From the NCBI RefSeq assembly GCF_000813965.1, contig NZ_JWLI01000007.1, positions 186,001 through 250,000 of the forward strand: a stretch of 64,000 nucleotides of DNA, read 5' to 3'. The translations under genes and the position numbers were made by a program. This DNA comes from Leisingera sp. ANG-M7. Its GTDB lineage: Bacteria; Pseudomonadota; Alphaproteobacteria; Rhodobacterales; Rhodobacteraceae. Of the stretch, positions 1-64,000 are shown piece after piece (position 1 is the first letter of the stretch; every line of letters begins with the position of its first letter). The notes under the pieces were generated by a model. The model was given only the letters and a program-made list of their open reading frames with translations, was not told the origin of the DNA and did no database searches.

Positions 1-82
1 AGTTTACCGCTGGCTCGGCACCTACAAGATCGTTATCTTCGCCACCGCGCTTGGACCGTGGCTGGCGCTGCAGCTGGTCTGA
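1..82 (+). CDS. C-terminal fragment of an unidentified protein
   Basis: The last 26 codons of a frame entering from the left end, closing with TGA at 80-82. The visible tail is hydrophobic and ends ALGPWLALQLV, which would fit the last membrane helix of a small membrane protein. The family cannot be identified from this length. It lies 74 bases upstream of the DUF1244 gene on the same strand, so the two may be co-transcribed. Confidence 0.55.
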   Translation, partial: VYRWLGTYKIVIFATALGPWLALQLV

Positions 83-156
83 GGCCGCGCCCATTGCCCG
101 CCCCTGCCCCGGCTGCTAGGCCTGCGGGGACGCAAGACAATTCCGGAGCCACCGCC

Positions 157-471
157 ATGGACAAACAAACCGAGATCGAAATCCAGGCCGCCGCCTTCCG
201 CCGCCTGCAAAGGCACCTGATGGAAGACCGCACCGACGTGCAGAACATCGATCTGATGAACATGGCCGGCTTCTGCCGCAACTGCCTGGCCCGCTGGTAC
301 CAAGAAGCCGCCAACGAGCGCGGCATCGAGATGGACAAGAATGAAGCCCGCGAAATCTACTACGGCATGACCATGGAAGAGTGGAAAGCCAATTACCAGA
401 CCGAGGCCAGCGCCGAGAAACAGGCGGCCTTTGAAGTCGCCTTCAAGGAAAACGTGACCGACAAGCAGTAA
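157..471 (+). CDS. DUF1244 family protein
   Basis: A 104-residue soluble protein of the DUF1244 family, widespread in Proteobacteria, with no assigned function that I know of. The family signature is clear: residues 35-47 read NMAGFCRNCLARW with the Cys-x-x-Cys pair at 40 and 43, followed by a segment rich in Glu and Tyr (YYGMTMEEWK). The length is normal for the family. The frame stays open upstream to 58, but that extension is Pro/Ala-rich and unlike the family; the ATG at 157 has GGAG at 144-147, so that start is chosen. A two-hairpin terminator follows the stop. What the Cys pair binds, if anything, is not shown by the sequence. Confidence 0.9.
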   Translation: MDKQTEIEIQAAAFRRLQRHLMEDRTDVQNIDLMNMAGFCRNCLARWYQEAANERGIEMDKNEAREIYYGMTMEEWKANYQTEASAEKQAAFEVAFKENVTDKQ

Positions 472-495
472 CCAGCTGCTCTGCTGATCCGGGAC

Positions 496-529
496 AGAGG
501 GGCGTTGCCCCTCTTGGCCTTACGGCCAA
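496..529 (+). terminator. Tandem hairpins after the DUF1244 gene
   Basis: Two adjacent perfect hairpins: AGAGGGGC-GTT-GCCCCTCT (496-514) and TTGGCC-TTAC-GGCCAA (514-529). There is no long T run. They sit 25 bases after the DUF1244 stop and before the convergent HxlR gene, as expected of a terminator. Confidence 0.5.
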
Positions 530-538
530 TTCACCCCG

Positions 539-560
539 GAGTATTTGCCCAAAGGTGAAA
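539..560 (+). repeat. Solo GAGTATTT motif (diverged)
   Basis: GAGTATTT followed by CCCAAAGGTGAAA matches the one-sided form of the GAGTATTT-N2-GGAAAGATGAA module found complete at 5806, 10423 and 53147. It lies directly after the terminator of the DUF1244 gene. The second half is diverged, so the assignment is tentative. Confidence 0.35.
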
Positions 561-579
561 GGGCTGGCTGGAGGCCGTC

Positions 580-1068
580 TCAGCCCCTCAGCCGCAACGC
601 AGCCCGCGCAAGATCAGCCGGTGCGCCATCCGCATCCACCAATGCCACCTGCAGCGGTGCGCCGGTCTCCCGGTCCACGACCCCGACCGGCGCAGCACCT
701 TCGGTGACATGCGCCTCCCCCCATTGCGCCAGCGCCAGGAAAGTCAGCGCCAGTCCGCGCCCGGCCTCGGACAGCACATAGGCCTGGCGCACCCGGTCGC
801 CAGCCTCCTGATAGGGCTGTTTCTCCAGTACCCCCCGCGCCACCAGACTGTTCAGCCGGTCCGTCAGCGTCGAGCGTGGCGCCTTCAGGTCTTCGCGCAT
901 GTCGTCATACCGGCAAACGCCATAGAAGGCCTCGCGCAGGATCAGGAGCGTCCAGCGGTCGCCAAGGATTTCTGCGGCCAGCGCCATCGGGCACTGTTCC
1001 TTGGGCACCAGGGCGCGGCGGCGGACAGCGGGCAGGGTTTCACGGGAATCAGAAGCTGAGTTTGACAT
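580..1068 (-). CDS. HxlR-family transcriptional regulator
   Basis: A 162-residue winged-helix DNA-binding protein of the HxlR family. Residues 22-95 carry the family core: PKEQCPMALAAEILGDRWTL with the conserved Cys26, then the recognition region (APRSTLTDRLNSLVARGVL) and the wing. The C-terminal 60 residues are longer than in the smallest HxlR members and may form a dimer or ligand-binding tail. It is transcribed away from a dienelactone hydrolase, and the 74-base gap contains three copies of an ACTCAGAT(A/T)-type half-site, so it probably represses itself and its neighbour. The inducer is unknown. Cys26 could serve as a redox or electrophile sensor, as in YodB-type members; that is inference. 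Confidence 0.9.
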   Translation of the reverse strand: MSNSASDSRETLPAVRRRALVPKEQCPMALAAEILGDRWTLLILREAFYGVCRYDDMREDLKAPRSTLTDRLNSLVARGVLEKQPYQEAGDRVRQAYVLSEAGRGLALTFLALAQWGEAHVTEGAAPVGVVDRETGAPLQVALVDADGAPADLARAALRLRG

Positions 1069-1072
1069 GCGG

Positions 1073-1119
1073 ACTCAGATAGGGGATTTCTATCTAAGTT
1101 CAAAATTGAGACTCAGATT
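1073..1119. promoter_or_regulatory. Probable HxlR operator (three half-sites)
   Basis: ACTCAGATA (1073-1081) and TATCTAAGT (1091-1099) form an inverted pair matching at 8 of 9 positions around a 9-base spacer. A third copy, ACTCAGATT, lies in direct orientation at 1111-1119. All three are in the gap between the divergent HxlR and hydrolase genes, where such regulators bind as dimers. Confidence 0.6.
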
Positions 1120-1142
1120 CGCCAGCAGAAAGGACAGACCCG

Positions 1143-1967
1143 ATGACCAATCGCCCGATGGACCAGGATGACACGCTCGAAGATTTCAAGCCGCGCCGGA
1201 TCACCCTCAACGATGTGGAGAAAACCGTGCATGTGTCCGGCCAGGGCCCGGCGGTGATCGTGATGGCAGAAATGCCGGGGATCAGCCCGCATGTGGCGCG
1301 CTTTGCCCGCTGGGTGCGTGATGCAGGCTTCACCGTCTACATGCCCTCGCTTTTCGGCCGCGACGGTGCCGTGGCCACGGCAGAGGATGGCGCAGACGTG
1401 TTCCGCCGTGCCTGCGTCAGCGCCGAGTTCCGCGCCTTTGCAGGCGGTGGTTCCAGTCCAGTCACCCAGTGGCTGCGGGCGCTGGCGCGCCTCGCGCATC
1501 AGGAGTGCGGCGGCCCCGGCACGGGCGCCATCGGCATGTGCTTCACCGGCAACTTTGCGCTGTCGATGATGCTGGAACCCGCCATGCTGGCGCCGGTGCT
1601 GGCGCAGCCCTCGCTGCCGTTGGACAATCCTGCAGGAGTTGAAAGCCCGCCCGAGGAACTGGCTGCCGTGCGCGAACGGCTGGAGCGCGAGGACCTCACG
1701 GTGCTTGCCTACCGGTTCCAGGGCGACGCCTTCTGCCAGGCGCAGCGCTTTGCGGCTTACTCTGAGGCTTTGGGGGAAAGATTTGACACCCGTACCCTGC
1801 CTGACAGCGCCGCCGCCGCGGAGGTGCCGCCATTCTTTTCCAAACACGTCCCCACACCGCACAGCGTGGTCACCGCGCATCTGGTGGATGAGGCCGGCAG
1901 CCCGACTTTGGCAGCGCGGGATGAGATCCTGGGGTTCTTCAGGCAGCGGCTGACGGAAAGCAGCTGA
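1143..1967 (+). CDS. Dienelactone hydrolase family protein
   Basis: A 274-residue cytoplasmic alpha/beta hydrolase of the dienelactone hydrolase family. The nucleophile elbow is GMCFTG with Cys133 in place of the Ser of ordinary esterases, as in true DLH enzymes. Glu43 (AEMPGISPH) matches the glutamate near the DLH active site, and a His follows in the C-terminal part (TPHSVVTAHL). Known members open enol-lactones in chloroaromatic catabolism, but most genomic copies have unknown substrates and no aromatic pathway genes are nearby here. It diverges from the HxlR regulator, whose probable operator lies in its promoter. Start: the first ATG, with AGAAAGGA about 8 bases upstream. Confidence 0.85.
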   Translation: MTNRPMDQDDTLEDFKPRRITLNDVEKTVHVSGQGPAVIVMAEMPGISPHVARFARWVRDAGFTVYMPSLFGRDGAVATAEDGADVFRRACVSAEFRAFAGGGSSPVTQWLRALARLAHQECGGPGTGAIGMCFTGNFALSMMLEPAMLAPVLAQPSLPLDNPAGVESPPEELAAVRERLEREDLTVLAYRFQGDAFCQAQRFAAYSEALGERFDTRTLPDSAAAAEVPPFFSKHVPTPHSVVTAHLVDEAGSPTLAARDEILGFFRQRLTESS

Positions 1968-2109
1968 TACCTGCGGCGTCTGCCTGATGCTACATCCGTT
2001 TCTGGCGGGACGCTGGCGATATGCCGCACCCGCCAGCGGAGAAACTCTCCTTGTGCTGCACCATCAAAAGGAGAATAGACCCGCAGCGCATTTCAAGTGG
2101 AAGACCCCA

Positions 2110-2304
2110 ATGAAACTCCTGAAGACCACGCTTTGCATTGCAACCTTGCTGGCCCCGGCCAGCCTTCACGCAACCCCGGCTGCAGCGCTGGCACCTGCCT
2201 TCGGGCCTGACGTTGTGATGCACGGCGGCGGCTGCCGCAAAAGCTCACCTCCGGGCCAGTGCTGCCACATGAAAAAAGCGACCGGCGAGGTGCATTGCCA
2301 CTGA
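2110..2304 (+). CDS. Small secreted Cys/His-rich protein
   Basis: A 64-residue protein starting MKLLKTTLCIATLLAPASLHA, a typical Sec signal peptide with a likely cut after the AxA-like HA. The remaining ~43 residues end in CRKSSPPGQCCHMKKATGEVHCH. The spacing of Cys, His and the TGxxHCH ending resembles the small motif (often CHxxxxTGxYHCH) seen at the end of many short exported proteins named for a YHYH-type motif; here Tyr is replaced by Val. A metal-binding or disulphide role is likely but unproven. The frame is open upstream to 1987, but only this ATG gives a signal peptide. It is convergent with the next gene, 26 bases away. Confidence 0.6.
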   Translation: MKLLKTTLCIATLLAPASLHATPAAALAPAFGPDVVMHGGGCRKSSPPGQCCHMKKATGEVHCH

Positions 2305-2330
2305 CAAGGAGCGGCAGGGCGCGCGCCGAT

Positions 2331-3161
2331 TCAGCGCTCCAGTCTTTCAAACCAGTCCAGCGCCATGGTGCTCCATCCCCTGGGCAGACCATGGCCGCCC
2401 TTATGCAGGATCACCTCAAGCCCGCCGGCGTCGCAGTCCCAGCGCTTACGCCAGATGCCATCTTCGGCCTCATGCGCGGCGGCGTTGCTGGGGCAGCCGT
2501 TTTCGCGCCGCCACAGCTGCAACCCCTCCCAGACGTCGGCCTGAACCACACTGGCGCCGGGGATGGCCCGGCCTTCCAGCGGCACGACGGTGTCGGCGAA
2601 TCCGTGAATGTGCAGCAGAGCGACCGGCCCCTTGCAGTCCCGCGTCATTGGCAGCCAGAAACCGCCGGAGACCCCTGCATACCCGGCCGCAAACTCCGGC
2701 ACCTGGCAGGCCATATCCCAGACCATCGAGCCGCCACGGGAAAAGCCGCTCAGCAGCAGTCGCTCCGGATCCACACCAGCCCGTTGCGCAGCATCCGCCA
2801 GCACCGCGCGCAGGAATTCCGTGTCGTTGCGGGGATAAGTGTTCCAGCCGTCTCGCACCGACCAGTCTGCAGGTTTGCCGTCTGCCCAGGGCAGGCCGCT
2901 GGGGGAAATTACCGCATAACCGCGCTGATTAAACGCGGTCACCAGCCCGGTATTGGCAACCACCTTGGCGCCGCTGCTGCCATAGCCATGCAGGAACATC
3001 ACTGCCGGCCCGCCCTGCCAACCGTCCGGCAGGGCCAGGTGGTATACGCCGCCGTCAATCCTGCACGGCACTTCCCCGCCGCACTGCGCGTCCTGCGCCG
3101 CCGCAACTGCCGGCATGCCCAGCAGAGCTGCGGCCAGCAGCATCAGGCCCTGTTTCAGCAT
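2331..3161 (-). CDS. Secreted LpqC/PHB-depolymerase-type esterase
   Basis: A 276-residue alpha/beta hydrolase of the LpqC / poly(3-hydroxybutyrate) depolymerase class (COG3509). Residues 1-22 form a signal peptide ending AVAAAQ, so it acts in the periplasm or outside. The oxyanion loop is HGYGSSG (58-64) and the nucleophile elbow GFSRGG has Ser151; Asp and His candidates follow in DTVVP and GGHG. Relatives include feruloyl and acetylxylan esterases, and the substrate cannot be told from the sequence. Four Cys residues suggest disulphides. It stands alone, convergent with the small secreted protein. Confidence 0.8.
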   Translation of the reverse strand: MLKQGLMLLAAALLGMPAVAAAQDAQCGGEVPCRIDGGVYHLALPDGWQGGPAVMFLHGYGSSGAKVVANTGLVTAFNQRGYAVISPSGLPWADGKPADWSVRDGWNTYPRNDTEFLRAVLADAAQRAGVDPERLLLSGFSRGGSMVWDMACQVPEFAAGYAGVSGGFWLPMTRDCKGPVALLHIHGFADTVVPLEGRAIPGASVVQADVWEGLQLWRRENGCPSNAAAHEAEDGIWRKRWDCDAGGLEVILHKGGHGLPRGWSTMALDWFERLER

Positions 3162-3225
3162 CAGCCCCTCCTCAGTCCGGTACGCGATCTACCCTAGCAC
3201 ACACCGCCAGCGCCGCTGCGGCCAT

Positions 3226-3253
3226 GAAAAAAGGCCGCCCGTTCTGGGCGGCC
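3226..3253 (-). terminator. Rho-independent terminator of the 78-aa gene
   Basis: Perfect stem GGCCGCCC / GGGCGGCC (3233-3240 and 3246-3253) with a 5-base loop. Read on the minus strand it is followed by a run of six T, so it terminates the small gene at 3328-3564. Confidence 0.8.
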
Positions 3254-3327
3254 GCTGCAAAATGTCTTTTTTGGAAAATCCCTGGACCGCAAGTTCGCGG
3301 CCGGGCGCGCACCCCCGAAGGCGCGCC

Positions 3328-3564
3328 CTAACCGCGCAAGCGGCCCAGAAGGCGCGCAGCCAGCGCGCCAGAGGCCGGACGCTCCCGCGCCAGGAGCTTG
3401 CCAGCGAGCCACCCCTGGCTGGCAGGCGCCTTGGCATAGTCGGGATGCACGACCTCTTCCGCGGTCAGCACCTGACGCACAGCAGCCAGGATTTCCACGT
3501 CGCTCGGCTCTGTGGCCTGGCTGTTCATGGCTTCCCCCATCTCCGGCTGATAACACTGTTGCAT
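3328..3564 (-). CDS. Hypothetical 78-aa protein
   Basis: A short Ala-rich protein (MQQCYQPEMGEAMNSQATEP at the start, ending ARLLGRLRG) that I do not recognise. There is no signal peptide or membrane helix. Real expression is supported by GGAGGTG seven bases before the ATG and by a strong minus-strand terminator just past its stop. An internal ATG at 3528 also has a purine-rich upstream stretch, so the protein may be 66 residues. It stands alone between two terminators. Confidence 0.6.
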   Translation of the reverse strand: MQQCYQPEMGEAMNSQATEPSDVEILAAVRQVLTAEEVVHPDYAKAPASQGWLAGKLLARERPASGALAARLLGRLRG

Positions 3565-3840
3565 ACTGGCACCTCCACGGTTTGCGGCTCTGGCTCGCGG
3601 CCCCCCTGGCCGGTTCCCATCGCCTGAAACCAGAATACCGCAAGCCGCCGCCTAAGGGCGCATTTTGTGTAAAATTAGTTAAAATCCAGAGCCGAAACAG
3701 GGGTTTTGCGGAACAGTCCACCAGACGTGGGGCGCATTGTTTCCAGGGCCGGGAGAATGCGCCTTTTCAGCCCCCTTGCAACCGGGCTGCCACTCCCCGA
3801 TCGGCGGGCCTGAAACTACGGAATCGATTCTCTATCAATT

Positions 3841-3865
3841 AAAAAGACCGCCCAGAAGGGCGGCC
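3841..3865 (-). terminator. Terminator of the D-amino-acid operon
   Basis: On the minus strand GGCCGCCC-TTCT-GGGCGGTC followed by five T. One pair is G-U when read as minus-strand RNA but a mismatch on the plus strand, which fixes the direction. It lies 26 bases after the transaminase stop. Confidence 0.85.
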
Positions 3866-3890
3866 TTCCAATCTGATCCGGCAAGCGGCC

Positions 3891-4751
3891 TCAGACGGCT
3901 TTCTTGCGGCTTTCTTCCAGGTAGATCTCGCGCAGGCGCTTGGCGATCGGACCCGGGGTGCCGTCGCCCAGTTGCGCGCCGTCGATCTCTACCACCGGCA
4001 TTACAAAAGCGCTGGCAGAGGTGGTGAAGGCCTCATCCGCTTCCTTGGCTTCCTCGATAGTGAACAAGCGCTCCTCGATCTCCATCTGCGCTTCCGCCGC
4101 CAGACGCAGCACTGCGGCACGGGTGATGCCGTGCAGGATGTCATTGCTGAGCGGCCGGGTCACGATCTTGCCACTCTTGACGTAATAGGCGTTGTTGGAG
4201 GTGCCTTCGGTCACATAGCCGTCTTCGATCAGCCAGGCATCATCGCAGCCTGCCTTCTTGGCCATCATCTTGCCCATCGACGGATAGAGCAGCTGCACGG
4301 TCTTGATGTCGCGGCGGCCCCAGCGGATGTCCTCGATCGAGATGATCTTGGCACCCTTCTGCGCAGCGGGGCTATCGGCCAGGCCGGGCTTGTTCTGGGT
4401 GAACAGCACCAGGCTCGGCGGGGTGTCAGCAGAGGGAAACACGAAATCCCGGTCGCCGTCAGAGCCGCGGGAGACCTGCAGATAGACAAGACCCTCTTCG
4501 ATGCCGTTCAGCTCCACCAGCTTGCGGTGGATTTCCAGAAGCTCCTCCTTGGAGCAGGGCGACGCCATGTCCAGCTCCTTCAGCGAGCGGTCCAGGCGCA
4601 CGGCGTGGCCTTCGAAATCGATCAGCTTGCCATCCAAAACCGAGGTCACCTCATAAACCGCATCGGCAAACAGGAAGCCGCGGTCAAAGATCGAAACCTT
4701 GGCCTCAGTCTCGGGCAGGTATTCGCCATTCACATAAACAGTACGGGTCAT
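3891..4751 (-). CDS. D-amino-acid transaminase
   Basis: A 286-residue PLP enzyme of fold type IV (class IV aminotransferase). It moves the amino group between D-amino acids and 2-oxoglutarate, giving D-Glu. Lys150 in RRDIKTVQLLYPS is the PLP lysine, in the context typical of D-amino-acid transaminases; TEGTSNNAYY (Glu182) is the cofactor-ring segment, and the N-terminus reads YVNGEYLPETEAKVSIFDRGF as in the family. Branched-chain transaminases of this fold differ at these sites, but ADC lyase or an R-selective amine transaminase cannot be fully excluded. The stop-to-start gap from dgcA is only 10 bases and GAGGAGA precedes the ATG at 4751, so it is the last gene of the dgcN-dgcA operon, where it would feed D-Glu to DgcN. 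Confidence 0.9.
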   Translation of the reverse strand: MTRTVYVNGEYLPETEAKVSIFDRGFLFADAVYEVTSVLDGKLIDFEGHAVRLDRSLKELDMASPCSKEELLEIHRKLVELNGIEEGLVYLQVSRGSDGDRDFVFPSADTPPSLVLFTQNKPGLADSPAAQKGAKIISIEDIRWGRRDIKTVQLLYPSMGKMMAKKAGCDDAWLIEDGYVTEGTSNNAYYVKSGKIVTRPLSNDILHGITRAAVLRLAAEAQMEIEERLFTIEEAKEADEAFTTSASAFVMPVVEIDGAQLGDGTPGPIAKRLREIYLEESRKKAV

Positions 4752-4761
4752 TGTTGTCTCC

Positions 4762-5727
4762 TCAACCCCACAGGGCAGCCTTGGGCGGGTGCACGCCATC
4801 GGCATCAAATGTCAAAGGTTCCTCGCGGTCTTCGGCCAGAAGCAGCGGCCCGTCAAGATCCGTAACCGCCGCACCCTGCGCCACAAGCGTCGCGGGCGCC
4901 ATCGCCAGCGATGAGCCGACCATGCAGCCGACCATCACCTGATAGCCCTCGGCCAGCGCTGCCTCACGCAGTTTCAGCGCCTCGGTCAGGCCGCCGGTCT
5001 TGTCCAGCTTGATGTTGACCACGTCATATTTGCCCTTGAGCTTGGGCAGGCTCTCGCGGTCATGGCAGCTCTCGTCGGCGCAGACTGGCACCGGGCGTTC
5101 CATTCCGATCAGGGCCTCATCCTCGCCTGCGGGCAAGGGCTGCTCCACCAGTTCCACGCCCAGGCGCACCAGATGCGGCGCCAACTCAGCGTAAACCGCT
5201 GCCGACCAGCCCTCGTTGGCGTCGATGATGATTTTGGCATCGGGCGCACCCGCGCGCACTGCTTCCAGACGGGGCATGTCATCGGGGGTGCCGAGCTTGA
5301 TCTTCAACAGCGGCCGGTAGGCGTTTTCCGCCGCTTGCTTCTGCATGTTCTCAGGCGTGTCGAGCGACAGCGTATAGGCCGTGATCTCCGCCTTAGGCTC
5401 CGGCAGGCCTGCCAGTTCCCAGACGCGTTTGCCTGCCTGTTTTGCCTCCAGATCCCACAGCGCGCAGTCAACCGCGTTGCGGGCGGCGCCGGCGGGCAGC
5501 AGCGACTGCAGCTCTTCGCGGGTGAAATCGGCAGGCAGGCCTTCGATTTCAGCGGTCACGCTTTCCAGTGTTTCATTATAACGGGCATAAGGCACGCATT
5601 CGCCCCAGCCGGTGACGCCGTCCTTTTCCACCCGCACGGTCAGCACCTTTGCCTCGGTGCGCGAGCCGCGCGAGATTGTGAAGACCTGCGCCAGTTTGAA
5701 GACGTCCGGGGTGACGGTGATGTTCAT
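4762..5727 (-). CDS. dgcA: N-acetyl-D-glutamate racemase DgcA (enolase superfamily)
   Basis: A 321-residue enolase-superfamily enzyme of the group long labelled dipeptide (L-Ala-D/L-Glu) epimerase. The catalytic set is visible: KIK at 142-144, metal ligands Asp169 (IIIDANEGW), Glu195 (VELVEQPLP) and Asp218 (CADES), and Lys240 in VNIKLDKTGG. In marine bacteria, proteins of this type encoded next to a DUF1611 protein were shown to racemise N-acetyl-D-Glu to N-acetyl-L-Glu. The DUF1611 gene lies directly upstream here, so that role is preferred over peptidoglycan dipeptide epimerisation. The ATG at 5727 (GAAAGGGCAG upstream) is chosen over an extension that translates the intergenic repeat. Confidence 0.85.
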   Translation of the reverse strand: MNITVTPDVFKLAQVFTISRGSRTEAKVLTVRVEKDGVTGWGECVPYARYNETLESVTAEIEGLPADFTREELQSLLPAGAARNAVDCALWDLEAKQAGKRVWELAGLPEPKAEITAYTLSLDTPENMQKQAAENAYRPLLKIKLGTPDDMPRLEAVRAGAPDAKIIIDANEGWSAAVYAELAPHLVRLGVELVEQPLPAGEDEALIGMERPVPVCADESCHDRESLPKLKGKYDVVNIKLDKTGGLTEALKLREAALAEGYQVMVGCMVGSSLAMAPATLVAQGAAVTDLDGPLLLAEDREEPLTFDADGVHPPKAALWG

Positions 5728-5805
5728 GAAACTGCCCTTTCCTGCGGCCCTGCGCGCGCCGCGGCGGGCCTTGGCATGATGCCCTTCATCCGGGGCACCC
5801 GCTCT

Positions 5806-5868
5806 TTCATCTTTCCAAAAATACTCCCGCCGGAGGCATCCCAGGCTGCGCCTGAGCACCTCCGGCGG
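5806..5868 (-). repeat. Hairpin plus solo GAGTATTT module between dgcN and dgcA
   Basis: Reading the minus strand after the dgcN stop there is a perfect 10-bp stem, CCGCCGGAGG / CCTCCGGCGG (5859-5868 and 5827-5836), then GAGTATTT-TT-GGAAAGATGAA (5826-5806). The second part is one arm of the hairpin that closes the ~370-bp repeats at 10.4 and 53.2 kb. It may act as an attenuator or mRNA-stability element inside the operon; that is inference. Confidence 0.65.
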
Positions 5869-5878
5869 GGCTGTTAGA

Positions 5879-6880
5879 TCAGACCGCTGCCAGCGCGTCC
5901 ACCAGGCGGCCGGCGCCGTGGCGGTACGGGTCGACGGCGGGCAGGCCCATACGCTCTTCGACTTCGGCCAGGTATTTCACGGCTTCGTCTTCGCTGAGGT
6001 GCTGGGTATTCACCGAGATGCCGACGATCTGACAGGCCGGGTTGGCACGCTGTGCCAGCGGCAGGGCCACGTCGCGCAGCTCTTCCAGGGTCGGCACGTC
6101 ATATTCCGGCAGGCCGCGCATATGGGTGCGGGTCGGCTCGTGGCACAGGATCAGCGCGTCCGGCTGGCCGCCGTGCACAAGCGCCATGGTGACGCCCGAG
6201 TACGAGACGTGGAACAGCGAGCCCTGGCCCTCGATCAGGTCCCAGTGATCTTCGTCGTTGTCCGGGGTCAAGTACTCGATGGAGCCTGCCATGAAGTCCG
6301 CAATGACCGCGTCCAGCGGCACGCCGTGGCCGGTGATCAGAATGCCGGTCTGGCCGGTGGCGCGGAAGGTCGACTTCATGCCGCGCTCGCGCATTTCGTT
6401 GTCCATCGCCATGGCGGTGTACATCTTGCCGACCGAGCAGTCGGTGCCAACCGCCAGGCAGCGCTTGCCGGTGCGGGGCTTGCCGTTGGCAATCGGGTAG
6501 CCGACGGTGGGCACGCGCACGTCGTGCAGGGTGCCGCCGTGGGTCTGGGCCGCGGCCACCAGGTCGCCTTCGTCGCGCAGCAGGTTGTGCAGGCCGGAGG
6601 CCAGATCATAGCCCATTTCCAGCGCTTCGATCAGCACTTCCTTCCAGGCTTGGGAAATCACGCCGCCGCGGTTGGCAACACCGATCACCAGCGTCTTGGC
6701 GCCGGCTTCCTTTGCTTCGGCCAGGGTCAGGTCTTTCAGGCCCAGGTCGGCGCCGCAGCCCGGCAGGCGGATCTGGCCGACGGCGTGGTCGGGGCGCCAG
6801 TCACGGATGCCGATGGCAACTTTGGCGGCCAGCATGTCGGGCGCATCGCCCAGGAACAGCAGATAAGGGGTTTCGATCAT
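5879..6880 (-). CDS. dgcN: D-glutamate N-acetyltransferase DgcN (DUF1611)
   Basis: A 333-residue DUF1611 protein. Its hallmark is a P-loop-like segment, GTDCSVGKMYTA (145-156), in the C-terminal NTPase-like domain, after an N-terminal domain with the conserved GVANRGG and LHNLLRDEG stretches. The family was annotated as NAD-dependent epimerase or unknown until DgcN was described as acetylating D-Glu with acetyl-CoA so that DgcA can racemise the product. The gene precedes dgcA and a D-amino-acid transaminase and follows an MFS carrier, all on one strand. The ATG at 6880 is preferred over an upstream in-frame GTG because AGAGGAA lies 8 bases before it. Confidence 0.88.
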   Translation of the reverse strand: MIETPYLLFLGDAPDMLAAKVAIGIRDWRPDHAVGQIRLPGCGADLGLKDLTLAEAKEAGAKTLVIGVANRGGVISQAWKEVLIEALEMGYDLASGLHNLLRDEGDLVAAAQTHGGTLHDVRVPTVGYPIANGKPRTGKRCLAVGTDCSVGKMYTAMAMDNEMRERGMKSTFRATGQTGILITGHGVPLDAVIADFMAGSIEYLTPDNDEDHWDLIEGQGSLFHVSYSGVTMALVHGGQPDALILCHEPTRTHMRGLPEYDVPTLEELRDVALPLAQRANPACQIVGISVNTQHLSEDEAVKYLAEVEERMGLPAVDPYRHGAGRLVDALAAV

Positions 6881-6990
6881 GGCGGGTTTCCTCTTCACTC
6901 TTGCCGGTGAGTTTGCGGAGATTCCCGCACAAGTTCATACCTATTCCGCTGCACGGCGCGCCTGGGGCGCAAGTTTCTCCTGCAATTTAG

Positions 6991-8262
6991 TTATTTTGGC
7001 GTAGATTTCTGCGTTAAGTCACTATTGCTGACATTATTTTCCTCTTCCAGCCAGGATTCGGCCTGAAGCACCCCGGTTTGAGGCGCGCCAAGCACCGCAA
7101 TCGCCTGCTGGGAGCCGGTTTCCTCCGGCGCATCGGCCTGCGTCCGCCGCAGCGCGGCAACGCCCGCAACCATAAAACACAGGGCTGCAAGCAGGATCAG
7201 CAATCCATTTCCGTCAGCAATGCTGACCATATTTGGGGCCGCCAGCGTGCCTCCGAACTGGCCGACGTTCAAAAGGAACACCATCGCGCCGCTAGCTGGC
7301 ACAATCTGCGCCGGTTTCAGCTGGTCATTGGCATGGGCGGAGCAGACCGCATACATCGGCAGGCTTGCGCCTGCGAGCACTGCAAAGCCGATCACCAGCG
7401 CCTGCGGCGTGGGGGTGGCCAGCATCCACAGGCAGGCCGCGGCACCAATGACGCCCAGCCCCATCAGCACCAGCCGCCGGTCGGTCTTGTCGCTGATCCA
7501 GCCGACCGGGTACTGCACCACGGCGCCAACCACCATTGCCACCACCAGAACGCCTGAGGCCTCTGCCGGGCTCATGCCGCGCGACAGCGCATAAAGGGGC
7601 AGTGCAATGAACCAGCCGGCCACGGCGGTTGCGCTCACCAGATTGCCAAGCACCGCCATCGGGGACACGCGGTACAGTTTGCGCACCGGCATCCGGTCCG
7701 GCACCTCGTATTCCGGCGCCTTGTTGCCGGACAGCAGCAGCGGCACGATCGACAGGGAAATCAGGATCGACACTGCCCCGAACAAGAGGTTGCCGCTGGG
7801 ATCAGGCAGTGCCACCAGTGCAGTGCCAATAGCGGGGCCTGCCATCCAGATCATGAAATAGATCGACAGGATCTGCGCCCGGTTGCTGTTTTCCGATTTC
7901 GCCTGCAGCCAGCTTTCGGTGATCACATACATGCCGGGATAACAAACCCCGGCCAGGAACCGCATCGCCGACCAGGAATAGGGGTCGGAGGTCAGCAGAT
8001 GCAGGATCGCCGAGATCGACACCAGCGAGGCAAGCGCCGAAAACGCCCGGATATGGCCCACCTTGGCCACCATCCCCGGCGCCATCACCGTGCCCAGCAG
8101 GGCACCGGCCGGATAGGCCGCCTGCATGATCGAAATGGTGAGGTCGGAGAAGCCAAGCCCCGCGCCCCGGATTGTCAGCAGGGTGACCAAGAGGCCGTTG
8201 GCCACCATCAGCATCAGCATGCCCAGAAACAGGGCCCAGTTTTCAATGAATGCACGTCTCAT
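6991..8262 (-). CDS. MFS transporter (probable D-amino-acid operon carrier)
   Basis: A 423-residue major facilitator with 12 predicted membrane segments starting at residue ~6 (WALFLGMLMLMVANGLLVTLL). The layout matches the YcaD/UMF-like MFS subgroup: a short loop 2-3 (PGMVAKVGHIRAF), ITESWLQ after helix 4 and SDKTDRR in loop 8-9. The C-terminus carries an acidic tail of ~40 residues. The substrate is unknown. Position as the first gene before dgcN, 110 bases upstream on the same strand, suggests movement of a D-amino acid, a peptidoglycan-derived compound or a product of the pathway. The in-frame extension to 8598 covers the mcl1 promoter and is not coding. Confidence 0.8.
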   Translation of the reverse strand: MRRAFIENWALFLGMLMLMVANGLLVTLLTIRGAGLGFSDLTISIMQAAYPAGALLGTVMAPGMVAKVGHIRAFSALASLVSISAILHLLTSDPYSWSAMRFLAGVCYPGMYVITESWLQAKSENSNRAQILSIYFMIWMAGPAIGTALVALPDPSGNLLFGAVSILISLSIVPLLLSGNKAPEYEVPDRMPVRKLYRVSPMAVLGNLVSATAVAGWFIALPLYALSRGMSPAEASGVLVVAMVVGAVVQYPVGWISDKTDRRLVLMGLGVIGAAACLWMLATPTPQALVIGFAVLAGASLPMYAVCSAHANDQLKPAQIVPASGAMVFLLNVGQFGGTLAAPNMVSIADGNGLLILLAALCFMVAGVAALRRTQADAPEETGSQQAIAVLGAPQTGVLQAESWLEEENNVSNSDLTQKSTPK

Positions 8263-8348
8263 GCCCGGGTGCTCGCACAGGCTCCCTGCCGGTTCGCGCC
8301 TGTTTGCGGCAATGTTTCCGGCGCCGCATTGCAGCGGCAATTTCTGCG

Positions 8349-8369
8349 TGTGCAAAATTCCCTTGCACA
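8349..8369. promoter_or_regulatory. Dyad upstream of mcl1
   Basis: TGTGCAA-AATTCCC-TTGCACA, a perfect 7-bp inverted repeat, in the divergent gap between the MFS gene and mcl1, 68 bases before the mcl1 ATG. A plausible operator for either side; the protein that binds it is unknown. Confidence 0.4.
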
Positions 8370-8436
8370 TGTTCGCGCAACTTTCTAACACTTCAACCCA
8401 GCAGAATTGAAACGTCATTACCCGGAGGATTGCCCC

Positions 8437-9396
8437 ATGAGCTTCCGCATCCAGCCCGCCGCCCCGGCACGCCCCAACCGTTGCCAGCTGTTCGGTCCCG
8501 GCTCCAAAGTGAAGCTGTTCGAGAAGATGGCGGCCTCGGCAGCGGATGTCATCAACCTCGATCTGGAGGATTCGGTGGCGCCGGATGACAAGGACCAAGC
8601 CCGCGCCAATGTGATCGAGGCGATCAATAGCGTGGACTGGGGCAATAAATACCTTTCGGTGCGGATCAACGGTCTCGACACGCCCTACTGGTACCGCGAC
8701 GTGGTGGACATTCTGGAACAGGCCGGCGACCGGCTGGATCAGATCATGATCCCCAAGGTGGGCTGCGCTGAGGACGTCTACGCGGTGGACGCGCTGGTCA
8801 CCGCTATCGAGCGCGCCAAAGGCCGCGCCAAGCCGGTTTCATTCGAGGTGATCATCGAATCCGCGGCAGGCATCGCCCATGCGGAGGAGATCGCCAAGTC
8901 CTCTCCCCGGCTGCAGGCGATGTCGCTGGGCGCTGCAGACTTCGCCGCGTCGATGGGGATGCAGACCACCGGCATCGGCGGCACCCAGGAAAACTACTAC
9001 ATGATCCGCGAAGGCCAGAAGCACTGGTCCGACCCGTGGCACTGGGCACAGGCGGCGATTGTCGCGGCCTGCCGCACCCACGGCATTCTGCCGGTCGACG
9101 GCCCGTTCGGCGACTTCTCCGACGAGGACGGCTATATCGCGCAGGCGAAACGCTCCGCGACGCTGGGCATGGTCGGCAAATGGGCGATCCACCCCAGCCA
9201 GATCAAGCTGGCCAACGAGGTTTTCACCCCGTCTGATGAGGCGGTCGCAGAAGCCCGCGAGATCCTGGCGGCGATGGAAGAGGCCAAGGCCTCCGGCGCC
9301 GGCGCAACAGTATACAAAGGCCGTCTGGTCGACATCGCCTCGATCAAGCAGGCAGAGGTGATTGTGGCGCAGGCCGAACTGATTGCGGGCAGCTGA
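8437..9396 (+). CDS. mcl1: L-malyl-CoA / beta-methylmalyl-CoA lyase
   Basis: A 319-residue CitE-like lyase almost collinear with the Mcl1 enzymes of Rhodobacter. It cleaves beta-methylmalyl-CoA to glyoxylate and propionyl-CoA and interconverts malyl-CoA with acetyl-CoA and glyoxylate. Family landmarks: RPNRCQLFGPGS near the N-terminus, NLDLEDSVAPDDK (acidic metal and substrate region), SFEVIIESAAGI, MSLGAADFAASMG and VGKWAIHPSQI. It serves the ethylmalonyl-CoA pathway or, in heterotrophic roseobacters, glyoxylate and C1 assimilation. GGAGG 10 bases before the ATG at 8437 fixes the start. It is monocistronic or co-transcribed with the downstream racemase-fold gene by read-through, since a terminator lies between them. 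Confidence 0.95.
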   Translation: MSFRIQPAAPARPNRCQLFGPGSKVKLFEKMAASAADVINLDLEDSVAPDDKDQARANVIEAINSVDWGNKYLSVRINGLDTPYWYRDVVDILEQAGDRLDQIMIPKVGCAEDVYAVDALVTAIERAKGRAKPVSFEVIIESAAGIAHAEEIAKSSPRLQAMSLGAADFAASMGMQTTGIGGTQENYYMIREGQKHWSDPWHWAQAAIVAACRTHGILPVDGPFGDFSDEDGYIAQAKRSATLGMVGKWAIHPSQIKLANEVFTPSDEAVAEAREILAAMEEAKASGAGATVYKGRLVDIASIKQAEVIVAQAELIAGS

Positions 9397-9420
9397 CGCC
9401 GGTCCGCGGCTTAAGGTTTC

Positions 9421-9448
9421 AAGGGCGTCCCCAGGGGGCGCCCTTTTT
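9421..9448 (+). terminator. Terminator after mcl1
   Basis: GGGCGTCCC-CAG-GGGGCGCCC followed by TTTTT, with one G-U pair. It begins 25 bases after the mcl1 stop. Confidence 0.85.
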
Positions 9449-9462
9449 GATTGGAGAGAAAG

Positions 9463-10077
9463 ATGCCGGATTTGACCTTGCTGCATACGGCTGAGGTGCA
9501 TGTGGAAACCTTTCGCGCGCTGGCGCCGCGGGCGGATCTGAACCAGCAGGTGCGCACCGATTGGCTGGAGCGGGCTCAGGGCGGGATTGATGTGCGCCTT
9601 GAGGCAGAGATTGCTGCGGCCATTGCAAGGGCGGACGGGCCGGTCTTGTGTACCTGCACCACGCTTGGCCCGGCGGCGGAAAAGGCGGGGGCTACCCGCA
9701 TCGACTGGCCGATGATGCAGGAAGCGGCGCGCACCGGCGGGCCGGTGCTGATGGCCTATTGCCTGGAGAGCACCGCTGAGCCTTCAGAAGCGCTACTGCG
9801 CCATGCCTTCGGGGCGCGTGACCCGGAGCTTACTTGCCTGGAATTGGGCCAGCACTGGCCGCTGTTCGAGGCTGGGGACAGCGCGGGCTTTGCAGCTGCA
9901 GTTGCAGAGGATGTGGCGGAGGCGCTGGCGGCGATGGATTTTGCCTGCGTGGTGCTGGCGCAGGCCTCGATGGCCGGGGCGGCTGAGCTGCTGCGGGAGC
10001 GGACGAGGGTGCCGGTGCTGGCCTCGCCGGAGATTGCCGTGCGGGCCTTGCTCGCGGAACATGAGGGGGGCGCCTGA
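9463..10077 (+). CDS. Asp/Glu-racemase-fold protein lacking the second Cys
   Basis: A 204-residue protein with the two-lobed pattern of Asp/Glu/hydantoin racemases. The first catalytic segment is VLCTCTTLGPAAE with Cys63 and Cys65. At the place of the second cysteine (usually ACTSM) it reads LAQASM around residues 165-170, so a two-base cysteine racemisation is not expected. It could be a one-cysteine isomerase or decarboxylase-like enzyme of the fold (compare arylmalonate decarboxylase, which keeps a single Cys), or have a non-racemase role. Alignment by eye only. The ATG at 9463 follows GGAGAGAAAG. A 12-base-earlier TTG is in frame but has no better signal. It is convergent with the Lrp gene across the repeat. 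Confidence 0.65.
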   Translation: MPDLTLLHTAEVHVETFRALAPRADLNQQVRTDWLERAQGGIDVRLEAEIAAAIARADGPVLCTCTTLGPAAEKAGATRIDWPMMQEAARTGGPVLMAYCLESTAEPSEALLRHAFGARDPELTCLELGQHWPLFEAGDSAGFAAAVAEDVAEALAAMDFACVVLAQASMAGAAELLRERTRVPVLASPEIAVRALLAEHEGGA

Positions 10078-10105
10078 CCTTGCGGCACGGCATGAGTTTT
10101 TCCCA

Positions 10106-10478
10106 GCCAAGGCCCCTGCCTTGCCGGTGTGTCTGGTCCGTATCTGCCTGTTTCCATGTTCCGGTTCAACGGAAGTGTTATGGATTGACGGCCCCGCCAA
10201 AATGGCGGAGATGGACGGGCGTATCCGCCCGCGTGCTAAACGTTGTCTCTGCACGGCCCCGCTGCCAGGCGGGAGTCCGGTTCCAAGGGTGCCGGGGAGC
10301 CAAGCCCCGGCGGGTGATCGCGACCGGGAACAAGACTGCCACCGGTGGCTTAAGATCCGGTGAGAGCAGCGTACGCAGGGTGCGCAACACCCGCAGGCGC
10401 GCCTGAATCCAACGCAGCGCAGTGAGTATTTAAGGAAAGATGAAGCGCATCTGTCTTTCATCTTTCCCCAAATACTCA
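10106..10478. repeat. ~370-bp multi-hairpin intergenic repeat, copy A
   Basis: Homologous along its whole length to 52840-53207. Predicted stems in order: CAAGGC-CCCT-GCCTTG (10108-10123); CCGCCA-AAA-TGGCGG (10194-10208); CGGGCG-TATC-CGCCCG (10216-10231); CCCGC-TGCCAG-GCGGG (10258-10273); GCCGGGG / CCCCGGC (10291-10311); a well-conserved unpaired block around 10349-10387; and a long closing hairpin TGAGTATTT-AA-GGAAAGATGAA / TTCATCTTTCC-CC-AAATACTCA (10423-10478). The element fills the gap between convergent genes. No open frame is conserved between the copies. Structured RNA, a mobile non-coding element, or both, are possible. Confidence 0.8.
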
Positions 10479-10499
10479 AAATCCAGCCTCAGCCGGAGT

Positions 10500-10952
10500 T
10501 CACGCCCGCAGGTCCTTGGGCGAGCCCATCACCACATAGGTGGTGATCGCAGTGACATAAGGTGAAGTGCCGAGGATATCGGTGTGGAACTTCTTGTAGC
10601 TGGGCAGATCGGCGCATTCGACCCGCAGCAGATATTCGATTGTGCCAGTGATATTGTGGCACTCCACCACTTCCGGCGCCGCCTGCATGGCGCGCTCAAA
10701 CGCCTCCTGCGCCTCCTTGGTATGCTCGCCCAGGCCGACGCCGATGTAGGTGGCAAAGCCCACGCCCAGTTTTTGCCGGTCCAGCACCGCGCGGTAGCCA
10801 GTGATAACACCTGTGCGCTCCAGTTCCTGCACCCGGCGCAGGCAGGCGGAGGGCGACAGGCCCACCCGCTCTGCCAGTTCCAGATTGCTGATCCGGCCGT
10901 CCCGGCTGAGTTCTTGCAATATCTGCTGGTTTATCTTGTCATTCTTCGCCAT
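10500..10952 (-). CDS. Lrp/AsnC-family transcriptional regulator
   Basis: A 150-residue regulator: N-terminal helix-turn-helix (LSRDGRISNLELAERVGLSPSACLRRVQELE, residues ~16-46) and C-terminal RAM/AsnC ligand domain (GYRAVLDRQKLG onward, ending TTYVVMG). Such proteins sense amino acids and form octamers on DNA. It is divergent from a LysE-type exporter, and the 73-base gap holds two perfect inverted repeats, so control of that exporter and of itself is likely. The ATG at 10952 is chosen; the longer frame would start inside the neighbour's operator. Confidence 0.92.
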   Translation of the reverse strand: MAKNDKINQQILQELSRDGRISNLELAERVGLSPSACLRRVQELERTGVITGYRAVLDRQKLGVGFATYIGVGLGEHTKEAQEAFERAMQAAPEVVECHNITGTIEYLLRVECADLPSYKKFHTDILGTSPYVTAITTYVVMGSPKDLRA

Positions 10953-10982
10953 TAGTTGCGAAAATACGTGCAAGACACGGCA

Positions 10983-11025
10983 GAACGCAATTTCATTTAG
11001 TGCGTTCGGCGCAATGATTTTGCGC
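10983..11025. promoter_or_regulatory. Probable Lrp operators between lrp and lysE genes
   Basis: Two dyads: GAACGCA / TGCGTTC (10983-10989 and 11001-11007, 11-base AT-rich spacer) and GCGCAA-TGATT-TTGCGC (11009-11025), the latter ending on the base before the exporter ATG. Bound protein at the second site would block translation-start-proximal transcription. Confidence 0.6.
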
Positions 11026-11622
11026 ATGACCTACGAACTCCTCACCGCGCTTGCGCTTTTCGCCTTCGTCTCCTCGATCACACCGGGGCCGAACAACCTG
11101 ATGCTCATGGCCTCAGGCGCCAATTTCGGCTTCCGCCGCACCATTCCGCATATGCTGGGGGTGGCGCTAGGGTTCGTGTTCATGGTGCTCTTGGTCGGCG
11201 CCGGGCTGGTGCAGGTGTTTGATGCCTTCCCGGTCAGCTACACGGTGCTGAAAGCAGTGTCGGTTCTCTATCTGCTGTGGCTGGCGTGGAAGATCGCCAA
11301 TGCCGCGCCGGTGCAAGCCAAGGGGACTGAGGGGCGCCCAATGACGTTTCTGCAGGCGGCAGCATTTCAGTGGGTGAACCCCAAGGCCTGGGCGATGGCC
11401 CTAACCGCAATCAGCGCCTACACGCCGGATCAGACGCTGGCGGCCATCCTGCTTGTGGGGGTGATTTTCGGAGCGATCAACCTGCCCTCTGTCGGATCCT
11501 GGACGGTGCTGGGCCAGCAGATGGCGCGGTTCCTGACCAGCCCGCGGCGGCTGGTGCTGTTCAACTGGACCATGGCGGCGCTGCTGGTGGCTTCACTCTA
11601 TCCGGTGATCTGGCCGCAATAA
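11026..11622 (+). CDS. LysE/RhtB-family amino-acid exporter
   Basis: A 198-residue inner-membrane protein of the LysE superfamily, with six hydrophobic segments and the family N-terminal signature SITPGPNNLMLMASGANFGFRRTIPHMLGV (residues ~16-45), plus FQWVNPKAWAMAL in the middle. Members export amino acids such as Lys, Thr, homoserine or Leu; the substrate is not predictable here. Divergent from an Lrp-type regulator, the classical arrangement for substrate-induced export. Start at 11026: the only ATG giving the family N-terminus. No clear Shine-Dalgarno sequence is seen, because the operator occupies that space. Confidence 0.9.
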   Translation: MTYELLTALALFAFVSSITPGPNNLMLMASGANFGFRRTIPHMLGVALGFVFMVLLVGAGLVQVFDAFPVSYTVLKAVSVLYLLWLAWKIANAAPVQAKGTEGRPMTFLQAAAFQWVNPKAWAMALTAISAYTPDQTLAAILLVGVIFGAINLPSVGSWTVLGQQMARFLTSPRRLVLFNWTMAALLVASLYPVIWPQ

Positions 11623-11654
11623 CGCAGGTGCCTCTTCCTGCCCGAAGGGGCGGA

Positions 11655-11705
11655 GCGCCCGCCCCCGCGCGAGAGGGCGGGCGCTGCCCGGCCTTCCGGC
11701 CGGGC
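11655..11705. terminator. Double hairpin between convergent genes
   Basis: GCGCCCGCCC / GGGCGGGCGC (11655-11664 and 11675-11684) followed by GCCCGGCC-TTCC-GGCCGGGC (11686-11705). Both stems are perfect. They end 6 bases from the AraC-type gene stop, so they serve both directions. Confidence 0.65.
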
Positions 11706-11711
11706 GGTACA

Positions 11712-12545
11712 TCATTTCAGGGGCAGGCAGATCTCAGTCAGAAGATCCTCCGGCGCGGTGTCGCGGGGATTGTTGAGATAGACCTCATAGCAGGGCTGAT
11801 CCGCAGGCTCCTCCCCCGATGCGGGCAGCCAGTTGCCGAACAGGCTGTGATAGGCGGCGTGGATGCCGGAATACGGGCCCTTGTAGGTCAGCACCGCGGC
11901 CCGGCCGCCGGGCAGGCTCACCTCCTCCATGCCGTCAGGCAGTGCATCGCCGTTGAACTCTGCGCCGGCGAAGCTGCGCAGGTCGGCTTCTGCCACTTCA
12001 TCCGGGCTGTCGAAATAGACGCCAAGCACCGCGCCCAGCTGCGGCCACAGCTGGCGGCTCTCGCAGATCGCCCCGAGGGCTTCAAAGCTCTTGCCGATCT
12101 CGTGGTAGGCGCCCTTGTGCGGCAGGCCGGCAAGGCGGCGGGCGGGGTCGGTTCGGGTGATCACGTCATACATGGGATAGCTTCCTGTTCTGAGGGCTGG
12201 GTTGGGCAGCCGCACCTGGCCGTCTCGGCGGAAGGCCGCCGGGCTGCTGCCATAGGACTCAGAGAACGCGCGGGAGAAGCTGTTCTGGTTCGGATAGCCA
12301 GCGCGGGCGGCCACCTGTGCGATGGGCATCTTGTCCATCACCAGCCAGACCGCGGCGCGGTGCAGCCGGATCCGGCGCACGGCCTGGGCGCAGGTCTCAC
12401 CGGTCAGGGCGCGAAACACCCGGTGCCAGTGGAACCGCGACATCGCCGCCACATCCGCGAGCCGGTCCAGCGACAGGTCGCCATCGGTGTTATCGTGGAT
12501 GTAGGCCAGAACGCGCAGGATCCGGTCTTCGTAGCTGGCAGCCAT
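11712..12545 (-). CDS. AraC-family regulator with GyrI-like domain
   Basis: A 277-residue two-domain regulator in the order of E. coli Rob. The N-terminal AraC helix-turn-helix pair covers residues ~8-105 (LDRLADVAAMSRFHWHRVFRA and AARAGYPNQNSFSRAFSESYGSSPAAFR). The C-terminal GyrI/BacA-like effector domain covers ~120-277, with KGAYHEIGKSFEAL and YEVYLNNPRDTAPEDLLTEICLPLK, the usual domain ending. The GyrI-like part binds small hydrophobic ligands in known members. Alone in its unit; target genes are not evident. Confidence 0.9.
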   Translation of the reverse strand: MAASYEDRILRVLAYIHDNTDGDLSLDRLADVAAMSRFHWHRVFRALTGETCAQAVRRIRLHRAAVWLVMDKMPIAQVAARAGYPNQNSFSRAFSESYGSSPAAFRRDGQVRLPNPALRTGSYPMYDVITRTDPARRLAGLPHKGAYHEIGKSFEALGAICESRQLWPQLGAVLGVYFDSPDEVAEADLRSFAGAEFNGDALPDGMEEVSLPGGRAAVLTYKGPYSGIHAAYHSLFGNWLPASGEEPADQPCYEVYLNNPRDTAPEDLLTEICLPLK

Positions 12546-12671
12546 TGGCGGCGTCTCCTTCGTGTCTCTCTGCCCTCAGGTGATGGCATAAGCCTAGATC
12601 ACAAATCTTGCTGAGTTGCATCTTGGCGCCGCTAAGGCCATATAGCTGCAAACCTGCAGAGCAGAGGCAAC

Positions 12672-13634
12672 ATGACCCAGTATCTGGAATTCGAAAAACC
12701 GCTGGCTGAAATCGAAGGCAAGGCGGAGGAACTGCGGGCGCTGGCGCGCGCGAATGAGGAAATGGACGTGGCGGATGAGGCCAAGGCGCTGGACGCCAAG
12801 GCGGAGCAGCTGCTGAAGGACCTCTACAAGAATCTGACGCCCTGGCGGAAATGCCAGGTGGCGCGCCATCCGGAACGTCCGCACTGCAAGGATTACATCG
12901 AGGCGCTGTTCACCGAGTACACGCCGCTGGCCGGCGACCGGAACTTTGCCGATGACCTGGCGGTGATGGGCGGGTTGGCGCGCTTCAACGACCAGCCGGT
13001 GGTGGTGATCGGCCACGAGAAGGGCAGCGACACCAAATCGCGCATCGAGCGCAACTTCGGCATGGCGCGCCCCGAAGGCTACCGCAAGGCGATCCGGCTG
13101 ATGGAAATGGCCAGCCGTTTCAAACTGCCAGTGATCACCCTCGTCGACACTGCCGGCGCCTACCCCGGTAAAGGTGCCGAGGAACGCGGCCAGTCCGAGG
13201 CGATTGCGCGCTCGACCGAGATGTGCCTGAAGATCGGCGTGCCGCTGATTTCGGTGATCATCGGCGAAGGCGGTTCTGGCGGCGCAGTGGCCTTTGCCAC
13301 GGCGAACCGCGTGGCGATGCTGGAGCATTCGATCTATTCGGTGATTTCCCCCGAGGGCTGTGCCTCGATCCTGTGGAAGGATGCCGAGAAGATGCGCGAA
13401 GCCGCTGAAGCGCTGCGCCTGACTGCGCAGGACCTGAACAAGCTGGGCGTCAACGACCGGATCATCCCGGAACCGCTGGGCGGCGCCCACCGCGATCCGA
13501 AGGCTGCGATCAAGTCCGTCAGCGGCGCCATCCAAGAGATGCTGGACGAACTGAAGGACATGGACGCCGCTGCGCTGGTCAAGGACCGGCGTCAGAAGTT
13601 TCTGGATATCGGTTCCAAAGGGCTGGCGGCATAA
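12672..13634 (+). CDS. accA: Acetyl-CoA carboxylase carboxyltransferase subunit alpha
   Basis: A 320-residue AccA, the alpha half of the biotin-dependent carboxyltransferase that makes malonyl-CoA for fatty-acid synthesis. The N-terminus [24 protein letters not shown] and the crotonase-fold signatures [24 protein letters not shown] and [12 protein letters not shown] are typical, and the length matches the family (~320). Monocistronic, with a strong terminator after it. Start: first ATG, preceded by GCAGAGGCAAC. Confidence 0.97.
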
Positions 13635-13657
13635 GCGCCAGTATCCAAGAAGATCAG

Positions 13658-13686
13658 AAAACCCGGCTGTGATGCCGGGTTTTTTG
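13658..13686 (+). terminator. accA terminator
   Basis: AAAACCCGGC-TGTGAT-GCCGGGTTTTTT, a canonical stem with T run, 23 bases after the accA stop. Confidence 0.92.
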
Positions 13687-13735
13687 ATTCCGGGCATTCA
13701 CCTGGTTCATTTCGGAACGTTCACTGGCGGAGGTA

Positions 13736-13948
13736 ATGATGCCTGAATGCACCGAGCGTCCGCACATTGTCTGCATCTTTGCAATAGCTGTCCTCAGCGT
13801 TTTCTTCTTGGAGGTGCAGCCCGCCTTCTCAAGCAAGCTGGGGCAGGTGAAGCTTTCGCGCTGCCTCCCTGCCCGTTTCAATATGCCGATGGCGCCAGCT
13901 GCCCGTCATCGTGGAAGAGCCAGAAAAACCCTGCTTCTGGCGGTCTAG
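13736..13948 (+). CDS. Doubtful 70-aa frame ending at the IS boundary
   Basis: A frame with a good ribosome site (GGAGGTAATG) and a hydrophobic start, MMPECTERPHIVCIFAIAVL, that becomes basic and unconvincing and stops at 13948, five bases before the left end of the IS remnant. It may be the front of a small membrane or exported protein cut off by the insertion, or chance. No family recognised. Confidence 0.25.
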   Translation: MMPECTERPHIVCIFAIAVLSVFFLEVQPAFSSKLGQVKLSRCLPARFNMPMAPAARHRGRARKTLLLAV

Positions 13949-13957
13949 GTTCAGGAT

Positions 13958-14748
13958 TCATAACCAGAAAATTACTAACGCCGCGAGGGCGATTGCTGAC
14001 AGGAAGACTTTCGGGCACCAGTCGTAGCAAGTTGCGACACGCCTTCAGTCCTTGAGCCTGCCAAACATGATCTCGATACGGTTGCGCCGCTAATATCGGC
14101 GCTTGTCGTTTCTGATAGCTTTCTTGCGCTGCTTTCGACCGGGGATGCAGGCGCGTATCCCTTTGTCGTTCAACGTTTCTCTGAACCAATCCGCATCTCA
14201 CCCGCGATCCCCGAGAAGCCAACCGACTTTTGGCAAGCTGCTTGGCAGCGCCCGCGTGGCGATGTAATCGCTGACCTGCCCGGCGGTCACGAACAGGTTC
14301 AATGGACGCCTCTGCCTGTCGCATATGGCATGCAACTTCGTGTTCATGCCCCCTTTGGTCCGACCGATAAGGCGTCCACGCCCCTTTTTTTCACGCCCAT
14401 GCTTGTCGCTGTTCGATGGGCCTTCAGAAAAGTTGCGTCCACTGCCCGGCAGTTGATTGCGCAGCAATCAATGAGAGGGGATCATCACAGTCTTCTCTTC
14501 GCTGTGACTGGAGGCCAGCCCGACCATCATTCGAGCAAAGATGCCTTTCTCGCTACAGCGCTTCCACCGGCTGTAAAGCGTCTTGTGCGGACCGTATTCA
14601 GAAGGCGCATCGCGCCAGCGCAAGCCATTGCGATTGATAAAGATAATCCCGCTCAGAACGCGCCGGTCATCGACGCGAGGTTTGCCGTGGGACCTGGGGA
14701 AGAAGGGTTCAAGACGCGCCATCTGCGCATCGCTCAGCCAGAAAATAG
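13958..14748 (-). pseudogene. IS5-type transposase pseudogene
   Basis: Reading down the minus strand, the first part (FWLSDAQMARLEPFFP... to EEKTVMI) is the N-terminal DDE-transposase frame. After a 40-base insertion, DATFLKAHRTATSMGVKK resumes, then by frameshift GRGRLIGRTKGGMNTKLHAI and PLNLFVTAGQVSDYIATRAL. The remaining conserved stretch is broken by three in-frame stops, at the Tyr of GDRG-Y-DADW, the Lys of KRRY-K-RRN and the Trp of GRLKD-W-RR. No start codon is left in front of FWLSD. The catalytic acidic residues are spread over these broken parts, so no active enzyme can be made. Confidence 0.85.
14440..14479. other. 40-base insertion in the transposase pseudogene
   Basis: Removing exactly these 40 bases joins codons ATG ATC to GAC GCA ACT and restores the family reading MIDATFLKAHRTA. 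The insert contains two adjacent dyads: CTGCC-C-GGCAG (14442-14452) and TTGATTGC-GCA-GCAATCAA (14453-14471). Its origin is unknown. Confidence 0.5.
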
Positions 14749-14759
14749 CTCTGAATCCT

Positions 14760-15213
14760 ACGGCAGATCGGAAATCAATGCATCCTGACACCAGGTTCCA
14801 GTGCAATGCGGTTTGTAGACACTTGGCAAGGCGCATTTTTGAGGCCGTATGAGATCAGAGGCGCAGTGCTCCGTTTCGCTGAAGATTGCCGTCCGCATTC
14901 GCATGCGTGCGTTTGGGCGGATAAATTCAGCGCTTGACCCGCGGAGGGTTTTTCTCCGCTGCCCGGCGCATTCGGTTGTCTTGACGGTGCCGCACGATCC
15001 AGAACAGCATGCCCGCCCCACCGTCGGCCTGGCTTGCAGCCTGAACACGAACTGGATTTGCGGCGGGTGAATTCACTGGCGCAAAGTTACGATCAAGCAG
15101 GAAGCATGACTGCTCCGGTTTAGCACGCAAATCGCGTGCAGTTCTGCAAAAGCTCCGGGAAGCAGGCCGAAATTCCATGTTTTGCAGGAGCAGGAAGAAA
15201 ATTGAAAAAACGC
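14760..15213. other. Gene-poor stretch before tRNA-Ser
   Basis: About 450 bases between the IS remnant and the tRNA promoter. Open frames exist on the minus strand (for example 14927-15238, 103 codons) but show no recognisable family or convincing start, and base composition is lower in GC than the neighbours. Probably decayed accessory DNA left beside the tRNA. Confidence 0.4.
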
Positions 15214-15241
15214 CTTGTCTCTCTAGGTTGCGGCACATATA
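15214..15241 (+). promoter_or_regulatory. Promoter of tRNA-Ser
   Basis: CTTGTC (15214-15219), 16 bases, CATATA (15236-15241), a fair match to the alphaproteobacterial sigma-70 pattern, 9 bases before the mature tRNA 5' end. Confidence 0.6.
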
Positions 15242-15250
15242 CGGGTCAGC

Positions 15251-15340
15251 GGAGACGTGGCCGAGTGGTCGAAGGCGCTCCCCTGCTAAGGGAGTAGGCG
15301 GGAAACCGTCTCGTGGGTTCGAATCCCATCGTCTCCGCCA
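15251..15340 (+). tRNA. tRNA-Ser (anticodon GCU)
   Basis: A 90-base class II tRNA. The acceptor stem GGAGACG pairs with CGTCTCC and CCA is encoded at 15338-15340. The anticodon loop CTGCTAA shows GCT at 15285-15287, reading AGC/AGU serine codons. The long variable arm of tRNA-Ser and the T loop GGTTCGAATCC are present. An IS remnant lies just upstream; no integrase is seen on either side. Confidence 0.97.
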
Positions 15341-15639
15341 TCACAAATTTTTACTCTACCTTATCAATTGTTTACTTGGGATCATGGCAAACCCATTAGA
15401 GAGGTTCGCCGTGAACACCAGCTGCCTTCTTCTTCCGAGTCATCTTCTGCAACGCCCTTCCCTTCACCGGACATCGCTTATCCGCGGGGCCTGAAAGAAT
15501 TCGGTTTGGCCAGGGGTGCTCACACTGCAGGTACGACCCTTCCAAGTATTGCCTTACCCTAGGCGCATGACCGCCTAACCTCACAGAACCTCACCGGCCG
15601 CCGCTTGAAGGTCCGGCGGTCTTCCATATAACCCGCGCC

Positions 15640-16263
15640 ATGGCTGCAAAAATATTTTCAATGGAGGCGCGGGAGACCGGCGGTGCCCGGCTTACGCTCA
15701 ACTACAAGCACGCCGACCGCAGCGGCATCCAGCGTATTTCCTGCGATCTGCCGCAAGCCGGCCTATTGCAACTGGTCCTCTTTGCGGAAGCGCTCAGCCT
15801 GCGCAAGCGCTTCGGAAATCCCATTGCATCGAACGTGTCGCTCGATGGGCTTGAGATGTCCTATGACCCGGCGCAGCGGAAGCTCCAAGTCGAGCGGCAG
15901 GCCGGTTATTCCAGGCAGATAGCATGCATTCCGGTTGAGGTTTTTCTCTCTGAGATGGCAGGCATGACCGACATCTGCATTGCCTGGGCCGAGGCATCAA
16001 AGAATGGGCCTGCGCTGAAGCGCCTGCTGGCCGGCTGCACGGCTCCGGCTGAGCTTGCAGTGCTGCTGGGGCAGGACGAGGCTGACCTGGCCATGCATCA
16101 GCTGCGGGAAATGGCCGTGCTGCTGCTGGCGCAGGAAACCTCTGCCCGTGGTTCTGCGCTTGCCCGAAAATTGCGCGGAAAGAAATCTCAGGACCAAGCG
16201 CGAGAGGCTGTCAGCGGCCTTGTACTGGAGCTTGCTGCTGAACTCGTTCCAATTTCCGCCTAA
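15640..16263 (+). CDS. Hypothetical 207-aa protein
   Basis: I do not recognise this protein. It is soluble, with a mixed composition: a beta-rich first half (ARLTLNYKHADRSGIQRISCDL, RKLQVERQAGYSRQIACIPVEVF) and a helical second half (ALKRLLAGCTAPAELAVLLGQDEADLAMHQLREMAVLLL). There is no signal peptide or membrane segment. An internal ATG at 15661 (MEARETGG) is an alternative start; neither has a clear ribosome site. The ~300 bases between it and the tRNA show no gene. Codon use looks coding throughout. Confidence 0.6.
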   Translation: MAAKIFSMEARETGGARLTLNYKHADRSGIQRISCDLPQAGLLQLVLFAEALSLRKRFGNPIASNVSLDGLEMSYDPAQRKLQVERQAGYSRQIACIPVEVFLSEMAGMTDICIAWAEASKNGPALKRLLAGCTAPAELAVLLGQDEADLAMHQLREMAVLLLAQETSARGSALARKLRGKKSQDQAREAVSGLVLELAAELVPISA

Positions 16264-16322
16264 GCCAGAACAGGCGGGTGCTGCGAGGGACGGAGTAAGG
16301 GGCGGCACCCTGCCCGCATACC

Positions 16323-16344
16323 GGCCGCACCTACCGGTGCGGCC
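16323..16344. terminator. Hairpin between convergent genes
   Basis: Perfect GGCCGCACC-TACC-GGTGCGGCC stem in the gap between the 207-aa gene and the convergent symporter gene. No T run on either side, so termination is plausible but not certain. Confidence 0.5.
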
Positions 16345-16364
16345 GCAGTGATGTGCTTGAAATG

Positions 16365-17663
16365 TTACGCCCGTGAAACGCCGGGGGTTTTCAGCACATG
16401 GGGAGTGTCATACGCCTCCAGATCAATTTGATCTTCAGACTTCGCAATCAGCACCGTGCAGGCTGCGTCGCCCGTGACATTGAGCGCGGTGCGCGCCATG
16501 TCGAGAATGCGATCAATGCCTGCAATGATGGCAACACCTTCCAGAGGCAGACCGACGGAGGTCAGAACCAGCGACAGCATGACCAGCCCGGCTCCGGGAA
16601 CACCTGCGGTGCCGATGGAGGCAAGCGTCGATGTCAGAATGATTGTGGCGTATTCCGCCATGCCCAGTTCCATTCCAAAGGCCTGCGCCACAAAAAGAGC
16701 AGCAACACCCTGGTACATTGCGGTGCCGTCCATGTTGATCGTCGCGCCAAGCGGCAGCGTGAAGCTTGCAACTGACCGGTTAACACCAAGGTTCTGCTGC
16801 ACGGCAGTCATTGTAACAGGAAGTGTTCCCGAGGAGGATGTGCTGGTGAAGGCCACGATCTGCGGTTCAATGATGCCCTGGAAGAAGCGGACCGGGTTCA
16901 AGCGCGCAAAGACCGAAACGAGACCGCCGTAAACGATCAGCGCGTGCAGGAAGCAGCCGATATAGAGCGCAGCGATGACGGTGCCCAGAGGCAGCAGAAG
17001 ATCAAGCCCGTAGGTTCCGGCGACCCAGGCCATCAGCGCAAACACGCCGTAGGGGGCGAAACTGATCACAATCTCCGTCAGCTTTAGAACAACTGAATTC
17101 AGGGCTTCAAAGAACTCCCGCACCGGCTTGCCTGCTTCGCCAACCAGGTTGATGGCTAGACCGAACATGATTGCGAAAAAGATGATCTGCAGAACGTTTC
17201 CGTCTGCGGCGGCGGCAACCGGATTCTTCGGGACAATCCCGATGAGCTGCTGAATGAAGGGCGGTGAGGTTTTGGGTTCCATGGCGGCGGCGGCGCTCAA
17301 ATCGATGCCCGCACCGGGTTGCATCAGCAACCCCAAAGTCAGGCCGATCGTAATCGCAAATGCGGTGGTGCCCAGATAGAAAACGATCGATTTCAAGCCA
17401 ATGCGCCCCATGCGCGCCATGTCGCTGACGGATGTCATGCCGCATACGAGCGACACGAAGATCAGCGGGACAATCAGCATTTTGATAAGTGACAGGAACA
17501 AGGTCCCGATGTTCTTGATCATGCCGGCAATTGCCTGGTTGCCGGTCGCGTTCAGCAGAACGCCTGTAATCACTCCAAGTACAAGTGCGATTACGATTTG
17601 CTTCCACAGAAGCATGTTTCTCCAAGGTGCCAAAAACCCTGTTTTTTGACTGGTATTCGCCAT
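16365..17663 (-). CDS. Dicarboxylate/amino acid:cation symporter (DAACS family)
   Basis: A 432-residue secondary transporter of the GltP/DctA/GltPh fold. The diagnostic parts are present: the serine-rich re-entrant hairpin SSSGTLPVT, NMDGTAMYQG in helix 7 and DRILDMARTALNVTGD in helix 8, which bind the acidic amino acid or dicarboxylate and the cations. The ATG at 17663 follows GGGAGGTCCTC. It is the third unit of a cluster with an Asp/Glu racemase and aspartase, which points to aspartate or glutamate (either enantiomer) as substrate. Its leader carries the cluster's palindrome 95 bases upstream of the start. Whether it takes D-Asp is inference. Confidence 0.92.
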   Translation of the reverse strand: MANTSQKTGFLAPWRNMLLWKQIVIALVLGVITGVLLNATGNQAIAGMIKNIGTLFLSLIKMLIVPLIFVSLVCGMTSVSDMARMGRIGLKSIVFYLGTTAFAITIGLTLGLLMQPGAGIDLSAAAAMEPKTSPPFIQQLIGIVPKNPVAAAADGNVLQIIFFAIMFGLAINLVGEAGKPVREFFEALNSVVLKLTEIVISFAPYGVFALMAWVAGTYGLDLLLPLGTVIAALYIGCFLHALIVYGGLVSVFARLNPVRFFQGIIEPQIVAFTSTSSSGTLPVTMTAVQQNLGVNRSVASFTLPLGATINMDGTAMYQGVAALFVAQAFGMELGMAEYATIILTSTLASIGTAGVPGAGLVMLSLVLTSVGLPLEGVAIIAGIDRILDMARTALNVTGDAACTVLIAKSEDQIDLEAYDTPHVLKTPGVSRA

Positions 17664-17757
17664 GAGGACCTCCCTTTCCATGGCAGCCGAACGGATCAAG
17701 CTGCCGGCAGTCGCAGCATGGTACCAGTTCGGTGACGGGCAGCGTCGCGCAAACATG

Positions 17758-17790
17758 GAAAGGGCGTTGCAAACTTTGCAACGCCCTTTC
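17758..17790. promoter_or_regulatory. 33-bp palindrome with GTTGCAAA-C-TTTGCAAC core
   Basis: A perfect palindrome with 16-base arms around one C: left arm GAAAGGGCGTTGCAAA, right arm its exact complement. The inner 17 bases equal the site at 20770-20786 and nearly equal that at 22701-22717. TGCAAACTTTGCA fits the T-N11-A pattern of LysR binding sites. It lies between the racemase stop and the symporter start. Confidence 0.75.
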
Positions 17791-17798
17791 AGCCTCCA

Positions 17799-17817
17799 AG
17801 AGGAAACCGGTTCCTCT
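17799..17817 (-). terminator. Hairpin at the racemase stop
   Basis: AGAGGAA-ACCGG-TTCCTCT overlaps the stop codon of the racemase gene. Short stem without a T run; possible weak terminator or processing site between the racemase and symporter genes. Confidence 0.35.
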
Positions 17818-19249
17818 AGGGTTTTGCCAGGTGCACACATTTACGGGCCAGCACATCGGTTGGGTCAACGGCCAGCGCTCCCAGTTCGCCAGCGCCCGCT
17901 GTTACAAGCAGAGGAAGTTCCGTGCAGCCGAGAATGACCGCTTCGGCGCCGCGCGTGACCAGGTGGGAAAAAGCCCGGGTTACCTGCTCCTTGCAGAGGC
18001 CCTCAATGTGCCCCGCCTTGACGCCGGCCGGGCCGTAGATGGCTTCCATGATCAAATTTTGATGCTGCTCATCGGGAACGATGTGGCAAAGGCCAGCCTC
18101 CTCAAGCGCCTGCTGATACAGGCCGCTTCGTATTGTGCCATCGGTGCCGAGTATCCCGACCGTGCGCGTCCCGGGAGAATTCTCCCTGATGTGGTCCGTG
18201 GCCGCTGACAAAATGCTAATGATCGGAACGTCGAGATGGCGCTGGATGCGATCGACATAGGCGTGGGCGGTGTTGCAGGGGATGACCAGAATATCGGCCC
18301 CGCCGCGTTCCAGCTTCTTGCAGGTGGAATAGAGTGCGACTGTCGGATCGGTTCCTGATCCCACCAGGTTTTCAGTCCGGTCAGGGATTTGCGGGTTTTG
18401 TTCGACCAGCACCTTGATGTGATCCTGATCGCAGGCAGCCTCTGTCCCCTTGACCAGTTTGGAAAGGAAATCCACCGTCGCGGCAGGTCCGACACCGCCA
18501 ACCACACCGACCTTGAACCGGCGGCGGCGGCCTGGATGCGTCTCCTTCAGCGCGTGTTCCGCATAAACCGCTGCGGTGTCGATGGCTGTCATCCCCTCCG
18601 GCAAGTCAAGCTGATCAAGCAGCAGGGGCAATTCGGAAAGCCCGGGCACAAAAACCGCCGCCCCCTGCTCCGAAAGGCTGGCAAGGGCTGCGTTGATAGG
18701 TTGCAACACCTCATCCCTGCGGTTGCCGGTTTTGAAGCCGTTGCCGCCATAGACTGCCTCCATCACGGCGCTTTCCAAATCAGTGGCAGGATAGACAACC
18801 TGCACATCGTCGCCGAACAGGTTCTCGAACAGGCCGTTCTCCCTGACAAAAGGCGTTGCGATCACGCCAATCTTCTCCGGTTGTGGTTTCAGCTTCGCAA
18901 CGGCAGTTCTGATTGCGCCGGTCATGCTGATGAGCTTCAGCTCCAGCTCCTCTTCCAGCTCATGCAGGAAACTATGCGTTACAAAACAAGGGAGAAGAGC
19001 CGCATCGCATCCATCCCGCTGCATGCGGGACAGCGTATCAAATACGTAAAGCTTCCGGTTTGTGGGAATGTAGGCCGGCTCCTTGGGGGACACGGGTTCG
19101 CGCAGTGGCTTCTGATGGAAAATCAGCTCCCGGTGATCCTCTTCCGACCTGACCGGGGTCATCTGCACAATTCTGTTCAGCAGATCGGCTCCGGCGAGGG
19201 CGCCCAGGCCTCCAACGATTCCCAGGCGGAGAGACTGGTTTCTGTTCAT
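17816..19249 (-). CDS. Tandem-domain Asp/Glu racemase
   Basis: A 477-residue protein made of two fused aspartate-racemase domains, about twice the usual length. The C-terminal half (from ~246, FKVGVVGGVGPAATVDFL) keeps both catalytic cysteines: IPCNTAH (Cys325) and ILGCTELPLL (Cys442). The N-terminal half (LRLGIVGGLGALAGADLL) keeps the first, LLPCFVTHSF (Cys88), but has GLSELPLL at the second place (Leu204), so it is probably non-catalytic and may serve dimer contacts that separate subunits provide in ordinary racemases. The start codon shares one base with the aspA stop (TGATG), implying coupled translation. Likely role: D-Asp to L-Asp for AspA. D-Glu is an alternative substrate. Confidence 0.85.
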   Translation of the reverse strand: MNRNQSLRLGIVGGLGALAGADLLNRIVQMTPVRSEEDHRELIFHQKPLREPVSPKEPAYIPTNRKLYVFDTLSRMQRDGCDAALLPCFVTHSFLHELEEELELKLISMTGAIRTAVAKLKPQPEKIGVIATPFVRENGLFENLFGDDVQVVYPATDLESAVMEAVYGGNGFKTGNRRDEVLQPINAALASLSEQGAAVFVPGLSELPLLLDQLDLPEGMTAIDTAAVYAEHALKETHPGRRRRFKVGVVGGVGPAATVDFLSKLVKGTEAACDQDHIKVLVEQNPQIPDRTENLVGSGTDPTVALYSTCKKLERGGADILVIPCNTAHAYVDRIQRHLDVPIISILSAATDHIRENSPGTRTVGILGTDGTIRSGLYQQALEEAGLCHIVPDEQHQNLIMEAIYGPAGVKAGHIEGLCKEQVTRAFSHLVTRGAEAVILGCTELPLLVTAGAGELGALAVDPTDVLARKCVHLAKP

Positions 19250-20646
19250 CAGGCGTTCTCCGGTATCCTGCCCTGAAGATGTTTCAGGGCTGTCTCGGCC
19301 AATTCTTCCGGCAATGCCGGCAGTGCAGCGGACTGCAGACTCAGACCGTTTGCTTGCGCATATTTTGCAAGTTTGGTCGCAGCTTCATAGCCGATTACGG
19401 GGGCGAGCGCAGTTACTTGCACAAGACTATTGCTCAGCAGAAACTGGCATCTTTCCTCATCTGCTATGATGCCGTCCACGCACCGGGTCCGCAGCACGTT
19501 CATTGCACTGGTCAGTGACCCCATTGTTTCCAGCACCTTATGGATGATGACAGGCTCCATCGCGTTGAGCTGAAACTGGCCTGCCTCGGCGGCCATGGTG
19601 ACAGTCAGATCATTACCAATCGCCTGATAGCAAACTTGATTGACCACTTCCGGAATGACCGGGTTCACCTTCCCGGGCATGATGGAGGACCCCGCCTGAA
19701 CCGGCGGCAGAATGATCTCGCCAATTCCAGCCCGTGGCCCGGAGGACATGAGGCGCAGGTCGTTGCAAATCTTGGATAGTTTGATGGCCACCCGCTTGAG
19801 CGTGCTTGAAAACATCACAAAGGCGCCCAGATCAGAGGAGGCCTCAATCAGGTCCGGGGCCAGTTGAAGCGGTTCGCCCGTTATTTCGCGCAGGTGCGCA
19901 ACAGCTGCTTCGCCGAAATTCGCAGGAGCATTGATGCCGGTGCCAATAGCTGTACCCCCAAGGTTCACTTCCGTCAGAAGACGGGACAGGTCGCAGAGGC
20001 GGTCTGCGTCCTCGTTTATCGTCGTGGCGTAACCCCGGAACTCGGCGCCAAGCGGCATCGGCACAGCATCCTGAAGCTGCGTGCGCCCGACTTTCATGAT
20101 TTGCTGAAACTCCGTTGCCTTATTGCCGAATGAATTGGTCAGCCGGTGCATTGCCTCAATAAGAGGGGTGATCCGCGAGAGGACGGCAAGCCGGATTGCG
20201 GTGGGATAGACATCGTTTGTGGACTGCGAGCGGTTCACGTCGTCATTCGGGTGAAGCCGGCCGTAGGCGCCAAAATCCGCACCGAGCTTCTTCAGCCCGA
20301 GATTCGCGATGACCTCGTTGGCATTCATATTGGTCGATGTGCCGGCTCCGCCCTGCATGACATCGATAACAAACTGATCGTGATGGCGGCCGCCGATGAT
20401 CTCATCGCAGATGCCGGCAATGGCCACCGCCTTCCCGGCGGGCAAAGCGCCGAGATCCCGGTTCGCCAGCGCACAAGCCTTTTTGACGGAAGCCAGGCCA
20501 ACGATCAATTCCGGATAATGGCTGATTGACACTCCAGTAATCGGGAAGTTCTCCAGCGCCCGCTGGGTCTGACTGCCCCACGCGGCGGCCAGCGGGATCT
20601 TCACCGGGCCAAGACTGTCGGACTCTGTTCGGTAGTTGCTCATCAT
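19249..20646 (-). CDS. aspA: Aspartate ammonia-lyase
   Basis: A 465-residue member of the aspartase/fumarase superfamily that releases ammonia from L-Asp to give fumarate. The signature loop is GSSIMPGKVNPVIPEVVNQVC (from about residue 318). The VIPEVVNQV after the catalytic serine loop is the aspartase form, whereas fumarases have a TQCEAxTQV-like sequence. MQGGAGTSTNMNANEVIAN and HPNDDVNRSQSTNDVYPTA are the other two conserved regions. First gene of the aspA-racemase unit, divergent from a LysR gene, with the cluster palindrome in between. Two adjacent ATG codons (20646, 20643) could both serve as start. Confidence 0.92.
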   Translation of the reverse strand: MMSNYRTESDSLGPVKIPLAAAWGSQTQRALENFPITGVSISHYPELIVGLASVKKACALANRDLGALPAGKAVAIAGICDEIIGGRHHDQFVIDVMQGGAGTSTNMNANEVIANLGLKKLGADFGAYGRLHPNDDVNRSQSTNDVYPTAIRLAVLSRITPLIEAMHRLTNSFGNKATEFQQIMKVGRTQLQDAVPMPLGAEFRGYATTINEDADRLCDLSRLLTEVNLGGTAIGTGINAPANFGEAAVAHLREITGEPLQLAPDLIEASSDLGAFVMFSSTLKRVAIKLSKICNDLRLMSSGPRAGIGEIILPPVQAGSSIMPGKVNPVIPEVVNQVCYQAIGNDLTVTMAAEAGQFQLNAMEPVIIHKVLETMGSLTSAMNVLRTRCVDGIIADEERCQFLLSNSLVQVTALAPVIGYEAATKLAKYAQANGLSLQSAALPALPEELAETALKHLQGRIPENA

Positions 20647-20769
20647 CTGTGACCTTTTTCTGCGGTCTCGCAGCCGGCATCAGGAAACGCGGAGCCGGGA
20701 GACCGTTATCGTGCAGGCCGGAACTTACTGCTGCCCGCCCCATGCACCCATGACAACCTGCGCAAGAAT

Positions 20770-20786
20770 GTTGCAAACTTTGCAAC
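20770..20786. promoter_or_regulatory. Palindrome GTTGCAAA-C-TTTGCAAC between aspA and lysR
   Basis: A perfect 17-base palindrome with a T-N11-A core, 124 bases before aspA and 44 bases before the LysR GTG. Same core as 17758-17790. Position and symmetry fit a LysR recognition site acting on both divergent genes. Confidence 0.75.
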
Positions 20787-20829
20787 CCGATCCTACCGTT
20801 CGGGGACCCCTTTCAGATGGAGAAGACAG

Positions 20830-21723
20830 GTGGAGATCGACTGGCTGGAAGACTTTTTGGCCCTTTCGGCCGCGGGTGTGTTTGCCCGCGCCGCGGATGC
20901 GCGGAACATAAGCCAGTCAGCCTTTACACGACGGATCAAAAACCTGGAAAACTGGACAGGGACTCCGTTGTTTGACAGGAGCGTGCACCCTGTTGAGCTC
21001 ACCGCGGCAGGCAGGGCTTTCAAGCAAACCGCCATCGACACAGTTGCGGCGCTGAAGCAATCCAAAAGCGATATACGCGGCCTGTCCCGCCAGGAAGCAT
21101 CAGTGCTGGACTTCGTCGCGCTTCATACCCTGGCCATTTCCTTCTTTCCGGCGTGGCTCATGCGCATGTCCAGCCACCTTGGTCCCATCAAGTCCAGGCT
21201 GGTTGCGGAAAACTTCTCTGGCTGCGCGGAGGCAATACTGTGCGGAAGCGCAGACTTCATGCTGTGCTACCACCATCCTGCCGTCCCCACGATTTCTGAT
21301 GAAAACCGGTACCCGTCCTCGACGATTGCCAAAGACCGGATCATAGCCGTCAGCAGTGCCGGTGCTGACGGGCGCGCCAAGTTCAGCTTGGAGGGCGATG
21401 ACCCGGTGCCGCTACTATCCTATTCCCCCGACACCTTTCTGGGCCGGGTGTCCCAGGTTTGCCTGGAACGGGGGAACTTAAGCAGCAAAGTGGACCCCAT
21501 CTATGAAAACTCGGTTGCTGAAGCGCTAAAATCCGCTTGTCTCGCCGGGCTGGGAATTGCTTTCCTGCCCGAAGGAGCCGCGGAGCGGGAGCTGAAAGTC
21601 GGAACACTGCACAAAATCAGTCGGCCGGAATTCGAACTCGTCATTGACATAAAGCTTTACCGTTCAATCGAACGTTCCAGAGCGGAACTGGAACGCTTCT
21701 GGATGCTGGCTCAAAACCTCTGA
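20830..21723 (+). CDS. LysR-family regulator (aspartate cluster, paralogue 1)
   Basis: A 297-residue LysR protein. N-terminal winged helix (residues ~4-62): LEDFLALSAAGVFARAADARNISQSAFTRRIKNLENWTG; effector domain with LHTLAISFFPAWL and the C-terminal lobe ENSVAEALKSACLAGLGIAFLP. It begins with GTG at 20830, the only start giving the normal N-terminus. It closely resembles the convergent gene at 21739-22647 along the full length (for example ISQSAFTRRIKNLE, LFDRSVHPV, IKLYRSIERSR are shared), so the two are paralogues. Divergent from aspA with the palindrome between. Confidence 0.93.
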   Translation: MEIDWLEDFLALSAAGVFARAADARNISQSAFTRRIKNLENWTGTPLFDRSVHPVELTAAGRAFKQTAIDTVAALKQSKSDIRGLSRQEASVLDFVALHTLAISFFPAWLMRMSSHLGPIKSRLVAENFSGCAEAILCGSADFMLCYHHPAVPTISDENRYPSSTIAKDRIIAVSSAGADGRAKFSLEGDDPVPLLSYSPDTFLGRVSQVCLERGNLSSKVDPIYENSVAEALKSACLAGLGIAFLPEGAAERELKVGTLHKISRPEFELVIDIKLYRSIERSRAELERFWMLAQNL

Positions 21724-21738
21724 GGGCTACAGCAGAGT

Positions 21739-22647
21739 TTACCGCGCTGAAGAAGCAGCACTTTTTGCCAGCGTCCAAAACCTCTCCACGGAAGGGCGGC
21801 TTCTCTCAATTGAGCGGTACAGCTTGATGGACATCCGGCGTTCAGAAAGATCGTCACTGATGCGCACAAGCTTGCCCTGATCAAGCATTGGCAGAATTGT
21901 CATCCGGGGCAGCCAAGCCACTCCCAGCCCCTCCGCACAGGCTGCTTTCTGCGCTTCAGCCACCGAGTTTTCGCTGCGGATCTCCAGTTTTTCTGCCAAC
22001 CCTGCCCGCTTGATGGAGATCTCGCTCATCCGCCCCAGAAAGCTCTCCGGGGAATAGGCCAGGAACGGCAGTTTACCGTCCTGATCGAAGCGGTAGAGCG
22101 CGTTGCCGGAAGTGTCGGTGCCGGACACGGCCACAAGTCTGTCGTCCGCGATCCTGATTGACGGGTAGCGGTCATCCTTGGACATTGTGGCAATGGACGG
22201 ATGATCATAACACAGCATGAAATCGGTTGCTCCGGCCATAAGAGTTTCAACACAGTCCGAGAAATTCTCGACCGCAAACTTGGTGTTGACCGGGCCAATG
22301 GCAGCGGAGACGTTTTTTATCCACGCTGGGATGAAGGAAATCGCGAGAGTGTGCAGAGCGGAAATACTGATGACATCCCCCTCGCGCCGCGCGAGTTGCT
22401 TCAGATCCTGCCGTGCCAGGCGAAGCGCATTCATGGTCTCATAGGCTGTTGGCCGGAAAGCCTCTCCGGCTGCTGTAAGAACCACCGGATGCACGCTTCT
22501 GTCAAACAGGACCGCCCCCGCCCAGTGCTCCAGATTCTTAATCCTGCGTGTGAATGCAGACTGGCTGATGTTTCGGGCGCTGGCGGCCTTGGCAAAGATT
22601 CCCGCCGAGGCAAGGGCCAGGAAATCCTCCAGCCATTCTATTTCCAT
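21739..22647 (-). CDS. LysR-family regulator (aspartate cluster, paralogue 2)
   Basis: A 302-residue LysR protein, paralogous to its convergent neighbour (16 bases between stops). The recognition helix (ARNISQSAFTRRIKNLE) is identical in the two, so both should see the same DNA motif, while the effector domains differ more (SPESFLGRMSEISIKRAGL against SPDTFLGRVSQVCLERGNL). The ATG at 22647 follows AGGAGAGCAGGT and is the only start with the right N-terminus. A near-perfect copy of the palindrome lies 53 bases upstream. The pair may respond to different ligands at shared operators. Confidence 0.93.
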   Translation of the reverse strand: MEIEWLEDFLALASAGIFAKAASARNISQSAFTRRIKNLEHWAGAVLFDRSVHPVVLTAAGEAFRPTAYETMNALRLARQDLKQLARREGDVISISALHTLAISFIPAWIKNVSAAIGPVNTKFAVENFSDCVETLMAGATDFMLCYDHPSIATMSKDDRYPSIRIADDRLVAVSGTDTSGNALYRFDQDGKLPFLAYSPESFLGRMSEISIKRAGLAEKLEIRSENSVAEAQKAACAEGLGVAWLPRMTILPMLDQGKLVRISDDLSERRMSIKLYRSIERSRPSVERFWTLAKSAASSAR

Positions 22648-22700
22648 ACCTGCTCTCCTTAGGGCGCAATTGATTGTAGCGGCGAACAATGGCTGAAGGT

Positions 22701-22717
22701 GTTGCAAACCTTGCAAC
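22701..22717. promoter_or_regulatory. Near-palindrome GTTGCAAA-C-CTTGCAAC upstream of lysR 2
   Basis: Third copy of the cluster motif, with one mismatch in the right arm. A further half-site (TTGCAAA) follows at 22722. It is placed for autoregulation of the second LysR gene; the divergent pqi genes are 195 bases away on the other side. Confidence 0.65.
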
Positions 22718-22912
22718 TCCCTTGCAAATTCTCTCTGGCAGCCTGGCACCAGCACCTGCGGGCCTGAGTGCTCGCAAAGGGGAAGGCCGCCGCTTTGCCG
22801 CCGCAGTTCGGGCCCGGCGCGACCGCGAAACGCGTCATATCCGGATTGATATCGCCCTCATTTTCGTGATCATGAGCGCCAGCTGCCGCTTGAACACACA
22901 GCATCTGGGCAG

Positions 22913-23554
22913 ATGGCGGGAACGGACACTGAAGACATGCATACAGATCAGCTCATTGCCTGCCCGACCTGCGACGTGCTGAACCGCGATGAGGACGTGA
23001 AGCCCCATACGGTTGCCCGCTGCGCCCGCTGCGGCACGGTGCTGGCGGCGCCCAAGTCGGGCGCCATGACACGGATCGCGATGCTGTCGCTGACCGCGCT
23101 GGTTCTGCTGGCCGCCGCAGCCGGTTTCCCGTTCCTGGAGTTAAGGGCACAGGGCCTGTCGCATCAGGCGTCGGTGCTGGACGCCGTGCTCGCCTTTTCC
23201 AGCGGGCCGATGGCGCCCCTGTCGCTGGCGACCGCTCTGCTGATCGTGCTCTTGCCCGCGGCACGTTATTGCGCGCTGATCTACACTCTGGCGCCGATGG
23301 CACTGGGCTGGCGCCCGGCGCCGCATGCCGCCGCGGCCTACCGCTGGGCGGAGCGGCTGAAACCCTGGGCAATGGCTGAGATCTTCATCATCGGCGTGGC
23401 AGTGGCCCTGGTCAAAGTCTCTGGCCTGGCGCGGGTCGGGTTGGGGCCGGCTTTTTGGGCCTTTGCCGCGCTCCTGGTGGTAACCATTCTGACCGATAAC
23501 GCAATTTGCAGACTGACCGTATGGAAAACCCTGAAAACCCGCAGCGCTTCCTGA
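22913..23554 (+). CDS. pqiA: PqiA-domain membrane protein, first half
   Basis: A 213-residue inner-membrane protein corresponding to one of the two PqiA domains that are fused in E. coli PqiA/LetA. It opens with a four-cysteine zinc ribbon (CPTCD ... CARCG) and continues with membrane helices at about residues 60-85, 100-125 and 155-205. PqiA-type proteins work with the MCE tunnel PqiB in moving lipids between inner and outer membranes. An ATG at 22937 (MHTDQLIACPTC) is an equally plausible start; neither has a strong ribosome site. Its end overlaps the next pqiA gene. Confidence 0.85.
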   Translation: MAGTDTEDMHTDQLIACPTCDVLNRDEDVKPHTVARCARCGTVLAAPKSGAMTRIAMLSLTALVLLAAAAGFPFLELRAQGLSHQASVLDAVLAFSSGPMAPLSLATALLIVLLPAARYCALIYTLAPMALGWRPAPHAAAAYRWAERLKPWAMAEIFIIGVAVALVKVSGLARVGLGPAFWAFAALLVVTILTDNAICRLTVWKTLKTRSAS

Positions 23555-24165
23555 CCGCGGCAGCCGCCGGGCTGGCCGGCTGCCGCGTCTGCGGGACCGC
23601 CAACCCGGGCGGTGCCCGGGCCTGCACGTGCTGCGGCAGCCCGCTGGCAGCTGCCGACCCCGCCAGCCTGCAGCGCGTCTGGGCCTGGCTGGCGGCGGGG
23701 CTGATCGCCTATGTGCCCGCCAATGTCTACCCCATGCTGCGCACCACCACCTTTGGCCGCAGTTCCGAAAATACCCTGATCGGCGGCATTGCCGAACTGT
23801 TCAGCCACGGCTCCTACGGTGTGGCCCTGATCGTTTTTTTCGCCAGCATCGTGATCCCGGTGGCCAAGTTCCTGGCCATCGCCTATCTGGCGGTGTCCGT
23901 CCGCAAACTGGCAGCCCTTGGCAGCCATGGCCGGCTGGTGCTTTATGAGGTCGTCGAATTTATCGGACGGTGGTCGATGATTGATGTCTTTGTGGTGGCA
24001 ATCCTGACCGCCCTCGTCCAGCTTGATTTCGCCGCTGCCATCGCCCCCGGCATGGCGGCGGTCAGTTTTGCAATATCGGTTGCCTTCACCATGCTGGCTG
24101 CCCAGAGTTTTGATCCGCGACTGATCTGGAACGCGGAAAGCGAGAATTTGAATGACCACGCCTGA
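23521..24165 (+). CDS. pqiA: PqiA-domain membrane protein, second half
   Basis: A 214-residue second PqiA-domain protein with its own zinc ribbon (CRVCG ... CTCCG) and the best conserved family segment YVPANVYPMLRTTTFGRSSENTLIGG, followed by helices (VALIVFFASIVIPVAKFLAIAYL) and VEFIGRWSMIDVFVVAIL. It overlaps the preceding gene by 34 bases and pqiB by 14, so the four pqi genes form one coupled unit. The split of the two domains into separate proteins is common in alphaproteobacteria. Confidence 0.88.
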   Translation: MENPENPQRFLTAAAAGLAGCRVCGTANPGGARACTCCGSPLAAADPASLQRVWAWLAAGLIAYVPANVYPMLRTTTFGRSSENTLIGGIAELFSHGSYGVALIVFFASIVIPVAKFLAIAYLAVSVRKLAALGSHGRLVLYEVVEFIGRWSMIDVFVVAILTALVQLDFAAAIAPGMAAVSFAISVAFTMLAAQSFDPRLIWNAESENLNDHA

Positions 24166-26236
24166 TCCCGCCCAGATGAACATCAAGGCCCGGCGCCCTT
24201 CACCCTGGCGCAACCTGTCATTTGTCTGGCTGGTGCCGCTGACAGCGCTGGCTGTGTCGCTTGGCGTGGCCTGGCAAGCCTATTCAGAGCGCGGCGTGCT
24301 GATCACCATAACCTTTGAAAACGCCTCTGGCGTTGCGGCCAATGAAACAACGGTGCGCTACCGCGACGTGGTGATCGGCCGGGTGGAGAAGGTCGGCTTT
24401 GCCGATGATCTGAGCAAGGTCTCCGTCCAGGCCCGCATCGACAAGGACATCGCCCCCTATCTGGACGCGGATGCCAACTTCTGGGTGGTCCGGCCGGAGG
24501 TTTCAGCGCGCGGCATATCAGGGCTCAGCACTGTACTGTCCGGCGTCTATATCGAAGGCAGCTGGGACCAGGAGCTGGGCACAGCGCAGACCGCATTCCA
24601 AGGCGCTGACGGCCCGCCGCTGGAACAGCCGGGCCGCGGCGGGCGGCGGATCACCTTGCGCACCGATGACGGGCGGATGATCTCTGAGGGCGCGCCGGTG
24701 CTGTTCCGCGGCATCGAGGTCGGGCGCCTGGAAACCCCGCGCCTGACCGTCAGCGGCGACAGCATCGTCGTCGATGCCTTCATCGAGGCGCCGCATGACC
24801 GGCGCATCAATTCTGCCACCCGGTTCTGGGACAGCTCCGGCTTCTCGGTCTCGATCGGCCCCAGCGGCCTGTCGCTGGACGTCGACAGTATCGCCTCCCT
24901 GGTGGCTGGCGGCATCGAATTCGACTCAGTCTTTGACGGTGGCCAGGCTGTTGGCCCCGGCACCGTCTTCGACATCCACACCGACGAGGCCGCGGCCCGC
25001 CGTACCGCCTTTGCGCGCACCCTGTCCGGCGGGGTTGCCGTCGCCGTCGCCTTTGACGAGTCGGTTGCGGGCCTGGCCAGCGGCGCGGAAGTGCAGCTGC
25101 GCGGAGTCAAGGTGGGCGAGGTCAGCAGCCTCAACGCCACCATTCAAAGCGGCAGCGATGAGGCCGAGGTGCGGCTGATCGCCAAACTGCTGCTGGAGCC
25201 TGCCCTGATGGGCTTGCCGCGCGGTGCGGGCGAGGCAGAAGCTCTTGATTTCCTTGAACAGGCGGTGGCCGGCGGCTTGCGCGCGCGACTGGCCTCTGCC
25301 GGTCTGTTCAGCTCGGAACTGCTCGTCGATCTGGTGACGCTGGAGGACGCGGGCCCCGCAGCCTTCAACCGCGAAGCAGAACCATTCCCAGAGCTGCCAA
25401 GCGCCCCCTCCGACCTGCCCGATTTCACTGCCACCGCCGAAGGCGCGCTGGAGCGCATCAGCGAACTTCCGGTGGAAGAGCTTATGGCGCAGGCCATTGC
25501 CACCCTAGCCAGCATTGAAAACCTGGCCGCTGCCGACAGCACCCGTCAGGCACCCGCCGCTGCGGTGGCACTGCTGGAGGACACCCGCGCACTGCTTACC
25601 GATCCGGGCACCCGCGCCCTGCCGGGAGAGCTGCAGGCGGCTGTAGCGGACGTGCGTGCCCTGCTGGCAGAGCTGCAGCAGGGCCAGGCTGCAGCCAATC
25701 TCGCAGCCGCGCTGGAAAAGGGCAGCGCGGCCGCTGCCGGTATTGCCGATGCTGCAGAAGATCTGCCTGCTCTGATCTCCGCCTTCAACGCACTGGCGGC
25801 CAAGGCCAATTCTCTGGAAACCGAAGAGCTGATCAGCTCCGCCCGACAGCTGATGAACAGCGCCGACGCGCTGATCGGCACCGAAGGCGCCCGCGCCCTG
25901 CCCCCGGCCCTAACCGGCGCCTTGGACGAAATGCGTGCAACGCTGGAGGAACTGCGTCGGGGCGGGCTGGTGGAGAATGCCAATGCCACCATGGCCTCTG
26001 CCCGCGGTGCAGCGGACGCTGTGGCGGCCGCTGCCAAGGGGCTGCCAGCGCTTTCAGCCCGGCTGGAGCGCCTCGTGGCCCAATCCGAGGCGCTGATCGC
26101 CTCCTATGGCGGCCACTCCAGCTTCAACTCCGAAACCCTGGACGCGCTGCGCGAGATCAAGACCGCCGCCCGTGCGGTGTCCCAGCTGGCACGCAAGATC
26201 GAACGCGACCCGAATTCCCTGCTGTTTGGAAGATAA
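24152..26236 (+). CDS. pqiB: PqiB-type MCE-domain protein
   Basis: A 694-residue protein with one N-terminal membrane anchor (LSFVWLVPLTALAVSLGVAW, ~23-42) and three consecutive MCE domains in the periplasm: ~46-140 (ITFENASGVAANETTVRYRDVVIGRVEKV), ~160-250 (SEGAPVLFRGIEVGRLETP) and ~280-390 (LASGAEVQLRGVKVGEV). The last ~250 residues are Ala/Glu/Leu-rich helix, longer than in E. coli PqiB (546 residues). Hexameric MCE rings plus helical needle form a lipid conduit across the periplasm. Starts inside the end of the second pqiA gene. Confidence 0.92.
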   Translation: MTTPDPAQMNIKARRPSPWRNLSFVWLVPLTALAVSLGVAWQAYSERGVLITITFENASGVAANETTVRYRDVVIGRVEKVGFADDLSKVSVQARIDKDIAPYLDADANFWVVRPEVSARGISGLSTVLSGVYIEGSWDQELGTAQTAFQGADGPPLEQPGRGGRRITLRTDDGRMISEGAPVLFRGIEVGRLETPRLTVSGDSIVVDAFIEAPHDRRINSATRFWDSSGFSVSIGPSGLSLDVDSIASLVAGGIEFDSVFDGGQAVGPGTVFDIHTDEAAARRTAFARTLSGGVAVAVAFDESVAGLASGAEVQLRGVKVGEVSSLNATIQSGSDEAEVRLIAKLLLEPALMGLPRGAGEAEALDFLEQAVAGGLRARLASAGLFSSELLVDLVTLEDAGPAAFNREAEPFPELPSAPSDLPDFTATAEGALERISELPVEELMAQAIATLASIENLAAADSTRQAPAAAVALLEDTRALLTDPGTRALPGELQAAVADVRALLAELQQGQAAANLAAALEKGSAAAAGIADAAEDLPALISAFNALAAKANSLETEELISSARQLMNSADALIGTEGARALPPALTGALDEMRATLEELRRGGLVENANATMASARGAADAVAAAAKGLPALSARLERLVAQSEALIASYGGHSSFNSETLDALREIKTAARAVSQLARKIERDPNSLLFGR

Positions 26237-26237
26237 G

Positions 26238-26795
26238 ATGATTAACACCCTGAAATTTCTGCTTCCCATAACCCTGCTGGCGGCCTGCGCCGGGAGCAAC
26301 GATCCACGCTATCTGATTTCCTCTGCACCGGGTGAAACCGTCGCCAACCTGCGCTCCCGTTCGATTGAGGTGCGGCTGGTGTCGCTGCCGTCCTATGCCG
26401 CGGCCTCGGACATCGTTGCGGAGGGCGAAGGCGGCGCGCTTTATGCGCTGGGTGGCGCGCAATGGGCAGACGACCCGGCCCGCGGCATGACCGCCGCCCT
26501 GGCCCGCGGCTTGAACCAGCGCACCGGCGCTGCCGCAGCCATCGAACCCTGGCCGCTGAACAGCGGCCCGGACGCGCGTCTGGATGTGCGGGTGGATCAG
26601 GTCTATGCCCGCGCCGATGGCCAGTTTGAGCTGTCCGGCCAGTTCGCGGTCTCCTCGCCCGAGGGCACAGTGCGCGAATTCGTGAAGCGGTTTGACATCA
26701 CCACGCCCGTCAACGGCACCGGCCCGGCTGCCACCGCCGATGCCCTGGCACTAGCGCTGGCAGAGCTGGCCCGCCAGGTCTCAAAATCCCTTTAG
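26238..26795 (+). CDS. pqiC: PqiC-type outer-membrane lipoprotein (ABC auxiliary, DUF330)
   Basis: A 185-residue lipoprotein: signal peptide with lipobox LLAAC (Cys17), then the ABC-type transport auxiliary fold (RSIEVRLVSLPSYAAASDIVAEGEGGALYALGGAQWADDP). In E. coli PqiC sits in the outer membrane and receives the PqiB tube. The ATG at 26238 is one base after the pqiB stop. The longer in-frame ORF reaching back to 26106 is only the shadow of pqiB. Confidence 0.9.
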   Translation: MINTLKFLLPITLLAACAGSNDPRYLISSAPGETVANLRSRSIEVRLVSLPSYAAASDIVAEGEGGALYALGGAQWADDPARGMTAALARGLNQRTGAAAAIEPWPLNSGPDARLDVRVDQVYARADGQFELSGQFAVSSPEGTVREFVKRFDITTPVNGTGPAATADALALALAELARQVSKSL

Positions 26796-26826
26796 ACCGC
26801 CCAGCTGGAATCTTCCGGCGTGCCTG

Positions 26827-27165
26827 TCAGCAGGCCGCGGTCACGATGATCTCCACCTTCAGTTCCGGCCGCGCCAGCCTGGCCTCACCGCAGGCCCGGG
26901 CCGGGGCGTGGCCTTCCGGCACCCAAGCATCCCAGACCGCGTTCATCTCCGCAAAGTCCTTCATGTCGGCCAGCCAGACAATCGCTTGCAGCATCTGCTG
27001 CGGCGAGGAACCGGCCTTCTCCAGCAGCGCCTCGACGCGGGACAGGCAGTCGCGGGTCTGCTCGGCCACATCGGCGCCGTCGCCGACCTGGCCACAGAGA
27101 TAGGCCACGCCGTTGTGCTTCACGATCTTGCTCATGCGGGGGCCGGTTTCGATCCGTTCGATCAT
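26827..27165 (-). CDS. RidA-family reactive intermediate deaminase
   Basis: A 112-residue YjgF/YER057c/UK114 protein. Members hydrolyse enamine/imine intermediates released by PLP and flavin enzymes that act on amino acids. Landmarks: [38 protein letters not shown]; the Arg that binds the carboxylate is likely Arg94 in [16 protein letters not shown]. It is the last gene of the operon of amine/opine dehydrogenase subunits and TRAP transporter, nine bases after its neighbour, so it probably cleans up imine products of that enzyme. Confidence 0.9.
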
Positions 27166-27174
27166 CTTTCTCTC

Positions 27175-28569
27175 CTATTCCGCGGCAGTGGCAGCAGGGT
27201 CGTCCATCGCTGCCAGTTCGCCCAGTGTCACGGGTTTTATCGGCGGCCGGATGCGGTAATAGCCGGTCGCGTCAGGGGTCTGCCCGCTGGCCTCGGCCAG
27301 CAGCGCGGTCACGGTCAGCCCGCAATAGCGGCCCTGGCACGGCCCCATGCCCGCGCGGCCAAAGGCCTTGGCCTGGTTCGGCCCCAGGCAGCCAAGCCTG
27401 GCATAGCTGCGGATGTCACCCGCGGTGACTTCCTCGCAGCGGCAGACGATGGTGCTGTCGGCGGGCCGCACAGCACCCGCATAGGGCGGATAGGCGGCAT
27501 CCAGGAACGGCCGCACAGCGGTTTCCCTGCTGCGATGGCTGAACAGCGGCGCGGCCAGGCGGTCGCGCTCCTGCGCGGTGATCCGGCCCAACTCCTCTGC
27601 CGTTTTCAGCGCTGCAATCCGGCCCGCATATTCGGCGGCCATTGCACCGCTGATGCCCGCGCCGTCGCCGGCGATCAGAACTCCGTCCCTGCCAGTCTCG
27701 CCCCATTTTCCAGTCTCCGGCACAAAGCACTGCTGCGCTTCGGACCAGACATGCGGCACGTTGATCGAGCGCGCGGCCTGGGTGTTCGGCACCACGCCGT
27801 GATGCAGCAGGACGGTATCGCAGGCGATGCTGTGCGCCTGCCCCTTGCTGCGGAAAGTCACCGCCTCGGCCCCGGTGGTGCCCGCCACCGCGATCTCCGT
27901 GGCACCTGTATAGCGTGGCACACCGGCGCGCTTGATTTCCGCCAGCATCTTCAGGCCCTTGGCCAGATAGCGCCAGCCGCGCAGCGCGCCGGGCAGGTGG
28001 CGGGCTGCTGCCAGCGGGCTGGCCGCAGTCTGGGTCTCCACCAGTGCCAGCGGCGGCGTGCCCGCCCGCACCATCTGCGCCGCGATCAGGTACAGCAGCG
28101 GCCCGCTCCCGGCGAGCACCGCGCGGCGCGGCAGCACGCCGGATTGCTTCAGCAGGATCTGCGCAGCACCTGCAGTCATCACACCCGGCAGGGTCCATCC
28201 AGGGACCGGCATCGGGCGCTCCAGCGCGCCGGTTGCCAGAACTATCCGGTCCGCGTCCACCTGCCCTGCCCGGCCGTGCCGGGTAAAGGAGATGCGGAAC
28301 CCGTCCTCGATGGCCCAGACAACGGCACCGGACAGATGCGTGATCCCGGCCCCGCCAAGACCCGCCGTCAGGGTCGCCCCGTGCAGATACTCCTGCCCCA
28401 GAATAGCGCCGCGCAGCCCGCCCGCGCGGTCCACGTCGCGGTAGATCTGCCCGCCGGGGCGGTTTTGTTCGTCCAGCAGGGTGACGCTCAGGCCCTGTTT
28501 AGCTGCTTCGGCAGCGGCGGCCATGCCTGCCGGGCCTGCGCCGATGATTGCCAGGTCACAGCGTTTCAT
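27175..28569 (-). CDS. FAD-dependent oxidoreductase, alpha subunit of HcnB/OoxA type
   Basis: A 464-residue flavoprotein: FAD-binding GAGPAGMAAAAEAAKQG (residues ~10-26), pyridine-nucleotide-disulphide reductase-like fold, and a C-terminal BFD-like cluster domain with cysteines in CRCEEV, GCLGPNQ and GPCQGRYC. This is the plan of the large subunit in heterotrimeric opine oxidase, D-hydroxyproline dehydrogenase and HCN synthase. The start at 28569 (MKRCDLAIIGAGPAG) overlaps the [2Fe-2S] subunit gene by 14 bases. Together with its two partner genes it forms one enzyme; the substrate is not known. Cyanide synthesis is unlikely given the TRAP and RidA context. Confidence 0.88.
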   Translation of the reverse strand: MKRCDLAIIGAGPAGMAAAAEAAKQGLSVTLLDEQNRPGGQIYRDVDRAGGLRGAILGQEYLHGATLTAGLGGAGITHLSGAVVWAIEDGFRISFTRHGRAGQVDADRIVLATGALERPMPVPGWTLPGVMTAGAAQILLKQSGVLPRRAVLAGSGPLLYLIAAQMVRAGTPPLALVETQTAASPLAAARHLPGALRGWRYLAKGLKMLAEIKRAGVPRYTGATEIAVAGTTGAEAVTFRSKGQAHSIACDTVLLHHGVVPNTQAARSINVPHVWSEAQQCFVPETGKWGETGRDGVLIAGDGAGISGAMAAEYAGRIAALKTAEELGRITAQERDRLAAPLFSHRSRETAVRPFLDAAYPPYAGAVRPADSTIVCRCEEVTAGDIRSYARLGCLGPNQAKAFGRAGMGPCQGRYCGLTVTALLAEASGQTPDATGYYRIRPPIKPVTLGELAAMDDPAATAAE

Positions 28570-28867
28570 TGCCAGCCTCCGCTTCATGCGGGCGGGCAAT
28601 TTTCATGTCCTCCTCGACTTCCAGCATACAGGCCTGCTGCACCCGGCCGCCGGTTTCCACCAGGCATTCGAAACAGGCGCCCATCATGCAAAACGGCGCC
28701 CGCGGCGCGCCCGACACAGGCGTGTGGCGAAACACCTGCACGCCAGCCGCCAGCAGCGCGGCAGCCAGGTTGGCGCCTGCGGGCAGGTCCAGCGGCAAAC
28801 CGTCAAACCAGACCCGCACGCGGGGGGCATCATCTGCCAGCTCAAGAAACGGGGAATCGGTCTTCAC
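28556..28867 (-). CDS. (2Fe-2S)-binding subunit, HcnA/OoxC type
   Basis: A 103-residue ferredoxin-like subunit with cysteines in FCMMGACFECLV and, 12 residues later, QQACM, the plant-type [2Fe-2S] arrangement truncated as in HcnA/OoxC. Start is a GTG at 28867 with GGAGGTG seven bases upstream; there is no ATG at the right place, and longer frames only shadow the next gene. Overlaps both neighbours (26 and 14 bases), which shows tight coupling of the three subunits. It should relay electrons between the two flavin subunits. Confidence 0.87.
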   Translation of the reverse strand: MKTDSPFLELADDAPRVRVWFDGLPLDLPAGANLAAALLAAGVQVFRHTPVSGAPRAPFCMMGACFECLVETGGRVQQACMLEVEEDMKIARPHEAEAGNETL

Positions 28868-29942
28868 TGAACACCTCCAGATCAGGGGCGGCTGCGGTGC
28901 CTTCCAGCCAGTCAGGCAGGAACAGCGCATGGGCCGCGGCCAGGGTGATGCCGCTGTGGCAGGTGACAAGGTAAGCGCCCGGCATCCCGGGGCTTTCCTG
29001 GTAGATCGGCAAGCCATCGGGCGACAGGATACGCAGGGCGCCCCAGCTGCGCACCAGCTGCGCGCGGGCCAGCGCCGGGTAGGCCGCGATCGCCTCTGCG
29101 GCGAGGCCCGACAGACCCGGCTGCGTCACCCCGTCGTCCAGCCCCACCTCCTCGTTGGTGGCACCGATCTGAATGCCGCCCTCATCCACCTGGCGGGCAA
29201 TCAGCGAGGGGCGGTTGATCAGTTTCGGCATCTTCTCGGTAATCAGCACCTGGCCGCGCTGCGGCCGCACCGGTGCCTTGAAACCCAGCTTGGGGCCCAG
29301 CTCCATCGCGCCGAGCCCGGCGGAGAGCACAACCTTGCCCGCCGTAACCACGGTGCCATCGCTGCACTGGACCTTGAAGGCATCCGGCTTGGAGACTGCG
29401 GTCACGGTCTTGCCGTTCAGAACCGTGCCGCCCAGCCGGCGCACATCCTCTGCCAGCGAAACCAGCAGCCGCAGCGGGTTTGCGTGGCCATCCTGGTGAT
29501 GCAGGATCGCGCCTGCCACCTTGGGACCGATATGCGGCTCCTCGCGGCTCAGCGCGTTGCGGCCCAGCACTTCGTAAGGGTAGTTGCCGCCCAGCTTGTC
29601 CTTCAGCGCATCGTACTGCGCCACGGTGGCATAAAGCGTTTCCTCGGAGAAATGCAGGTCATAGCCGCCGTTCTGCTGCAACCCGACAGAGCGGCCGGTG
29701 CCGTCTTCCAGTTCTGCCGCAAACCCGGCCCAAGCTGCAGCGGACTGCTGGCTCCAGCTGGCATAGCGCGGCTGCTTCATGCCCTTGGACTGAACCCAGA
29801 CCAGGCCGAAGTTTCCGCGGCTGGCCCGGAACGCGCCGTCATCGCCGTCCAGCACCGTGACGCGCTTGCCGCGCCGGAGCAGCCCCCAGGCCACCGACAG
29901 GCCGACAACGCCGCCGCCGATCACTGCATAGTCTGCTTCCAT
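28842..29942 (-). CDS. DAO-type FAD oxidoreductase, beta subunit (HcnC/OoxB type)
   Basis: A 366-residue D-amino-acid-oxidase-fold protein with the dinucleotide motif YAVIGGGVVGLSVAWGLLRRG at the N-terminus and the closing motif GAYLVTCHSGITLAAA. Annotated relatives oxidise glycine, sarcosine, D-amino acids or opines at a secondary amine. As one of three overlapping genes it should be the catalytic subunit of the membrane-linked dehydrogenase. It stands directly after the TRAP substrate-binding gene, so the imported solute is probably its substrate. Confidence 0.88.
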   Translation of the reverse strand: MEADYAVIGGGVVGLSVAWGLLRRGKRVTVLDGDDGAFRASRGNFGLVWVQSKGMKQPRYASWSQQSAAAWAGFAAELEDGTGRSVGLQQNGGYDLHFSEETLYATVAQYDALKDKLGGNYPYEVLGRNALSREEPHIGPKVAGAILHHQDGHANPLRLLVSLAEDVRRLGGTVLNGKTVTAVSKPDAFKVQCSDGTVVTAGKVVLSAGLGAMELGPKLGFKAPVRPQRGQVLITEKMPKLINRPSLIARQVDEGGIQIGATNEEVGLDDGVTQPGLSGLAAEAIAAYPALARAQLVRSWGALRILSPDGLPIYQESPGMPGAYLVTCHSGITLAAAHALFLPDWLEGTAAAPDLEVFSEDRFPVS

Positions 29943-30011
29943 CCTGCCGCTTCTCCGGGGTTGGCTGCGGTTACGGGGCGGCGCACGGCCGCCCCTGTCC
30001 TTGATACGGGA

Positions 30012-31004
30012 TTACTTGCCGATCTGGTCAAGAATACCCTGGCCCCAGTCGGCGCCAACGTCTTCCAGAACCACCGGCCAGACGTCTTGGCGCACCTTGG
30101 CGGCCATCGCGGCCAGTTCGTCGCCGCTCAGATCGACTACCTTGGCCCCCAGCTCATCGGCCAAGCGCTGCTCCCATTTGCCCTGATCCGCTTCGGCGAC
30201 GGTCCAGCGCTGCGCTTCAAACTCCGCCGCGGCGGCTTTCAGCGCCTCCTGGTCTTCGGCGTCCAGCTCAGCCAGCGAACCGTTGGAGATGATCATGTAC
30301 CAGACCTCAAAGTGGGTATTGGCAGGCACATAGGCCTTGGTCACGTCGCGGAACGAAGCGTAATAACCCTCGGCGCCGGAACCGATGACGCCGTCAACCA
30401 CGCCGGTCTGGATCGCGGTGAACGCCTCGGAAAACGGGATCGGCGACGGGATGTAGCCCAGAGCTTCGCCGGTCAGCTGGAAGCTCTTGATGCCGGGCAC
30501 CCGCACCTTAATGCCATTGGATTGCGACGGGTCGCCGGGGCTGACCGCATCGGTATTCAGCGCAATGCCGCCGAAATACACCGGGTAGGCCGCCAGCATA
30601 GTGATGTCCTGCTTGGCATAAAGCTCTGCCATCACGTCGCGCACCGCACCGCCGGGGCCGTAGATCTTGCGCGCTTCATCCCAGTTATTGGCCAGATAGG
30701 GGAACGAGCTGATCTGCATCCGGCGGTCCGCCGCGGCAGCTGCGGGCTGGGTCGCCATGTCGATGGCGCCAACGCTGATGCGCTCCTGCACAGTGGTGTA
30801 ATCCCCCAGGGCAGAGGCCGGGAAGATGTTGATAGACACATCGCCGCCGGTGGCCTCGTCCACCTGCGCTGCAAAGGCGCGCAGTTCCTTGTCGATGGTG
30901 GTGTCCTGGGGACGCACGTGGCTCATCTTGAGGTCGGCGGCCGAGGCGAGGCCCGCCAGCGACATCAGGGCAGCAGCAGCGGTGCCGGTCAGAAAGTGTT
31001 TCAT
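30012..31004 (-). CDS. TRAP transporter substrate-binding protein DctP (locus 1)
   Basis: A 330-residue periplasmic binding protein, signal peptide MKHFLTGTAAAALMSLAGLASA. DctP-family features: IFPASALGDYTTVQERISVGAIDMA and the conserved arginine in GIKVRVPGIKSF (~residue 169), which normally holds the ligand carboxylate. So the cargo is probably an organic or amino acid. Third gene of the dctQ-dctM-dctP order and followed by the amine dehydrogenase genes. Confidence 0.93.
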   Translation of the reverse strand: MKHFLTGTAAAALMSLAGLASAADLKMSHVRPQDTTIDKELRAFAAQVDEATGGDVSINIFPASALGDYTTVQERISVGAIDMATQPAAAAADRRMQISSFPYLANNWDEARKIYGPGGAVRDVMAELYAKQDITMLAAYPVYFGGIALNTDAVSPGDPSQSNGIKVRVPGIKSFQLTGEALGYIPSPIPFSEAFTAIQTGVVDGVIGSGAEGYYASFRDVTKAYVPANTHFEVWYMIISNGSLAELDAEDQEALKAAAAEFEAQRWTVAEADQGKWEQRLADELGAKVVDLSGDELAAMAAKVRQDVWPVVLEDVGADWGQGILDQIGK

Positions 31005-31049
31005 GGGTAGTCTCCTCCGTAGGGTGTCTGGTGTTTGTCAGGGGTGGGG

Positions 31050-32348
31050 TCAGTAGCCGAAGAAACGCGGCAAGAAGAGCGACAGGTCGGGCCACAGCGA
31101 GGTCAGGAAGACCACCGGCACATAGCCTGTCAGGATCAGGATCATTGCGGGCGGGATCACCTTGGTGACCTTCACATTGCCGATCCGCGCGCCAAGGTAG
31201 AGGATCGAGGCATAGGGCGGGGTGACGCCGCCCATCGCGGTATTGACGCCCATGATCGCGGCAAACTGCACCGGGGTGACCCCGATCGCCTGCATCAGCG
31301 GCAGCAGCAGCGGCGCAATCAGGATGATGGCGGTGACGTCGTTCACGACCATGCCGACCAGGAACAGCAGGATGTTGATGAAGATCAGCAGCAGCACCTT
31401 GTTGTCGGTGATCTCGAAAATCGCGCTGACCATCTTCTGCGGGATCGCCTCATAGACGAACATCTGGCTCAGGATCATCGAGAACAGGATCATCACCATG
31501 ATCGCGCCCACCGCCGTAGCGGCTTCCTTGCCGGCCTCCAGGAAGCTGTCCCATTTCAGGCCCTTGTAGATGAAGAACCCAACCGGCAGCGCATAGATCA
31601 CCGACAGCGCGGCGGCTTCGGTCGGGGTCATGATGCCGCCGTAGATGCCGCCCAGGATGATCACCGGCATCAGCAGTGCCGGGGTCGCATTAAAGCCTTT
31701 CTTGGCCACATCGCCTGCCAGCTGGGAGAAGGTGGGCGCATCATCCAGCACCAGGTCGAACTTGCGGCTCATCCACAGGTTCATGGCCGAGAAGTTGAAC
31801 ATGATCAGCAGGCCCGGCCCCAGGGTCGCCAGGAAACAGGCAAGGATCGAGGTATCGGTCACCCAGCCATAGACGATCATGGTGACCGACGGCGGGATCA
31901 GCAGCCCAAGGATCGACGAGTTGGCAATCAGCGCGGTGGCGTATTCACGCGGGTAGCCGCGCTTCTCCATCTCCGGGATCAGCAGCGGGCCGATGGCGGC
32001 AATGCCGGTCAGGCCGGAGCCGGAGATCGCACCGATGATGGCGCAGCTGACCGCGGCCACAACGCCCAGGCCGCCGCGCACATGGCCGATGAAGGCGTTG
32101 ACGAAGTTCAAAAGCGAGGCGGCGATGCCGCTGGCCGACATGATGGTGCCGGCCAGAACAAACAGCGGAATGGCCAGCAGCACCGGGTTGCCCAATTGCT
32201 GGGAGCCCCACAGCATCATGCCCTTCATGGTCACATCGCCCAGGAAATACATGATCATCAGGGCGGCGCCAAAGCAGTAGGGCAGCGGCACGCCCAGGGT
32301 CAGCGTCAGAACCAGAACGGCGATGGCAAGGAGTGCGATTTCAATCAT
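31050..32348 (-). CDS. TRAP transporter large permease DctM (locus 1)
   Basis: A 432-residue membrane protein with about 12 helices. DctM markers: VPLPYCFGAALMIMYFLG near the N-terminus, IPLFVLAGTIMSASGIA, SGLTGIAAIGPLLIPEMEKRGYPREYATALIANSSILGLLIPPS and GVTPPYASILYLGARI. The start at 32348 overlaps the dctQ stop by four bases (ATGA). It carries the sodium-driven transport path for the DctP1 ligand. Confidence 0.95.
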   Translation of the reverse strand: MIEIALLAIAVLVLTLTLGVPLPYCFGAALMIMYFLGDVTMKGMMLWGSQQLGNPVLLAIPLFVLAGTIMSASGIAASLLNFVNAFIGHVRGGLGVVAAVSCAIIGAISGSGLTGIAAIGPLLIPEMEKRGYPREYATALIANSSILGLLIPPSVTMIVYGWVTDTSILACFLATLGPGLLIMFNFSAMNLWMSRKFDLVLDDAPTFSQLAGDVAKKGFNATPALLMPVIILGGIYGGIMTPTEAAALSVIYALPVGFFIYKGLKWDSFLEAGKEAATAVGAIMVMILFSMILSQMFVYEAIPQKMVSAIFEITDNKVLLLIFINILLFLVGMVVNDVTAIILIAPLLLPLMQAIGVTPVQFAAIMGVNTAMGGVTPPYASILYLGARIGNVKVTKVIPPAMILILTGYVPVVFLTSLWPDLSLFLPRFFGY

Positions 32349-32815
32349 TTTGCGGCTCCGGCGCGCAGGGCGTTGATATGGCGGAACAGGTGCACCGCGG
32401 TGTAGAGCATCATCAGGGCCAGACCGGCCACAAGCGCCACTTCGGAATAGAATGTCGGCAGGTAGAGCGTCGGGCTCTCCTTCCAGACCCGCCAGGCGTA
32501 CTGGGTGTATTCCCAGGCCCAGCTCAGCAGCCACAGGCCGACGGTCAGGCTGATGATTTCACCGATGATTGCCAGCACGGTGTGGCCGCGCTCTGTCTTG
32601 ATGGCGATCTCCAGCACGTTGGCGCGGATATGGGTGTCCTCGCGCGAGGCGTTCACGGCACCCAGGATGTACAGCCAGATGGTCGGGTAGAGCATGGTCT
32701 CCTCCAGCCCCATCACCGGGATCTGCAGCAGGTAGCGGGTGACCACCTGGACGAACTGGCCAAGGGCCACCAGGCAGATCAGCCCGGTCAGCAGATATTT
32801 CGAAAATGTGTCCAT
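32345..32815 (-). CDS. TRAP transporter small permease DctQ (locus 1)
   Basis: A 156-residue four-helix membrane protein of the DctQ family (TGLICLVALGQFVQVVTRYLL in the first helix, then GLEETMLYPTIWLYILGAV with the usual E-E motif). First gene of the seven-gene minus-strand operon ending with RidA and divergent from a LysR gene 112 bases away. Stabilises DctM at the inner membrane. Confidence 0.92.
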   Translation of the reverse strand: MDTFSKYLLTGLICLVALGQFVQVVTRYLLQIPVMGLEETMLYPTIWLYILGAVNASREDTHIRANVLEIAIKTERGHTVLAIIGEIISLTVGLWLLSWAWEYTQYAWRVWKESPTLYLPTFYSEVALVAGLALMMLYTAVHLFRHINALRAGAAK

Positions 32816-32927
32816 CTGTCCTCCTTCCGGTGTCCCCTCACCGGGTCTGGTGGATTTGGCTGGACAAGGGGCATAAGATCAATTTCAAAATATCTGTGAC
32901 TCCATAAACAAACTTGATACCCCAACC

Positions 32928-33866
32928 ATGAACTTCTCGATCCGCCAGATCTTCACCTTCCGCGAGGTCATGCGCAGCGGCTCCATCTCCCAGGCCGCAC
33001 GCACCGTCGGGCGCACCCAGCCGGCAGTCAGCACGATGATCGCGACGCTGGAGGGGGAACTGGGCTTCAGCCTGTTTGTGCGCGATCAGGGCAAGCTGAT
33101 CCCGACGCCGGAAGCGCAGTTTTTCCTCGAGGAGTGCGAAACCGTTCTGGAGCGCATCGAGCGGATCGAACGCACGGTCAGCAAGATCCGCAGTCACGAG
33201 GCGGGCAAGCTGCGCATTGCCTGCCATCCGGCGGCGGCCGGGCTGTTCATGCCGCGGATTCTAACGGATTTTCTGCAGGGCAAGGATGAGCTTGAGGCGG
33301 CATTGATCATGCGGTCTTCCGACGTGATCGAGGACCTGATCGCGTCGCAGCAATTCGACATCGGCTTTGCCGAGACCCCTGCCCCGCGCCCCTCTGTCCG
33401 GCAGATGGATTTCGATCTGGAATGCGTCTGCGTCGTTCCAGCCAGCGACCCGCTTGCGGCAGCCGCAGAGATCACCCCGCAGGATCTGGACGGCAAACCG
33501 ATGGCGGTTTTGTTCGATCAGCATCCGCTGACGGTCCAGACTGAGACCGCATTCCACCGGAGCGGCTGCCGGTTCCGCAAGCGGCTGGAACTTCGCACCT
33601 GGGCACCCGGCCTGCAATTTGTTGCGGCAGGCATCTGTTACATGATCTGCGACATGATAACCGCCTACAGCTGCCTGCAGCAGCGCCAGACCACTGAGGA
33701 TCTGGTGTTTCGCCGGTTCCACCCGCGAATCGGAACCGGCGTATCGATCCTGACGCCGGGCTACGCCACCCAGTCGCTGACATCCAAGGCATTCACAGAG
33801 CAGCTGTGCAACGCCATCGAGAACATGCAGGCGGAAATGGAAACCTGCCTTAGCCGCCAGGCGTAG
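32928..33866 (+). CDS. LysR-family regulator of the TRAP/amine dehydrogenase operon
   Basis: A 312-residue LysR protein: helix-turn-helix in residues ~3-62 (FREVMRSGSISQAARTVGRTQPAVSTMIATLEGELG) and a periplasmic-binding-like effector domain. Divergent from the dctQ gene, so it probably activates that operon when the imported compound or its product is present. The leader has an AT-rich stretch (32885-32927) but no dyad I would call with confidence. Confidence 0.92.
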   Translation: MNFSIRQIFTFREVMRSGSISQAARTVGRTQPAVSTMIATLEGELGFSLFVRDQGKLIPTPEAQFFLEECETVLERIERIERTVSKIRSHEAGKLRIACHPAAAGLFMPRILTDFLQGKDELEAALIMRSSDVIEDLIASQQFDIGFAETPAPRPSVRQMDFDLECVCVVPASDPLAAAAEITPQDLDGKPMAVLFDQHPLTVQTETAFHRSGCRFRKRLELRTWAPGLQFVAAGICYMICDMITAYSCLQQRQTTEDLVFRRFHPRIGTGVSILTPGYATQSLTSKAFTEQLCNAIENMQAEMETCLSRQA

Positions 33867-33943
33867 TATTGCAGCGCGATTGCGGCGGACGGCGCGCGGG
33901 ATATTCTCCGCACAACCGCTCTGCCTTCAATCCGTTTCCGTAG

Positions 33944-35494
33944 TCAGAAAATTGCTGCTGGCAACCAGGTGGCAAGACCGGGAACCAGCCAGACCAGCAG
34001 AACGCCCAGCGCCTGCAGCCCGATGAACGGCACCACCCCCTGGTAAATCTGGCGGGTGGTGACCTCTTTCGGCGCGGCGCCGCGCAGGTAAAACAGCGAA
34101 AAGCCAAAGGGCGGCGTCAGGAAACTGGTTTGCAGGTTGATCGCAATCAGAATGCCCAGCCAGACCGGATCATGGCCCATCAGGATCAGGGCCGGCGTCA
34201 CCAGCGGCAGCACGATCACCGAAATTTCGACAAAGTCGAGAAAGAAGCCCAGCACAAAGATGAACAGCATGCAGAACAGAAGCGCGCCGGTAGGGCCGCC
34301 GGGCATGCTGCCCAGGAAGTGCGCCACCCGCTCCTCGCCGCCCAGCCCGATGAACACAAGGGAGAACATGCCCGCCGCCAGGATGGTGGCAAAGATCATC
34401 GCCGTCATCGTGGCGGTTGAGGTCACAGCCTCATGCAGGATGCGCTTCTGCAACCCGCTGCGCAGGGCAGCCAGGATGGCAACACCCCCTGCACCCGCCA
34501 GCAGCGCATAGAAAACGCCCGCCGCCAGATCGCCGGCGCCCAGGTCGCTGCGCTGCAGCCGCACCGGATGCACACCAGACAGGATTCCCAGCAGGATCAA
34601 GGCCGCCGCGCCGAACAGTATCAGCCGCGCCGGGCCGCCTGCCCTTGCGCCCGCCATCAGCAGGGCACCGATGCCGCCCACCGATGCCGCCTCTGTCGGG
34701 GTGGCAACACCGCCCAGAATGGCACCAAGCACGGCAAAGATCAGCAGGACCGGCGGCACCACCGCGCGCACAACGTCGCCGCCGGTCGGACGGGCCACTC
34801 CGGCCGGGGCTGACGGCATATCCTGCGGCCGCAGCAGGCCGCGGACCAGGATATACAGAAGATAAAGCACAACCAGCACCAGCCCCGGCACCAGCGCCGC
34901 GGCAAAGAACTGGCCCACCGACAGCGCCTCGACCGAGAATTTGCCCTGCTCGTACTGGGCCTGCTGATAGGCGTTCGACATCACATCAGCCAAGATGATC
35001 AACAGCGTCGAGGGCGGGATGATCTGCCCCAGCGTACCCGCCGTGCAAACAATGCCTGAGGCCACTCGCGGATCATAGCCTGCACGCAGCATGGCTGGCA
35101 GGGCGATCATTCCCATCGCCACCACCGTCGCGCCGACAATCCCGGTTGAGGCCGCCAGCAGCGCCCCCACCAGTACCACGGAAATGCCCAAGCCCCCCTT
35201 CAGCTGGCCGAACAGCCGTCCCATGGTATCCAGCAGCTCTTCCGCGATGCGGCTTTTCTCCAGGATCGCCCCCATCAGCACGAACAGCGGAATGGCGATC
35301 AGCACCTCGTTGCTGAGGAGGCCAAAGGCCCGCTGGCCCAGCGCCCCCAGCAGCGAGATGTCCATCACCCCCAGCACCCAGCCGAGATAGGCAAAGATCA
35401 CCGCCACACCGGCAATGGAGAACGCGACCGGGAACCCCATGAGGATCGCCGCCATCAATGCGGCGAACATGATCAGGTCAAGATAGGCGGTCAT
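33944..35494 (-). CDS. TRAP large permease, extended TakP/FcbT type (locus 2)
   Basis: A 516-residue DctM-family permease, about 80 residues longer than the locus 1 protein. The extra length is in the middle (~residues 225-350, including VRGLLRPQDMPSAPAGVARPTGGD and GVHPVRLQRSDLGAGDL). This is the layout of the mannitol/chloroaromatic-type TRAP permeases (FcbT3). Core motifs are intact: IPLFVLMGAILEKSRIAEELL, GTLGQIIPPSTLLIIL and SFLTPPFGFSLFYLRG. Overlaps the dctQ2 stop codon by one base. Confidence 0.92.
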   Translation of the reverse strand: MTAYLDLIMFAALMAAILMGFPVAFSIAGVAVIFAYLGWVLGVMDISLLGALGQRAFGLLSNEVLIAIPLFVLMGAILEKSRIAEELLDTMGRLFGQLKGGLGISVVLVGALLAASTGIVGATVVAMGMIALPAMLRAGYDPRVASGIVCTAGTLGQIIPPSTLLIILADVMSNAYQQAQYEQGKFSVEALSVGQFFAAALVPGLVLVVLYLLYILVRGLLRPQDMPSAPAGVARPTGGDVVRAVVPPVLLIFAVLGAILGGVATPTEAASVGGIGALLMAGARAGGPARLILFGAAALILLGILSGVHPVRLQRSDLGAGDLAAGVFYALLAGAGGVAILAALRSGLQKRILHEAVTSTATMTAMIFATILAAGMFSLVFIGLGGEERVAHFLGSMPGGPTGALLFCMLFIFVLGFFLDFVEISVIVLPLVTPALILMGHDPVWLGILIAINLQTSFLTPPFGFSLFYLRGAAPKEVTTRQIYQGVVPFIGLQALGVLLVWLVPGLATWLPAAIF

Positions 35495-35988
35495 CAGGCG
35501 TCACCTTCGGAAAGCAGGCGGATCAGCAGCGCAAGCGACTGCAGCATCACCAGCACGCAAAAGGCCGGGATCAGCGATTTCAGCAGGAACACGGCCTCAA
35601 TACCGCCAACAGCCAGCGGGCCTTCGAGAATGGACCAGGAATTACGCACCGACGGCCAGGACCAGTAAAGCAGTGCCGCCATTGAGGGCAGCAGCAGAAA
35701 CAGATGGCCGAAGATGTCGATGCGGCGCTGCGCCTGGCGGCTGAGGCCCGCATAAAACACGTCCACCCGCACATGCTTGTCGACCAGCAGCGTATAGCCT
35801 GCGGCCAGCATGAACAGGGTGGCATGCATATAGAGAACGCTCTCCTGCGCGGCGATCGAGTTCACCCCGAACACATAGCGCCCGACTACGATGGTGAACT
35901 GCGCCAGCACCATGACAAGCGCCAGCCAGCGCACCACCTGCGCCAGCCCCCGGTTCACACCGTCCAGCGCATCTGCAACCCGTTGCAT
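35494..35988 (-). CDS. TRAP small permease (locus 2)
   Basis: A 164-residue DctQ-family protein with four helices (WLALVMVLAQFTIVVGRYVFG; AQESVLYMHATLFMLAAGYTLL with DKHVRVDVFYAGLS after it, as in the FcbT2 subgroup). Lies between the substrate-binding gene and the large permease. A terminator-like hairpin separates it from the binding-protein gene upstream. Confidence 0.9.
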   Translation of the reverse strand: MQRVADALDGVNRGLAQVVRWLALVMVLAQFTIVVGRYVFGVNSIAAQESVLYMHATLFMLAAGYTLLVDKHVRVDVFYAGLSRQAQRRIDIFGHLFLLLPSMAALLYWSWPSVRNSWSILEGPLAVGGIEAVFLLKSLIPAFCVLVMLQSLALLIRLLSEGDA

Positions 35989-36005
35989 TCTGCTCTCTCC
36001 CCATC

Positions 36006-36037
36006 AAAAAACCGGCGCCCGCTGCGGCGGGCGCCGG
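36006..36037 (-). terminator. Intercistronic terminator-like hairpin in TRAP locus 2
   Basis: On the minus strand, an 11-bp perfect stem CCGGCGCCCGC / GCGGGCGCCGG with a 4-base loop followed by TTTTTT. It lies 15 bases after the binding-protein stop and before the permease genes, so it should give high binding-protein and lower permease expression by partial termination. Confidence 0.8.
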
Positions 36038-36051
36038 CTGTCTTGCCGTTT

Positions 36052-37137
36052 TCAGTAACCCATCACCGAGGCGCGGGCATTCATCTGACCATTATCGGCA
36101 TAGCTCATGTAGCCGCCAACACTGTCACGGTAGGCCAGGAAGCTTTCGGTGATGCGGCGCACCAGCTCATCCTCGTCCTCCTGCAGTTCAGCAATCACCT
36201 CCTTGGCGGCAGCGCCCATTGCGGCGATCACGTCTTCTGGGAACATCTTCACCTGCACGCCGTCCTCGTCGACCATCTTCTTGAGCGCCAGCGCATGTTT
36301 GGTGGTGTATTCGGTCCAGACCGGGTTGTAGAGGCTCTCGCAGGCCAGCGACACAACCTGTTTCAGGTCATCGGGCAGCTCGGCGAAGACATTGGCATTA
36401 ACGCCGCATTCCTCAGCCGAGGACGGCTCACCCACGCCGGGCCAGTAATAGTTCTTGGCCACCTGGTAATAGCCAAGCGCGCTGTCGGTCCAGGGGCCGA
36501 TGAACTCACCCGCGTCCAGCGCACCGGTCTGCAGGCCCTGGAACATCGCCGGGCCGCTGGTGGCCTCCGCGGCCATCCCCAGCTTCGAAGCCATTTCCGA
36601 CGCCAGGCCAGTGGTGCGGAACTTCAGCCCCTTCAGGTCCTCGGCAGAGTTGATCTCTGTCTTAAACCAGCCGCCCCACTGCGGGCCGGAGTTGCCGCAC
36701 AGAAACGGCTTGATGCCGAAACGGCCGTACATCTCGTCATACAATGCCTGGCCGCCGCCGTGGTACAGCCAGCCGAACTGCTCATCCGCGCGCAGGCCGA
36801 ACGGCTGCGAGCCGAACAGCAGGATGCCCTTGGACTTGGAGCCCCAATAGGCCGGCACTGCATGATACAGCTCAGCCGTGCCTTCGGACACAGCGTCGAA
36901 CACGCCCCGGCCCGGCACCAGTTCGCCCGCGGCAAACAGTTTCACCTCGATCCGGCCGCCCGACAGGGTGGTGATCCGGTCGGCCAGCATCTGCGCCGCC
37001 ACACCCGGCCCCGGCAGGTTCTTGGGCCAGGCCGTGACCATCTTCCACTGCATCTTGCCCTGGGCGATGGCCGGGCTGGCCAGCGTGGCCGCAGCAGCGC
37101 CCATTGCGCCGGCTTTCAAGAATGCGCGTCTTTCCAT
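36052..37137 (-). CDS. TRAP substrate-binding protein, TakP type (locus 2)
   Basis: A 361-residue periplasmic binding protein. The N-terminus MERRAFLKAGAMGAAAATLASPAIA is Tat-like (two arginines before a hydrophobic core), as usual for this class. It matches TakP/FcbT1 proteins (TAWPKNLPGPGVAAQMLADRI; FRTTGLASEMASKLG with the ligand Arg; PGVGEPSSAEECGVNANVFAEL), which bind 2-oxo acids such as pyruvate, or aromatic acids, with a metal ion. First gene of the locus, divergent from a GntR gene with a 28-bp palindrome in between. Confidence 0.9.
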   Translation of the reverse strand: MERRAFLKAGAMGAAAATLASPAIAQGKMQWKMVTAWPKNLPGPGVAAQMLADRITTLSGGRIEVKLFAAGELVPGRGVFDAVSEGTAELYHAVPAYWGSKSKGILLFGSQPFGLRADEQFGWLYHGGGQALYDEMYGRFGIKPFLCGNSGPQWGGWFKTEINSAEDLKGLKFRTTGLASEMASKLGMAAEATSGPAMFQGLQTGALDAGEFIGPWTDSALGYYQVAKNYYWPGVGEPSSAEECGVNANVFAELPDDLKQVVSLACESLYNPVWTEYTTKHALALKKMVDEDGVQVKMFPEDVIAAMGAAAKEVIAELQEDEDELVRRITESFLAYRDSVGGYMSYADNGQMNARASVMGY

Positions 37138-37217
37138 GTCTCCAGTCCTCCGTCTGTCGGTGCATCTGCGGCGGGCCGCGCACGGCAGCGCAGATATTGA
37201 TTTTTTGTACGCGCTTT

Positions 37218-37245
37218 ACATTAATATGTAGCTACATAATAATGT
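37218..37245. promoter_or_regulatory. 28-bp palindromic operator, TRAP locus 2 / GntR
   Basis: Left arm ACATTAATATGTAG (37218-37231), right arm CTACATAATAATGT (37232-37245): 13 of 14 base pairs symmetric, no spacer. It lies 81 bases before the TRAP binding-protein ATG and 93 before the GntR ATG. The AT-rich sequence is unusual for this GC-rich region. Confidence 0.75.
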
Positions 37246-37337
37246 CAATCACGGTTGCGCGGGTTCAATTCGCCTTTCCGCGCAGAATGCAATATGGAGC
37301 GGCGGAGCGAATTTTCCCGTTTGGCCCGGGGAGGACG

Positions 37338-38039
37338 ATGACGGACAAGCAGCGGCATTCCTGGGTGAGCATCCGGGACAGCATCCGGGAGATGATCCTG
37401 AACTCCACCTACGGGCCGGGGGACAAGCTGCCGCGTGACGAAGAGTTTGCTGCCCAATTCGGCTGCGCCCGCTCCACGGTTCACCGGGCGATGCGCGACC
37501 TGGCCCAGAGCGGGCTGGTGGAACGGCGCCGCAAGGGCGGCACCACGGTGCGGCGCGACCCGGTGACGCGCGCAACGCTCAACATTCCGATCACCCGGCT
37601 TGAGGTTGAACAGAAAGGCAGCACCTACGGCTACCAGCTGATCCGGCAATCCGTGCAGCCGTCCAGCCCGGCCATCATGGCCAACTTCGCCCTTCCGGAG
37701 GCCCGGCCGATGCTGCGCGTCGAGGCGCTGCACCTGGCCGACAGCCGCCCCTATATTTTCGAAGACCGCTGGATCTGCCTGGAAACTGTGCCGGAGATCA
37801 CATCCGTTGACCTGACCCGCGAAAGCGCAAACGAATGGCTGGTCCGCAACCGTCCCTACAGCCGCTGCGACCTGCGCCTCTATGCCCGCCCCGGCTCCGC
37901 CAGCGACAGCGAGATACTTCAGAGCAAGCCCGGAGACGCGCTGTTTGTGATGGAGCGCACCACCTGGATCGGCGAAGCTCCGATCACCAGTCTCAGTGCG
38001 GTTGCTCATCCGGGCTACCAGCTGCTCACCCAGGGCTGA
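37338..38039 (+). CDS. GntR-family (HutC/UTRA-type) regulator
   Basis: A 233-residue regulator: GntR winged helix at residues ~6-70 (SIREMILNSTYGPGDKLPRDEEFAAQFGCARSTVHRAMRDLAQSGLVERRRKGGT) and a UTRA ligand domain (PMLRVEALHLADSRPYIFEDRWICLETVPE; DALFVMERTTW). HutC-type proteins sense histidine-pathway or other small acids. The ATG at 37338 has GGGGAGG 6 bases upstream. Probable controller of TRAP locus 2 through the palindrome in the shared promoter. Confidence 0.92.
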   Translation: MTDKQRHSWVSIRDSIREMILNSTYGPGDKLPRDEEFAAQFGCARSTVHRAMRDLAQSGLVERRRKGGTTVRRDPVTRATLNIPITRLEVEQKGSTYGYQLIRQSVQPSSPAIMANFALPEARPMLRVEALHLADSRPYIFEDRWICLETVPEITSVDLTRESANEWLVRNRPYSRCDLRLYARPGSASDSEILQSKPGDALFVMERTTWIGEAPITSLSAVAHPGYQLLTQG

Positions 38040-38167
38040 CGGGCCGCACCGCCGCACCCTGCCTGTGTCAAAACGGCCTGCCGGAAGCCGCATTGCGTGA
38101 ACGTTCTTTGCCGTCATAAATGCAACTTATTGTTGCGACTCGCTGCTGCTCGGATCACTATGATGCA

Positions 38168-38716
38168 ATGGCAGCATTCTTCAACGATCACAGCGGCTTC
38201 GCCGCCCTCTTCAACACGTTCGATCGTAGCAGTGTTGCGCTTTCGCTGGCGGATTCCACCCTGCCGGACAGCCCGCTTGCCGGGGTCAACAGCGCCTTCT
38301 GCACGCTTATCGGCTATGGCGCGGATGAGGTTCTGGGGCGCAATTGCCGCTTTCTCCAGCCCCAAGACGGTGCCGGCCCCGTGCGCGAGCGGATGCGCAA
38401 CTTCCTTATGGACCCGGCAGCCGGACAAGCGCGTTTCCTGCTGGCGAACCACCGCAAGGACGGCAGCAGGTTTCTCAATCTGATCTTCATGGCAAAGCTG
38501 ATGCGCAGCGGCCGGCAGGTGGCCGTGCTCGGATCCCAGTTCGAGGTCAAGGGGCGCAGCAGCACGCCGGCCGAACTCTATGACCGCGCCTTGACAGAGG
38601 ATTTGAGACGGATCGAGGAGGCCAGTAAGGTGCATGATCTCGTCTTCCTCGAAAACTACGAAACCCGCGCATCGGCACAGGCGCTGATTGCGCAGTCCAA
38701 ACTCGACTACGGATAA
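38168..38716 (+). CDS. Short LOV blue-light photoreceptor
   Basis: A 182-residue protein that is a LOV domain with little else. The flavin-adduct motif GRNCRFLQ has the photoactive Cys60 (LSLADSTLPDSPLAGVNSAF before it, FLLANHRKDGSRFLNLIFMAKL after it, with the Asn/Gln contacts to FMN). After ~residue 130 follows a helical tail (TPAELYDRALTEDLRRIEEASKVHDLVFLENYE). It lacks kinase, HTH or cyclase output domains, like the short LOV proteins of Dinoroseobacter and Rhodobacter. The ATG at 38168 is chosen; an in-frame ATG at 38120 would add 16 residues without family similarity. Downstream of GntR by 128 bases. Confidence 0.88.
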   Translation: MAAFFNDHSGFAALFNTFDRSSVALSLADSTLPDSPLAGVNSAFCTLIGYGADEVLGRNCRFLQPQDGAGPVRERMRNFLMDPAAGQARFLLANHRKDGSRFLNLIFMAKLMRSGRQVAVLGSQFEVKGRSSTPAELYDRALTEDLRRIEEASKVHDLVFLENYETRASAQALIAQSKLDYG

Positions 38717-38750
38717 CAGGCCCAGCGCCGGCCGCACTGCGGGCAAGCAA

Positions 38751-40169
38751 TCAGCCGGCGCCTTTCCTGTCAGCGGCAGCAGCGGCCCCGGCTCCCAGCA
38801 GCCGCGCCAGGGTCTGCCAGCAGGCGCCGTCCTGCATTTGGCTCACATTGAACCGCATGAACGGCGCCCTGCCCTGGGACACGCTGAACACATTGCCGGG
38901 TGCCAGAACCACCCCCTCCTCCAGCGCCGCGCGCGCCAGCATCGCCGCATCCATCCCGCCCGGCAGCTCGCACCACAAGTAGAAACCGCCGCGCGGCTGC
39001 ACCCAAGGCCGGATCCCGAGCTCCGCAAGCTGCACCTGAGCCTCAGTCCGGCAGCGGCTCAGCCGGTGGCGCAGGGCCTCCAGATGCCTGCGGTAACTGC
39101 CATCCGACAGCACCGTGTGCAGCAGTTCCGCCACCATCGGGCTGGGGCCGCTGAAATTCACTGCAACCTGCAGATCGGTCAGCGCCTCGATCCAGCTGCC
39201 GCGGGCCGCGATATAGCCGCAGCGCAGCGAGGCCGAAAGCGTCTTTGAAAAACTGCCGGTCCGCACCACCCGCTCCAGCCCGTCCAGCGTAGCCAGCCGC
39301 GGGGATACCTCCGGTTCGAAGACAGCAAAGATGTCATCCTCGACAATGATCAGATCATGCTGCGCGGCCAGCGCCAGCACCCGGTGCGCCACCGGCGCAG
39401 TAATCGTGGTCCCGGTTGGGTTGTGCAGCGCCGAATTGGTCAGGTAAAGCCGCGGATGATGTTCGCCCAGCGCCGCCTCGAAACGATCCAGATCCGGGCC
39501 GTCCGGCGTGTAAGGCACCCCGACAATGCGGATCTGGTGCGCCCGCAGCAGCGCCTGGAAATTGAAGTAGCAGGGATCATCGACCAGCACCGTGTCGCCC
39601 GGGCGCAGCAGCATACGGCAGACCAGATCCAGCGCCTGCGAACCGGAGCCGGTCAGCAGCACCTGGTCCGGCGGGCAGGCCAGCCCCTGATCGAATAGCT
39701 GGCGGCTGATATGGCGCCGCAGCCCGGCTGCGCCCTTGGAACTGCCATAGTCCGTCAGCACCGCCTCCGGTGCCGCTGCCAGCGCCCGCATCGCACGGCG
39801 CAGTGAGGCCACCGGCATCCAGTCCTCCGGCAGCCAGCCGCAGCCGGGCTTGGGCGCCTCCGTGCCGGCGTCCAGCGACTGCCGCGCCACCCACAGGGGA
39901 TCCACCTCGCGCGCCAGCTGCGGCCCGGTCTCAGACACCGCAAAGGGCTGCGGCTTGGCGGCGACATAAAACCCCGCCCCGCGCCTGGCCCGGATCACTC
40001 CCTCAGCGGTCAGAACATCATAGGCCTCTGCCACGGTGGAAGGCGAAACGCCCAGCTTGGCCGCACAGCCGCGGACTGACGGCAGCTTGTCGCCGGCCAC
40101 CAGCGCCCGCGATGTGATGCGCCGCCGGATGTCATTGATGACCAGCGCGCGGCGGGAGGGCTGTGCCAT
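38751..40169 (-). CDS. MocR/PdxR-family regulator (GntR-aminotransferase fusion)
   Basis: A 472-residue fusion: GntR winged helix (~residues 8-75, ITSRALVAGDKLPSVRGCAAKLGVSPSTVAEAYDVLTAEGVIRARRGAGFYV) and a fold type I aminotransferase-like domain from ~100, with NPTGT, DDIFAVF and the PLP lysine in TGSFSKTLSA. MocR proteins use PLP and an amino-acid-like ligand as effector. Divergent from an EamA exporter with multiple CTGTAT repeats between, so it likely controls that gene. The ATG at 40169 follows TGAGGTCTCAC. Convergent with the LOV gene. Confidence 0.93.
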   Translation of the reverse strand: MAQPSRRALVINDIRRRITSRALVAGDKLPSVRGCAAKLGVSPSTVAEAYDVLTAEGVIRARRGAGFYVAAKPQPFAVSETGPQLAREVDPLWVARQSLDAGTEAPKPGCGWLPEDWMPVASLRRAMRALAAAPEAVLTDYGSSKGAAGLRRHISRQLFDQGLACPPDQVLLTGSGSQALDLVCRMLLRPGDTVLVDDPCYFNFQALLRAHQIRIVGVPYTPDGPDLDRFEAALGEHHPRLYLTNSALHNPTGTTITAPVAHRVLALAAQHDLIIVEDDIFAVFEPEVSPRLATLDGLERVVRTGSFSKTLSASLRCGYIAARGSWIEALTDLQVAVNFSGPSPMVAELLHTVLSDGSYRRHLEALRHRLSRCRTEAQVQLAELGIRPWVQPRGGFYLWCELPGGMDAAMLARAALEEGVVLAPGNVFSVSQGRAPFMRFNVSQMQDGACWQTLARLLGAGAAAAADRKGAG

Positions 40170-40179
40170 GTGAGACCTC

Positions 40180-40222
40180 ACTGTATTGCTCCATGCGCCA
40201 ATACAGTTTTGTAAAACTGTAT
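40180..40222. promoter_or_regulatory. MocR operators (CTGTAT repeats)
   Basis: Overlapping dyads: CTGTATTG / CAATACAG (40181-40188 and 40199-40206) and ATACAGTTTT-GT-AAAACTGTAT (40201-40222). Three copies of CTGTAT in alternating orientation between the divergent MocR and EamA genes, the usual arrangement of MocR binding sites. Confidence 0.7.
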
Positions 40223-40287
40223 GGCTCCGTATCTGTCTATGGCACGCCTGCAGTCTTAGAAAGCCCAAAAGACAAGGGAGACATGCA

Positions 40288-41148
40288 ATGCAGGCGTCAT
40301 TTTCGGGCTGGGGCAGCGGGATGTTGGGCGTTGTGATCTTCAGCGGATCGCTGCCTGCAACCCGTGTTGCGGTGGGGATGCTGGACCCGGTGTTCCTGAC
40401 GTCAGCCCGGGCAGTCATAGCCGCGGTGGCCGGTGCCGCGCTGCTCCTGCTGCTGCGCCAGCCGGTGCCGCGCCGTCAGGACCTGCTGCCACTGGCACTG
40501 GTCGCGGGCGGAGTGGTGATCGGCTTTCCGCTGCTGACCGCGATGGCGTTGCAGCATATCACAGCCGCGCATTCGACCGTCTTCATCGGCCTGCTGCCGC
40601 TGGCGACCGCCATCTTCGGCGTTCTGCGCGGCGGAGAACGGCCCGGCCCGCTGTTCTGGCTGTTTTCCATCCTCGGCAGCCTGGCTGTAGCAGGTTTTGC
40701 CCTGTCGCAGAATGCGGAGGTGTCGCTGGCTGGCGATGCGCTGATGCTGGCCGCCATTACCTTATGCGGTCTGGGTTATGCCGAGGGTGCACAGCTGTCG
40801 CGGCGGCTGGGCGGCTGGCAGGTGATTTCCTGGGCGCTGGCGCTGGCGCTGCCGGTAATGGCGCTGACTGCGCTGGCCGCCCGGCCCGAAACCTTGGCAG
40901 GGCTCAGCCTGCCGGTCTGGATCAGCCTCGGTTATGTCTCGATGTTCTCGATGCTGATCGGGTTTGTGTTCTGGTACCGCGGACTGGCGCTTGGCGGCAC
41001 CGCGGGCGTGGGGCAGCTGCAGCTCTTGCAGCCGTTCCTTGGCCTGATCCTGGCAGGCTGGCTGCTGTCAGAGCCGGTGGCTCCCGCCATGCTGGGCGCC
41101 ACCGCGTTTGTGGTGCTCTGCGTGGCCGGGGCCAAGCGGTATGCGTGA
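40288..41148 (+). CDS. EamA/DMT-family transporter
   Basis: A 286-residue membrane protein with ten predicted helices in two EamA repeats (GMLGVVIFSGSLPATRVAVGMLDPVFLTSARAVIAAV and ISLGYVSMFSMLIGFVFWYRGLALGGTAGVGQLQLLQPFLG). DMT proteins usually export amino acids or metabolites. Of the two ATGs at 40283 and 40288 only the second is in frame; GGGAG lies 11 bases upstream. Controlled probably by the divergent MocR protein. Cargo unknown. Confidence 0.9.
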   Translation: MQASFSGWGSGMLGVVIFSGSLPATRVAVGMLDPVFLTSARAVIAAVAGAALLLLLRQPVPRRQDLLPLALVAGGVVIGFPLLTAMALQHITAAHSTVFIGLLPLATAIFGVLRGGERPGPLFWLFSILGSLAVAGFALSQNAEVSLAGDALMLAAITLCGLGYAEGAQLSRRLGGWQVISWALALALPVMALTALAARPETLAGLSLPVWISLGYVSMFSMLIGFVFWYRGLALGGTAGVGQLQLLQPFLGLILAGWLLSEPVAPAMLGATAFVVLCVAGAKRYA

Positions 41149-41171
41149 CGGCCCGCAGGCCGTCAGGCTGG

Positions 41172-42092
41172 TTACGGCAGCAGCGCCAGGCGCTTGAGGA
41201 ACAGCGCCTTCACCGCATCTGCCTCGACCGTCATGCAGACCTTGACCGGCTCCCGCCCGCTGGCCGGTGCAGCCAGCGTGGCACCGGAGTTTTCACCCTC
41301 GCAGGACACCTCAAGCGCCACATCACGCATCCCGAACAGTTCCGGATTGGTGCAGGCAATCACCGCCGCCGGGTCATGCAGCGAGCAGCCGTTCTTGCCC
41401 GCAACCTCCAGATAGAACTTCAGGTAGAAATAGGACATCTCCTGCAGCATGCCGCCCAGTTCCGGCGACTTGGCGGCGATTGCCTCGAAATCCTCCGCCA
41501 GGCACAGGATGCGGTGAGTGACGTCCAGCCCGACAAACACCACCTTGGAACCACCCTGGCAAACCACATCCGCCGCGTGCGGGTCATGGTAGATGTTGGC
41601 CTCGGCGTGGGGCGTGATATTGCCGCCCTCCTCCAGCGAGCCGCCCATCACCACGATGGATTTCACGTTCTTGATGAACTCCGCATCACGCTGCATCGCC
41701 AGCGCGATATTGGTCAGCGGGCCGATCGGGCAAATCACCAGCTCGCCCTTGTGTTCGCGTGCCATCCGGCAGAGGAAAGCCGCGGCGTCTTCCTCCAGCG
41801 CCTTGCCCTTGGGATCTGCCGCCGGGATGTCGCCAAACCCTTCCTCACCATGTACATAGGCCGAAGGCTTGAACGGCGGCAGCACCAGGGGAGTGGCGGC
41901 ACCAGCCGCCACCGGCACGTCAAGCTCTGCCGCTTCCAGCAGGCGCAGCGCGTTCCGGGTGGCGGTCGCAGTGGTCACATTGCCGAAGATCGTGGTCAGC
42001 CCCAGCAGGTCGATGTCAGGGGCCGCCGCGGCATAGAAGATCGCCATGGCATCGTCGATGCCCGGATCGGTGTCGATAATCAGTTTCACCAT
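41172..42092 (-). CDS. Nucleoside hydrolase (IunH/RihA type)
   Basis: A 306-residue nucleoside N-ribohydrolase. The calcium-binding DTDPGIDDA motif is at residues 7-15, and GLTTIFGNVTT, VICPIGPLTNIALAM and HDPAAVIA (second His/Asp site) follow. It cleaves purine or pyrimidine ribonucleosides to base and ribose for salvage. Same strand as pth, 31 bases downstream, so possibly co-transcribed with it. Substrate preference is not clear from the active-site loop. Confidence 0.93.
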   Translation of the reverse strand: MVKLIIDTDPGIDDAMAIFYAAAAPDIDLLGLTTIFGNVTTATATRNALRLLEAAELDVPVAAGAATPLVLPPFKPSAYVHGEEGFGDIPAADPKGKALEEDAAAFLCRMAREHKGELVICPIGPLTNIALAMQRDAEFIKNVKSIVVMGGSLEEGGNITPHAEANIYHDPHAADVVCQGGSKVVFVGLDVTHRILCLAEDFEAIAAKSPELGGMLQEMSYFYLKFYLEVAGKNGCSLHDPAAVIACTNPELFGMRDVALEVSCEGENSGATLAAPASGREPVKVCMTVEADAVKALFLKRLALLP

Positions 42093-42123
42093 CTGCCTGT
42101 CTCTTTCTGTCTTCAGCCTGGGC

Positions 42124-42801
42124 TTACTTGAACTTGTCCATCAGTTTTTCCAGCGGCGAGCGTGTATCCGGCGCTAGTTCCTTCTGGGCGGGCTGCTTCG
42201 CCTCCGCCTTGGGCTTGGTGGTGGAGCTGCGCGGCGGCGCCACCCGCAGGGCCACCGCATTCATGAACTTGCCGCCATCGCCCTTGGCCAGCTCGGCCGC
42301 GCCGTCCGAAATCCCGCGCATCAGGTCATCCAGCCAGCCCTCGTCGGCCTTGGGGAAGTCGCGCAGCACATAGCCCGCCACCGCGTCCTTGTGGCCCGGA
42401 TGGCCGATCCCCAGCCGCACACGGCCATAGTCCGCGCCGATGTGCGAATGGATCGAGCGCAGCCCGTTGTGGCCGGCATGGCCGCCGCCCTGCTTCATAC
42501 GCGCTTTGCCCGGCGCCAGGTCCAGCTCGTCATGCAGCACCACCACATCGGCGGGTATCAGTTTGTAGAACCGCATCGCCTCCCCAACCGACTGGCCGGA
42601 CAGGTTCATGAAGGTCTGCGGCTTCAAGAGCAGCACTTTCTCGCCGCCAAGATTACCTTCGCAGATCAGCGCCTGGAACTTGGATTTCCATGGTGAAAAC
42701 CCGTGATCGCCAGCAATCCGGTCCAGCGCCATGAAGCCAATGTTATGGCGGTTGCGCTCATACTTCGGGCCGGGATTGCCAAGACCGACAAAGAGTTTCA
42801 T
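42124..42801 (-). CDS. pth: Peptidyl-tRNA hydrolase
   Basis: A 225-residue Pth that frees tRNA from stalled peptidyl-tRNA. Catalytic residues: His20 in YERNRHNIGFMALD, Asn10 (GLGNPG) and Asp93 (HDELDLAPGKARMKQGGGHAGHNGLRSI). A ~35-residue Lys/Pro-rich tail (RSSTTKPKAEAKQPAQKEL) beyond the usual ~190-residue core is typical of roseobacters. Usually next to rplY; here a DadA-like gene lies between them. The ATG at 42801 is chosen, the next upstream in-frame start being in the gap. Confidence 0.95.
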   Translation of the reverse strand: MKLFVGLGNPGPKYERNRHNIGFMALDRIAGDHGFSPWKSKFQALICEGNLGGEKVLLLKPQTFMNLSGQSVGEAMRFYKLIPADVVVLHDELDLAPGKARMKQGGGHAGHNGLRSIHSHIGADYGRVRLGIGHPGHKDAVAGYVLRDFPKADEGWLDDLMRGISDGAAELAKGDGGKFMNAVALRVAPPRSSTTKPKAEAKQPAQKELAPDTRSPLEKLMDKFK

Positions 42802-42879
42802 GGGGGACCTGCCCGATCTGCGTTTCAAGGAAACCGAGTGATGCCCTATTTGGGCCGCGGAATCCAGACCCGCGCGGCG

Positions 42880-44121
42880 TCAGGCAAAGCTGCGGTCCGC
42901 TGCAAAAGGCGCCAGATCCACGTTGGGCTGGCGGCCTTCCGCCAGGTCCGTGATCAGCCGCCCGGTAATGCCGCCCAGGGTCAGCCCGATATGCTGGTGG
43001 CCAAAGGCATAAAGCACCCGGTCCGACTGCGGGCTGCGCCCAATGACCGGCAGCGAATCCGGCAGTGTCGGGCGGTAACCCAGCCATTCGCTGCTGGGCG
43101 CGGGCAGCGGCCCCAGCATCTCAGCCCCCTTGCGGGCGATATAGGCCAGCCGGCGCGTGTTCATCGGCGCATCCAGCGCCGCGATCTCCACCGTGCCCGT
43201 GAGCCGCAGGCCTTGCGCATGGGGCACCGCATAAAACCCGGCCTCTCCCCAGCCCACGGGCCGCGTCACCCGGTGCGCCTCGTCCTCAAACATCACGTGG
43301 TAGCCGCGCTCGGTGCCAAGCGGCAGCTTCCGCGTGCCTGCCCCCTCGATCCGGTTGGAGAACGCACCGCTGGCAATCACCGCATGATTGGCGGTAATGC
43401 CCTGCCCGCCTGCCAGCAGCTCCACGCCAGTGCCCGAGGCACTGACCGCCTCTGCCTTGGCACGCAGGGTTGCGCCGCCCAGGGAGGCAAAGGCCCGGTG
43501 CATCCGGGTGATGAACTCCTGCGGATCGCGCAAACTGCGGGCTGCATGGAAATGCACCGCGCGCCTGATGGGCAGGTGCAGCCCCGGTTCCATCTCCAGC
43601 GCTGCCTCAGGGTCCACCTCGCGCCAGGGCACACCCAGAGCGCGGCGACGCTCCAGCCCATCGCTGGCAGCCTTGGCGGCCTTCTCTGTTGACCAGACCG
43701 ACAGCTGGCCGCGCTCCACCACCAGATCCTGCGCGCTCGCGGCCTCGATCAGCGGATTGATCCCGGCATCGGCATGCGAGAGCAAATCCGCAAGATGGCC
43801 CGCGATCCGGCGTGCGGGCGCGGCACGGCAGTTTGCAAGGAAAGACAGCATCCAGCGCGGATTACGCAGCGCATGGGCATAGGACAGCGACAACGGGCTG
43901 TCCTTGGAGAACATCAGGCTGGGCAGCGAGGACAGCACCGAGGGATCATTCACCGGCAGGCAGGCATAGGTCGCCAGCGTGCAGGCGTTGCCATAGCTGG
44001 TACCCGATCCCGGATCCTCCGGGTCGATCAGCAATACCTTGTGGCCGCGCATTTGCGCCCAGAGCGCGCAGCTCATCCCCACTATGCCCGCGCCCGCAAC
44101 GGCGATATCGTAGTCCGCCAT
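42880..44121 (-). CDS. DadA-like D-amino-acid dehydrogenase / FAD oxidoreductase
   Basis: A 413-residue DAO-superfamily flavoprotein: DIAVAGAGIVGMSCALWAQMRGHKVLLID at the N-terminus, SYGNACTLATYACLPV as in DadA-type enzymes, and WLGYRPTLPDSLPVIGRSPQSDRVLYAFGHQHIGLTLGG at the C-terminus (GxRPxxPD and GHxxxG are DadA hallmarks). It would oxidise D-amino acids to oxo acids with electrons to the quinone pool. GGGAGGAGAC precedes the ATG. It lies between rplY and pth on the same strand, an uncommon position. Confidence 0.85.
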   Translation of the reverse strand: MADYDIAVAGAGIVGMSCALWAQMRGHKVLLIDPEDPGSGTSYGNACTLATYACLPVNDPSVLSSLPSLMFSKDSPLSLSYAHALRNPRWMLSFLANCRAAPARRIAGHLADLLSHADAGINPLIEAASAQDLVVERGQLSVWSTEKAAKAASDGLERRRALGVPWREVDPEAALEMEPGLHLPIRRAVHFHAARSLRDPQEFITRMHRAFASLGGATLRAKAEAVSASGTGVELLAGGQGITANHAVIASGAFSNRIEGAGTRKLPLGTERGYHVMFEDEAHRVTRPVGWGEAGFYAVPHAQGLRLTGTVEIAALDAPMNTRRLAYIARKGAEMLGPLPAPSSEWLGYRPTLPDSLPVIGRSPQSDRVLYAFGHQHIGLTLGGITGRLITDLAEGRQPNVDLAPFAADRSFA

Positions 44122-44202
44122 GCCCGTCTCCTCCCGTCCTCAGACCGAAATGGGACAGCCGCGCGGGCAAAAGTCAATCACCTGCAAAGGGCCCGCCGCA
44201 CA

Positions 44203-44232
44203 AAAGAAAACGGGCCCCCGATCGGGAGCCCG
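44203..44232 (-). terminator. rplY terminator
   Basis: On the minus strand CGGGCTCCC-GATC-GGGGGCCCG followed by TTTTCTTTT, with one G-U pair. It is 29 bases after the rplY stop, separating rplY from the DadA-like gene. Confidence 0.8.
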
Positions 44233-44260
44233 CAAAACCGTTGCCCGATGGGCGCAGGTC

Positions 44261-44902
44261 TTATTCTTCGGCAGCTGCTTCCACTGCTTCGCCTTCTTCG
44301 CCTTCGCCGTCTTCGTCATCCGAGGAGGTCAGGCCGCCCGGGGATGCAATGTTGGCGATCACGAAGTCGCGGTCGATGGTCGGCTTGGCGCCGGACGGCA
44401 GCTCGATCGACGAAATGGTGACAACGTCGCCAATGTTCAGGCCTGCCATGTCGACAACCAGCTTCTCGGGGATGTCGCCGGCGGTCACAACCAGCTCAAC
44501 CTCAGGACGGGTCACGTTCAGCATGCCGCCCTTCTTGATGCCGGGGGCCTGGTCTTCGTTGACGAACTCAACCGGGATAAACAGGTTGACTTTCGAGGTG
44601 CGGCGCAGGCGCATCAGGTCGAGGTGGGTCGGCAGGTCCTTCACCACGTCGCGCTGAACGTCGCGGCAAATCACGCGCACGTCTTCCTGGCCTTCCACTT
44701 TCAGGTTCCACAGGGTGGACTTGAACTGGCCGGCTTTCAGTTTTTTCAGCAGAACGTTGAACGGGATCTGGATCGCAACGGGATCCGCATCGCCACCGTA
44801 AACAACGCCCGGTACCATGCCTGCGCGGCGCGCAGCGCGAGCGGCGCCCTTGCCCGTCCCCGCACGTACTTCGGCTACGAGATCAGGAATCTCTTTTGCC
44901 AT
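44261..44902 (-). CDS. rplY: 50S ribosomal protein L25 (long, TL5/CTC type)
   Basis: A 213-residue L25 of the two-domain TL5/CTC form. The N-terminal 5S rRNA-binding domain starts [28 protein letters not shown], and the C-terminal beta domain ends in a strongly acidic tail ([21 protein letters not shown]). The ATG at 44902 gives the standard [17 protein letters not shown] start. The frame is open 34 codons further upstream, but that part is not conserved. Confidence 0.95.
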
Positions 44903-45050
44903 GTCTATTCTCCAATATGTCTGGGGCGGGGTGCCTCCAAGGCTGTCACCCCGCGTGAAGCCGTGCCTATAGCCCCGTTCAGCCAGTTTGGAAAGGGGTT
45001 TCATACCGCCGCAGCCCTTGCAGGCAGGGCTGCAGCGGCATTTTCCGGAC

Positions 45051-46793
45051 TTAGATCGACTTCAGGTACTCCAGCAGCGCCTTTTTGTCCGCCTCAGGCA
45101 GGCTGGTGCCGTAGTCGTGGCCGCAGCGGCTGTTGCCCGAATCAAGCTGATCGCAGCCCGTGGTCTCGATCACGTGGCCAAAGGCGGTCTGTTCTGCCGC
45201 CATACCCACTGCCTCGATATCGTAGTTCGGGCCGGGCTTGAACGACGCCGGCCTGTCAGCAGGCGCGGTCAGCAGGTCGCGCAGCGTCGGTACCGAGCCG
45301 TTGTGCAGATAAGGCGCAGCAGCCCAGATCCCGTCCAGCACCCGGGCCTCGTATTTGCAGCCTGGCTCCGCCGCGGATTTCAGCAACCCCGCGTTGTCGC
45401 CCGTCGGGAAGGCCTTGCGCAGATCGTCAAACTGCGACAGCGCCTGGCGGTCGTCGGCGTTGCCCGGCGTTGCCTCTGCTGCCTTGGCGGTCTTGACGAA
45501 ATCCTCGCCAACGGCTCCCAGCGAATGCTGCACGATGGCGCCGATCACCGACACAGCCAGCACATCGAACGCCTTTGCCTCCGCGCCCAATGTGGTGCCG
45601 GTCAGCGGGATCGACGCACCGTCCAGCACGCCGGTCTTGACCATACGGGTCAGCACCCCGCATTCCCGCGTGTCGGTGCCCGCATCCAGGATCGGCGTTT
45701 CCCATGTGGTGTGGAAGATCGAGCGGAACTTGCCCTTCTTCTTGCCGTGACAGGACACACAGCCGCCCTCTGCCGCGGTTCGGTTGAACACCGCCTCGCC
45801 CTGCACCGCCAGGCCTTGGTCCAGCTCCCACGGCCATTGCGGCGCGCCAATATCCCAGATCCATTCCTCCAGCTCTTTCAGCCCGTCCCAATTGGCGGAG
45901 TTCTGCGAGACGTAGTCGCGGTTGAACAGCAGCCCGGACTGCGGCTGCGGGCGGAAGTCGGCAAAGACGCCATAAACCTCGCCCAGGTTGCGCGACAGCC
46001 CCAGCAGGTCGTTGCCATTGGCCGAGAACCCCGGCCATTGGGTGAAGTCCTGCCGCGCCGCGTTCCACAGGAACGGGTAGCGGGTGGGGGCATCGGCCAC
46101 GGCAATATTTTCCGGAATCAGATAATCATCGGAGGCTTCGCCGATATCCAGCCCCGCCAGACGGTTGAAGATCATCGACACCGCGTCCAGCCGCGCTGGT
46201 CCCCAGGCCGGGTCCGGCAGCGAACGGTCGATCAGTGTGTGGAAACGGTTGCTCCAGACCTCCACCTCTGCCTTCAACGCGCTGCGTTCAGACACCGAAG
46301 CGCTGCTTCCCAGCACCTTGTCCGCAAAACCGTCAAAAGCATCAGCATCCGCCAGAACCGCCAGCACCGCATCGTCCAGATCCTTCAGGAAGCTCTGAAA
46401 ATCGACAATGCCGGGGCCGCCGTCGATCCTGTAGGCGGTGCCGCTGACCTCAATCTGGCGGGTGTGGCAGGCGGAACAGGTCATCCCCACCGCCATATCC
46501 GCGCCGCTGCCATTGGTGGTGAAACCCGCAGGCAGATCCGCCTCCTGCCGCCCGGCCATTGGCAAATAGCCATAACGCGCCAGCGCATCATGCAGAAACG
46601 CCTCGCCATCCGGCAGGGTCAGCGCCCGCATCCAGGCAATCGGCATGATCCGCGCGCCCTGATCCTGAGTGTAGAACTGCTGGCGTAGGCTGGGTGTCCA
46701 GTCGCTGCCCTGATTGACATAAACCGTCTGCGCCGCCGCCGGCGCCGCCATCGCTGCCGCACCAATTGCGCAGGTTGCTAAAAACGTCCGCAT
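45051..46793 (-). CDS. Secreted di-haem cytochrome c peroxidase-like protein
   Basis: A 580-residue exported protein, signal peptide [22 protein letters not shown]. Two haem c sites: CSACH (106-110) and CVSCH (345-349). The first lies in a domain unlike MauG/CcpA; the second is followed by [21 protein letters not shown], the di-haem peroxidase C-terminal signature. The total length (~600) and the opening [33 protein letters not shown] match a family labelled di-haem cytochrome c peroxidase, whose activity is poorly known. It stands alone; no maturation or donor genes are adjacent. Confidence 0.82.
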
Positions 46794-46891
46794 CAAAACC
46801 TCCCGATGCCAAATCAAACAACTCAAAGCTGCGCGCATACGGGAGGCTTGGACAGCAAAAACTCCGTTCGATTGTCGTTATTGCGCTGGCT

Positions 46892-48058
46892 TCACGCTTG
46901 CCAGCGGCCGCCGAAGTCCTCCGGGATCAGCAGGTTATGGCGCCCCAGTCCCTCGACTGAGCGTTCGCCGCACAGCGCCATGGTGGTGTCCAGTTCCTTT
47001 TGGATCACTTCCAGCGCTGCAGTCACGCCCTTCTGCCCCATGGCACCCAGACCATAGACAAAGGCGCGCCCAATCATAGTGCCCTTGGCCCCCAGCGCCA
47101 GCGCCTTCAGCACGTCCTGGCCGGAGCGGATGCCGCTGTCCAGATGCACTTCGACATCACTGCCGACGGCATCCATGATTTCCGGCAGCATCCGGATGGA
47201 ACTCAGCGCGCCATCCAGCTGCCGCCCGCCGTGGTTGGAAACCACGATGGCATCAGCGCCCAGTTTTGCAGCCATTTTCGCGTCCTCGGCGTCCAGGATC
47301 CCCTTCAGGATCACCTTGCCGCCCCACATCTCCATCAGCTTTTCAACCTTGCCCCAGTCCAGAGCAGGGTCGAACTGCTCCGCCGTCCAGGCGCCCAACT
47401 GCGAGGTGTCGGAGACACCGTGCACATGACCTACGATGTTGCCGAAGTTGCGCCGCTTGGCGCCCAGCATCTGTAGGCCCCAGGTCCATTTGGTCATCAG
47501 GTTGGCGATGGTGGCCGGTGTCAGTTTCGGCGGGGCGGACAACCCGTTCTTCAGATCCTTGTGGCGCTGGCCCAGGATCTGCAGGTCCAGCGTAATCACA
47601 AGTGCCGAGCACTTGGCATCCTTGGCGCGTTGGATCAGGCGGCGGATATAGTCCTCGTCCTTCATGGTATAAAGCTGGAACCAGAAAGGTTTGGTAGTCG
47701 CCTCCGCCACCTCCTCGATCGAGTTGATCGACATGGTGGAGAGCGTGAACGCCACCCCGAACTCTTCCGCTGCGCGCGCCGCTTTGATCTCGCCATCGGC
47801 GTGCTGCATGCCCGTCAGCCCCACCGGTGCCAGTGCCACCGGCATCGCCACGTCCTGGCCGATCATCCGGGTTGCCGTGGTGCGTCCGGTCATATCCACC
47901 GCCACCCGCTGGCGCAGGCGAATCTGCTCAAAGTCTGAGGTGTTCTCGCGGAAGGTCTGCTCAGTCCAGCTGCCGCTTTCGGCGTAGTCATAGAACATCC
48001 GCGGCACACGGCGTTCATAGATGCGCTTCAGGTCGTTGATATTGGTGATCACCGGCAC
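46892..48058 (-). CDS. lldD: FMN-dependent L-lactate dehydrogenase
   Basis: A 388-residue alpha-hydroxy-acid oxidase family enzyme. The catalytic signature VSNHGGRQLDGALSSI (His is the base; Arg binds substrate) and FYDYAESGSWTEQTFREN near the N-terminus are present. Length and ending (RSVEGLGRHNLLIPEDFGGRW) fit LldD, which feeds lactate electrons to the quinone pool; glycolate or mandelate activity cannot be excluded. GTG start at 48058 with GGGAGAG 8 bases upstream; an in-frame ATG at 48079 would overlap that site. Downstream of trpA but separated by a terminator. Confidence 0.88.
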   Translation of the reverse strand: MPVITNINDLKRIYERRVPRMFYDYAESGSWTEQTFRENTSDFEQIRLRQRVAVDMTGRTTATRMIGQDVAMPVALAPVGLTGMQHADGEIKAARAAEEFGVAFTLSTMSINSIEEVAEATTKPFWFQLYTMKDEDYIRRLIQRAKDAKCSALVITLDLQILGQRHKDLKNGLSAPPKLTPATIANLMTKWTWGLQMLGAKRRNFGNIVGHVHGVSDTSQLGAWTAEQFDPALDWGKVEKLMEMWGGKVILKGILDAEDAKMAAKLGADAIVVSNHGGRQLDGALSSIRMLPEIMDAVGSDVEVHLDSGIRSGQDVLKALALGAKGTMIGRAFVYGLGAMGQKGVTAALEVIQKELDTTMALCGERSVEGLGRHNLLIPEDFGGRWQA

Positions 48059-48146
48059 TGGATTCTCTCCCGATCTCATTTGGTAAAGTTTCTTTACCAA
48101 TTCAAGCCAGCAAAAGCAACGCCCCGTTTGCCGCACCCTTTGAAAC

Positions 48147-48175
48147 GCAAAAACCGCGCCCGAAGGCGCGGTTTT
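48147..48175 (-). terminator. trpA terminator
   Basis: AAAACCGCGCC-CGAA-GGCGCGGTTTT (plus-strand reading). The stem and flanking A/T runs give a terminator 24 bases after the trpA stop on the minus strand. Confidence 0.9.
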
Positions 48176-48198
48176 CAAACCTGATTTGGGAACGAGCC

Positions 48199-48990
48199 TC
48201 AGCCCTTGTGGGCGCCGTCCGCCAGGGACTTCACAAACGCCAGCACCTCTGCCGGGGACTTGCCTGCGCCGATCTGGCTAACGATGGCACTGCCCACCAC
48301 CGCGCCATCAGAGATCGAGGCGATGTTCTGCGCCTTTTCCGGCGTGTTGATGCCAAAGCCCACGATGATTGGCAGATCGGTCGCGGCCTTGATGCGGGCA
48401 ACCTCGGGGCCCACATCGCCGGCCTCGGCCTCAGCCGCGCCGGTGATGCCGGTGATCGAGACATAATAGACAAAGCCCGACGTGTTCTGCAGCACCTTGG
48501 GCAGGCGCGCGTCGTCGGTGGTGGGGGTCGCCAGGCGGATGAAATTCAGCCCCGCCTTTTGCGCGGGGATGCACAGCTCGTCATCTTCTTCCGGCGGCAG
48601 GTCCACCACGATCAGCCCGTCGATGCCGGCAGCCTTGGCATCCTCCAGGAATTTCTCCACGCCGCGGTTGTAGATCGGGTTGTAGTAGCCCATCAGCACG
48701 ATCGGGGTGGTGTCGTCGTCTTTGCGGAAATCGGCTGCCAGCTGCAGCGTCTTTTCCAGCGTCATGCCGCCGTCGAGCGCCCGCTGGCCCGCCAGCTGGA
48801 TGGTCGGTCCGTCCGCCATCGGATCGGTGAACGGCAGGCCCAGCTCGATAATGTCGACACCGGCGCCCGGCAGCCCCTTCACCACCTCCAGCGAGGTGTC
48901 GTAATCAGGGTCGCCCGCCATCACATAGGTGACAAAGGCTTTCTTGCCGACGGCATTCAGTTCGGCGAATTTGGCATCGATACGGGTCAT
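48199..48990 (-). CDS. trpA: Tryptophan synthase alpha subunit
   Basis: A 263-residue TIM-barrel enzyme that splits indole-3-glycerol phosphate and passes indole to TrpB. Catalytic Glu is in [22 protein letters not shown] and Asp in [27 protein letters not shown] and [11 protein letters not shown] are the phosphate-loop regions. Separated from trpB by ychF, a PagL-like gene and DUF2237, as in other Rhodobacteraceae with trpF-trpB and trpA apart. Confidence 0.97.
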
Positions 48991-49074
48991 GGGCGGGCCT
49001 TTTGAAATCTGTCCGCCCCGGTGTGCCGAATGTTGCGAGGGAAATCAATCCCGCGCGAGGTCCGGCGGCCCGGC

Positions 49075-49572
49075 TCAGCTGCCCAGCGGAATATGCCAGC
49101 GCAGGGTCAGCGAGTTCACGCCTGGGTTTTCATCCGCGGTGGAGGCGTTGGACTTGTGGCTGATGGCCAGCGACACGGCCTTGCCGTTCTGGAACCGCTT
49201 GCCCACCGCCAGCAGGCTGCGGATCTCGAAGGCGGACCCCAGATCGTTCTCCGGCGAGCTTTCGTGATAGGCGCCGGGCATGACGCTGGTTTCGATGAAC
49301 CAGTTGTTGTTCAGGTCGATCAGGCCGCTGATGCCGATACCGGCAAAAACATCACCGGTCTCCACCACCTGCAAAGTGCCGCCAAAGCGCGCCGACATAC
49401 GCCCCTTTTCGTAAAACGGCGTGTGCAGGTATTCGGCAGCAAAAAGGGCGCCGTTTTCCGCGGTCTCCCGGTGGTAATCGGAATACCCCAGCCCCAGTGT
49501 CACTTCCTGCGCCGCAGCGGGTGCCGCCATGGCTGCCGAAACCGCAGCCGCCAGCAGAGTTGTCTTTTTCAT
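49075..49572 (-). CDS. Acyloxyacyl hydrolase / PagL-like outer-membrane protein
   Basis: A 165-residue exported protein, signal peptide [22 protein letters not shown], with amphipathic beta segments (LGLGYSDYHRETAENGALFAAEYLHTPFY) ending WHIPL, as in small beta barrels. SLAISHKSNASTADENPGVNSL matches the PagL motif (His-x-Ser-Asn, with Asn-Pro-Gly-hydrophobic-Asn). PagL removes the 3-O-acyl chain of lipid A. The Glu of the active triad is not identified with certainty. The ATG at 49572 is chosen as the only one giving a signal peptide. Divergent from ychF. Confidence 0.75.
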   Translation of the reverse strand: MKKTTLLAAAVSAAMAAPAAAQEVTLGLGYSDYHRETAENGALFAAEYLHTPFYEKGRMSARFGGTLQVVETGDVFAGIGISGLIDLNNNWFIETSVMPGAYHESSPENDLGSAFEIRSLLAVGKRFQNGKAVSLAISHKSNASTADENPGVNSLTLRWHIPLGS

Positions 49573-49792
49573 TTCCAGCCCCTCGGAAAATAATGACTTT
49601 TGGCCAAGCTTTTTCAGGAGTCTTCTAAAACTCCCTAAACATTTGCCAAGGGGCTTATGGAAAATCAGTGTGCATACTGTCTGTGAAGCGGCACACAGTT
49701 CGCAACTGTGGCAGTTCTGCCAGACAGACTTGGCTTGCGCGGGCGTGCAATGCTGCCTAGAAGCAGCTCCCAAATGGCATCAGGAGGCCGCA

Positions 49793-50890
49793 ATGGGCTT
49801 TAAAATGGGAATCGTCGGCCTGCCCAACGTGGGTAAATCGACGCTGTTCAACGCACTGACCAAAACCGCCTCGGCGCAGGCGGCCAACTTTCCGTTCTGC
49901 ACCATCGAACCCAACGTGGGTGAAGTCGGTGTGCCGGACGCACGGCTGGACAAGCTGGCGGCGATTGCCGGCTCCAAGCAGATCATCCCGACACGGATGA
50001 CCTTCGTCGACATCGCAGGCCTGGTTAAGGGCGCCTCCAAGGGCGAAGGTCTGGGCAACCAGTTCCTGGCCAACATCCGCGAAACCGATGCGATTGCCCA
50101 TGTGCTGCGCTGCTTTGAAGACGGCGACGTGACCCATGTGGACGGCCGCGTCGATCCGGTGACCGACGCCGAGGTGATCGAGACCGAGCTGATGCTGGCC
50201 GACCTCGAAAGCATCGAGAAGCGCCGTGCCAACCTGGTGCGCAAGCTGAAGGGCAACGACAAGGAAGCCCAGCAGCAGGACCGCCTTCTGGCCGCTGCGC
50301 AGGCGATGCTGGAAGACGGCAAGCCTGCCCGCCTGGTCGAGGTTGATGCCGAAGACGCCAAGGCCTGGAAGATGCTGCAGCTGCTGACAACCAAGCCGGT
50401 GCTTTACGTTTGCAACGTGGGTGAGTCGGAATCGGTCGAGGGCAACGCCCACTCCGCCAAGGTCGCCGAAATGGCTGCTGCACAAGGCAACTCCCATGTG
50501 ATCATCTCTGCCCAGATCGAGGAAGAGATCAGCCAGCTGGAAGCCGAAGAAGCCCAGATGTTCCTGGAGGAAATGGGTCTGGAAGAAGCCGGGCTCGACC
50601 GTCTGATCCGCGCGGGCTACGAACTGCTGCACCTAGAAACATACTTTACCGTCGGCCCCAAAGAAGCACGCGCCTGGACAATCCGCACCGGCACCGCGGC
50701 ACCGCAGGCGGCGGGCGTCATCCACGGCGACTTTGAGAAGGGCTTCATCCGGGCCGAAACCATCGCCTATGACGATTTTATCGCCTGCAATGGCGAACAG
50801 GGTGCCAAGGAAGCCGGCAAGATGCGGGCCGAAGGCAAGAGCTATGTCGTCAAGGACGGCGACGTGCTGCATTTCCTGTTCAACACCTGA
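49793..50890 (+). CDS. ychF: Redox-regulated ATPase/GTPase YchF (OLA1)
   Basis: A 365-residue Obg-family P-loop protein with ATP preference. G1 [15 protein letters not shown]3 [20 protein letters not shown], the noncanonical G4 region (VCNVGES) and the C-terminal TGS domain ([42 protein letters not shown]) are all present. YchF binds ribosomes and is regulated by redox; the common neighbour pth is 7 kb away. AGGAGG 8 bases before the ATG at 49793 sets the start. Confidence 0.97.
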
Positions 50891-50914
50891 TCCGTTTTTC
50901 AGGTGAGTTTTCAG

Positions 50915-50941
50915 CCGCCCGCCAGCCCCGCTGGCGGGCGG
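50915..50941 (+). terminator. ychF terminator
   Basis: CCGCCCGCCAG / CTGGCGGGCGG with a 5-base C-rich loop, then TTTGCGTTT. 25 bases after the ychF stop. Confidence 0.75.
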
Positions 50942-51039
50942 TTTGCGTTTGACATCTCCGCCCCTGGCACCGGAAATACCGGGACGCACCGTGCAATCGC
51001 ACTACTCTTACAGGGGCACGCAGGAAGGGCAGGCCTTCG

Positions 51040-51417
51040 ATGGACAAAGACGACAGCATCAACGTATTGGGCGGCCCGCTTGCGCTCTGCTCCAATGGCC
51101 CGGTGACCGGGTTCTTCCGCGACGGCCATTGCAACACCTGCGCCGAGGATCAGGGCAGCCACACTGTCTGCGTGGTCACCACGGCAGAGTTCCTGGCGTT
51201 CTCAAAATACGTTGGCAACGACCTGTCGACACCGCGCCCCGAGTTCAGCTTTACGGGCCTTCAGCCCGGCGACCGCTGGTGCCTGTGCGCCGCCCGCTTT
51301 CTGCAAGCCGCGGATGAAGGCTGCGCGCCCAAGGTCCTGCTGGAGGCGACCCACATGCGGGCACTGGACATCGTGCCGCTGAGCGTGCTGCAAAGCTATG
51401 CCGCCGACCCGGCCTAA
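51040..51417 (+). CDS. DUF2237 family protein
   Basis: A 125-residue cytoplasmic protein of the DUF2237 family. The conserved pattern is complete: NVLGGPLALCSNGPVTGFFRDGHCNTC, GSHTVCVVTTAEFLAFSKYVGNDLSTPRPEFSF and GDRWCLCAARFLQA, with several invariant Cys/His residues that could bind metal. No function is established to my knowledge. Alone between ychF and the convergent trpB. Confidence 0.9.
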   Translation: MDKDDSINVLGGPLALCSNGPVTGFFRDGHCNTCAEDQGSHTVCVVTTAEFLAFSKYVGNDLSTPRPEFSFTGLQPGDRWCLCAARFLQAADEGCAPKVLLEATHMRALDIVPLSVLQSYAADPA

Positions 51418-51443
51418 TCAGCCGCGATGCGCATGAAGAAATG

Positions 51444-51466
51444 AAAAAGGCGCCCCGCGGGGCGCC
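51444..51466 (-). terminator. trpB terminator
   Basis: Perfect GGCGCCCC-GC-GGGGCGCC stem; on the minus strand it is followed by TTTTT. 25 bases after the trpB stop. On the plus strand it may also serve DUF2237. Confidence 0.88.
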
Positions 51467-51491
51467 TGTTCTGTTGCAGCATTGTCCGAAC

Positions 51492-52751
51492 TTACTCCTC
51501 GAAGGTGCGGCCCTCTTCGGTGTCGGACATGTCAAAGCCCAGGTGCTTGGCGACCGTAAACACGTCCTTGTCGCCGCGGCCGCACATGTTCATCACGATG
51601 ATGTGGCCCTTGGGCAGCTCCGGCGCGATCTTCATCACATGGGCCAGCGCGTGGGAAGGCTCCAGCGCCGGGATGATGCCCTCGGTGCGGCAGCTGACCT
51701 GGAAGGCTTCCAGCGCTTCCTTGTCGGTGATCGACACATACTGGGCGCGCCCCGTGTCGTGCAGCCAGGAATGCTCCGGCCCGATGCCGGGATAGTCGAG
51801 ACCAGCTGAGATCGAGAAGCCTTCCTGGATCTGGCCATCCTCATCCTGCAGCAGGTATGTGCGGTTGCCGTGCAGCACGCCGGGGCGGCCGCCGGTCAGC
51901 GACGCGCAATGCTGCATCCGGTCATCAACACCCTTGCCGCCGGCCTCGACGCCGATGATGCTGACGGAAGCATCATCCAGGAACGGGTAGAACAACCCGA
52001 TGGCGTTGGAGCCGCCGCCGATTGCGGCAATCACGGTGTCCGGCAGGCGGCCTTCGCCTTCTTGCTCAGCCAGCTGCCAGCGGACTTCCTTGCCGATGAC
52101 CGACTGGAAATCGCGCACCATTGCCGGATAGGGGTGCGGACCGGCCGCGGTGCCGATGCAATAGAAGGTGTCGCGCACGTTGGTCACCCAGTCGCGCAGC
52201 GCGTCGTTCATTGCGTCCTTCAGGGTGCCGCGGCCCGATGTCACCGGGATCACCTCAGCACCCAGGAGGCGCATGCGGAACACGTTGGGCGCCTGCCGCT
52301 TCACGTCGTGCGCGCCCATGTAGACGATGCACTTGAGCCCGAACTTGGCGCAGACGGTGGCGGTGGCCACCCCGTGCTGCCCGGCGCCGGTTTCGGCGAT
52401 GATGCGGGTCTTGCCCATGCGCCGCGCCAGCAGGATCTGGCCCAGCACGTTGTTCACCTTATGCGCGCCGGTGTGATTAAGCTCGTCGCGCTTCATATAG
52501 ATCTTGGCGCCGCCCAGTTCCGCCGTCAGGCGCTCCGCAAAATAGAGCGGGCTGGGCCGGCCGACATAGTGTTTCCACAGGTCTTCCATCTCGGCCCAGA
52601 AGGAGGGGTCGTCCTTGGCTTTGTTATATTCTTCCTCAAGGCTCAGGATCAGCGGCATCAGGGTTTCAGATACGAAACGCCCGCCAAAGATGCCAAAGCG
52701 GCCCTGTTCGTCCGGACCGTTCATGAAGCTGTTGAAAAGATCGTCGGCCAT
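51492..52751 (-). CDS. trpB: Tryptophan synthase beta subunit
   Basis: A 419-residue PLP enzyme joining indole and serine. The PLP lysine is in [15 protein letters not shown]; the glycine-rich phosphate site is [10 protein letters not shown] and the gate motif [14 protein letters not shown]. TrpB1 type with the N-terminal [17 protein letters not shown]. The ATG at 52751 (GGGAAGAACC upstream) is chosen; the longer frame runs into the repeat. trpF lies upstream on the same strand, but the ~370-bp repeat separates them. Confidence 0.97.
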
Positions 52752-52839
52752 GGTTCTTCCCTCACTTTCGCAGCGCCCGCCATGACTATAGCGCGCCAGC
52801 GCCTTGGTAAAGGGAGATTGCGCAAGCGGCTGCATCCGG

Positions 52840-53207
52840 CCAGGGCCCCTGCCCTGCCGGTATGCTGCTGGTTTCTGCTGTGATCTGCCTGTCAAAAGGC
52901 CGGAAGGTTAAGGATGGCGGCGCCGCCAAGCGGCGGAGGCGGGACGGGAGGGTTGCTCCCCCACGCGAAACGTCGTCTGTGCGTGCCCCTGCCAAAGGGC
53001 CCTGTTCCAATGTGCCGGGGGTGTCAGGCCCGGCAGTGACCGCGATCAATTGGGACTTTGCCGCACGCCGCTTAAGATCCCGTGAGACCAGCGTACGCAG
53101 GGTGCGCAACTCCCTGGGCGCCGCGTGTGCCGCTGATGCCGCGCAGTGAGTATTTTTGGAAAGATGAAGGTGCAGGCCCGGTGTTTTCATCTTTCCCCAA
53201 ATACTCA
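52840..53207. repeat. ~370-bp multi-hairpin intergenic repeat, copy B
   Basis: Partner of copy A (10106-10478). Stems in the same order: CAGGGC-CCCT-GCCCTG (52841-52856); CCGCC-AAGC-GGCGG (52923-52936); GGGAG-GGTTG-CTCCC (52946-52960); GCCC / GGGC (52985-53000); GCCGGG / CCCGGC (53014-53034); conserved block around 53071-53110; closing hairpin TGAGTATTT-TT-GGAAAGATGAA / TTCATCTTTCC-CC-AAATACTCA (53147-53207). It lies between trpF and trpB, closing hairpin next to the trpF stop, just as copy A lies next to the Lrp gene stop. Confidence 0.8.
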
Positions 53208-53252
53208 AATCCCGGCGGAGCCGCCATCGCTGCCAATGGGAAATGCAGGGCG

Positions 53253-53906
53253 TCAGCCGCGGGCGGCGCGGGCCGCCTTGGTGAAGGCGTCAATCAGAGC
53301 CGCATCTTTTTCGCCCGGTGCGCTTTCGACGCCGGAGGAGACATCAACCTGGCGTGCGCCGGTCATGCGGATGGCTTCTGCCACGTTTTCAGGTGTCAGC
53401 CCGCCGGCCAGCATCCAGGGTTTCTGCCAGTATTTGCGCCCCGCCAGCAGCCGCCAGTCAAAGGCGAGGCCGTTGCCCCCGGGCAGCTCTGCCTCTTTCG
53501 GCGGCTTGGCGTCGATCAAGAGCTGATCTGCCACCTGTTCATAAAGCGCGATCTGGGGAATGTCGGCGGCATCGGCAATGCCCACCGCCTTCATCACCGG
53601 CAGGCCATAGCGGGCGCGCACCTCGGCTACCCTTTCCGGGGATTCTTTGCCGTGAAGCTGCAGCATGTCGAGCGGCACTGTGCCGGTGATGGCATCCAGT
53701 TCGTCATCAAAGGCGTTCACCGTCAGCGCCACCTTGCAAAGACCAATCGGGGCTTCGATGGCCAGCGCGGCGGCCTGGGCGATGGAGACGTTGCGCGGCG
53801 ATTTCGGAAAGAACACAAAGCCCGCATAAGCCGCCCCGGCCGCGGCAACGGCAGCCACATCCTGCGGGGTGCTGAGCCCGCAGATCTTAACCCGGATGTC
53901 CGTCAT
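53253..53906 (-). CDS. trpF: Phosphoribosylanthranilate isomerase
   Basis: A 217-residue TIM barrel catalysing the third step of tryptophan synthesis. Catalytic Cys in [11 protein letters not shown] (residue 9) and Asp in [24 protein letters not shown] and [11 protein letters not shown] are conserved loops. Upstream of trpB on the same strand. lapA ends 8 bases before its ATG, so ihfB-lapA-trpF form a coupled unit. Confidence 0.96.
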
Positions 53907-53913
53907 TGCCGAC

Positions 53914-54264
53914 TCAGTTCGCGTCTTCGAGAAGCGCCAGGACTTCGTCCTTGCCTTCGTTCTTCTGCTTCTTGAGCCGGGTCACTTCACGGTTCAGCTT
54001 GCGTGCTTCGCGGGCCTTCTGGGCTGCTTCGCTGCGGTGCTTGTGCTCGCGGATCCATTCCCACAGGAAGCCGATCACCAGCCCTGCACCAACGCCGCCC
54101 AGCACCACCACGAAAAGCGGCAGCGCGATGCTGTAGTTGAAGCCGGCCAGTTCGGCAAAGGCCGCCGGCATCAGTTTCAGCTCAACCACCGTGCTGTTGG
54201 CCAGACAGACAGACACCAGCACAACGGCCAGTGCCCCAAGAACCGCGTAGCGAATGTAACGCAT
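53914..54264 (-). CDS. lapA: LapA-domain inner-membrane protein
   Basis: A 116-residue protein with two membrane helices ([19 protein letters not shown] and [28 protein letters not shown]) and a basic coiled C-terminus ([22 protein letters not shown]). The LapA (DUF1049) family takes part in control of LPS synthesis with LapB in enterobacteria; no LapB is next to it here. Start codon overlaps the ihfB stop by one base. Confidence 0.85.
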
Positions 54265-54548
54265 CAGGCTTTCCCGTTCAGGCGGTCCCTCAAGAGTTTA
54301 CCCGTCTTGAAGAACGGCACATGTTTCTCTTCGACTTCGACCGTCTCGCCGGTGCGCGGGTTGCGGCCGGTGCGCGCGTCCCGCTTCTTGACCGAAAAGG
54401 CGCCAAAGCCGCGCAGTTCAACCCGGTCGCCGCGGGCCATGGCATCGGTCACTTCCTCGAACACCGTGTTCACGATCCTCTCCACATCCCGCTGATACAG
54501 GTGCGGGTTTTCGTCTGCAATCTTCTGAATCAACTCAGAGCGGATCAT
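54264..54548 (-). CDS. ihfB: Integration host factor subunit beta
   Basis: A 94-residue HU/IHF family protein: [37 protein letters not shown], then [43 protein letters not shown], the DNA-bending arm with Arg-Asn-Pro. The NPHLY variant near the N-terminus and the length mark it as IhfB rather than HU. First gene of the ihfB-lapA-trpF unit. Confidence 0.95.
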
Positions 54549-55067
54549 GTTCTTTTTCCTCCCAGGGTGCCGGTATGTTTTGGCTATTATTCTGAGAGTA
54601 TAGGAAAATTTCGCGCGCGGGGGAACAAAATGCCGCAGCTTTCACGGGCAAATCGGCGGCTCTTCACCACCTTTTCAGCCTGCAAACCCCCAATCCAGGG
54701 CGGCAAAGCGCCGCCGCAGCGCGGCATCGGCGCCAGTTTAGAAGGCGGAGGCCGGTTTGATTCGGGGCACTGCCAACAACTGCCTTCAGTGCCCGGAATC
54801 CGGCACAACGCCGGTCTGGCCGCGCGGGATGCGGCATCAGCCCGGCCTTCGTGCCGCATATGAAACTATATTTCCGCAAAGTAAAATTTTTCATTGTAAA
54901 GCGCCCCGCATCGCTCATCCTTTTCCTAACCAGGCGCGTCACAAACTGACCAGATCTGGTGCCAAACGAACCGGCACAGCCGCCCCATGGCGGCAACGGG
55001 TGCCGGCCTGCCGAAGCTGGTGGCGAACAACCGGCAGGCAGCCAAACCAACTTGGAGAAAACTGGAA
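54549..55067. other. Intergenic region between ihfB and the Amt-like gene
   Basis: About 520 bases without a credible gene. Contents: ihfB leader; a hairpin ATGCGGCA / TGCCGCAT (54829-54836 and 54852-54859, 15-base loop); an AT-rich stretch at 54858-54900 that may hold the amt promoter; and ribosome site GGAG at 55054. No NtrC-type site (TGCAC-N7-GTGCA) seen by eye. Confidence 0.5.
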
Positions 55068-56441
55068 ATGCCTTTGGACATGAGCACGATACATGTGCAG
55101 CAAGTTACCCTGAACTCCCTGGTGCAGAATATTCTGTACGCATCGGGCATCGTCGGGGCCATCCTGGTCGTTGTCGGCCTGCTGCTGATCGACGCGGGCA
55201 CCGCGCGGCGCAGGAACCTGTTCAACTCGACCATTGAAAAGACGCTGGGGTTCTTCCTCGGCTTTGCCACCTATTACGTCATCGGTTTCGGCCTGTGGGC
55301 CGGGCAGTATTACATCATGGAAGGCGCGACCATGATGGATTCGATCAAAGACTGGTGGCTGGGCGGCGCCATGACCAATGCGCTGGCGCATCACACCGAC
55401 CCGGCAACATTCCCGGGGCTGAACACCTTCCAGATCTTCATTTTCTTCCTGGCGGTGTTTGCAGGCATCATCAACATCCTGCTGCATTTCGCGGTATCTG
55501 AGCGGATGAAGGCCTCGGCCTATTTCATCACCTGCATCGTCGCTGCGGTGGTCTCCTCGGCTCTCAGCTGGGCGACCTGGGGCTCTGTCGGGCCGCTGAC
55601 CAATGCGGGATTCCACGACTTCTTCGGTGTTGGTTTTGTTTACCTGTTCCCGGCCGGCATGGCGCTGGTATTCACTCCGAAACTGGGTGCGCGCCCCGGC
55701 ATGATGGCACCGCACCCGCGGATCTCGGCCTATCTGGCCCCCAGCATCGGCCTGTGCGCGCCGGGCCTGCTGCTGATCTTTGCCGGCCTGCCGATGGTGA
55801 TCCTGTCCTGCCTGTTCTTTTTTGATCCCGAAGCGCTGGCGGTCAGCGTCACCATGGCCGACACCAGTGTCGGCATCGCCATCAACAACTACGCCATGGT
55901 CTGGGCCGGCGGCGCCATTACCGGGCTGCTGATCGCCTATGCCACCGGCAAATACGCCTATACCCTGCTGGGGCCGCTGGCGGGCTATGTCGCCGGCGCA
56001 TCCGGCTTTGATGTCTACCTGCCCTGGCAGGCCTTCATCGTCGGCCTGGTGGCGCCTTTCGCGGCCTATGCCGTTTATGAGTTCACGCTGAAGCGCGGCA
56101 TCGACGAGCACAAGCTGTTCCCGCTGTTCCTGGGCTGCGGCACCCTGGGCATGGTTTTGCTGGGCCTGTTCAAGGCGGGCACTCCGCGCGGCGGCTACTT
56201 CGGCATCGAGGAAGGCGCCTATGCGTTCCAGCACGGTGAGATTTCGCTGGTGATGCAGCTGGTGGGGACTGCCGTCTGCATCGGCACCGGCGTTGTCACG
56301 GCGCTGATCCTGGCCTTTGTCCTGGAGCGGACGGTTGGCTTGAAAGTGTCTGAGGACGATCAGATCGACGGGCTGGACGGCAAGAACTGGGACCTGGAGC
56401 CGGATGTTGTCACCCACGCGGACAGCGCACAGCACGCCTGA
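55068..56441 (+). CDS. Divergent ammonium-transporter-family protein without twin His
   Basis: A 457-residue membrane protein of the Amt/Rh family with about 11 helices. Family identity: GPLAGYVAGASGFDVYLPWQAFIVGLVAP (aligns with GPLAGLVxxTAGxG..xPWxAxIxG) and the C-terminal GLKVSEDDQIDGLDGKNWDLEPD, matching the conserved cytosolic tail of Amt proteins. The two pore histidines of AmtB are missing: the helix-5 site reads DFFGVGFVYLFPAG (Tyr in place of His) and the helix-10 site reads LFPLFLGCGTLG (no His). Alignment by eye. Function may differ from NH3/NH4+ conduction. No glnK gene is adjacent. A start at 55080 (MSTIHV) is also possible. Confidence 0.8.
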   Translation: MPLDMSTIHVQQVTLNSLVQNILYASGIVGAILVVVGLLLIDAGTARRRNLFNSTIEKTLGFFLGFATYYVIGFGLWAGQYYIMEGATMMDSIKDWWLGGAMTNALAHHTDPATFPGLNTFQIFIFFLAVFAGIINILLHFAVSERMKASAYFITCIVAAVVSSALSWATWGSVGPLTNAGFHDFFGVGFVYLFPAGMALVFTPKLGARPGMMAPHPRISAYLAPSIGLCAPGLLLIFAGLPMVILSCLFFFDPEALAVSVTMADTSVGIAINNYAMVWAGGAITGLLIAYATGKYAYTLLGPLAGYVAGASGFDVYLPWQAFIVGLVAPFAAYAVYEFTLKRGIDEHKLFPLFLGCGTLGMVLLGLFKAGTPRGGYFGIEEGAYAFQHGEISLVMQLVGTAVCIGTGVVTALILAFVLERTVGLKVSEDDQIDGLDGKNWDLEPDVVTHADSAQHA

Positions 56442-56460
56442 TCCATCTTGAGCCGCATAA

Positions 56461-56488
56461 GGCCCCGGCAAACGCCGGGGCCTTTTTT
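56461..56488 (+). terminator. Terminator of the Amt-like gene
   Basis: GGCCCCGGC-AAAC-GCCGGGGCC followed by TTTTTT, 19 bases after the stop. Confidence 0.93.
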
Positions 56489-56555
56489 GTGCTGTTCAGG
56501 TCGGCACCGCCAAGAATCGGCTATAGTCAACGTCATCAACACGGAGGAGACGACG

Positions 56556-56753
56556 ATGCTGTACCCGCTTGCCTCGCTTGAGGCTGACAAACTGGACGCG
56601 ATCAAGAGCCTCGAAAAGGACATCGGAAGCCCGGTGGTGGCGCTGGCAGGTGTTGAAACAACCACCGCAGCCCTGCCTGACGAGAAGCTGAAAAAGCTGC
56701 AGGAGCTGGAAGAGGAACTGGGTGTCGTGCTGGTGGCGGTGCGACCGAACTAA
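56556..56753 (+). CDS. Small 65-aa protein of unknown function
   Basis: Starts MLYPLASLEADKLDAIKSLE and ends ELEEELGVVLVAVRPN; acidic and largely helical, probably soluble. Excellent ribosome site GGAGGAG 5-6 bases before the ATG at 56556. Family not recognised, although such short proteins are common in this group. Own promoter likely, as it follows the strong terminator of the Amt-like gene. Confidence 0.7.
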   Translation: MLYPLASLEADKLDAIKSLEKDIGSPVVALAGVETTTAALPDEKLKKLQELEEELGVVLVAVRPN

Positions 56754-56791
56754 CAGATGCCACGGCTAGGGGACGCTGGCGGCATGGGGCG

Positions 56792-57688
56792 TCAGCGCCT
56801 CCCCTCTGCCGCTATGCCAAAGAAGGTGCCGCCGACAATCAGCCCGGCGCCGATCATCGCGGTTGCAGTGGCGGGTTCGGACAGCAGCATCCAGGCCAGT
56901 GCAAAACCGAACAGCGGCTCGGTTCCCATCAGGAAGCTGACGCGGGTCGGGCTGGTGCGCCGGACTGCGGCGTTCTGAACGTAGAAGGCCCCGACAGTAC
57001 AGAAGAGTGACAGGAAGACGACGGCAGCCCAGCCCTTGGCCCCAGCATGAACCAGCAGCCCGGCCGGACCTGACTGGGAGAGAATGATCGCCAGCACCAG
57101 CCCCGCAACGGTGAAAGCCTGCACTGCGGTCAGTGCGGCGGAGGACAGGCGGCTGCCTTCCATCAGGCGCTTGGTCGAGACCACCATGACCGCGCGCAGG
57201 CCCGCGGCGCAAAGGACCAGAAGGTCACCGGCGCCGAAAGCTCCCATGCCACCCGACAACACCAGGACACCCGCCACTGCCACAGCTGCTCCTGCGATCA
57301 CACCAGCGGGCGGCAGGCGCCGCTGCAGGCCGAACTCCAGGAACGGGGTGAAGATGGTGCAGAGCGAGATGATCAGCGCGGTGTTCGTGGCCGTGGTCAT
57401 CGACACGCCCCAGGTCTCCGCAAGGAAGATGGCGCAAAGGATGCTTCCGAGCAGCGCCCCGGACAGGATTTCCCGCCGGCAGGCCGCGCGCAGGTCGCGG
57501 CAGGCCACCATCCCCATCACCAGCGCTGTCAGAGCAAAGCGGAAGAAAATCAGGAGCAGCACCGGCATATGCGCCAGCGCGCCCTTGGCGACCGGGTAGC
57601 TTGCGCCCCAGACGAGCGCCACACCTAGTACCGCCAGATCAGCCCAGAGTGCGATTCGCTTGGTGATGAAGTGTTCTGAAACGGTCAT
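56792..57688 (-). CDS. EamA/DMT-family transporter
   Basis: A 298-residue ten-helix DMT carrier with two EamA repeats: LAVLGVALVWGASYPVAKGALAHMPVLLLIFFRFALTALV and VFLSLFCTVGAFYVQNAAVRRTSPTRVSFLMGTEPLFGFALAW. Substrate unknown. Follows an AraC-family gene on the same strand (77 bases), which probably regulates it. ATG at 57688, the frame's first methionine giving the N-terminal helix. Confidence 0.9.
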   Translation of the reverse strand: MTVSEHFITKRIALWADLAVLGVALVWGASYPVAKGALAHMPVLLLIFFRFALTALVMGMVACRDLRAACRREILSGALLGSILCAIFLAETWGVSMTTATNTALIISLCTIFTPFLEFGLQRRLPPAGVIAGAAVAVAGVLVLSGGMGAFGAGDLLVLCAAGLRAVMVVSTKRLMEGSRLSSAALTAVQAFTVAGLVLAIILSQSGPAGLLVHAGAKGWAAVVFLSLFCTVGAFYVQNAAVRRTSPTRVSFLMGTEPLFGFALAWMLLSEPATATAMIGAGLIVGGTFFGIAAEGRR

Positions 57689-57765
57689 GCCCGCCCCCGT
57701 CTGTTTCGCAATCACAGGCGGGATAGGCTTCCGGGGGTCTCGCGATATAGAACAAAAACGCGGTG

Positions 57766-58599
57766 TCAGCCCCGTGCGTAAGCAGCGGGGGTGATACCTG
57801 TGATGGCGCGGAAGTGGCGGCCCATGTGGCTCTGGTCTGCAAAACCCGCCTGAGCCGCAGCCTCTGCCGGAGAGAATCCCGCGCGCAGCAGGTGTTTCAC
57901 ATGCTGAACCTTGCGCTGCAGATGCCAGGCATGGGGCGGCAGGCCGGTGACGCGCCGGAAGGCGTCAATCGTCTGACGCCGCCGCAGCCCGGTAATGCGG
58001 CAGAGGTCCTCCAGCGGCACGTCGTCCTCGACCCGGCTGTGCAGATATTCGATGGCGTCGGCAATGCGCCCGCTGCCGCGGGGCTGCGGCTGCGAGACCT
58101 CCGGCGCAAGTTCCCGCAGCAGCCCGCCCACCAGCGTATCGAGAGCCACATCGCGCGACAGGGTCTGATCCGATGTGTGCAGAGCCTCGTGCAGGACGGC
58201 AAAGCGCCTCGCAAGGTCAGGCCGGGCATGGAAGGCAGCGCCGAAATCCAGCGTTCCGGCTGGCGCGCGGCCGGTGATGTCTTCCAGAAGCGCCCGCATC
58301 CCGGCCTCAGGGATGTAGATCATCCGCTGCCGCCAGCCAGCCTCGCTCCCCGAACCGCCGTGGTGGACATCGCCGGGCCGCATGGTGACCACCGACCCCT
58401 GCGGCACCTGGTTCATTTCTCCGCGGCACCAGACAGCATGGACACCGCCGTCGATCACGCCAAAAAGGTACTCGTCATGGGCGTGGGGTTTGAAGGTCTG
58501 TTTCAGATAGCGCGCGGAGAGGGTCTCAATGCCATAGAGATCCGGCCGCGACCGCAGGGTCGCCGCTTCGCTTTTCCGTTTAGAACCTGCGTGCTGCAA
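57766..58599 (-). CDS. AraC-family transcriptional regulator
   Basis: A 277-residue regulator: N-terminal cupin-like AraC arm (KPHAHDEYLFGVIDGGVHAVWCRGEMNQVPQGSVVTMRPGDVHHGG) and two C-terminal helix-turn-helix motifs (VPLEDLCRITGLRRRQTIDAFRRVTGLPPHAWHLQRKV and AAAQAGFADQSHMGRHFRAITGITPAAYARG). This subgroup often stands next to LysE or EamA exporters; here the EamA gene follows directly. Confidence 0.92.
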   Translation of the reverse strand: MQHAGSKRKSEAATLRSRPDLYGIETLSARYLKQTFKPHAHDEYLFGVIDGGVHAVWCRGEMNQVPQGSVVTMRPGDVHHGGSGSEAGWRQRMIYIPEAGMRALLEDITGRAPAGTLDFGAAFHARPDLARRFAVLHEALHTSDQTLSRDVALDTLVGGLLRELAPEVSQPQPRGSGRIADAIEYLHSRVEDDVPLEDLCRITGLRRRQTIDAFRRVTGLPPHAWHLQRKVQHVKHLLRAGFSPAEAAAQAGFADQSHMGRHFRAITGITPAAYARG

Positions 58600-58970
58600 G
58601 ACAAGATACCTGTGCCGCTGACCGGATGATGCTTAGCGTTGCGGTTCAACCCGGTCAAACGAAGCGTGTGCAGGAGGTAAACGGAGATAGCAATTGCATG
58701 GGGCACGGCAATTCCCGGAGTGGATCAGTTCATTCGCATGAGCAACTAACAAGCCCTCGCCCGTGGCAGCGGCCGGTTTTGCGCACAATCATCGCATTTG
58801 AACAGCGCAGCGAGGCTCAGAACCGGAGATACAAATGTGCCAGACAAAGAATGGGCTGCACCTGCCTTCGGATGATCCGTCCCAGCATTGACCCAGCGCA
58901 ACAGCGAGTCAATTATGAACCATTAGAATGAGTTCTTTGACCAAAATTCAACCATGGGTGATTTTCAGAA
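58600..58970. other. Intergenic region, nothing convincing
   Basis: About 370 bases between the divergent AraC gene and the 217-aa gene. A 101-codon frame at 58626-58931 has no family features and poor composition. Base composition drops towards the right, into the unrecognised gene. Promoters of both flanking genes must be here, but no clear boxes are visible. Confidence 0.4.
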
Positions 58971-59624
58971 ATGCAGTACCACATCGAGGGAAAAACAAAG
59001 TTCGCCTTCCTGACCGAATACCGCGAAAGCTTTCAATCGGACATCTCCGGCATCAATGCGGAGCTTTCGGAAAAATACGCTAGTGACTTTATACCCGTAA
59101 GCGAGGCTGATGCCTGGATATTGTTCAACTGTGAAGCCGGTCTCAAATCCGATGGCACGCTTTGGGAACGCTACCCCCACAACGAAGGGGAGTTTGGCGT
59201 GCTGCCGTTACCCGACAACATCCGTTTCTGGAACGGAGAGGACGCACCGGACTGGAACAAACCTATGTCGATTGAAGTGAACCTCCGGCAGTTCCTGAGA
59301 TACCTGGGAAACGTAAAAAACAAGCTCGTCGCGACACGGGGAAACCATCGCTATCATATGGGGGCCTTCCGCTACCCGGGGATCGCGGACGATCCTTTGA
59401 AGCAGGCAAAGGTCTTGGCCGGCGTCATCCACGGATATTTTGAGAAAAGGCGATACAACAACAACCGCGTACCGCTCGACTTCCTGATAACGAACTATGC
59501 GGAGGATACAGACCTCGCGGAGTTTATGCTTCAGACGAGTTATGTGCATGCTGTGCGCAGACCCGCCGTGCTGCGCGGCCGTGCGCGCAACATTGCGGAC
59601 GCCGTCCGCTGGCTGCAAGGATAA
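58971..59624 (+). CDS. Unrecognised 217-aa protein, accessory-like
   Basis: I do not recognise this protein. Starts MQYHIEGKTKFAFLTEYRES; no signal peptide or membrane helix; rich in aromatic residues and Asn, with FGVLPLPDNIRFWNGEDAPDWNKPMSIEVNLRQFLRYLGNVKNK in the middle and a run KRRYNNNRVPLDFL near the end. Codon use and GC content are clearly lower than the neighbours, pointing to recent acquisition. It is alone, between an AraC gene and the rpsA terminator. No strong ribosome site before the ATG. Confidence 0.6.
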   Translation: MQYHIEGKTKFAFLTEYRESFQSDISGINAELSEKYASDFIPVSEADAWILFNCEAGLKSDGTLWERYPHNEGEFGVLPLPDNIRFWNGEDAPDWNKPMSIEVNLRQFLRYLGNVKNKLVATRGNHRYHMGAFRYPGIADDPLKQAKVLAGVIHGYFEKRRYNNNRVPLDFLITNYAEDTDLAEFMLQTSYVHAVRRPAVLRGRARNIADAVRWLQG

Positions 59625-59735
59625 CAGCCCCAATTCAGTAGCAGCATGCCGAAACCGGAACTCGAAAGAGGTTCCTGGGAACCGCCAGCAGCAAAGCCGG
59701 CAACTAAGCTTCGCTTGGTCTAGCGAACCGCAAAC

Positions 59736-59765
59736 AAAAAGCCCCGCAGAAATCTGCGGGGCTTT
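59736..59765 (-). terminator. rpsA terminator (bidirectional)
   Basis: Perfect 13-bp stem AAAGCCCCGCAGA-AA-TCTGCGGGGCTTT with a T run on the minus strand. 30 bases past the rpsA stop; on the plus strand it may serve the 217-aa gene. Confidence 0.88.
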
Positions 59766-59794
59766 CCGTTTTGTCAGCCGTGAAGCCGGGGAGA

Positions 59795-61474
59795 TTAGTC
59801 GCCCGACTTCAGTGCGGCGCCCAGGATGTCGCCCAGCGATGCGCCGGAATCCGAGGAGCCATACTGTTCCACTGCTTCTTTCTCTTCCGCGATCTCGCGC
59901 GCCTTGATGGACAGGCCCAGGCGGCGGGTCTTGGAGTCGACGTTGGTGACGCGCACGTCGACCTTGTCGCCAACCGAGAAACGCTCGGGGCGCTGGTCGG
60001 CACGGTCGCGGGACAGGTCGGAGCGGCGGATGAAGGACTTCATGCCTTCGTATTCCACTTCGATGCCGCCGTCTTCGATTGCGGTCACTTCAACGGTCAC
60101 AATCGAGCCGCGCTTCACGCCGCCCACGGCTTCGGCGAACTTGTCACCGCCCAGGGCTTTGATCGACAGCGAGATACGCTCTTTCTCAACGTCCACTTCG
60201 GAGACAACGGCCGAAACCATGTCGCCTTTGCGGTAGTTCTGGATCGCGTCTTCGCCGCGCTCGTCCCAGGACAGGTCGGACAGGTGAACCATGCCGTCGA
60301 TGTCGCCGTCGAGGCCGATGAACAGACCAAATTCGGTGATGTTCTTGACTTCGCCTTCGACCTGAGTACCCTCGGGGTTGTTCTCGGAGAACACTTCCCA
60401 CGGGTTGCGCATGGTCTGCTTGAGGCCCAGGGACACGCGGCGCTTGGCACCGTCGATTTCCAGAACCATGACGTCGACTTCCTGGGAAGTGGAGACGATT
60501 TTGCCCGGGTGGACGTTTTTCTTGGTCCAGGACATCTCGGAGACGTGGACCAGACCTTCGACGCCCGGCTCCAGCTCAACAAATGCACCGTAATCGGTGA
60601 TGTTGGTGACGCGGCCCTTGTGCACGGAGGACAGCGGGTACTTGGCGCCAACCAGATCCCACGGGTCTTCCTGCAGCTGCTTCATGCCGAGGCTGATGCG
60701 GTGGGTCTCTTTGTTGATCTTGATGACCTGAACCTTGACGGTTTCGCCGATCGACAGGATCTCGGAAGGGTGGTTCACACGGCGCCATGCCATGTCGGTG
60801 ACGTGCAGCAGGCCGTCAACGCCGCCCAGGTCAACAAACGCACCGTATTCGGTGATGTTCTTGACGACACCATCCACTGCCTGGCCTTCGGACAGGTTGC
60901 CGATGACTTCGGCGCGCTGTTCGGCGCGGGACTCTTCGAGGATCGCGCGGCGGGAGACAACGATGTTGCCGCGGCGGCGGTCCATCTTCAGGATCTGGAA
61001 CGGCTGCTTCAGACCCATCAGCGGGCCTGCGTCGCGCACGGGGCGCACGTCAACCTGCGAGCCGGGCAGGAAGGCAACAGCGCCGCCCAGGTCGACGGTG
61101 AAGCCGCCTTTGACGCGGCCGAAGATCGCGCCTTCGACGCGCTGATCGTCTGCGTAGGCTTTTTCCAGGCGGTCCCAGGCTTCCTCGCGGCGGGCCATCT
61201 CGCGGGAGATGACGGCTTCGCCACGGGCGTTTTCAGCGGCGCGCAGGAACACTTCCACTTCGTCGCCGACTGCGATTTCAGCCGCTTCGCCGGGGTTTGC
61301 GAATTCTTTCAGATCAACGCGGCCTTCCATTTTGTAGCCGACGTCGATGATGGCCTGGCCGGCTTCGATTGCCAGCACTTTGCCTTTGACAACCGAACCT
61401 TCGTCCGGGGTGTCCATTTCGAAGCTTTCGTTCAGGAGGGCTTCGAATTCCTCCATCGATGCGTTTTGAGCCAT
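59795..61474 (-). CDS. rpsA: 30S ribosomal protein S1
   Basis: A 559-residue protein with six S1 (OB-fold) repeats, for example VVKGKVLAIEAGQAIIDVGYKMEGRV (first), VDGVVKNITEYGAFVDLGGVDGLLHVTDMAW (third), KGRVTNITDYGAFVELEPGVEGLVHVSEMSW (fourth) and VEGEVKNITEFGLFIGLDGDIDGMVHLSDLSW (fifth). It binds mRNA leaders on the 30S subunit. Length is usual for alphaproteobacteria. ATG at 61474 with AAAGGAAACC upstream. cmk and ihfB, frequent neighbours elsewhere, are not adjacent (ihfB is 5 kb away). Confidence 0.98.
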   Translation of the reverse strand: MAQNASMEEFEALLNESFEMDTPDEGSVVKGKVLAIEAGQAIIDVGYKMEGRVDLKEFANPGEAAEIAVGDEVEVFLRAAENARGEAVISREMARREEAWDRLEKAYADDQRVEGAIFGRVKGGFTVDLGGAVAFLPGSQVDVRPVRDAGPLMGLKQPFQILKMDRRRGNIVVSRRAILEESRAEQRAEVIGNLSEGQAVDGVVKNITEYGAFVDLGGVDGLLHVTDMAWRRVNHPSEILSIGETVKVQVIKINKETHRISLGMKQLQEDPWDLVGAKYPLSSVHKGRVTNITDYGAFVELEPGVEGLVHVSEMSWTKKNVHPGKIVSTSQEVDVMVLEIDGAKRRVSLGLKQTMRNPWEVFSENNPEGTQVEGEVKNITEFGLFIGLDGDIDGMVHLSDLSWDERGEDAIQNYRKGDMVSAVVSEVDVEKERISLSIKALGGDKFAEAVGGVKRGSIVTVEVTAIEDGGIEVEYEGMKSFIRRSDLSRDRADQRPERFSVGDKVDVRVTNVDSKTRRLGLSIKAREIAEEKEAVEQYGSSDSGASLGDILGAALKSGD

Positions 61475-61659
61475 GAGGTCTCAGGTTTCCTTTACTAGTG
61501 TTTCTGGCCGGGCGGTTGTCTCCGCCGGTCTTGGTTAAGCCAGTCCAGTACGTGACCCGGAGCACATCTGATCAAACAAACACAAAGGGCCGAGGTATTC
61601 CCCAGCCCTGCTCAGATATGCCGCCCGGACGTTTGCCGCCCATGTTCTGACAGCGCGCG

Positions 61660-61688
61660 ATATAGGCGGATTCCCGGGTGCGCGCAAG
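61660..61688 (-). promoter_or_regulatory. Predicted rpsA promoter
   Basis: On the minus strand CTTGCG, 17 bases, CTATAT, close to the alphaproteobacterial housekeeping consensus. It would give a leader of about 180 bases before the rpsA ATG, room for the autoregulation by S1 known in other bacteria. Confidence 0.6.
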
Positions 61689-61786
61689 GGAAAAGCCCTG
61701 CATGGCAAGGTGCAAAGGGATTTTCAGCAAGCATGTAAGCAATCTGCGGCGCTGCAAATTGCCCGCCGCACCCTGCGCTGTCCAGG

Positions 61787-62275
61787 TCAGGGCGCCTTGT
61801 GGCTGTATTCCTGTTCCAGCAGGACGACACCCACAAACACATAGTCAACCGACACCCCCTCTCCCAGCAGAGGCATGTAAAGCTCGGAGGTGCTGCGGTA
61901 TTCCGGCAGCGGGCCGACATAGGGCAGCGCGGCCAGCAATGGCCGGGAGCTGGAGGCGACTTCGTGGAAACAGCTCCATATCATCGATCCGGGTCCAAAG
62001 CCGGGATGCTCGGATAGCCGGGTGCCGACATACTTGCGGCTTAGCGTGTTGATGATCTTGTTGCGGATATACAGCGCCTTGAAGTCGGCAGGTTCACCGG
62101 ATTGCGTCCGCTCAATTTCAAAGACGGACAGGATGTTCGGTGCCGGGCGGGCATTCGGCAGTTCGAATTGGGTGAGCCGCGGGAAATTTCCGTCTTCAGC
62201 AGCGTTCCGCCAGTGGAAGAAGACCTGCTTCAGTTCCGGCTGCAATTCGCCTGCAGAGAAATCAAAAGTAAACAC
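61787..62275 (-). CDS. PAS-like domain protein (PAS_5-type, tentative)
   Basis: A 162-residue protein resembling the single-domain PAS proteins of alphaproteobacteria (PAS_5): FFHWRNAAEDGNFPRLTQFELPNARPAPNILSVFEIE, then YVGTRLSEHPGFGPGSMIWSCF and STSELYMPLLGEGVSVDYVFVGVVLL, the layout of a cofactor-free PAS fold. No output domain. No ATG suits; GTG at 62275 (VFTFDF) has GGGGACA about 8 bases upstream, and a longer frame reaches 62329. Role unknown. It precedes rpsA on the same strand, 99 bases from its promoter. Confidence 0.6.
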   Translation of the reverse strand: MFTFDFSAGELQPELKQVFFHWRNAAEDGNFPRLTQFELPNARPAPNILSVFEIERTQSGEPADFKALYIRNKIINTLSRKYVGTRLSEHPGFGPGSMIWSCFHEVASSSRPLLAALPYVGPLPEYRSTSELYMPLLGEGVSVDYVFVGVVLLEQEYSHKAP

Positions 62276-62482
62276 GTTTGGCTGTCCCCGGCACAAACAC
62301 ACCACACTGCGGCTCCTTGGAAGCGGCAAGAGCCGTGCCTAAAAAATAACACACAGCTGTTAATGTAGCCTGAAATCAGCGTATTAAAGGATTCAATTCG
62401 ATTTGATTGCTGTAGGCGCCCGGCAAAGAGAGGCAGGCAGGCGGCCGGAAATGCCGCCTGCCTGCCTTCATGCGGGAATTAC

Positions 62483-63124
62483 TCAGGCGATCTCTGTCAC
62501 GATGGTTTCACGGGATTTGCGCACCTTCTTCATCGGCAGCAGCCAATCGCCGTCTTCCTGCCGGTAGCCGAGCGGCAGCAAGAGAACGGAGCGCAGGCCT
62601 TTGTCCTTGAGGTCCAGGATTTCGTCGATCTTCTCCGGCGTGAACCCCTCCATCGGGGTGCTGTCGACCTCCAGTTCCGCCGCGGCGGCCAGCGCAAAGC
62701 CCAGCGCGATATAGGCCTGGCGGGCGGCGTGGTCGTGGTTGGTGCGCTCCTCACGCGGCAGGTAGGTTGCTTTGAGGTTATCGTAATACTGGTTCAGCAT
62801 CGGGATCTCGCCCCGCTCTTCGGTCATCTGGCGGGTGACGGCGTCGATACGGTCCTCGGAGTAGTTGTCCCAGGCGGCAAAGACGATCAGATGCGAACCG
62901 TCGGTGATCTGTGCCTGGTCCCAGGCATGCGGACGGATCTGCGCGCGGATCTCCGGGTTGGTGATGACAAACACCTCAAACGGCTGGGTGCCTGAAGAGG
63001 TCGGCGCCATGCGGATGGCCTCGATGATCTGGTCGACCTTTTCCTGCGGAACCGCCTTGGCAGGGTCCATTTTTTTGGTGGCGTAACGCCAGTTCAGTTT
63101 CTCGATCAGGGTGCTCTTGCTCAT
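62483..63124 (-). CDS. Nitroreductase-family NAD(P)H oxidoreductase
   Basis: A 213-residue FMN enzyme of the NfsB-like group. RYATKKMDPAKAVPQEKVDQIIEAIRMAPTSSGTQPFEVFVIT at the N-terminus binds FMN; ALGFALAAAAELEVDSTPMEGFTPEKIDEIL and LLLPLGYRQEDGDWLLP complete the fold. Members reduce nitro compounds, quinones or flavins. Divergent from an HxlR regulator, the common arrangement for electrophile-induced reductases. ATG at 63124 with GAAAGGACC upstream. Confidence 0.92.
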   Translation of the reverse strand: MSKSTLIEKLNWRYATKKMDPAKAVPQEKVDQIIEAIRMAPTSSGTQPFEVFVITNPEIRAQIRPHAWDQAQITDGSHLIVFAAWDNYSEDRIDAVTRQMTEERGEIPMLNQYYDNLKATYLPREERTNHDHAARQAYIALGFALAAAAELEVDSTPMEGFTPEKIDEILDLKDKGLRSVLLLPLGYRQEDGDWLLPMKKVRKSRETIVTEIA

Positions 63125-63238
63125 GTTTCCGGTCCTTTCAGGAAGGATGGTATAAATTTGTAACTGGATATATAAGCGGAACCGGATAGGGCACAAGAAG
63201 GCACATTCCTGAGCCCCGGTAACACGGAAGGAACCGCC

Positions 63239-63616
63239 ATGGCGGAAGGTCAATGCCCGGAGTGCGGGCGCATCAACGAAGTGCTGTCGCGGGTCGGCGA
63301 CCGCTGGAGCGTGCTGATCGTGATCTCCTTGGCGCAATACGGCGTGCTGCGGTTCAATGAGCTAAAGAGGCACCTGGGGATTTCCCAGCGGATGCTGAGC
63401 CTGACCTTGCGCGAACTGGAGCGCGACGGGCTGGTGAGCCGGACCTATTACCCGACGATCCCGCCCAAGGTGGAATATGCGCTGACACCCTTGGGCGAGT
63501 CGTTCCGCGAGCCGGTCAGGGCGCTGGGGCTTTGGGCGCTGGAGCATCTGCCGGTGATCGACGCGGCGCGGGCAGAGTTCGACGCTGCAGCTGAAGCGGA
63601 GAAAAAGACCGCCTGA
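63239..63616 (+). CDS. HxlR-family transcriptional regulator
   Basis: A 125-residue winged-helix regulator of normal HxlR length. VLSRVGDRWSVLIVISLAQYGVLRFNELKRHLGISQRMLSLTLRELERDGLVSRTYYPTIPPKVEYALTPLGESF is the complete domain. CPECGRI near the N-terminus provides the conserved Cys plus one more, which could sense electrophiles. Divergent from the nitroreductase gene; the AT-rich gap (63150-63180) is the probable operator region, though no clean dyad is visible. Confidence 0.92.
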   Translation: MAEGQCPECGRINEVLSRVGDRWSVLIVISLAQYGVLRFNELKRHLGISQRMLSLTLRELERDGLVSRTYYPTIPPKVEYALTPLGESFREPVRALGLWALEHLPVIDAARAEFDAAAEAEKKTA

Positions 63617-63633
63617 AGCTGCGGTCGTCTTCT

Positions 63634-63903
63634 CTAGTTCCGAAAGGCCCAGACGCGGGCGTCCCGTTTCAGCATTGCCTGTTCAGCGGCATCCAACCGT
63701 GCCACGGCTGCAGCGGGATCGCGCCTGCCGCCCGCCTTGGTCCAGAGCCTGAGCGCTGACGCCGGACTCCAGGGCAGGCACGCGTCCGCCAGCCACTGCC
63801 GCAGGGTCGGCGGCAAGGCATCGTAGGCCTGCATCGGATCCCCTGCCCTGCGCCGCCGTTTCAGGCGGGAGTTCAGATTGCGGCGCGCGCGGCGGTCAGC
63901 CAT
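63634..63903 (-). CDS. DUF6525 family protein
   Basis: An 89-residue basic protein. MADRRARRNLNSRLKRRRRAGDPM at the N-terminus, then YDALPPTLRQWLADACLPWSPASALRLW, a small family (DUF6525) found in Rhodobacteraceae, with no known role. The ATG overlaps the stop of the upstream partial gene (ATGGCTGA), so the two are translationally coupled. Convergent with the HxlR gene, 17 bases apart. Confidence 0.75.
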   Translation of the reverse strand: MADRRARRNLNSRLKRRRRAGDPMQAYDALPPTLRQWLADACLPWSPASALRLWTKAGGRRDPAAAVARLDAAEQAMLKRDARVWAFRN

Positions 63904-64000
63904 TGCGGCGCCAGCTTGGGAAGGGGTCGTCCAGGGCGGCCCAGGCCGGGTCGAAGCCATTCACCGTTTCCGGCATCAGGCAGGCGTCCAACCGTGCGGT
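63896..64000 (-). CDS. C-terminal end of an unidentified protein
   Basis: The last 34 codons of a minus-strand frame running off the right end. Visible part: LMPETVNGFDPAWAALDDPFPSWRRNG, then TGA at 63896-63898. It overlaps the DUF6525 start by 8 bases, which supports it being real. Family not recognisable. Confidence 0.55.
   Translation of the reverse strand, partial: TARLDACLMPETVNGFDPAWAALDDPFPSWRRNG

Follow-up and report, generated by a model that had tools for sequence, protein, structure and literature searches.

Gene transfer agents (GTAs) are virus-like particles by which DNA passes from cell to cell, and some of the most common marine bacteria exchange genes through them; the targets of the GTA activator beyond the particle and lysis genes are only partly known. 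Phage-linked structured RNAs such as GOLLD, ROOL and the phi29 pRNA are one-copy genes inside phage genomes, and dimers or larger RNA assemblies are known for all three. Other RNAs, put and EAR, make RNA polymerase resist termination, and the ERIC and BOX elements are intergenic palindromic repeats of 100-400 bp, dispersed in several copies per genome. The available text of PMC5089854 describes UpsM of Rhodobacter sphaeroides as an abundant structured RNA, conserved in Rhodobacteraceae, which is found at one locus, ahead of mraZ, as the dcw cluster's leader. The C-terminal part of the GTA activator GafA binds a GTA promoter fragment with -35, -10 and start (PMC9638019, available text). A homologue of this part, the Caulobacter GTA factor GafZ, needs and binds a palindrome between the -35 and -10 elements; the same source, in the text available, describes GafZ as an anti-terminator, suggests that GafA may be one too and gives GafA sites as unmapped at the nucleotide level (PMC11150451). 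Here we describe two repeats from Leisingera sp. ANG-M7 that are members of an apparently undescribed, multi-copy family of structured RNA genes in marine Roseobacter.

Two repeats in the window and the family they belong to

The window is a stretch of 64,000 nucleotides. Its two repeats, copy A (10106-10478) and copy B (52840-53207), were homologous from end to end (71% identity, E 3.1e-31), at the positions given by the initial annotation and, as it had pointed out, beside the stop of a minus-strand gene. Copy A adjoins an Lrp-type gene (end 10500); copy B lies between trpF (end 53253) and trpB. The conserved core was modelled as 136 positions in the covariance model R2. The parts of the two copies are as follows.

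Copy A
10360-10388, minus: promoter-like block GTTGC-N7-GCGTACGC-N5-TCAC (pattern match, 0 mismatches), a putative promoter
10387-10382 and 10364-10359, minus: probable -35 and probable -10
10176-10352, minus: predicted RNA of ~175 nt, start placed from the block and end from the terminator-like hairpin
10183-10326, minus: conserved core (R2, 99.5 bits, E 5.1e-12)
10315-10326, minus: hairpin H9 of the GATCGCGATC type (pair counts; low single-sequence pair probability)
10291-10311, minus: hairpin H6, GCCGGGG...CCCCGGC (pair counts)
10207-10284, minus: stem P of the cloverleaf, enclosing H5 (10258-10273), H4 (10232-10255) and H3 (10216-10231)
10186-10199, minus: terminator-like hairpin H2, palindrome and T-tract imperfect in this copy
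10106-10127, no strand assigned: hairpin or dyad H1 (stem 1 of the initial annotation), past H2 on the minus strand
10423-10478, no strand assigned: inverted repeat H8, GAGTATTT/GGAAAGATGAA, a separate module

Copy B
53082-53110, minus: promoter-like block (pattern match, 0 mismatches)
53109-53104 and 53086-53081, minus: probable -35 and probable -10
52903-53075, minus: predicted RNA of ~170 nt between trpF and trpB, both ends predicted
52912-53048, minus: conserved core (R2, 131.3 bits, E 6.8e-17)
53037-53048, minus: hairpin H9, TGACCGCGATCA with one mismatch (pair counts)
53014-53034, minus: hairpin H6 (pair counts)
52935-53008, minus: stem P, enclosing H5 (52986-52999), H4 (52962-52985) and H3 (52945-52961)
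52907-52928, minus: H2 (TGGCGGCGCCGCCA, 52915-52928) with a T-rich tract, terminator-like
52836-52860, no strand assigned: hairpin or dyad H1
53148-53207, no strand assigned: inverted repeat H8, a separate module

The covariance-model search that the initial annotation had proposed returned 115 matches, with 4-7 copies in each of the 21 genomes of the genus. In a further survey of the bacterial family, copies were detected in 10 of 394 genomes; these many-genome searches used strict filters with 8-23 scored candidates per genome, and absences there carry little weight. The annotation had also suggested a check of Rfam for an existing family. Rfam 15 covariance models gave a single match in the whole 64-kb window, a tRNA elsewhere, and neither copy reached a gathering threshold; at E <=10 the two copies yielded just sub-threshold microRNA and snoRNA matches, mostly over the H8 hairpin. 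Plasmid and phage records contained no match to the repeat at the sensitivity used. As claimed, no reading frame is common to the copies: each of the six frames was interrupted by a stop in 64-109 of 154 cores, and core lengths covered all three classes modulo 3. A coding, Rfam-family, plasmid or phage origin was unsupported. No RNA of this kind was found in the open literature, the scope of that search, on which the novelty of the family rests together with Rfam; the available text of a paper on Ruegeria sRNAs (PMC4809877) held no recognisable counterpart.

Base pairing and strand of the RNA

The base pairing of the repeat RNA is under selection. The two paired changes first reported between the copies were seen: 10110 A/10121 T against 52843 G/52854 C in stem 1, and 10220 C/10227 G against 52949 A/52957 T. 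Across the family, 29 of 36 consensus pairs were altered on both sides, giving 310 such cells where shuffles averaged 73 (310 was reached in 0/500 of them). Counted as events on the tree, 73 double changes led from one Watson-Crick pair to another, compared with 1-2 in each of four slid controls. Covariation was above background, 9/36 pairs having E<0.05 under a null evolved on the tree, and a test of all column pairs gave three significant pairs, every one inside the structure. At the rplO site alone, 10 pairs displayed double changes (42 cells versus 14). The consensus structure was built manually, with refinement by models R1 and R2, replacing a poor RNAalifold structure from the first MAFFT alignment. 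Alignments A4-A9 were fitted to this structure and hence favour it; a structure-blind alignment, used as a check, was 86% paired versus 28-50% when slid. The suggestion of a non-coding RNA family is thus well supported by compensatory changes above controls, and the reading of the paired changes as selection on pairing was borne out.

The hairpin of the GGCGGCGCCGCC type (H2) formed a perfect palindrome of at least 12 nt in 128 of 154 copies. Pair probabilities of stem P and H9 were low whichever strand was read (0.08 and 0.01 for minus). A closing stem proposed between H9 and the core's 5' end was not supported, as its columns vary without their partners.

The RNA had been drawn on the plus strand. 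It probably lies on the minus strand, because the wobble changes, the pair probabilities and the T-rich tract after the GGCGGCGCCGCC hairpin agree. Read on plus, wobble events comprised 72 changes to A.C and 36 to G.U, against 93 and 92 in slid controls; cell counts of G.U and A.C on plus were near equal (146 vs 133). In 70 of 98 copies the minus strand gave the consensus pairs the higher probability (p 4e-8), and on this strand T content after H2 was 3.58 in the first 8 nt versus 0.72-1.79 in five later windows. Folding energy alone does not decide the strand: over 60 copies the mean z was -0.78 for plus and -0.56 for minus, and the window copies had z -0.83 and -0.07, values that do not single out the RNA. 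An early argument for plus, that 121/127 cores fold better on it, was dropped since shuffled sequences reproduce most of the difference (-7.5 of -8.4 kcal/mol). A box rich in A and T ahead of H2 was considered as a plus-strand -10 (TA-type triplet in 83% of 71, 13-24% elsewhere); this reading lacks a -35, so the box fits better as the minus-strand T-tract after H2. A plus-strand RNA would agree with the small excess in folding energy that plus retains after composition correction (0.93 kcal/mol, 37/60, p 0.003); we regard it as very unlikely, given the wobble ratio, the pair probabilities and the minus-strand location of both the T-rich tract and a block at fixed distance, described below.

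Two hairpins that the initial annotation had included in the element do not appear to belong to the RNA. H1 is located past the probable terminator. One half of the GAGTATTT hairpin is found by itself at 27 places in the genome, compared with 0 for the pattern read backwards, and H8 is therefore a separate module; that of copy A is perhaps the terminator of the Lrp-type gene.

A promoter-like block common to the RNAs and GTA genes

Upstream of the RNA on the minus strand lies the block GTTGC-N7-SCGYRCGS-N5-TNAC, whose 17-nt spacer contains the palindrome GCGYRCGC. Allowing up to two mismatches, 123 of 154 copies carried it, always at a distance of 61-62 nt, compared with 0.8% of the 4000 control windows. 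Outside the genus, three or more mismatches were present in 30 of 62 copies. A genome scan located the block at 28 places (3 for the reversed pattern), including positions before all six RNA copies and before six further RNA-like units. A sigma-70 scan listed no promoter in copy A or copy B, the -10 part being unlike TATAAT, and H2 was absent from the list of a terminator scan. From its position and conservation the block would act as a promoter, and H2 with its T-rich tract is a candidate intrinsic terminator. A processed 3' element would fit the six of seven site groups in which the unit follows a co-directional gene on its upstream side (minus strand), but a conserved promoter-like block of its own argues for a separate RNA gene.

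The GTA cluster contains the same block at two positions, ahead of its first gene and ahead of the portal gene; a promoter-like element is thus common to RNAs and GTA genes. The cluster was recognised by portal, capsid, Rcc01695-family tail and GTA baseplate-hub matches; a family search gave no match for its first gene or the gene after, presumed to be the small and the large terminase. Further genes behind the block are an endolysin-type gene of family GH108, a DUF2793 gene and, in another genus (L331), the portal gene. Its palindrome sits between the probable -35 and -10, the position of the GafZ element. Since the block is common to RNAs and GTA genes, the RNAs are probably made within the GTA programme, and its presence at the GTA cluster and two other GTA-like genes suggests that they are probably activated by GafA.

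Alternatively, the RNA gene family is real and the block is a promoter type of several programmes (stationary phase, or another sigma factor) rather than of GafA. Roughly half of the non-RNA genes that follow the block lack a known connection to GTAs, among them oligopeptidase-, carboxyltransferase-, BrnA- and DUF6614-type genes, and the unmapped state of GafA sites (PMC11150451, available text) leaves room for this explanation. The two blocks in the GTA cluster, those before the endolysin- and DUF2793-type genes and the GafZ-like placement of the palindrome make it unlikely.

Chromosomal sites, proposed role and relation to known systems

The 94 fetched loci fell into site groups of 21, 19, 17, 12, 8, 8 and 4, with 5 mixed. 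Sites were mostly kept within the genus and differed in part between genera; 14 of 38 loci from other genera have a flank in common with one of the genus's sites. The family copies must have spread at some past time, and concerted evolution was detected (p<0.05 for 6/17 site pairs, including three with 0/2000 permutations). Dispersed copies, sites differing between genera, palindromes and concerted evolution would all fit an ancient non-autonomous element of the ERIC or MITE type, fixed after its spread, with the pairing left over from its movement. We consider this origin, raised by the initial annotation as a mobile element, improbable: the same sites are kept across many species of the genus and in some other genera, compensatory changes go on at a single site, the promoter-like block and terminator-like end are fixed, and plasmid and phage records gave no match at the sensitivity used.

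On the minus strand, the gene downstream of the unit was co-directional at four of seven sites (trpB, rplO and two hypothetical genes) and opposed at three (racemase, HD-type and argH), and the downstream genes have no function in common. The co-directional regulated gene expected after a riboswitch or put/EAR-type leader was thus missing in three of seven site groups. These observations weigh against a cis-acting leader, in which RNA from a GafA promoter would make RNA polymerase resist termination, allowing transcription to run on into the neighbouring gene while the GTA is switched on. Several features are consistent with such a leader: the RNA would open its predicted transcript, a terminator-like hairpin follows directly, and the leader of the first GTA gene likewise contains a GC-rich hairpin that ends in a U-rich tail; GafZ, and perhaps GafA, is an anti-terminator (PMC11150451, available text). 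We nevertheless find it doubtful.

We favour, as the likely explanation, minus-strand RNA genes activated by GafA together with the GTA, whose products would serve as accessory RNAs in trans. Each gene, of ~170-200 nt, would run from the block through a short leader, H9, H6 and the cloverleaf (stem P around H5, H4 and H3) to H2 and its T-tract. GafA would turn the RNAs on together with particle production, and they may work in trans as accessory RNAs of the GTA programme; several near-identical copies would provide a high dose, with gene conversion keeping them alike. A more speculative extension, to which we give little credence, is that at least 12 small RNA genes per genome (six of the family and six related units) are fired by the GTA activator and have a role in assembling particles, packaging DNA or lysis, the palindromic GGCGGCGCCGCC-type hairpin allowing dimers or larger assemblies.

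If GafA-driven expression is right, the GTA programme gains an RNA layer, and the block offers a testable sequence for the GafA site, unmapped to the nucleotide in the available text of PMC11150451. A multi-copy RNA family absent from Rfam now has a covariance model, sites and a probable strand. Genome annotation should take note that units occur within both the trp operon and the ribosomal-protein region around rplO.

If the GTA link holds, the repeat RNAs would share with GOLLD, ROOL and pRNA an association with a phage-type lytic or packaging programme; unlike these one-copy genes of phage genomes, they occur as several dispersed chromosomal copies without an Rfam family match. They resemble ERIC and BOX in size, dispersal, palindromes and several copies per genome, and differ in having few copies, conserved sites, their own promoter-like block and a terminator-like end. 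Like UpsM, as described in the available text of PMC5089854, they are structured RNAs kept in Rhodobacteraceae; UpsM precedes mraZ, whereas no repeat-RNA site was found before mraZ. In the available text of the GTA regulon papers (PMC6363796, PMC9638019, PMC11150451) the targets named are protein-coding, with no RNA target found. Our system resembles the GTA regulon of Rhodobacter capsulatus and Caulobacter, as far as that text describes it, in having the promoter-like block at the GTA cluster and at an endolysin-type gene, and the palindrome of our block has the same placement between -35 and -10 as that of GafZ.

Conservation and distribution of the RNA family

Copy A (10106-10478) and copy B (52840-53207) of the window are homologous, with 71% identity, bearing out the full-length likeness proposed in the initial annotation. 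BLAST and a covariance model identified six copies of this RNA family in the genome, A, B and four others. Across the genus, judged to be Leisingera, the covariance model gave 115 matches in 21/21 genomes (4-7 per genome), a few of which were weak (E 1e-5 to 1e-3) and came from a longer-stem variant. This variant has a core of ~155-174 nt and turned up in several Leisingera genomes as well as in one other genus (for example G017:C1:1415655, G004:C8:308745, G003:C1:3572632 and loci L168, L169 and L171, among further ones).

The core motif was present in 62 stretches from named records of Leisingera, Phaeobacter, Tritonibacter, Zongyanglinia, Parasedimentitalea and Epibacterium, among others; the covariance model was run on 20 of these and matched all 20, one of them truncated. 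With strict filters, a second model matched 10/394 genomes of the family (9/393 genera), and this genome was the sole match among 142 genomes drawn from the class. All seven genomes of one other genus matched the model. The JAHVJD01 records (L177, L187, L202, L220 and L228) are titled Nocardioides marinus DP1N28-1 and carry the elements at Leisingera sites; the title looks wrong. None of the papers listed by literature searches described an RNA of this kind. We conclude that this is a real multi-copy structured RNA family, apparently so far undescribed.

Base pairing and probable strand

The RNA structure consisted of 36 pairs, located in stem P, which closes hairpins H5, H4 and H3 as a cloverleaf, and in H2, H3, H4, H5, H6 and H9. 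Among 98 copies, 93.5% of the cells were paired, against 30-55% for slid structures. Both sides had changed in 29/36 pairs, and double changes affected 310 cells, where shuffling gave a mean of 73, extending to further copies the compensatory pairing first noted between A and B. On the tree, 73 events replaced one Watson-Crick pair by a different one, as compared with 1-2 in four slid controls. Against a null evolved on the tree, 9/36 pairs reached E<0.05 (in H3, H4, H5, H6 and H9) and 27 fell short; within H2 and P, any double change was confined to two and five pairs, respectively, and was significant in none of them.

These alignments had been adjusted to the structure, and one made blind to it served as a check. 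In the blind alignment 86% of cells were paired (28-50% in slid controls) and double changes were seen in 218 cells (33-84), with only 25 pairs showing any double change (14-20). At the rplO site alone (16 copies, two genera), 42 cells were doubly changed as compared with 14 in shuffles, none of 500 reaching 42, and the pair-type count was no higher than in shuffles.

The RNA is probably encoded on the minus strand. Covariation is blind to strand. Among Watson-Crick pair changes read on the plus strand, 72 led to A.C (G.U on the minus strand) versus 36 to G.U, the slid controls giving 93 versus 92, which points to the minus strand; counted by cells, the plus reading was near parity (133 A.C and 146 G.U). 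Consensus-pair probability was higher on the minus strand in 70/98 copies (0.33 versus 0.25). Past H2 on the minus strand, 71 non-redundant copies averaged 3.58 T per 8 nt, then 0.72-1.79. Folding energy was lower on the plus strand in 121/127 cores; this candidate indicator was rejected as mostly composition, leaving a residual of 0.93 kcal/mol for plus.

Chromosomal sites and possible mode of action

Sites were analysed for 94 loci from among the BLAST matches listed; gene names without a family match are interpretations of translations. The flanks defined seven site groups and 5 mixed loci.

Site groups of the 94 loci, among the matches listed
argH/lysA: 21 loci
trpF/trpB: 19 loci
racemase/Lrp: 17 loci
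glcD-type: 12 loci
rplO: 8 loci
HD-type/regA: 8 loci
globin: 4 loci

A flank was shared with one of the seven groups by 14/38 loci from other genera (5 glcD-type, 7 rplO, 1 racemase/Lrp, 1 Lrp). Core identity between orthologous copies was 0.84-0.94 per site, higher than that of the flanking intergenic DNA, which fell to 0.24-0.6 in places. Two small hypothetical proteins, related to each other (MGLKKAMG..., MSIKHLAG...), adjoined copies at glcD-type and globin sites (L049, L006, L073).

Read on the minus strand, the unit lay downstream of a co-directional gene in 6/7 site groups and was opposed to both neighbours at argH/lysA. Concerted evolution was detected in 6/17 site pairs at p<0.05; for each of the three pairs among the argH/lysA, trp and glcD copies, 0/2000 permutations reached the observed value, and over the 17 pairs compared the racemase/Lrp and rplO copies were mostly without it. 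The main functional rival is a cis-acting anti-termination leader. An accessory RNA acting in trans would be the most likely reading, because the sites share nothing, orientation to the next gene varies and some copies evolve in concert.

A half-site, GAGTATTT-N-GGAAAGATGA, occurred at 27 places in this genome (0 for the reversed pattern), either singly or as two inverted halves. A second sequence class (GCAAAGAAGAAG...) took its place in some copies, with pairing retained. Pattern matches in the window were:
5807-5826, half-site match
10424-10478, inverted pair of half-sites
53148-53207, inverted pair of half-sites

A promoter-like block and gene transfer agent genes

A promoter-like block, GTTGC-N7-SCGYRCGS-N5-TNAC, originally spotted in 55 non-redundant copies, lies on the minus strand 61-62 nt upstream of the core edge. 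At <=2 mismatches it was found in 123/154 copies (Leisingera 91/92, others 32/62) versus 0.8% of control windows. Zero-mismatch blocks in the window occurred at copies A and B only; at 2 mismatches, two matches in the window are not rarely expected by chance. Standard sigma-70 scans did not detect the block.

The pattern, built solely from the RNA copies, was searched genome-wide and matched 28 places at <=1 mismatch, versus 3 for the reversed pattern. Six were the RNA copies. Two lay within one gene transfer agent (GTA)-type cluster (L299), upstream of the portal gene and of the first gene, which has no family match and which we read as the small terminase. Family matches in the cluster were phage portal, HK97 capsid, Rcc01695-family distal tail protein, phage/GTA baseplate hub and NlpC family. 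The block also stood before one gene of the GH108/peptidoglycan-binding type and one with DUF2793, which we take to be of GTA lysis and GTA tail-fibre type, respectively. Six further RNA-like units downstream of the block, ending in GGCGGCGCCGCC and a T-rich tract, comprised four near-identical ones (L274-L277, own genome) and two more (L271, L283); the consensus of L274-L277 with L305, L309 and L317 from other genomes was a predicted cloverleaf of three hairpins closed by GGAG/CUCC.

Each remaining place either lies before a gene of no known GTA link or is likely a chance match. Blocks at L272, L273, L278, L284, L285 and L295 lay upstream of oligopeptidase-, glycosyltransferase-, BrnA antitoxin-, carboxyltransferase- and DUF6614-type genes, where some matches may be due to chance. 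In another genus the block was upstream of the portal gene as well (L331); tblastn of 30 loci there matched a GTA portal at L331 and, at a second locus, a glycosyltransferase, which leaves the link thinly supported beyond this genome. Collectively, GTA control of the RNA family is probable.

The GTA activator GafA is stated to be conserved in Rhodobacteraceae (PMC6473078) and in R. capsulatus switches on the promoters for GTA and for lysis (PMC6363796), its C-terminal part binding the promoter fragment that holds the -35, the -10 and the start (PMC9638019); according to PMC11150451, GafA sites have yet to be mapped at nucleotide level. In the leader of the first GTA-cluster gene (L292), a GC-rich hairpin followed by TGTCTTTCTCTC lies between block and start codon; it is terminator-like and would fit anti-termination by GafA. 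Caulobacter GafZ resembles the GafA C-terminal part, is an anti-terminator and requires a palindrome between -35 and -10 (PMC11150451). The block described here looks like a -35, a 17-nt spacer holding a palindrome and an unusual -10.
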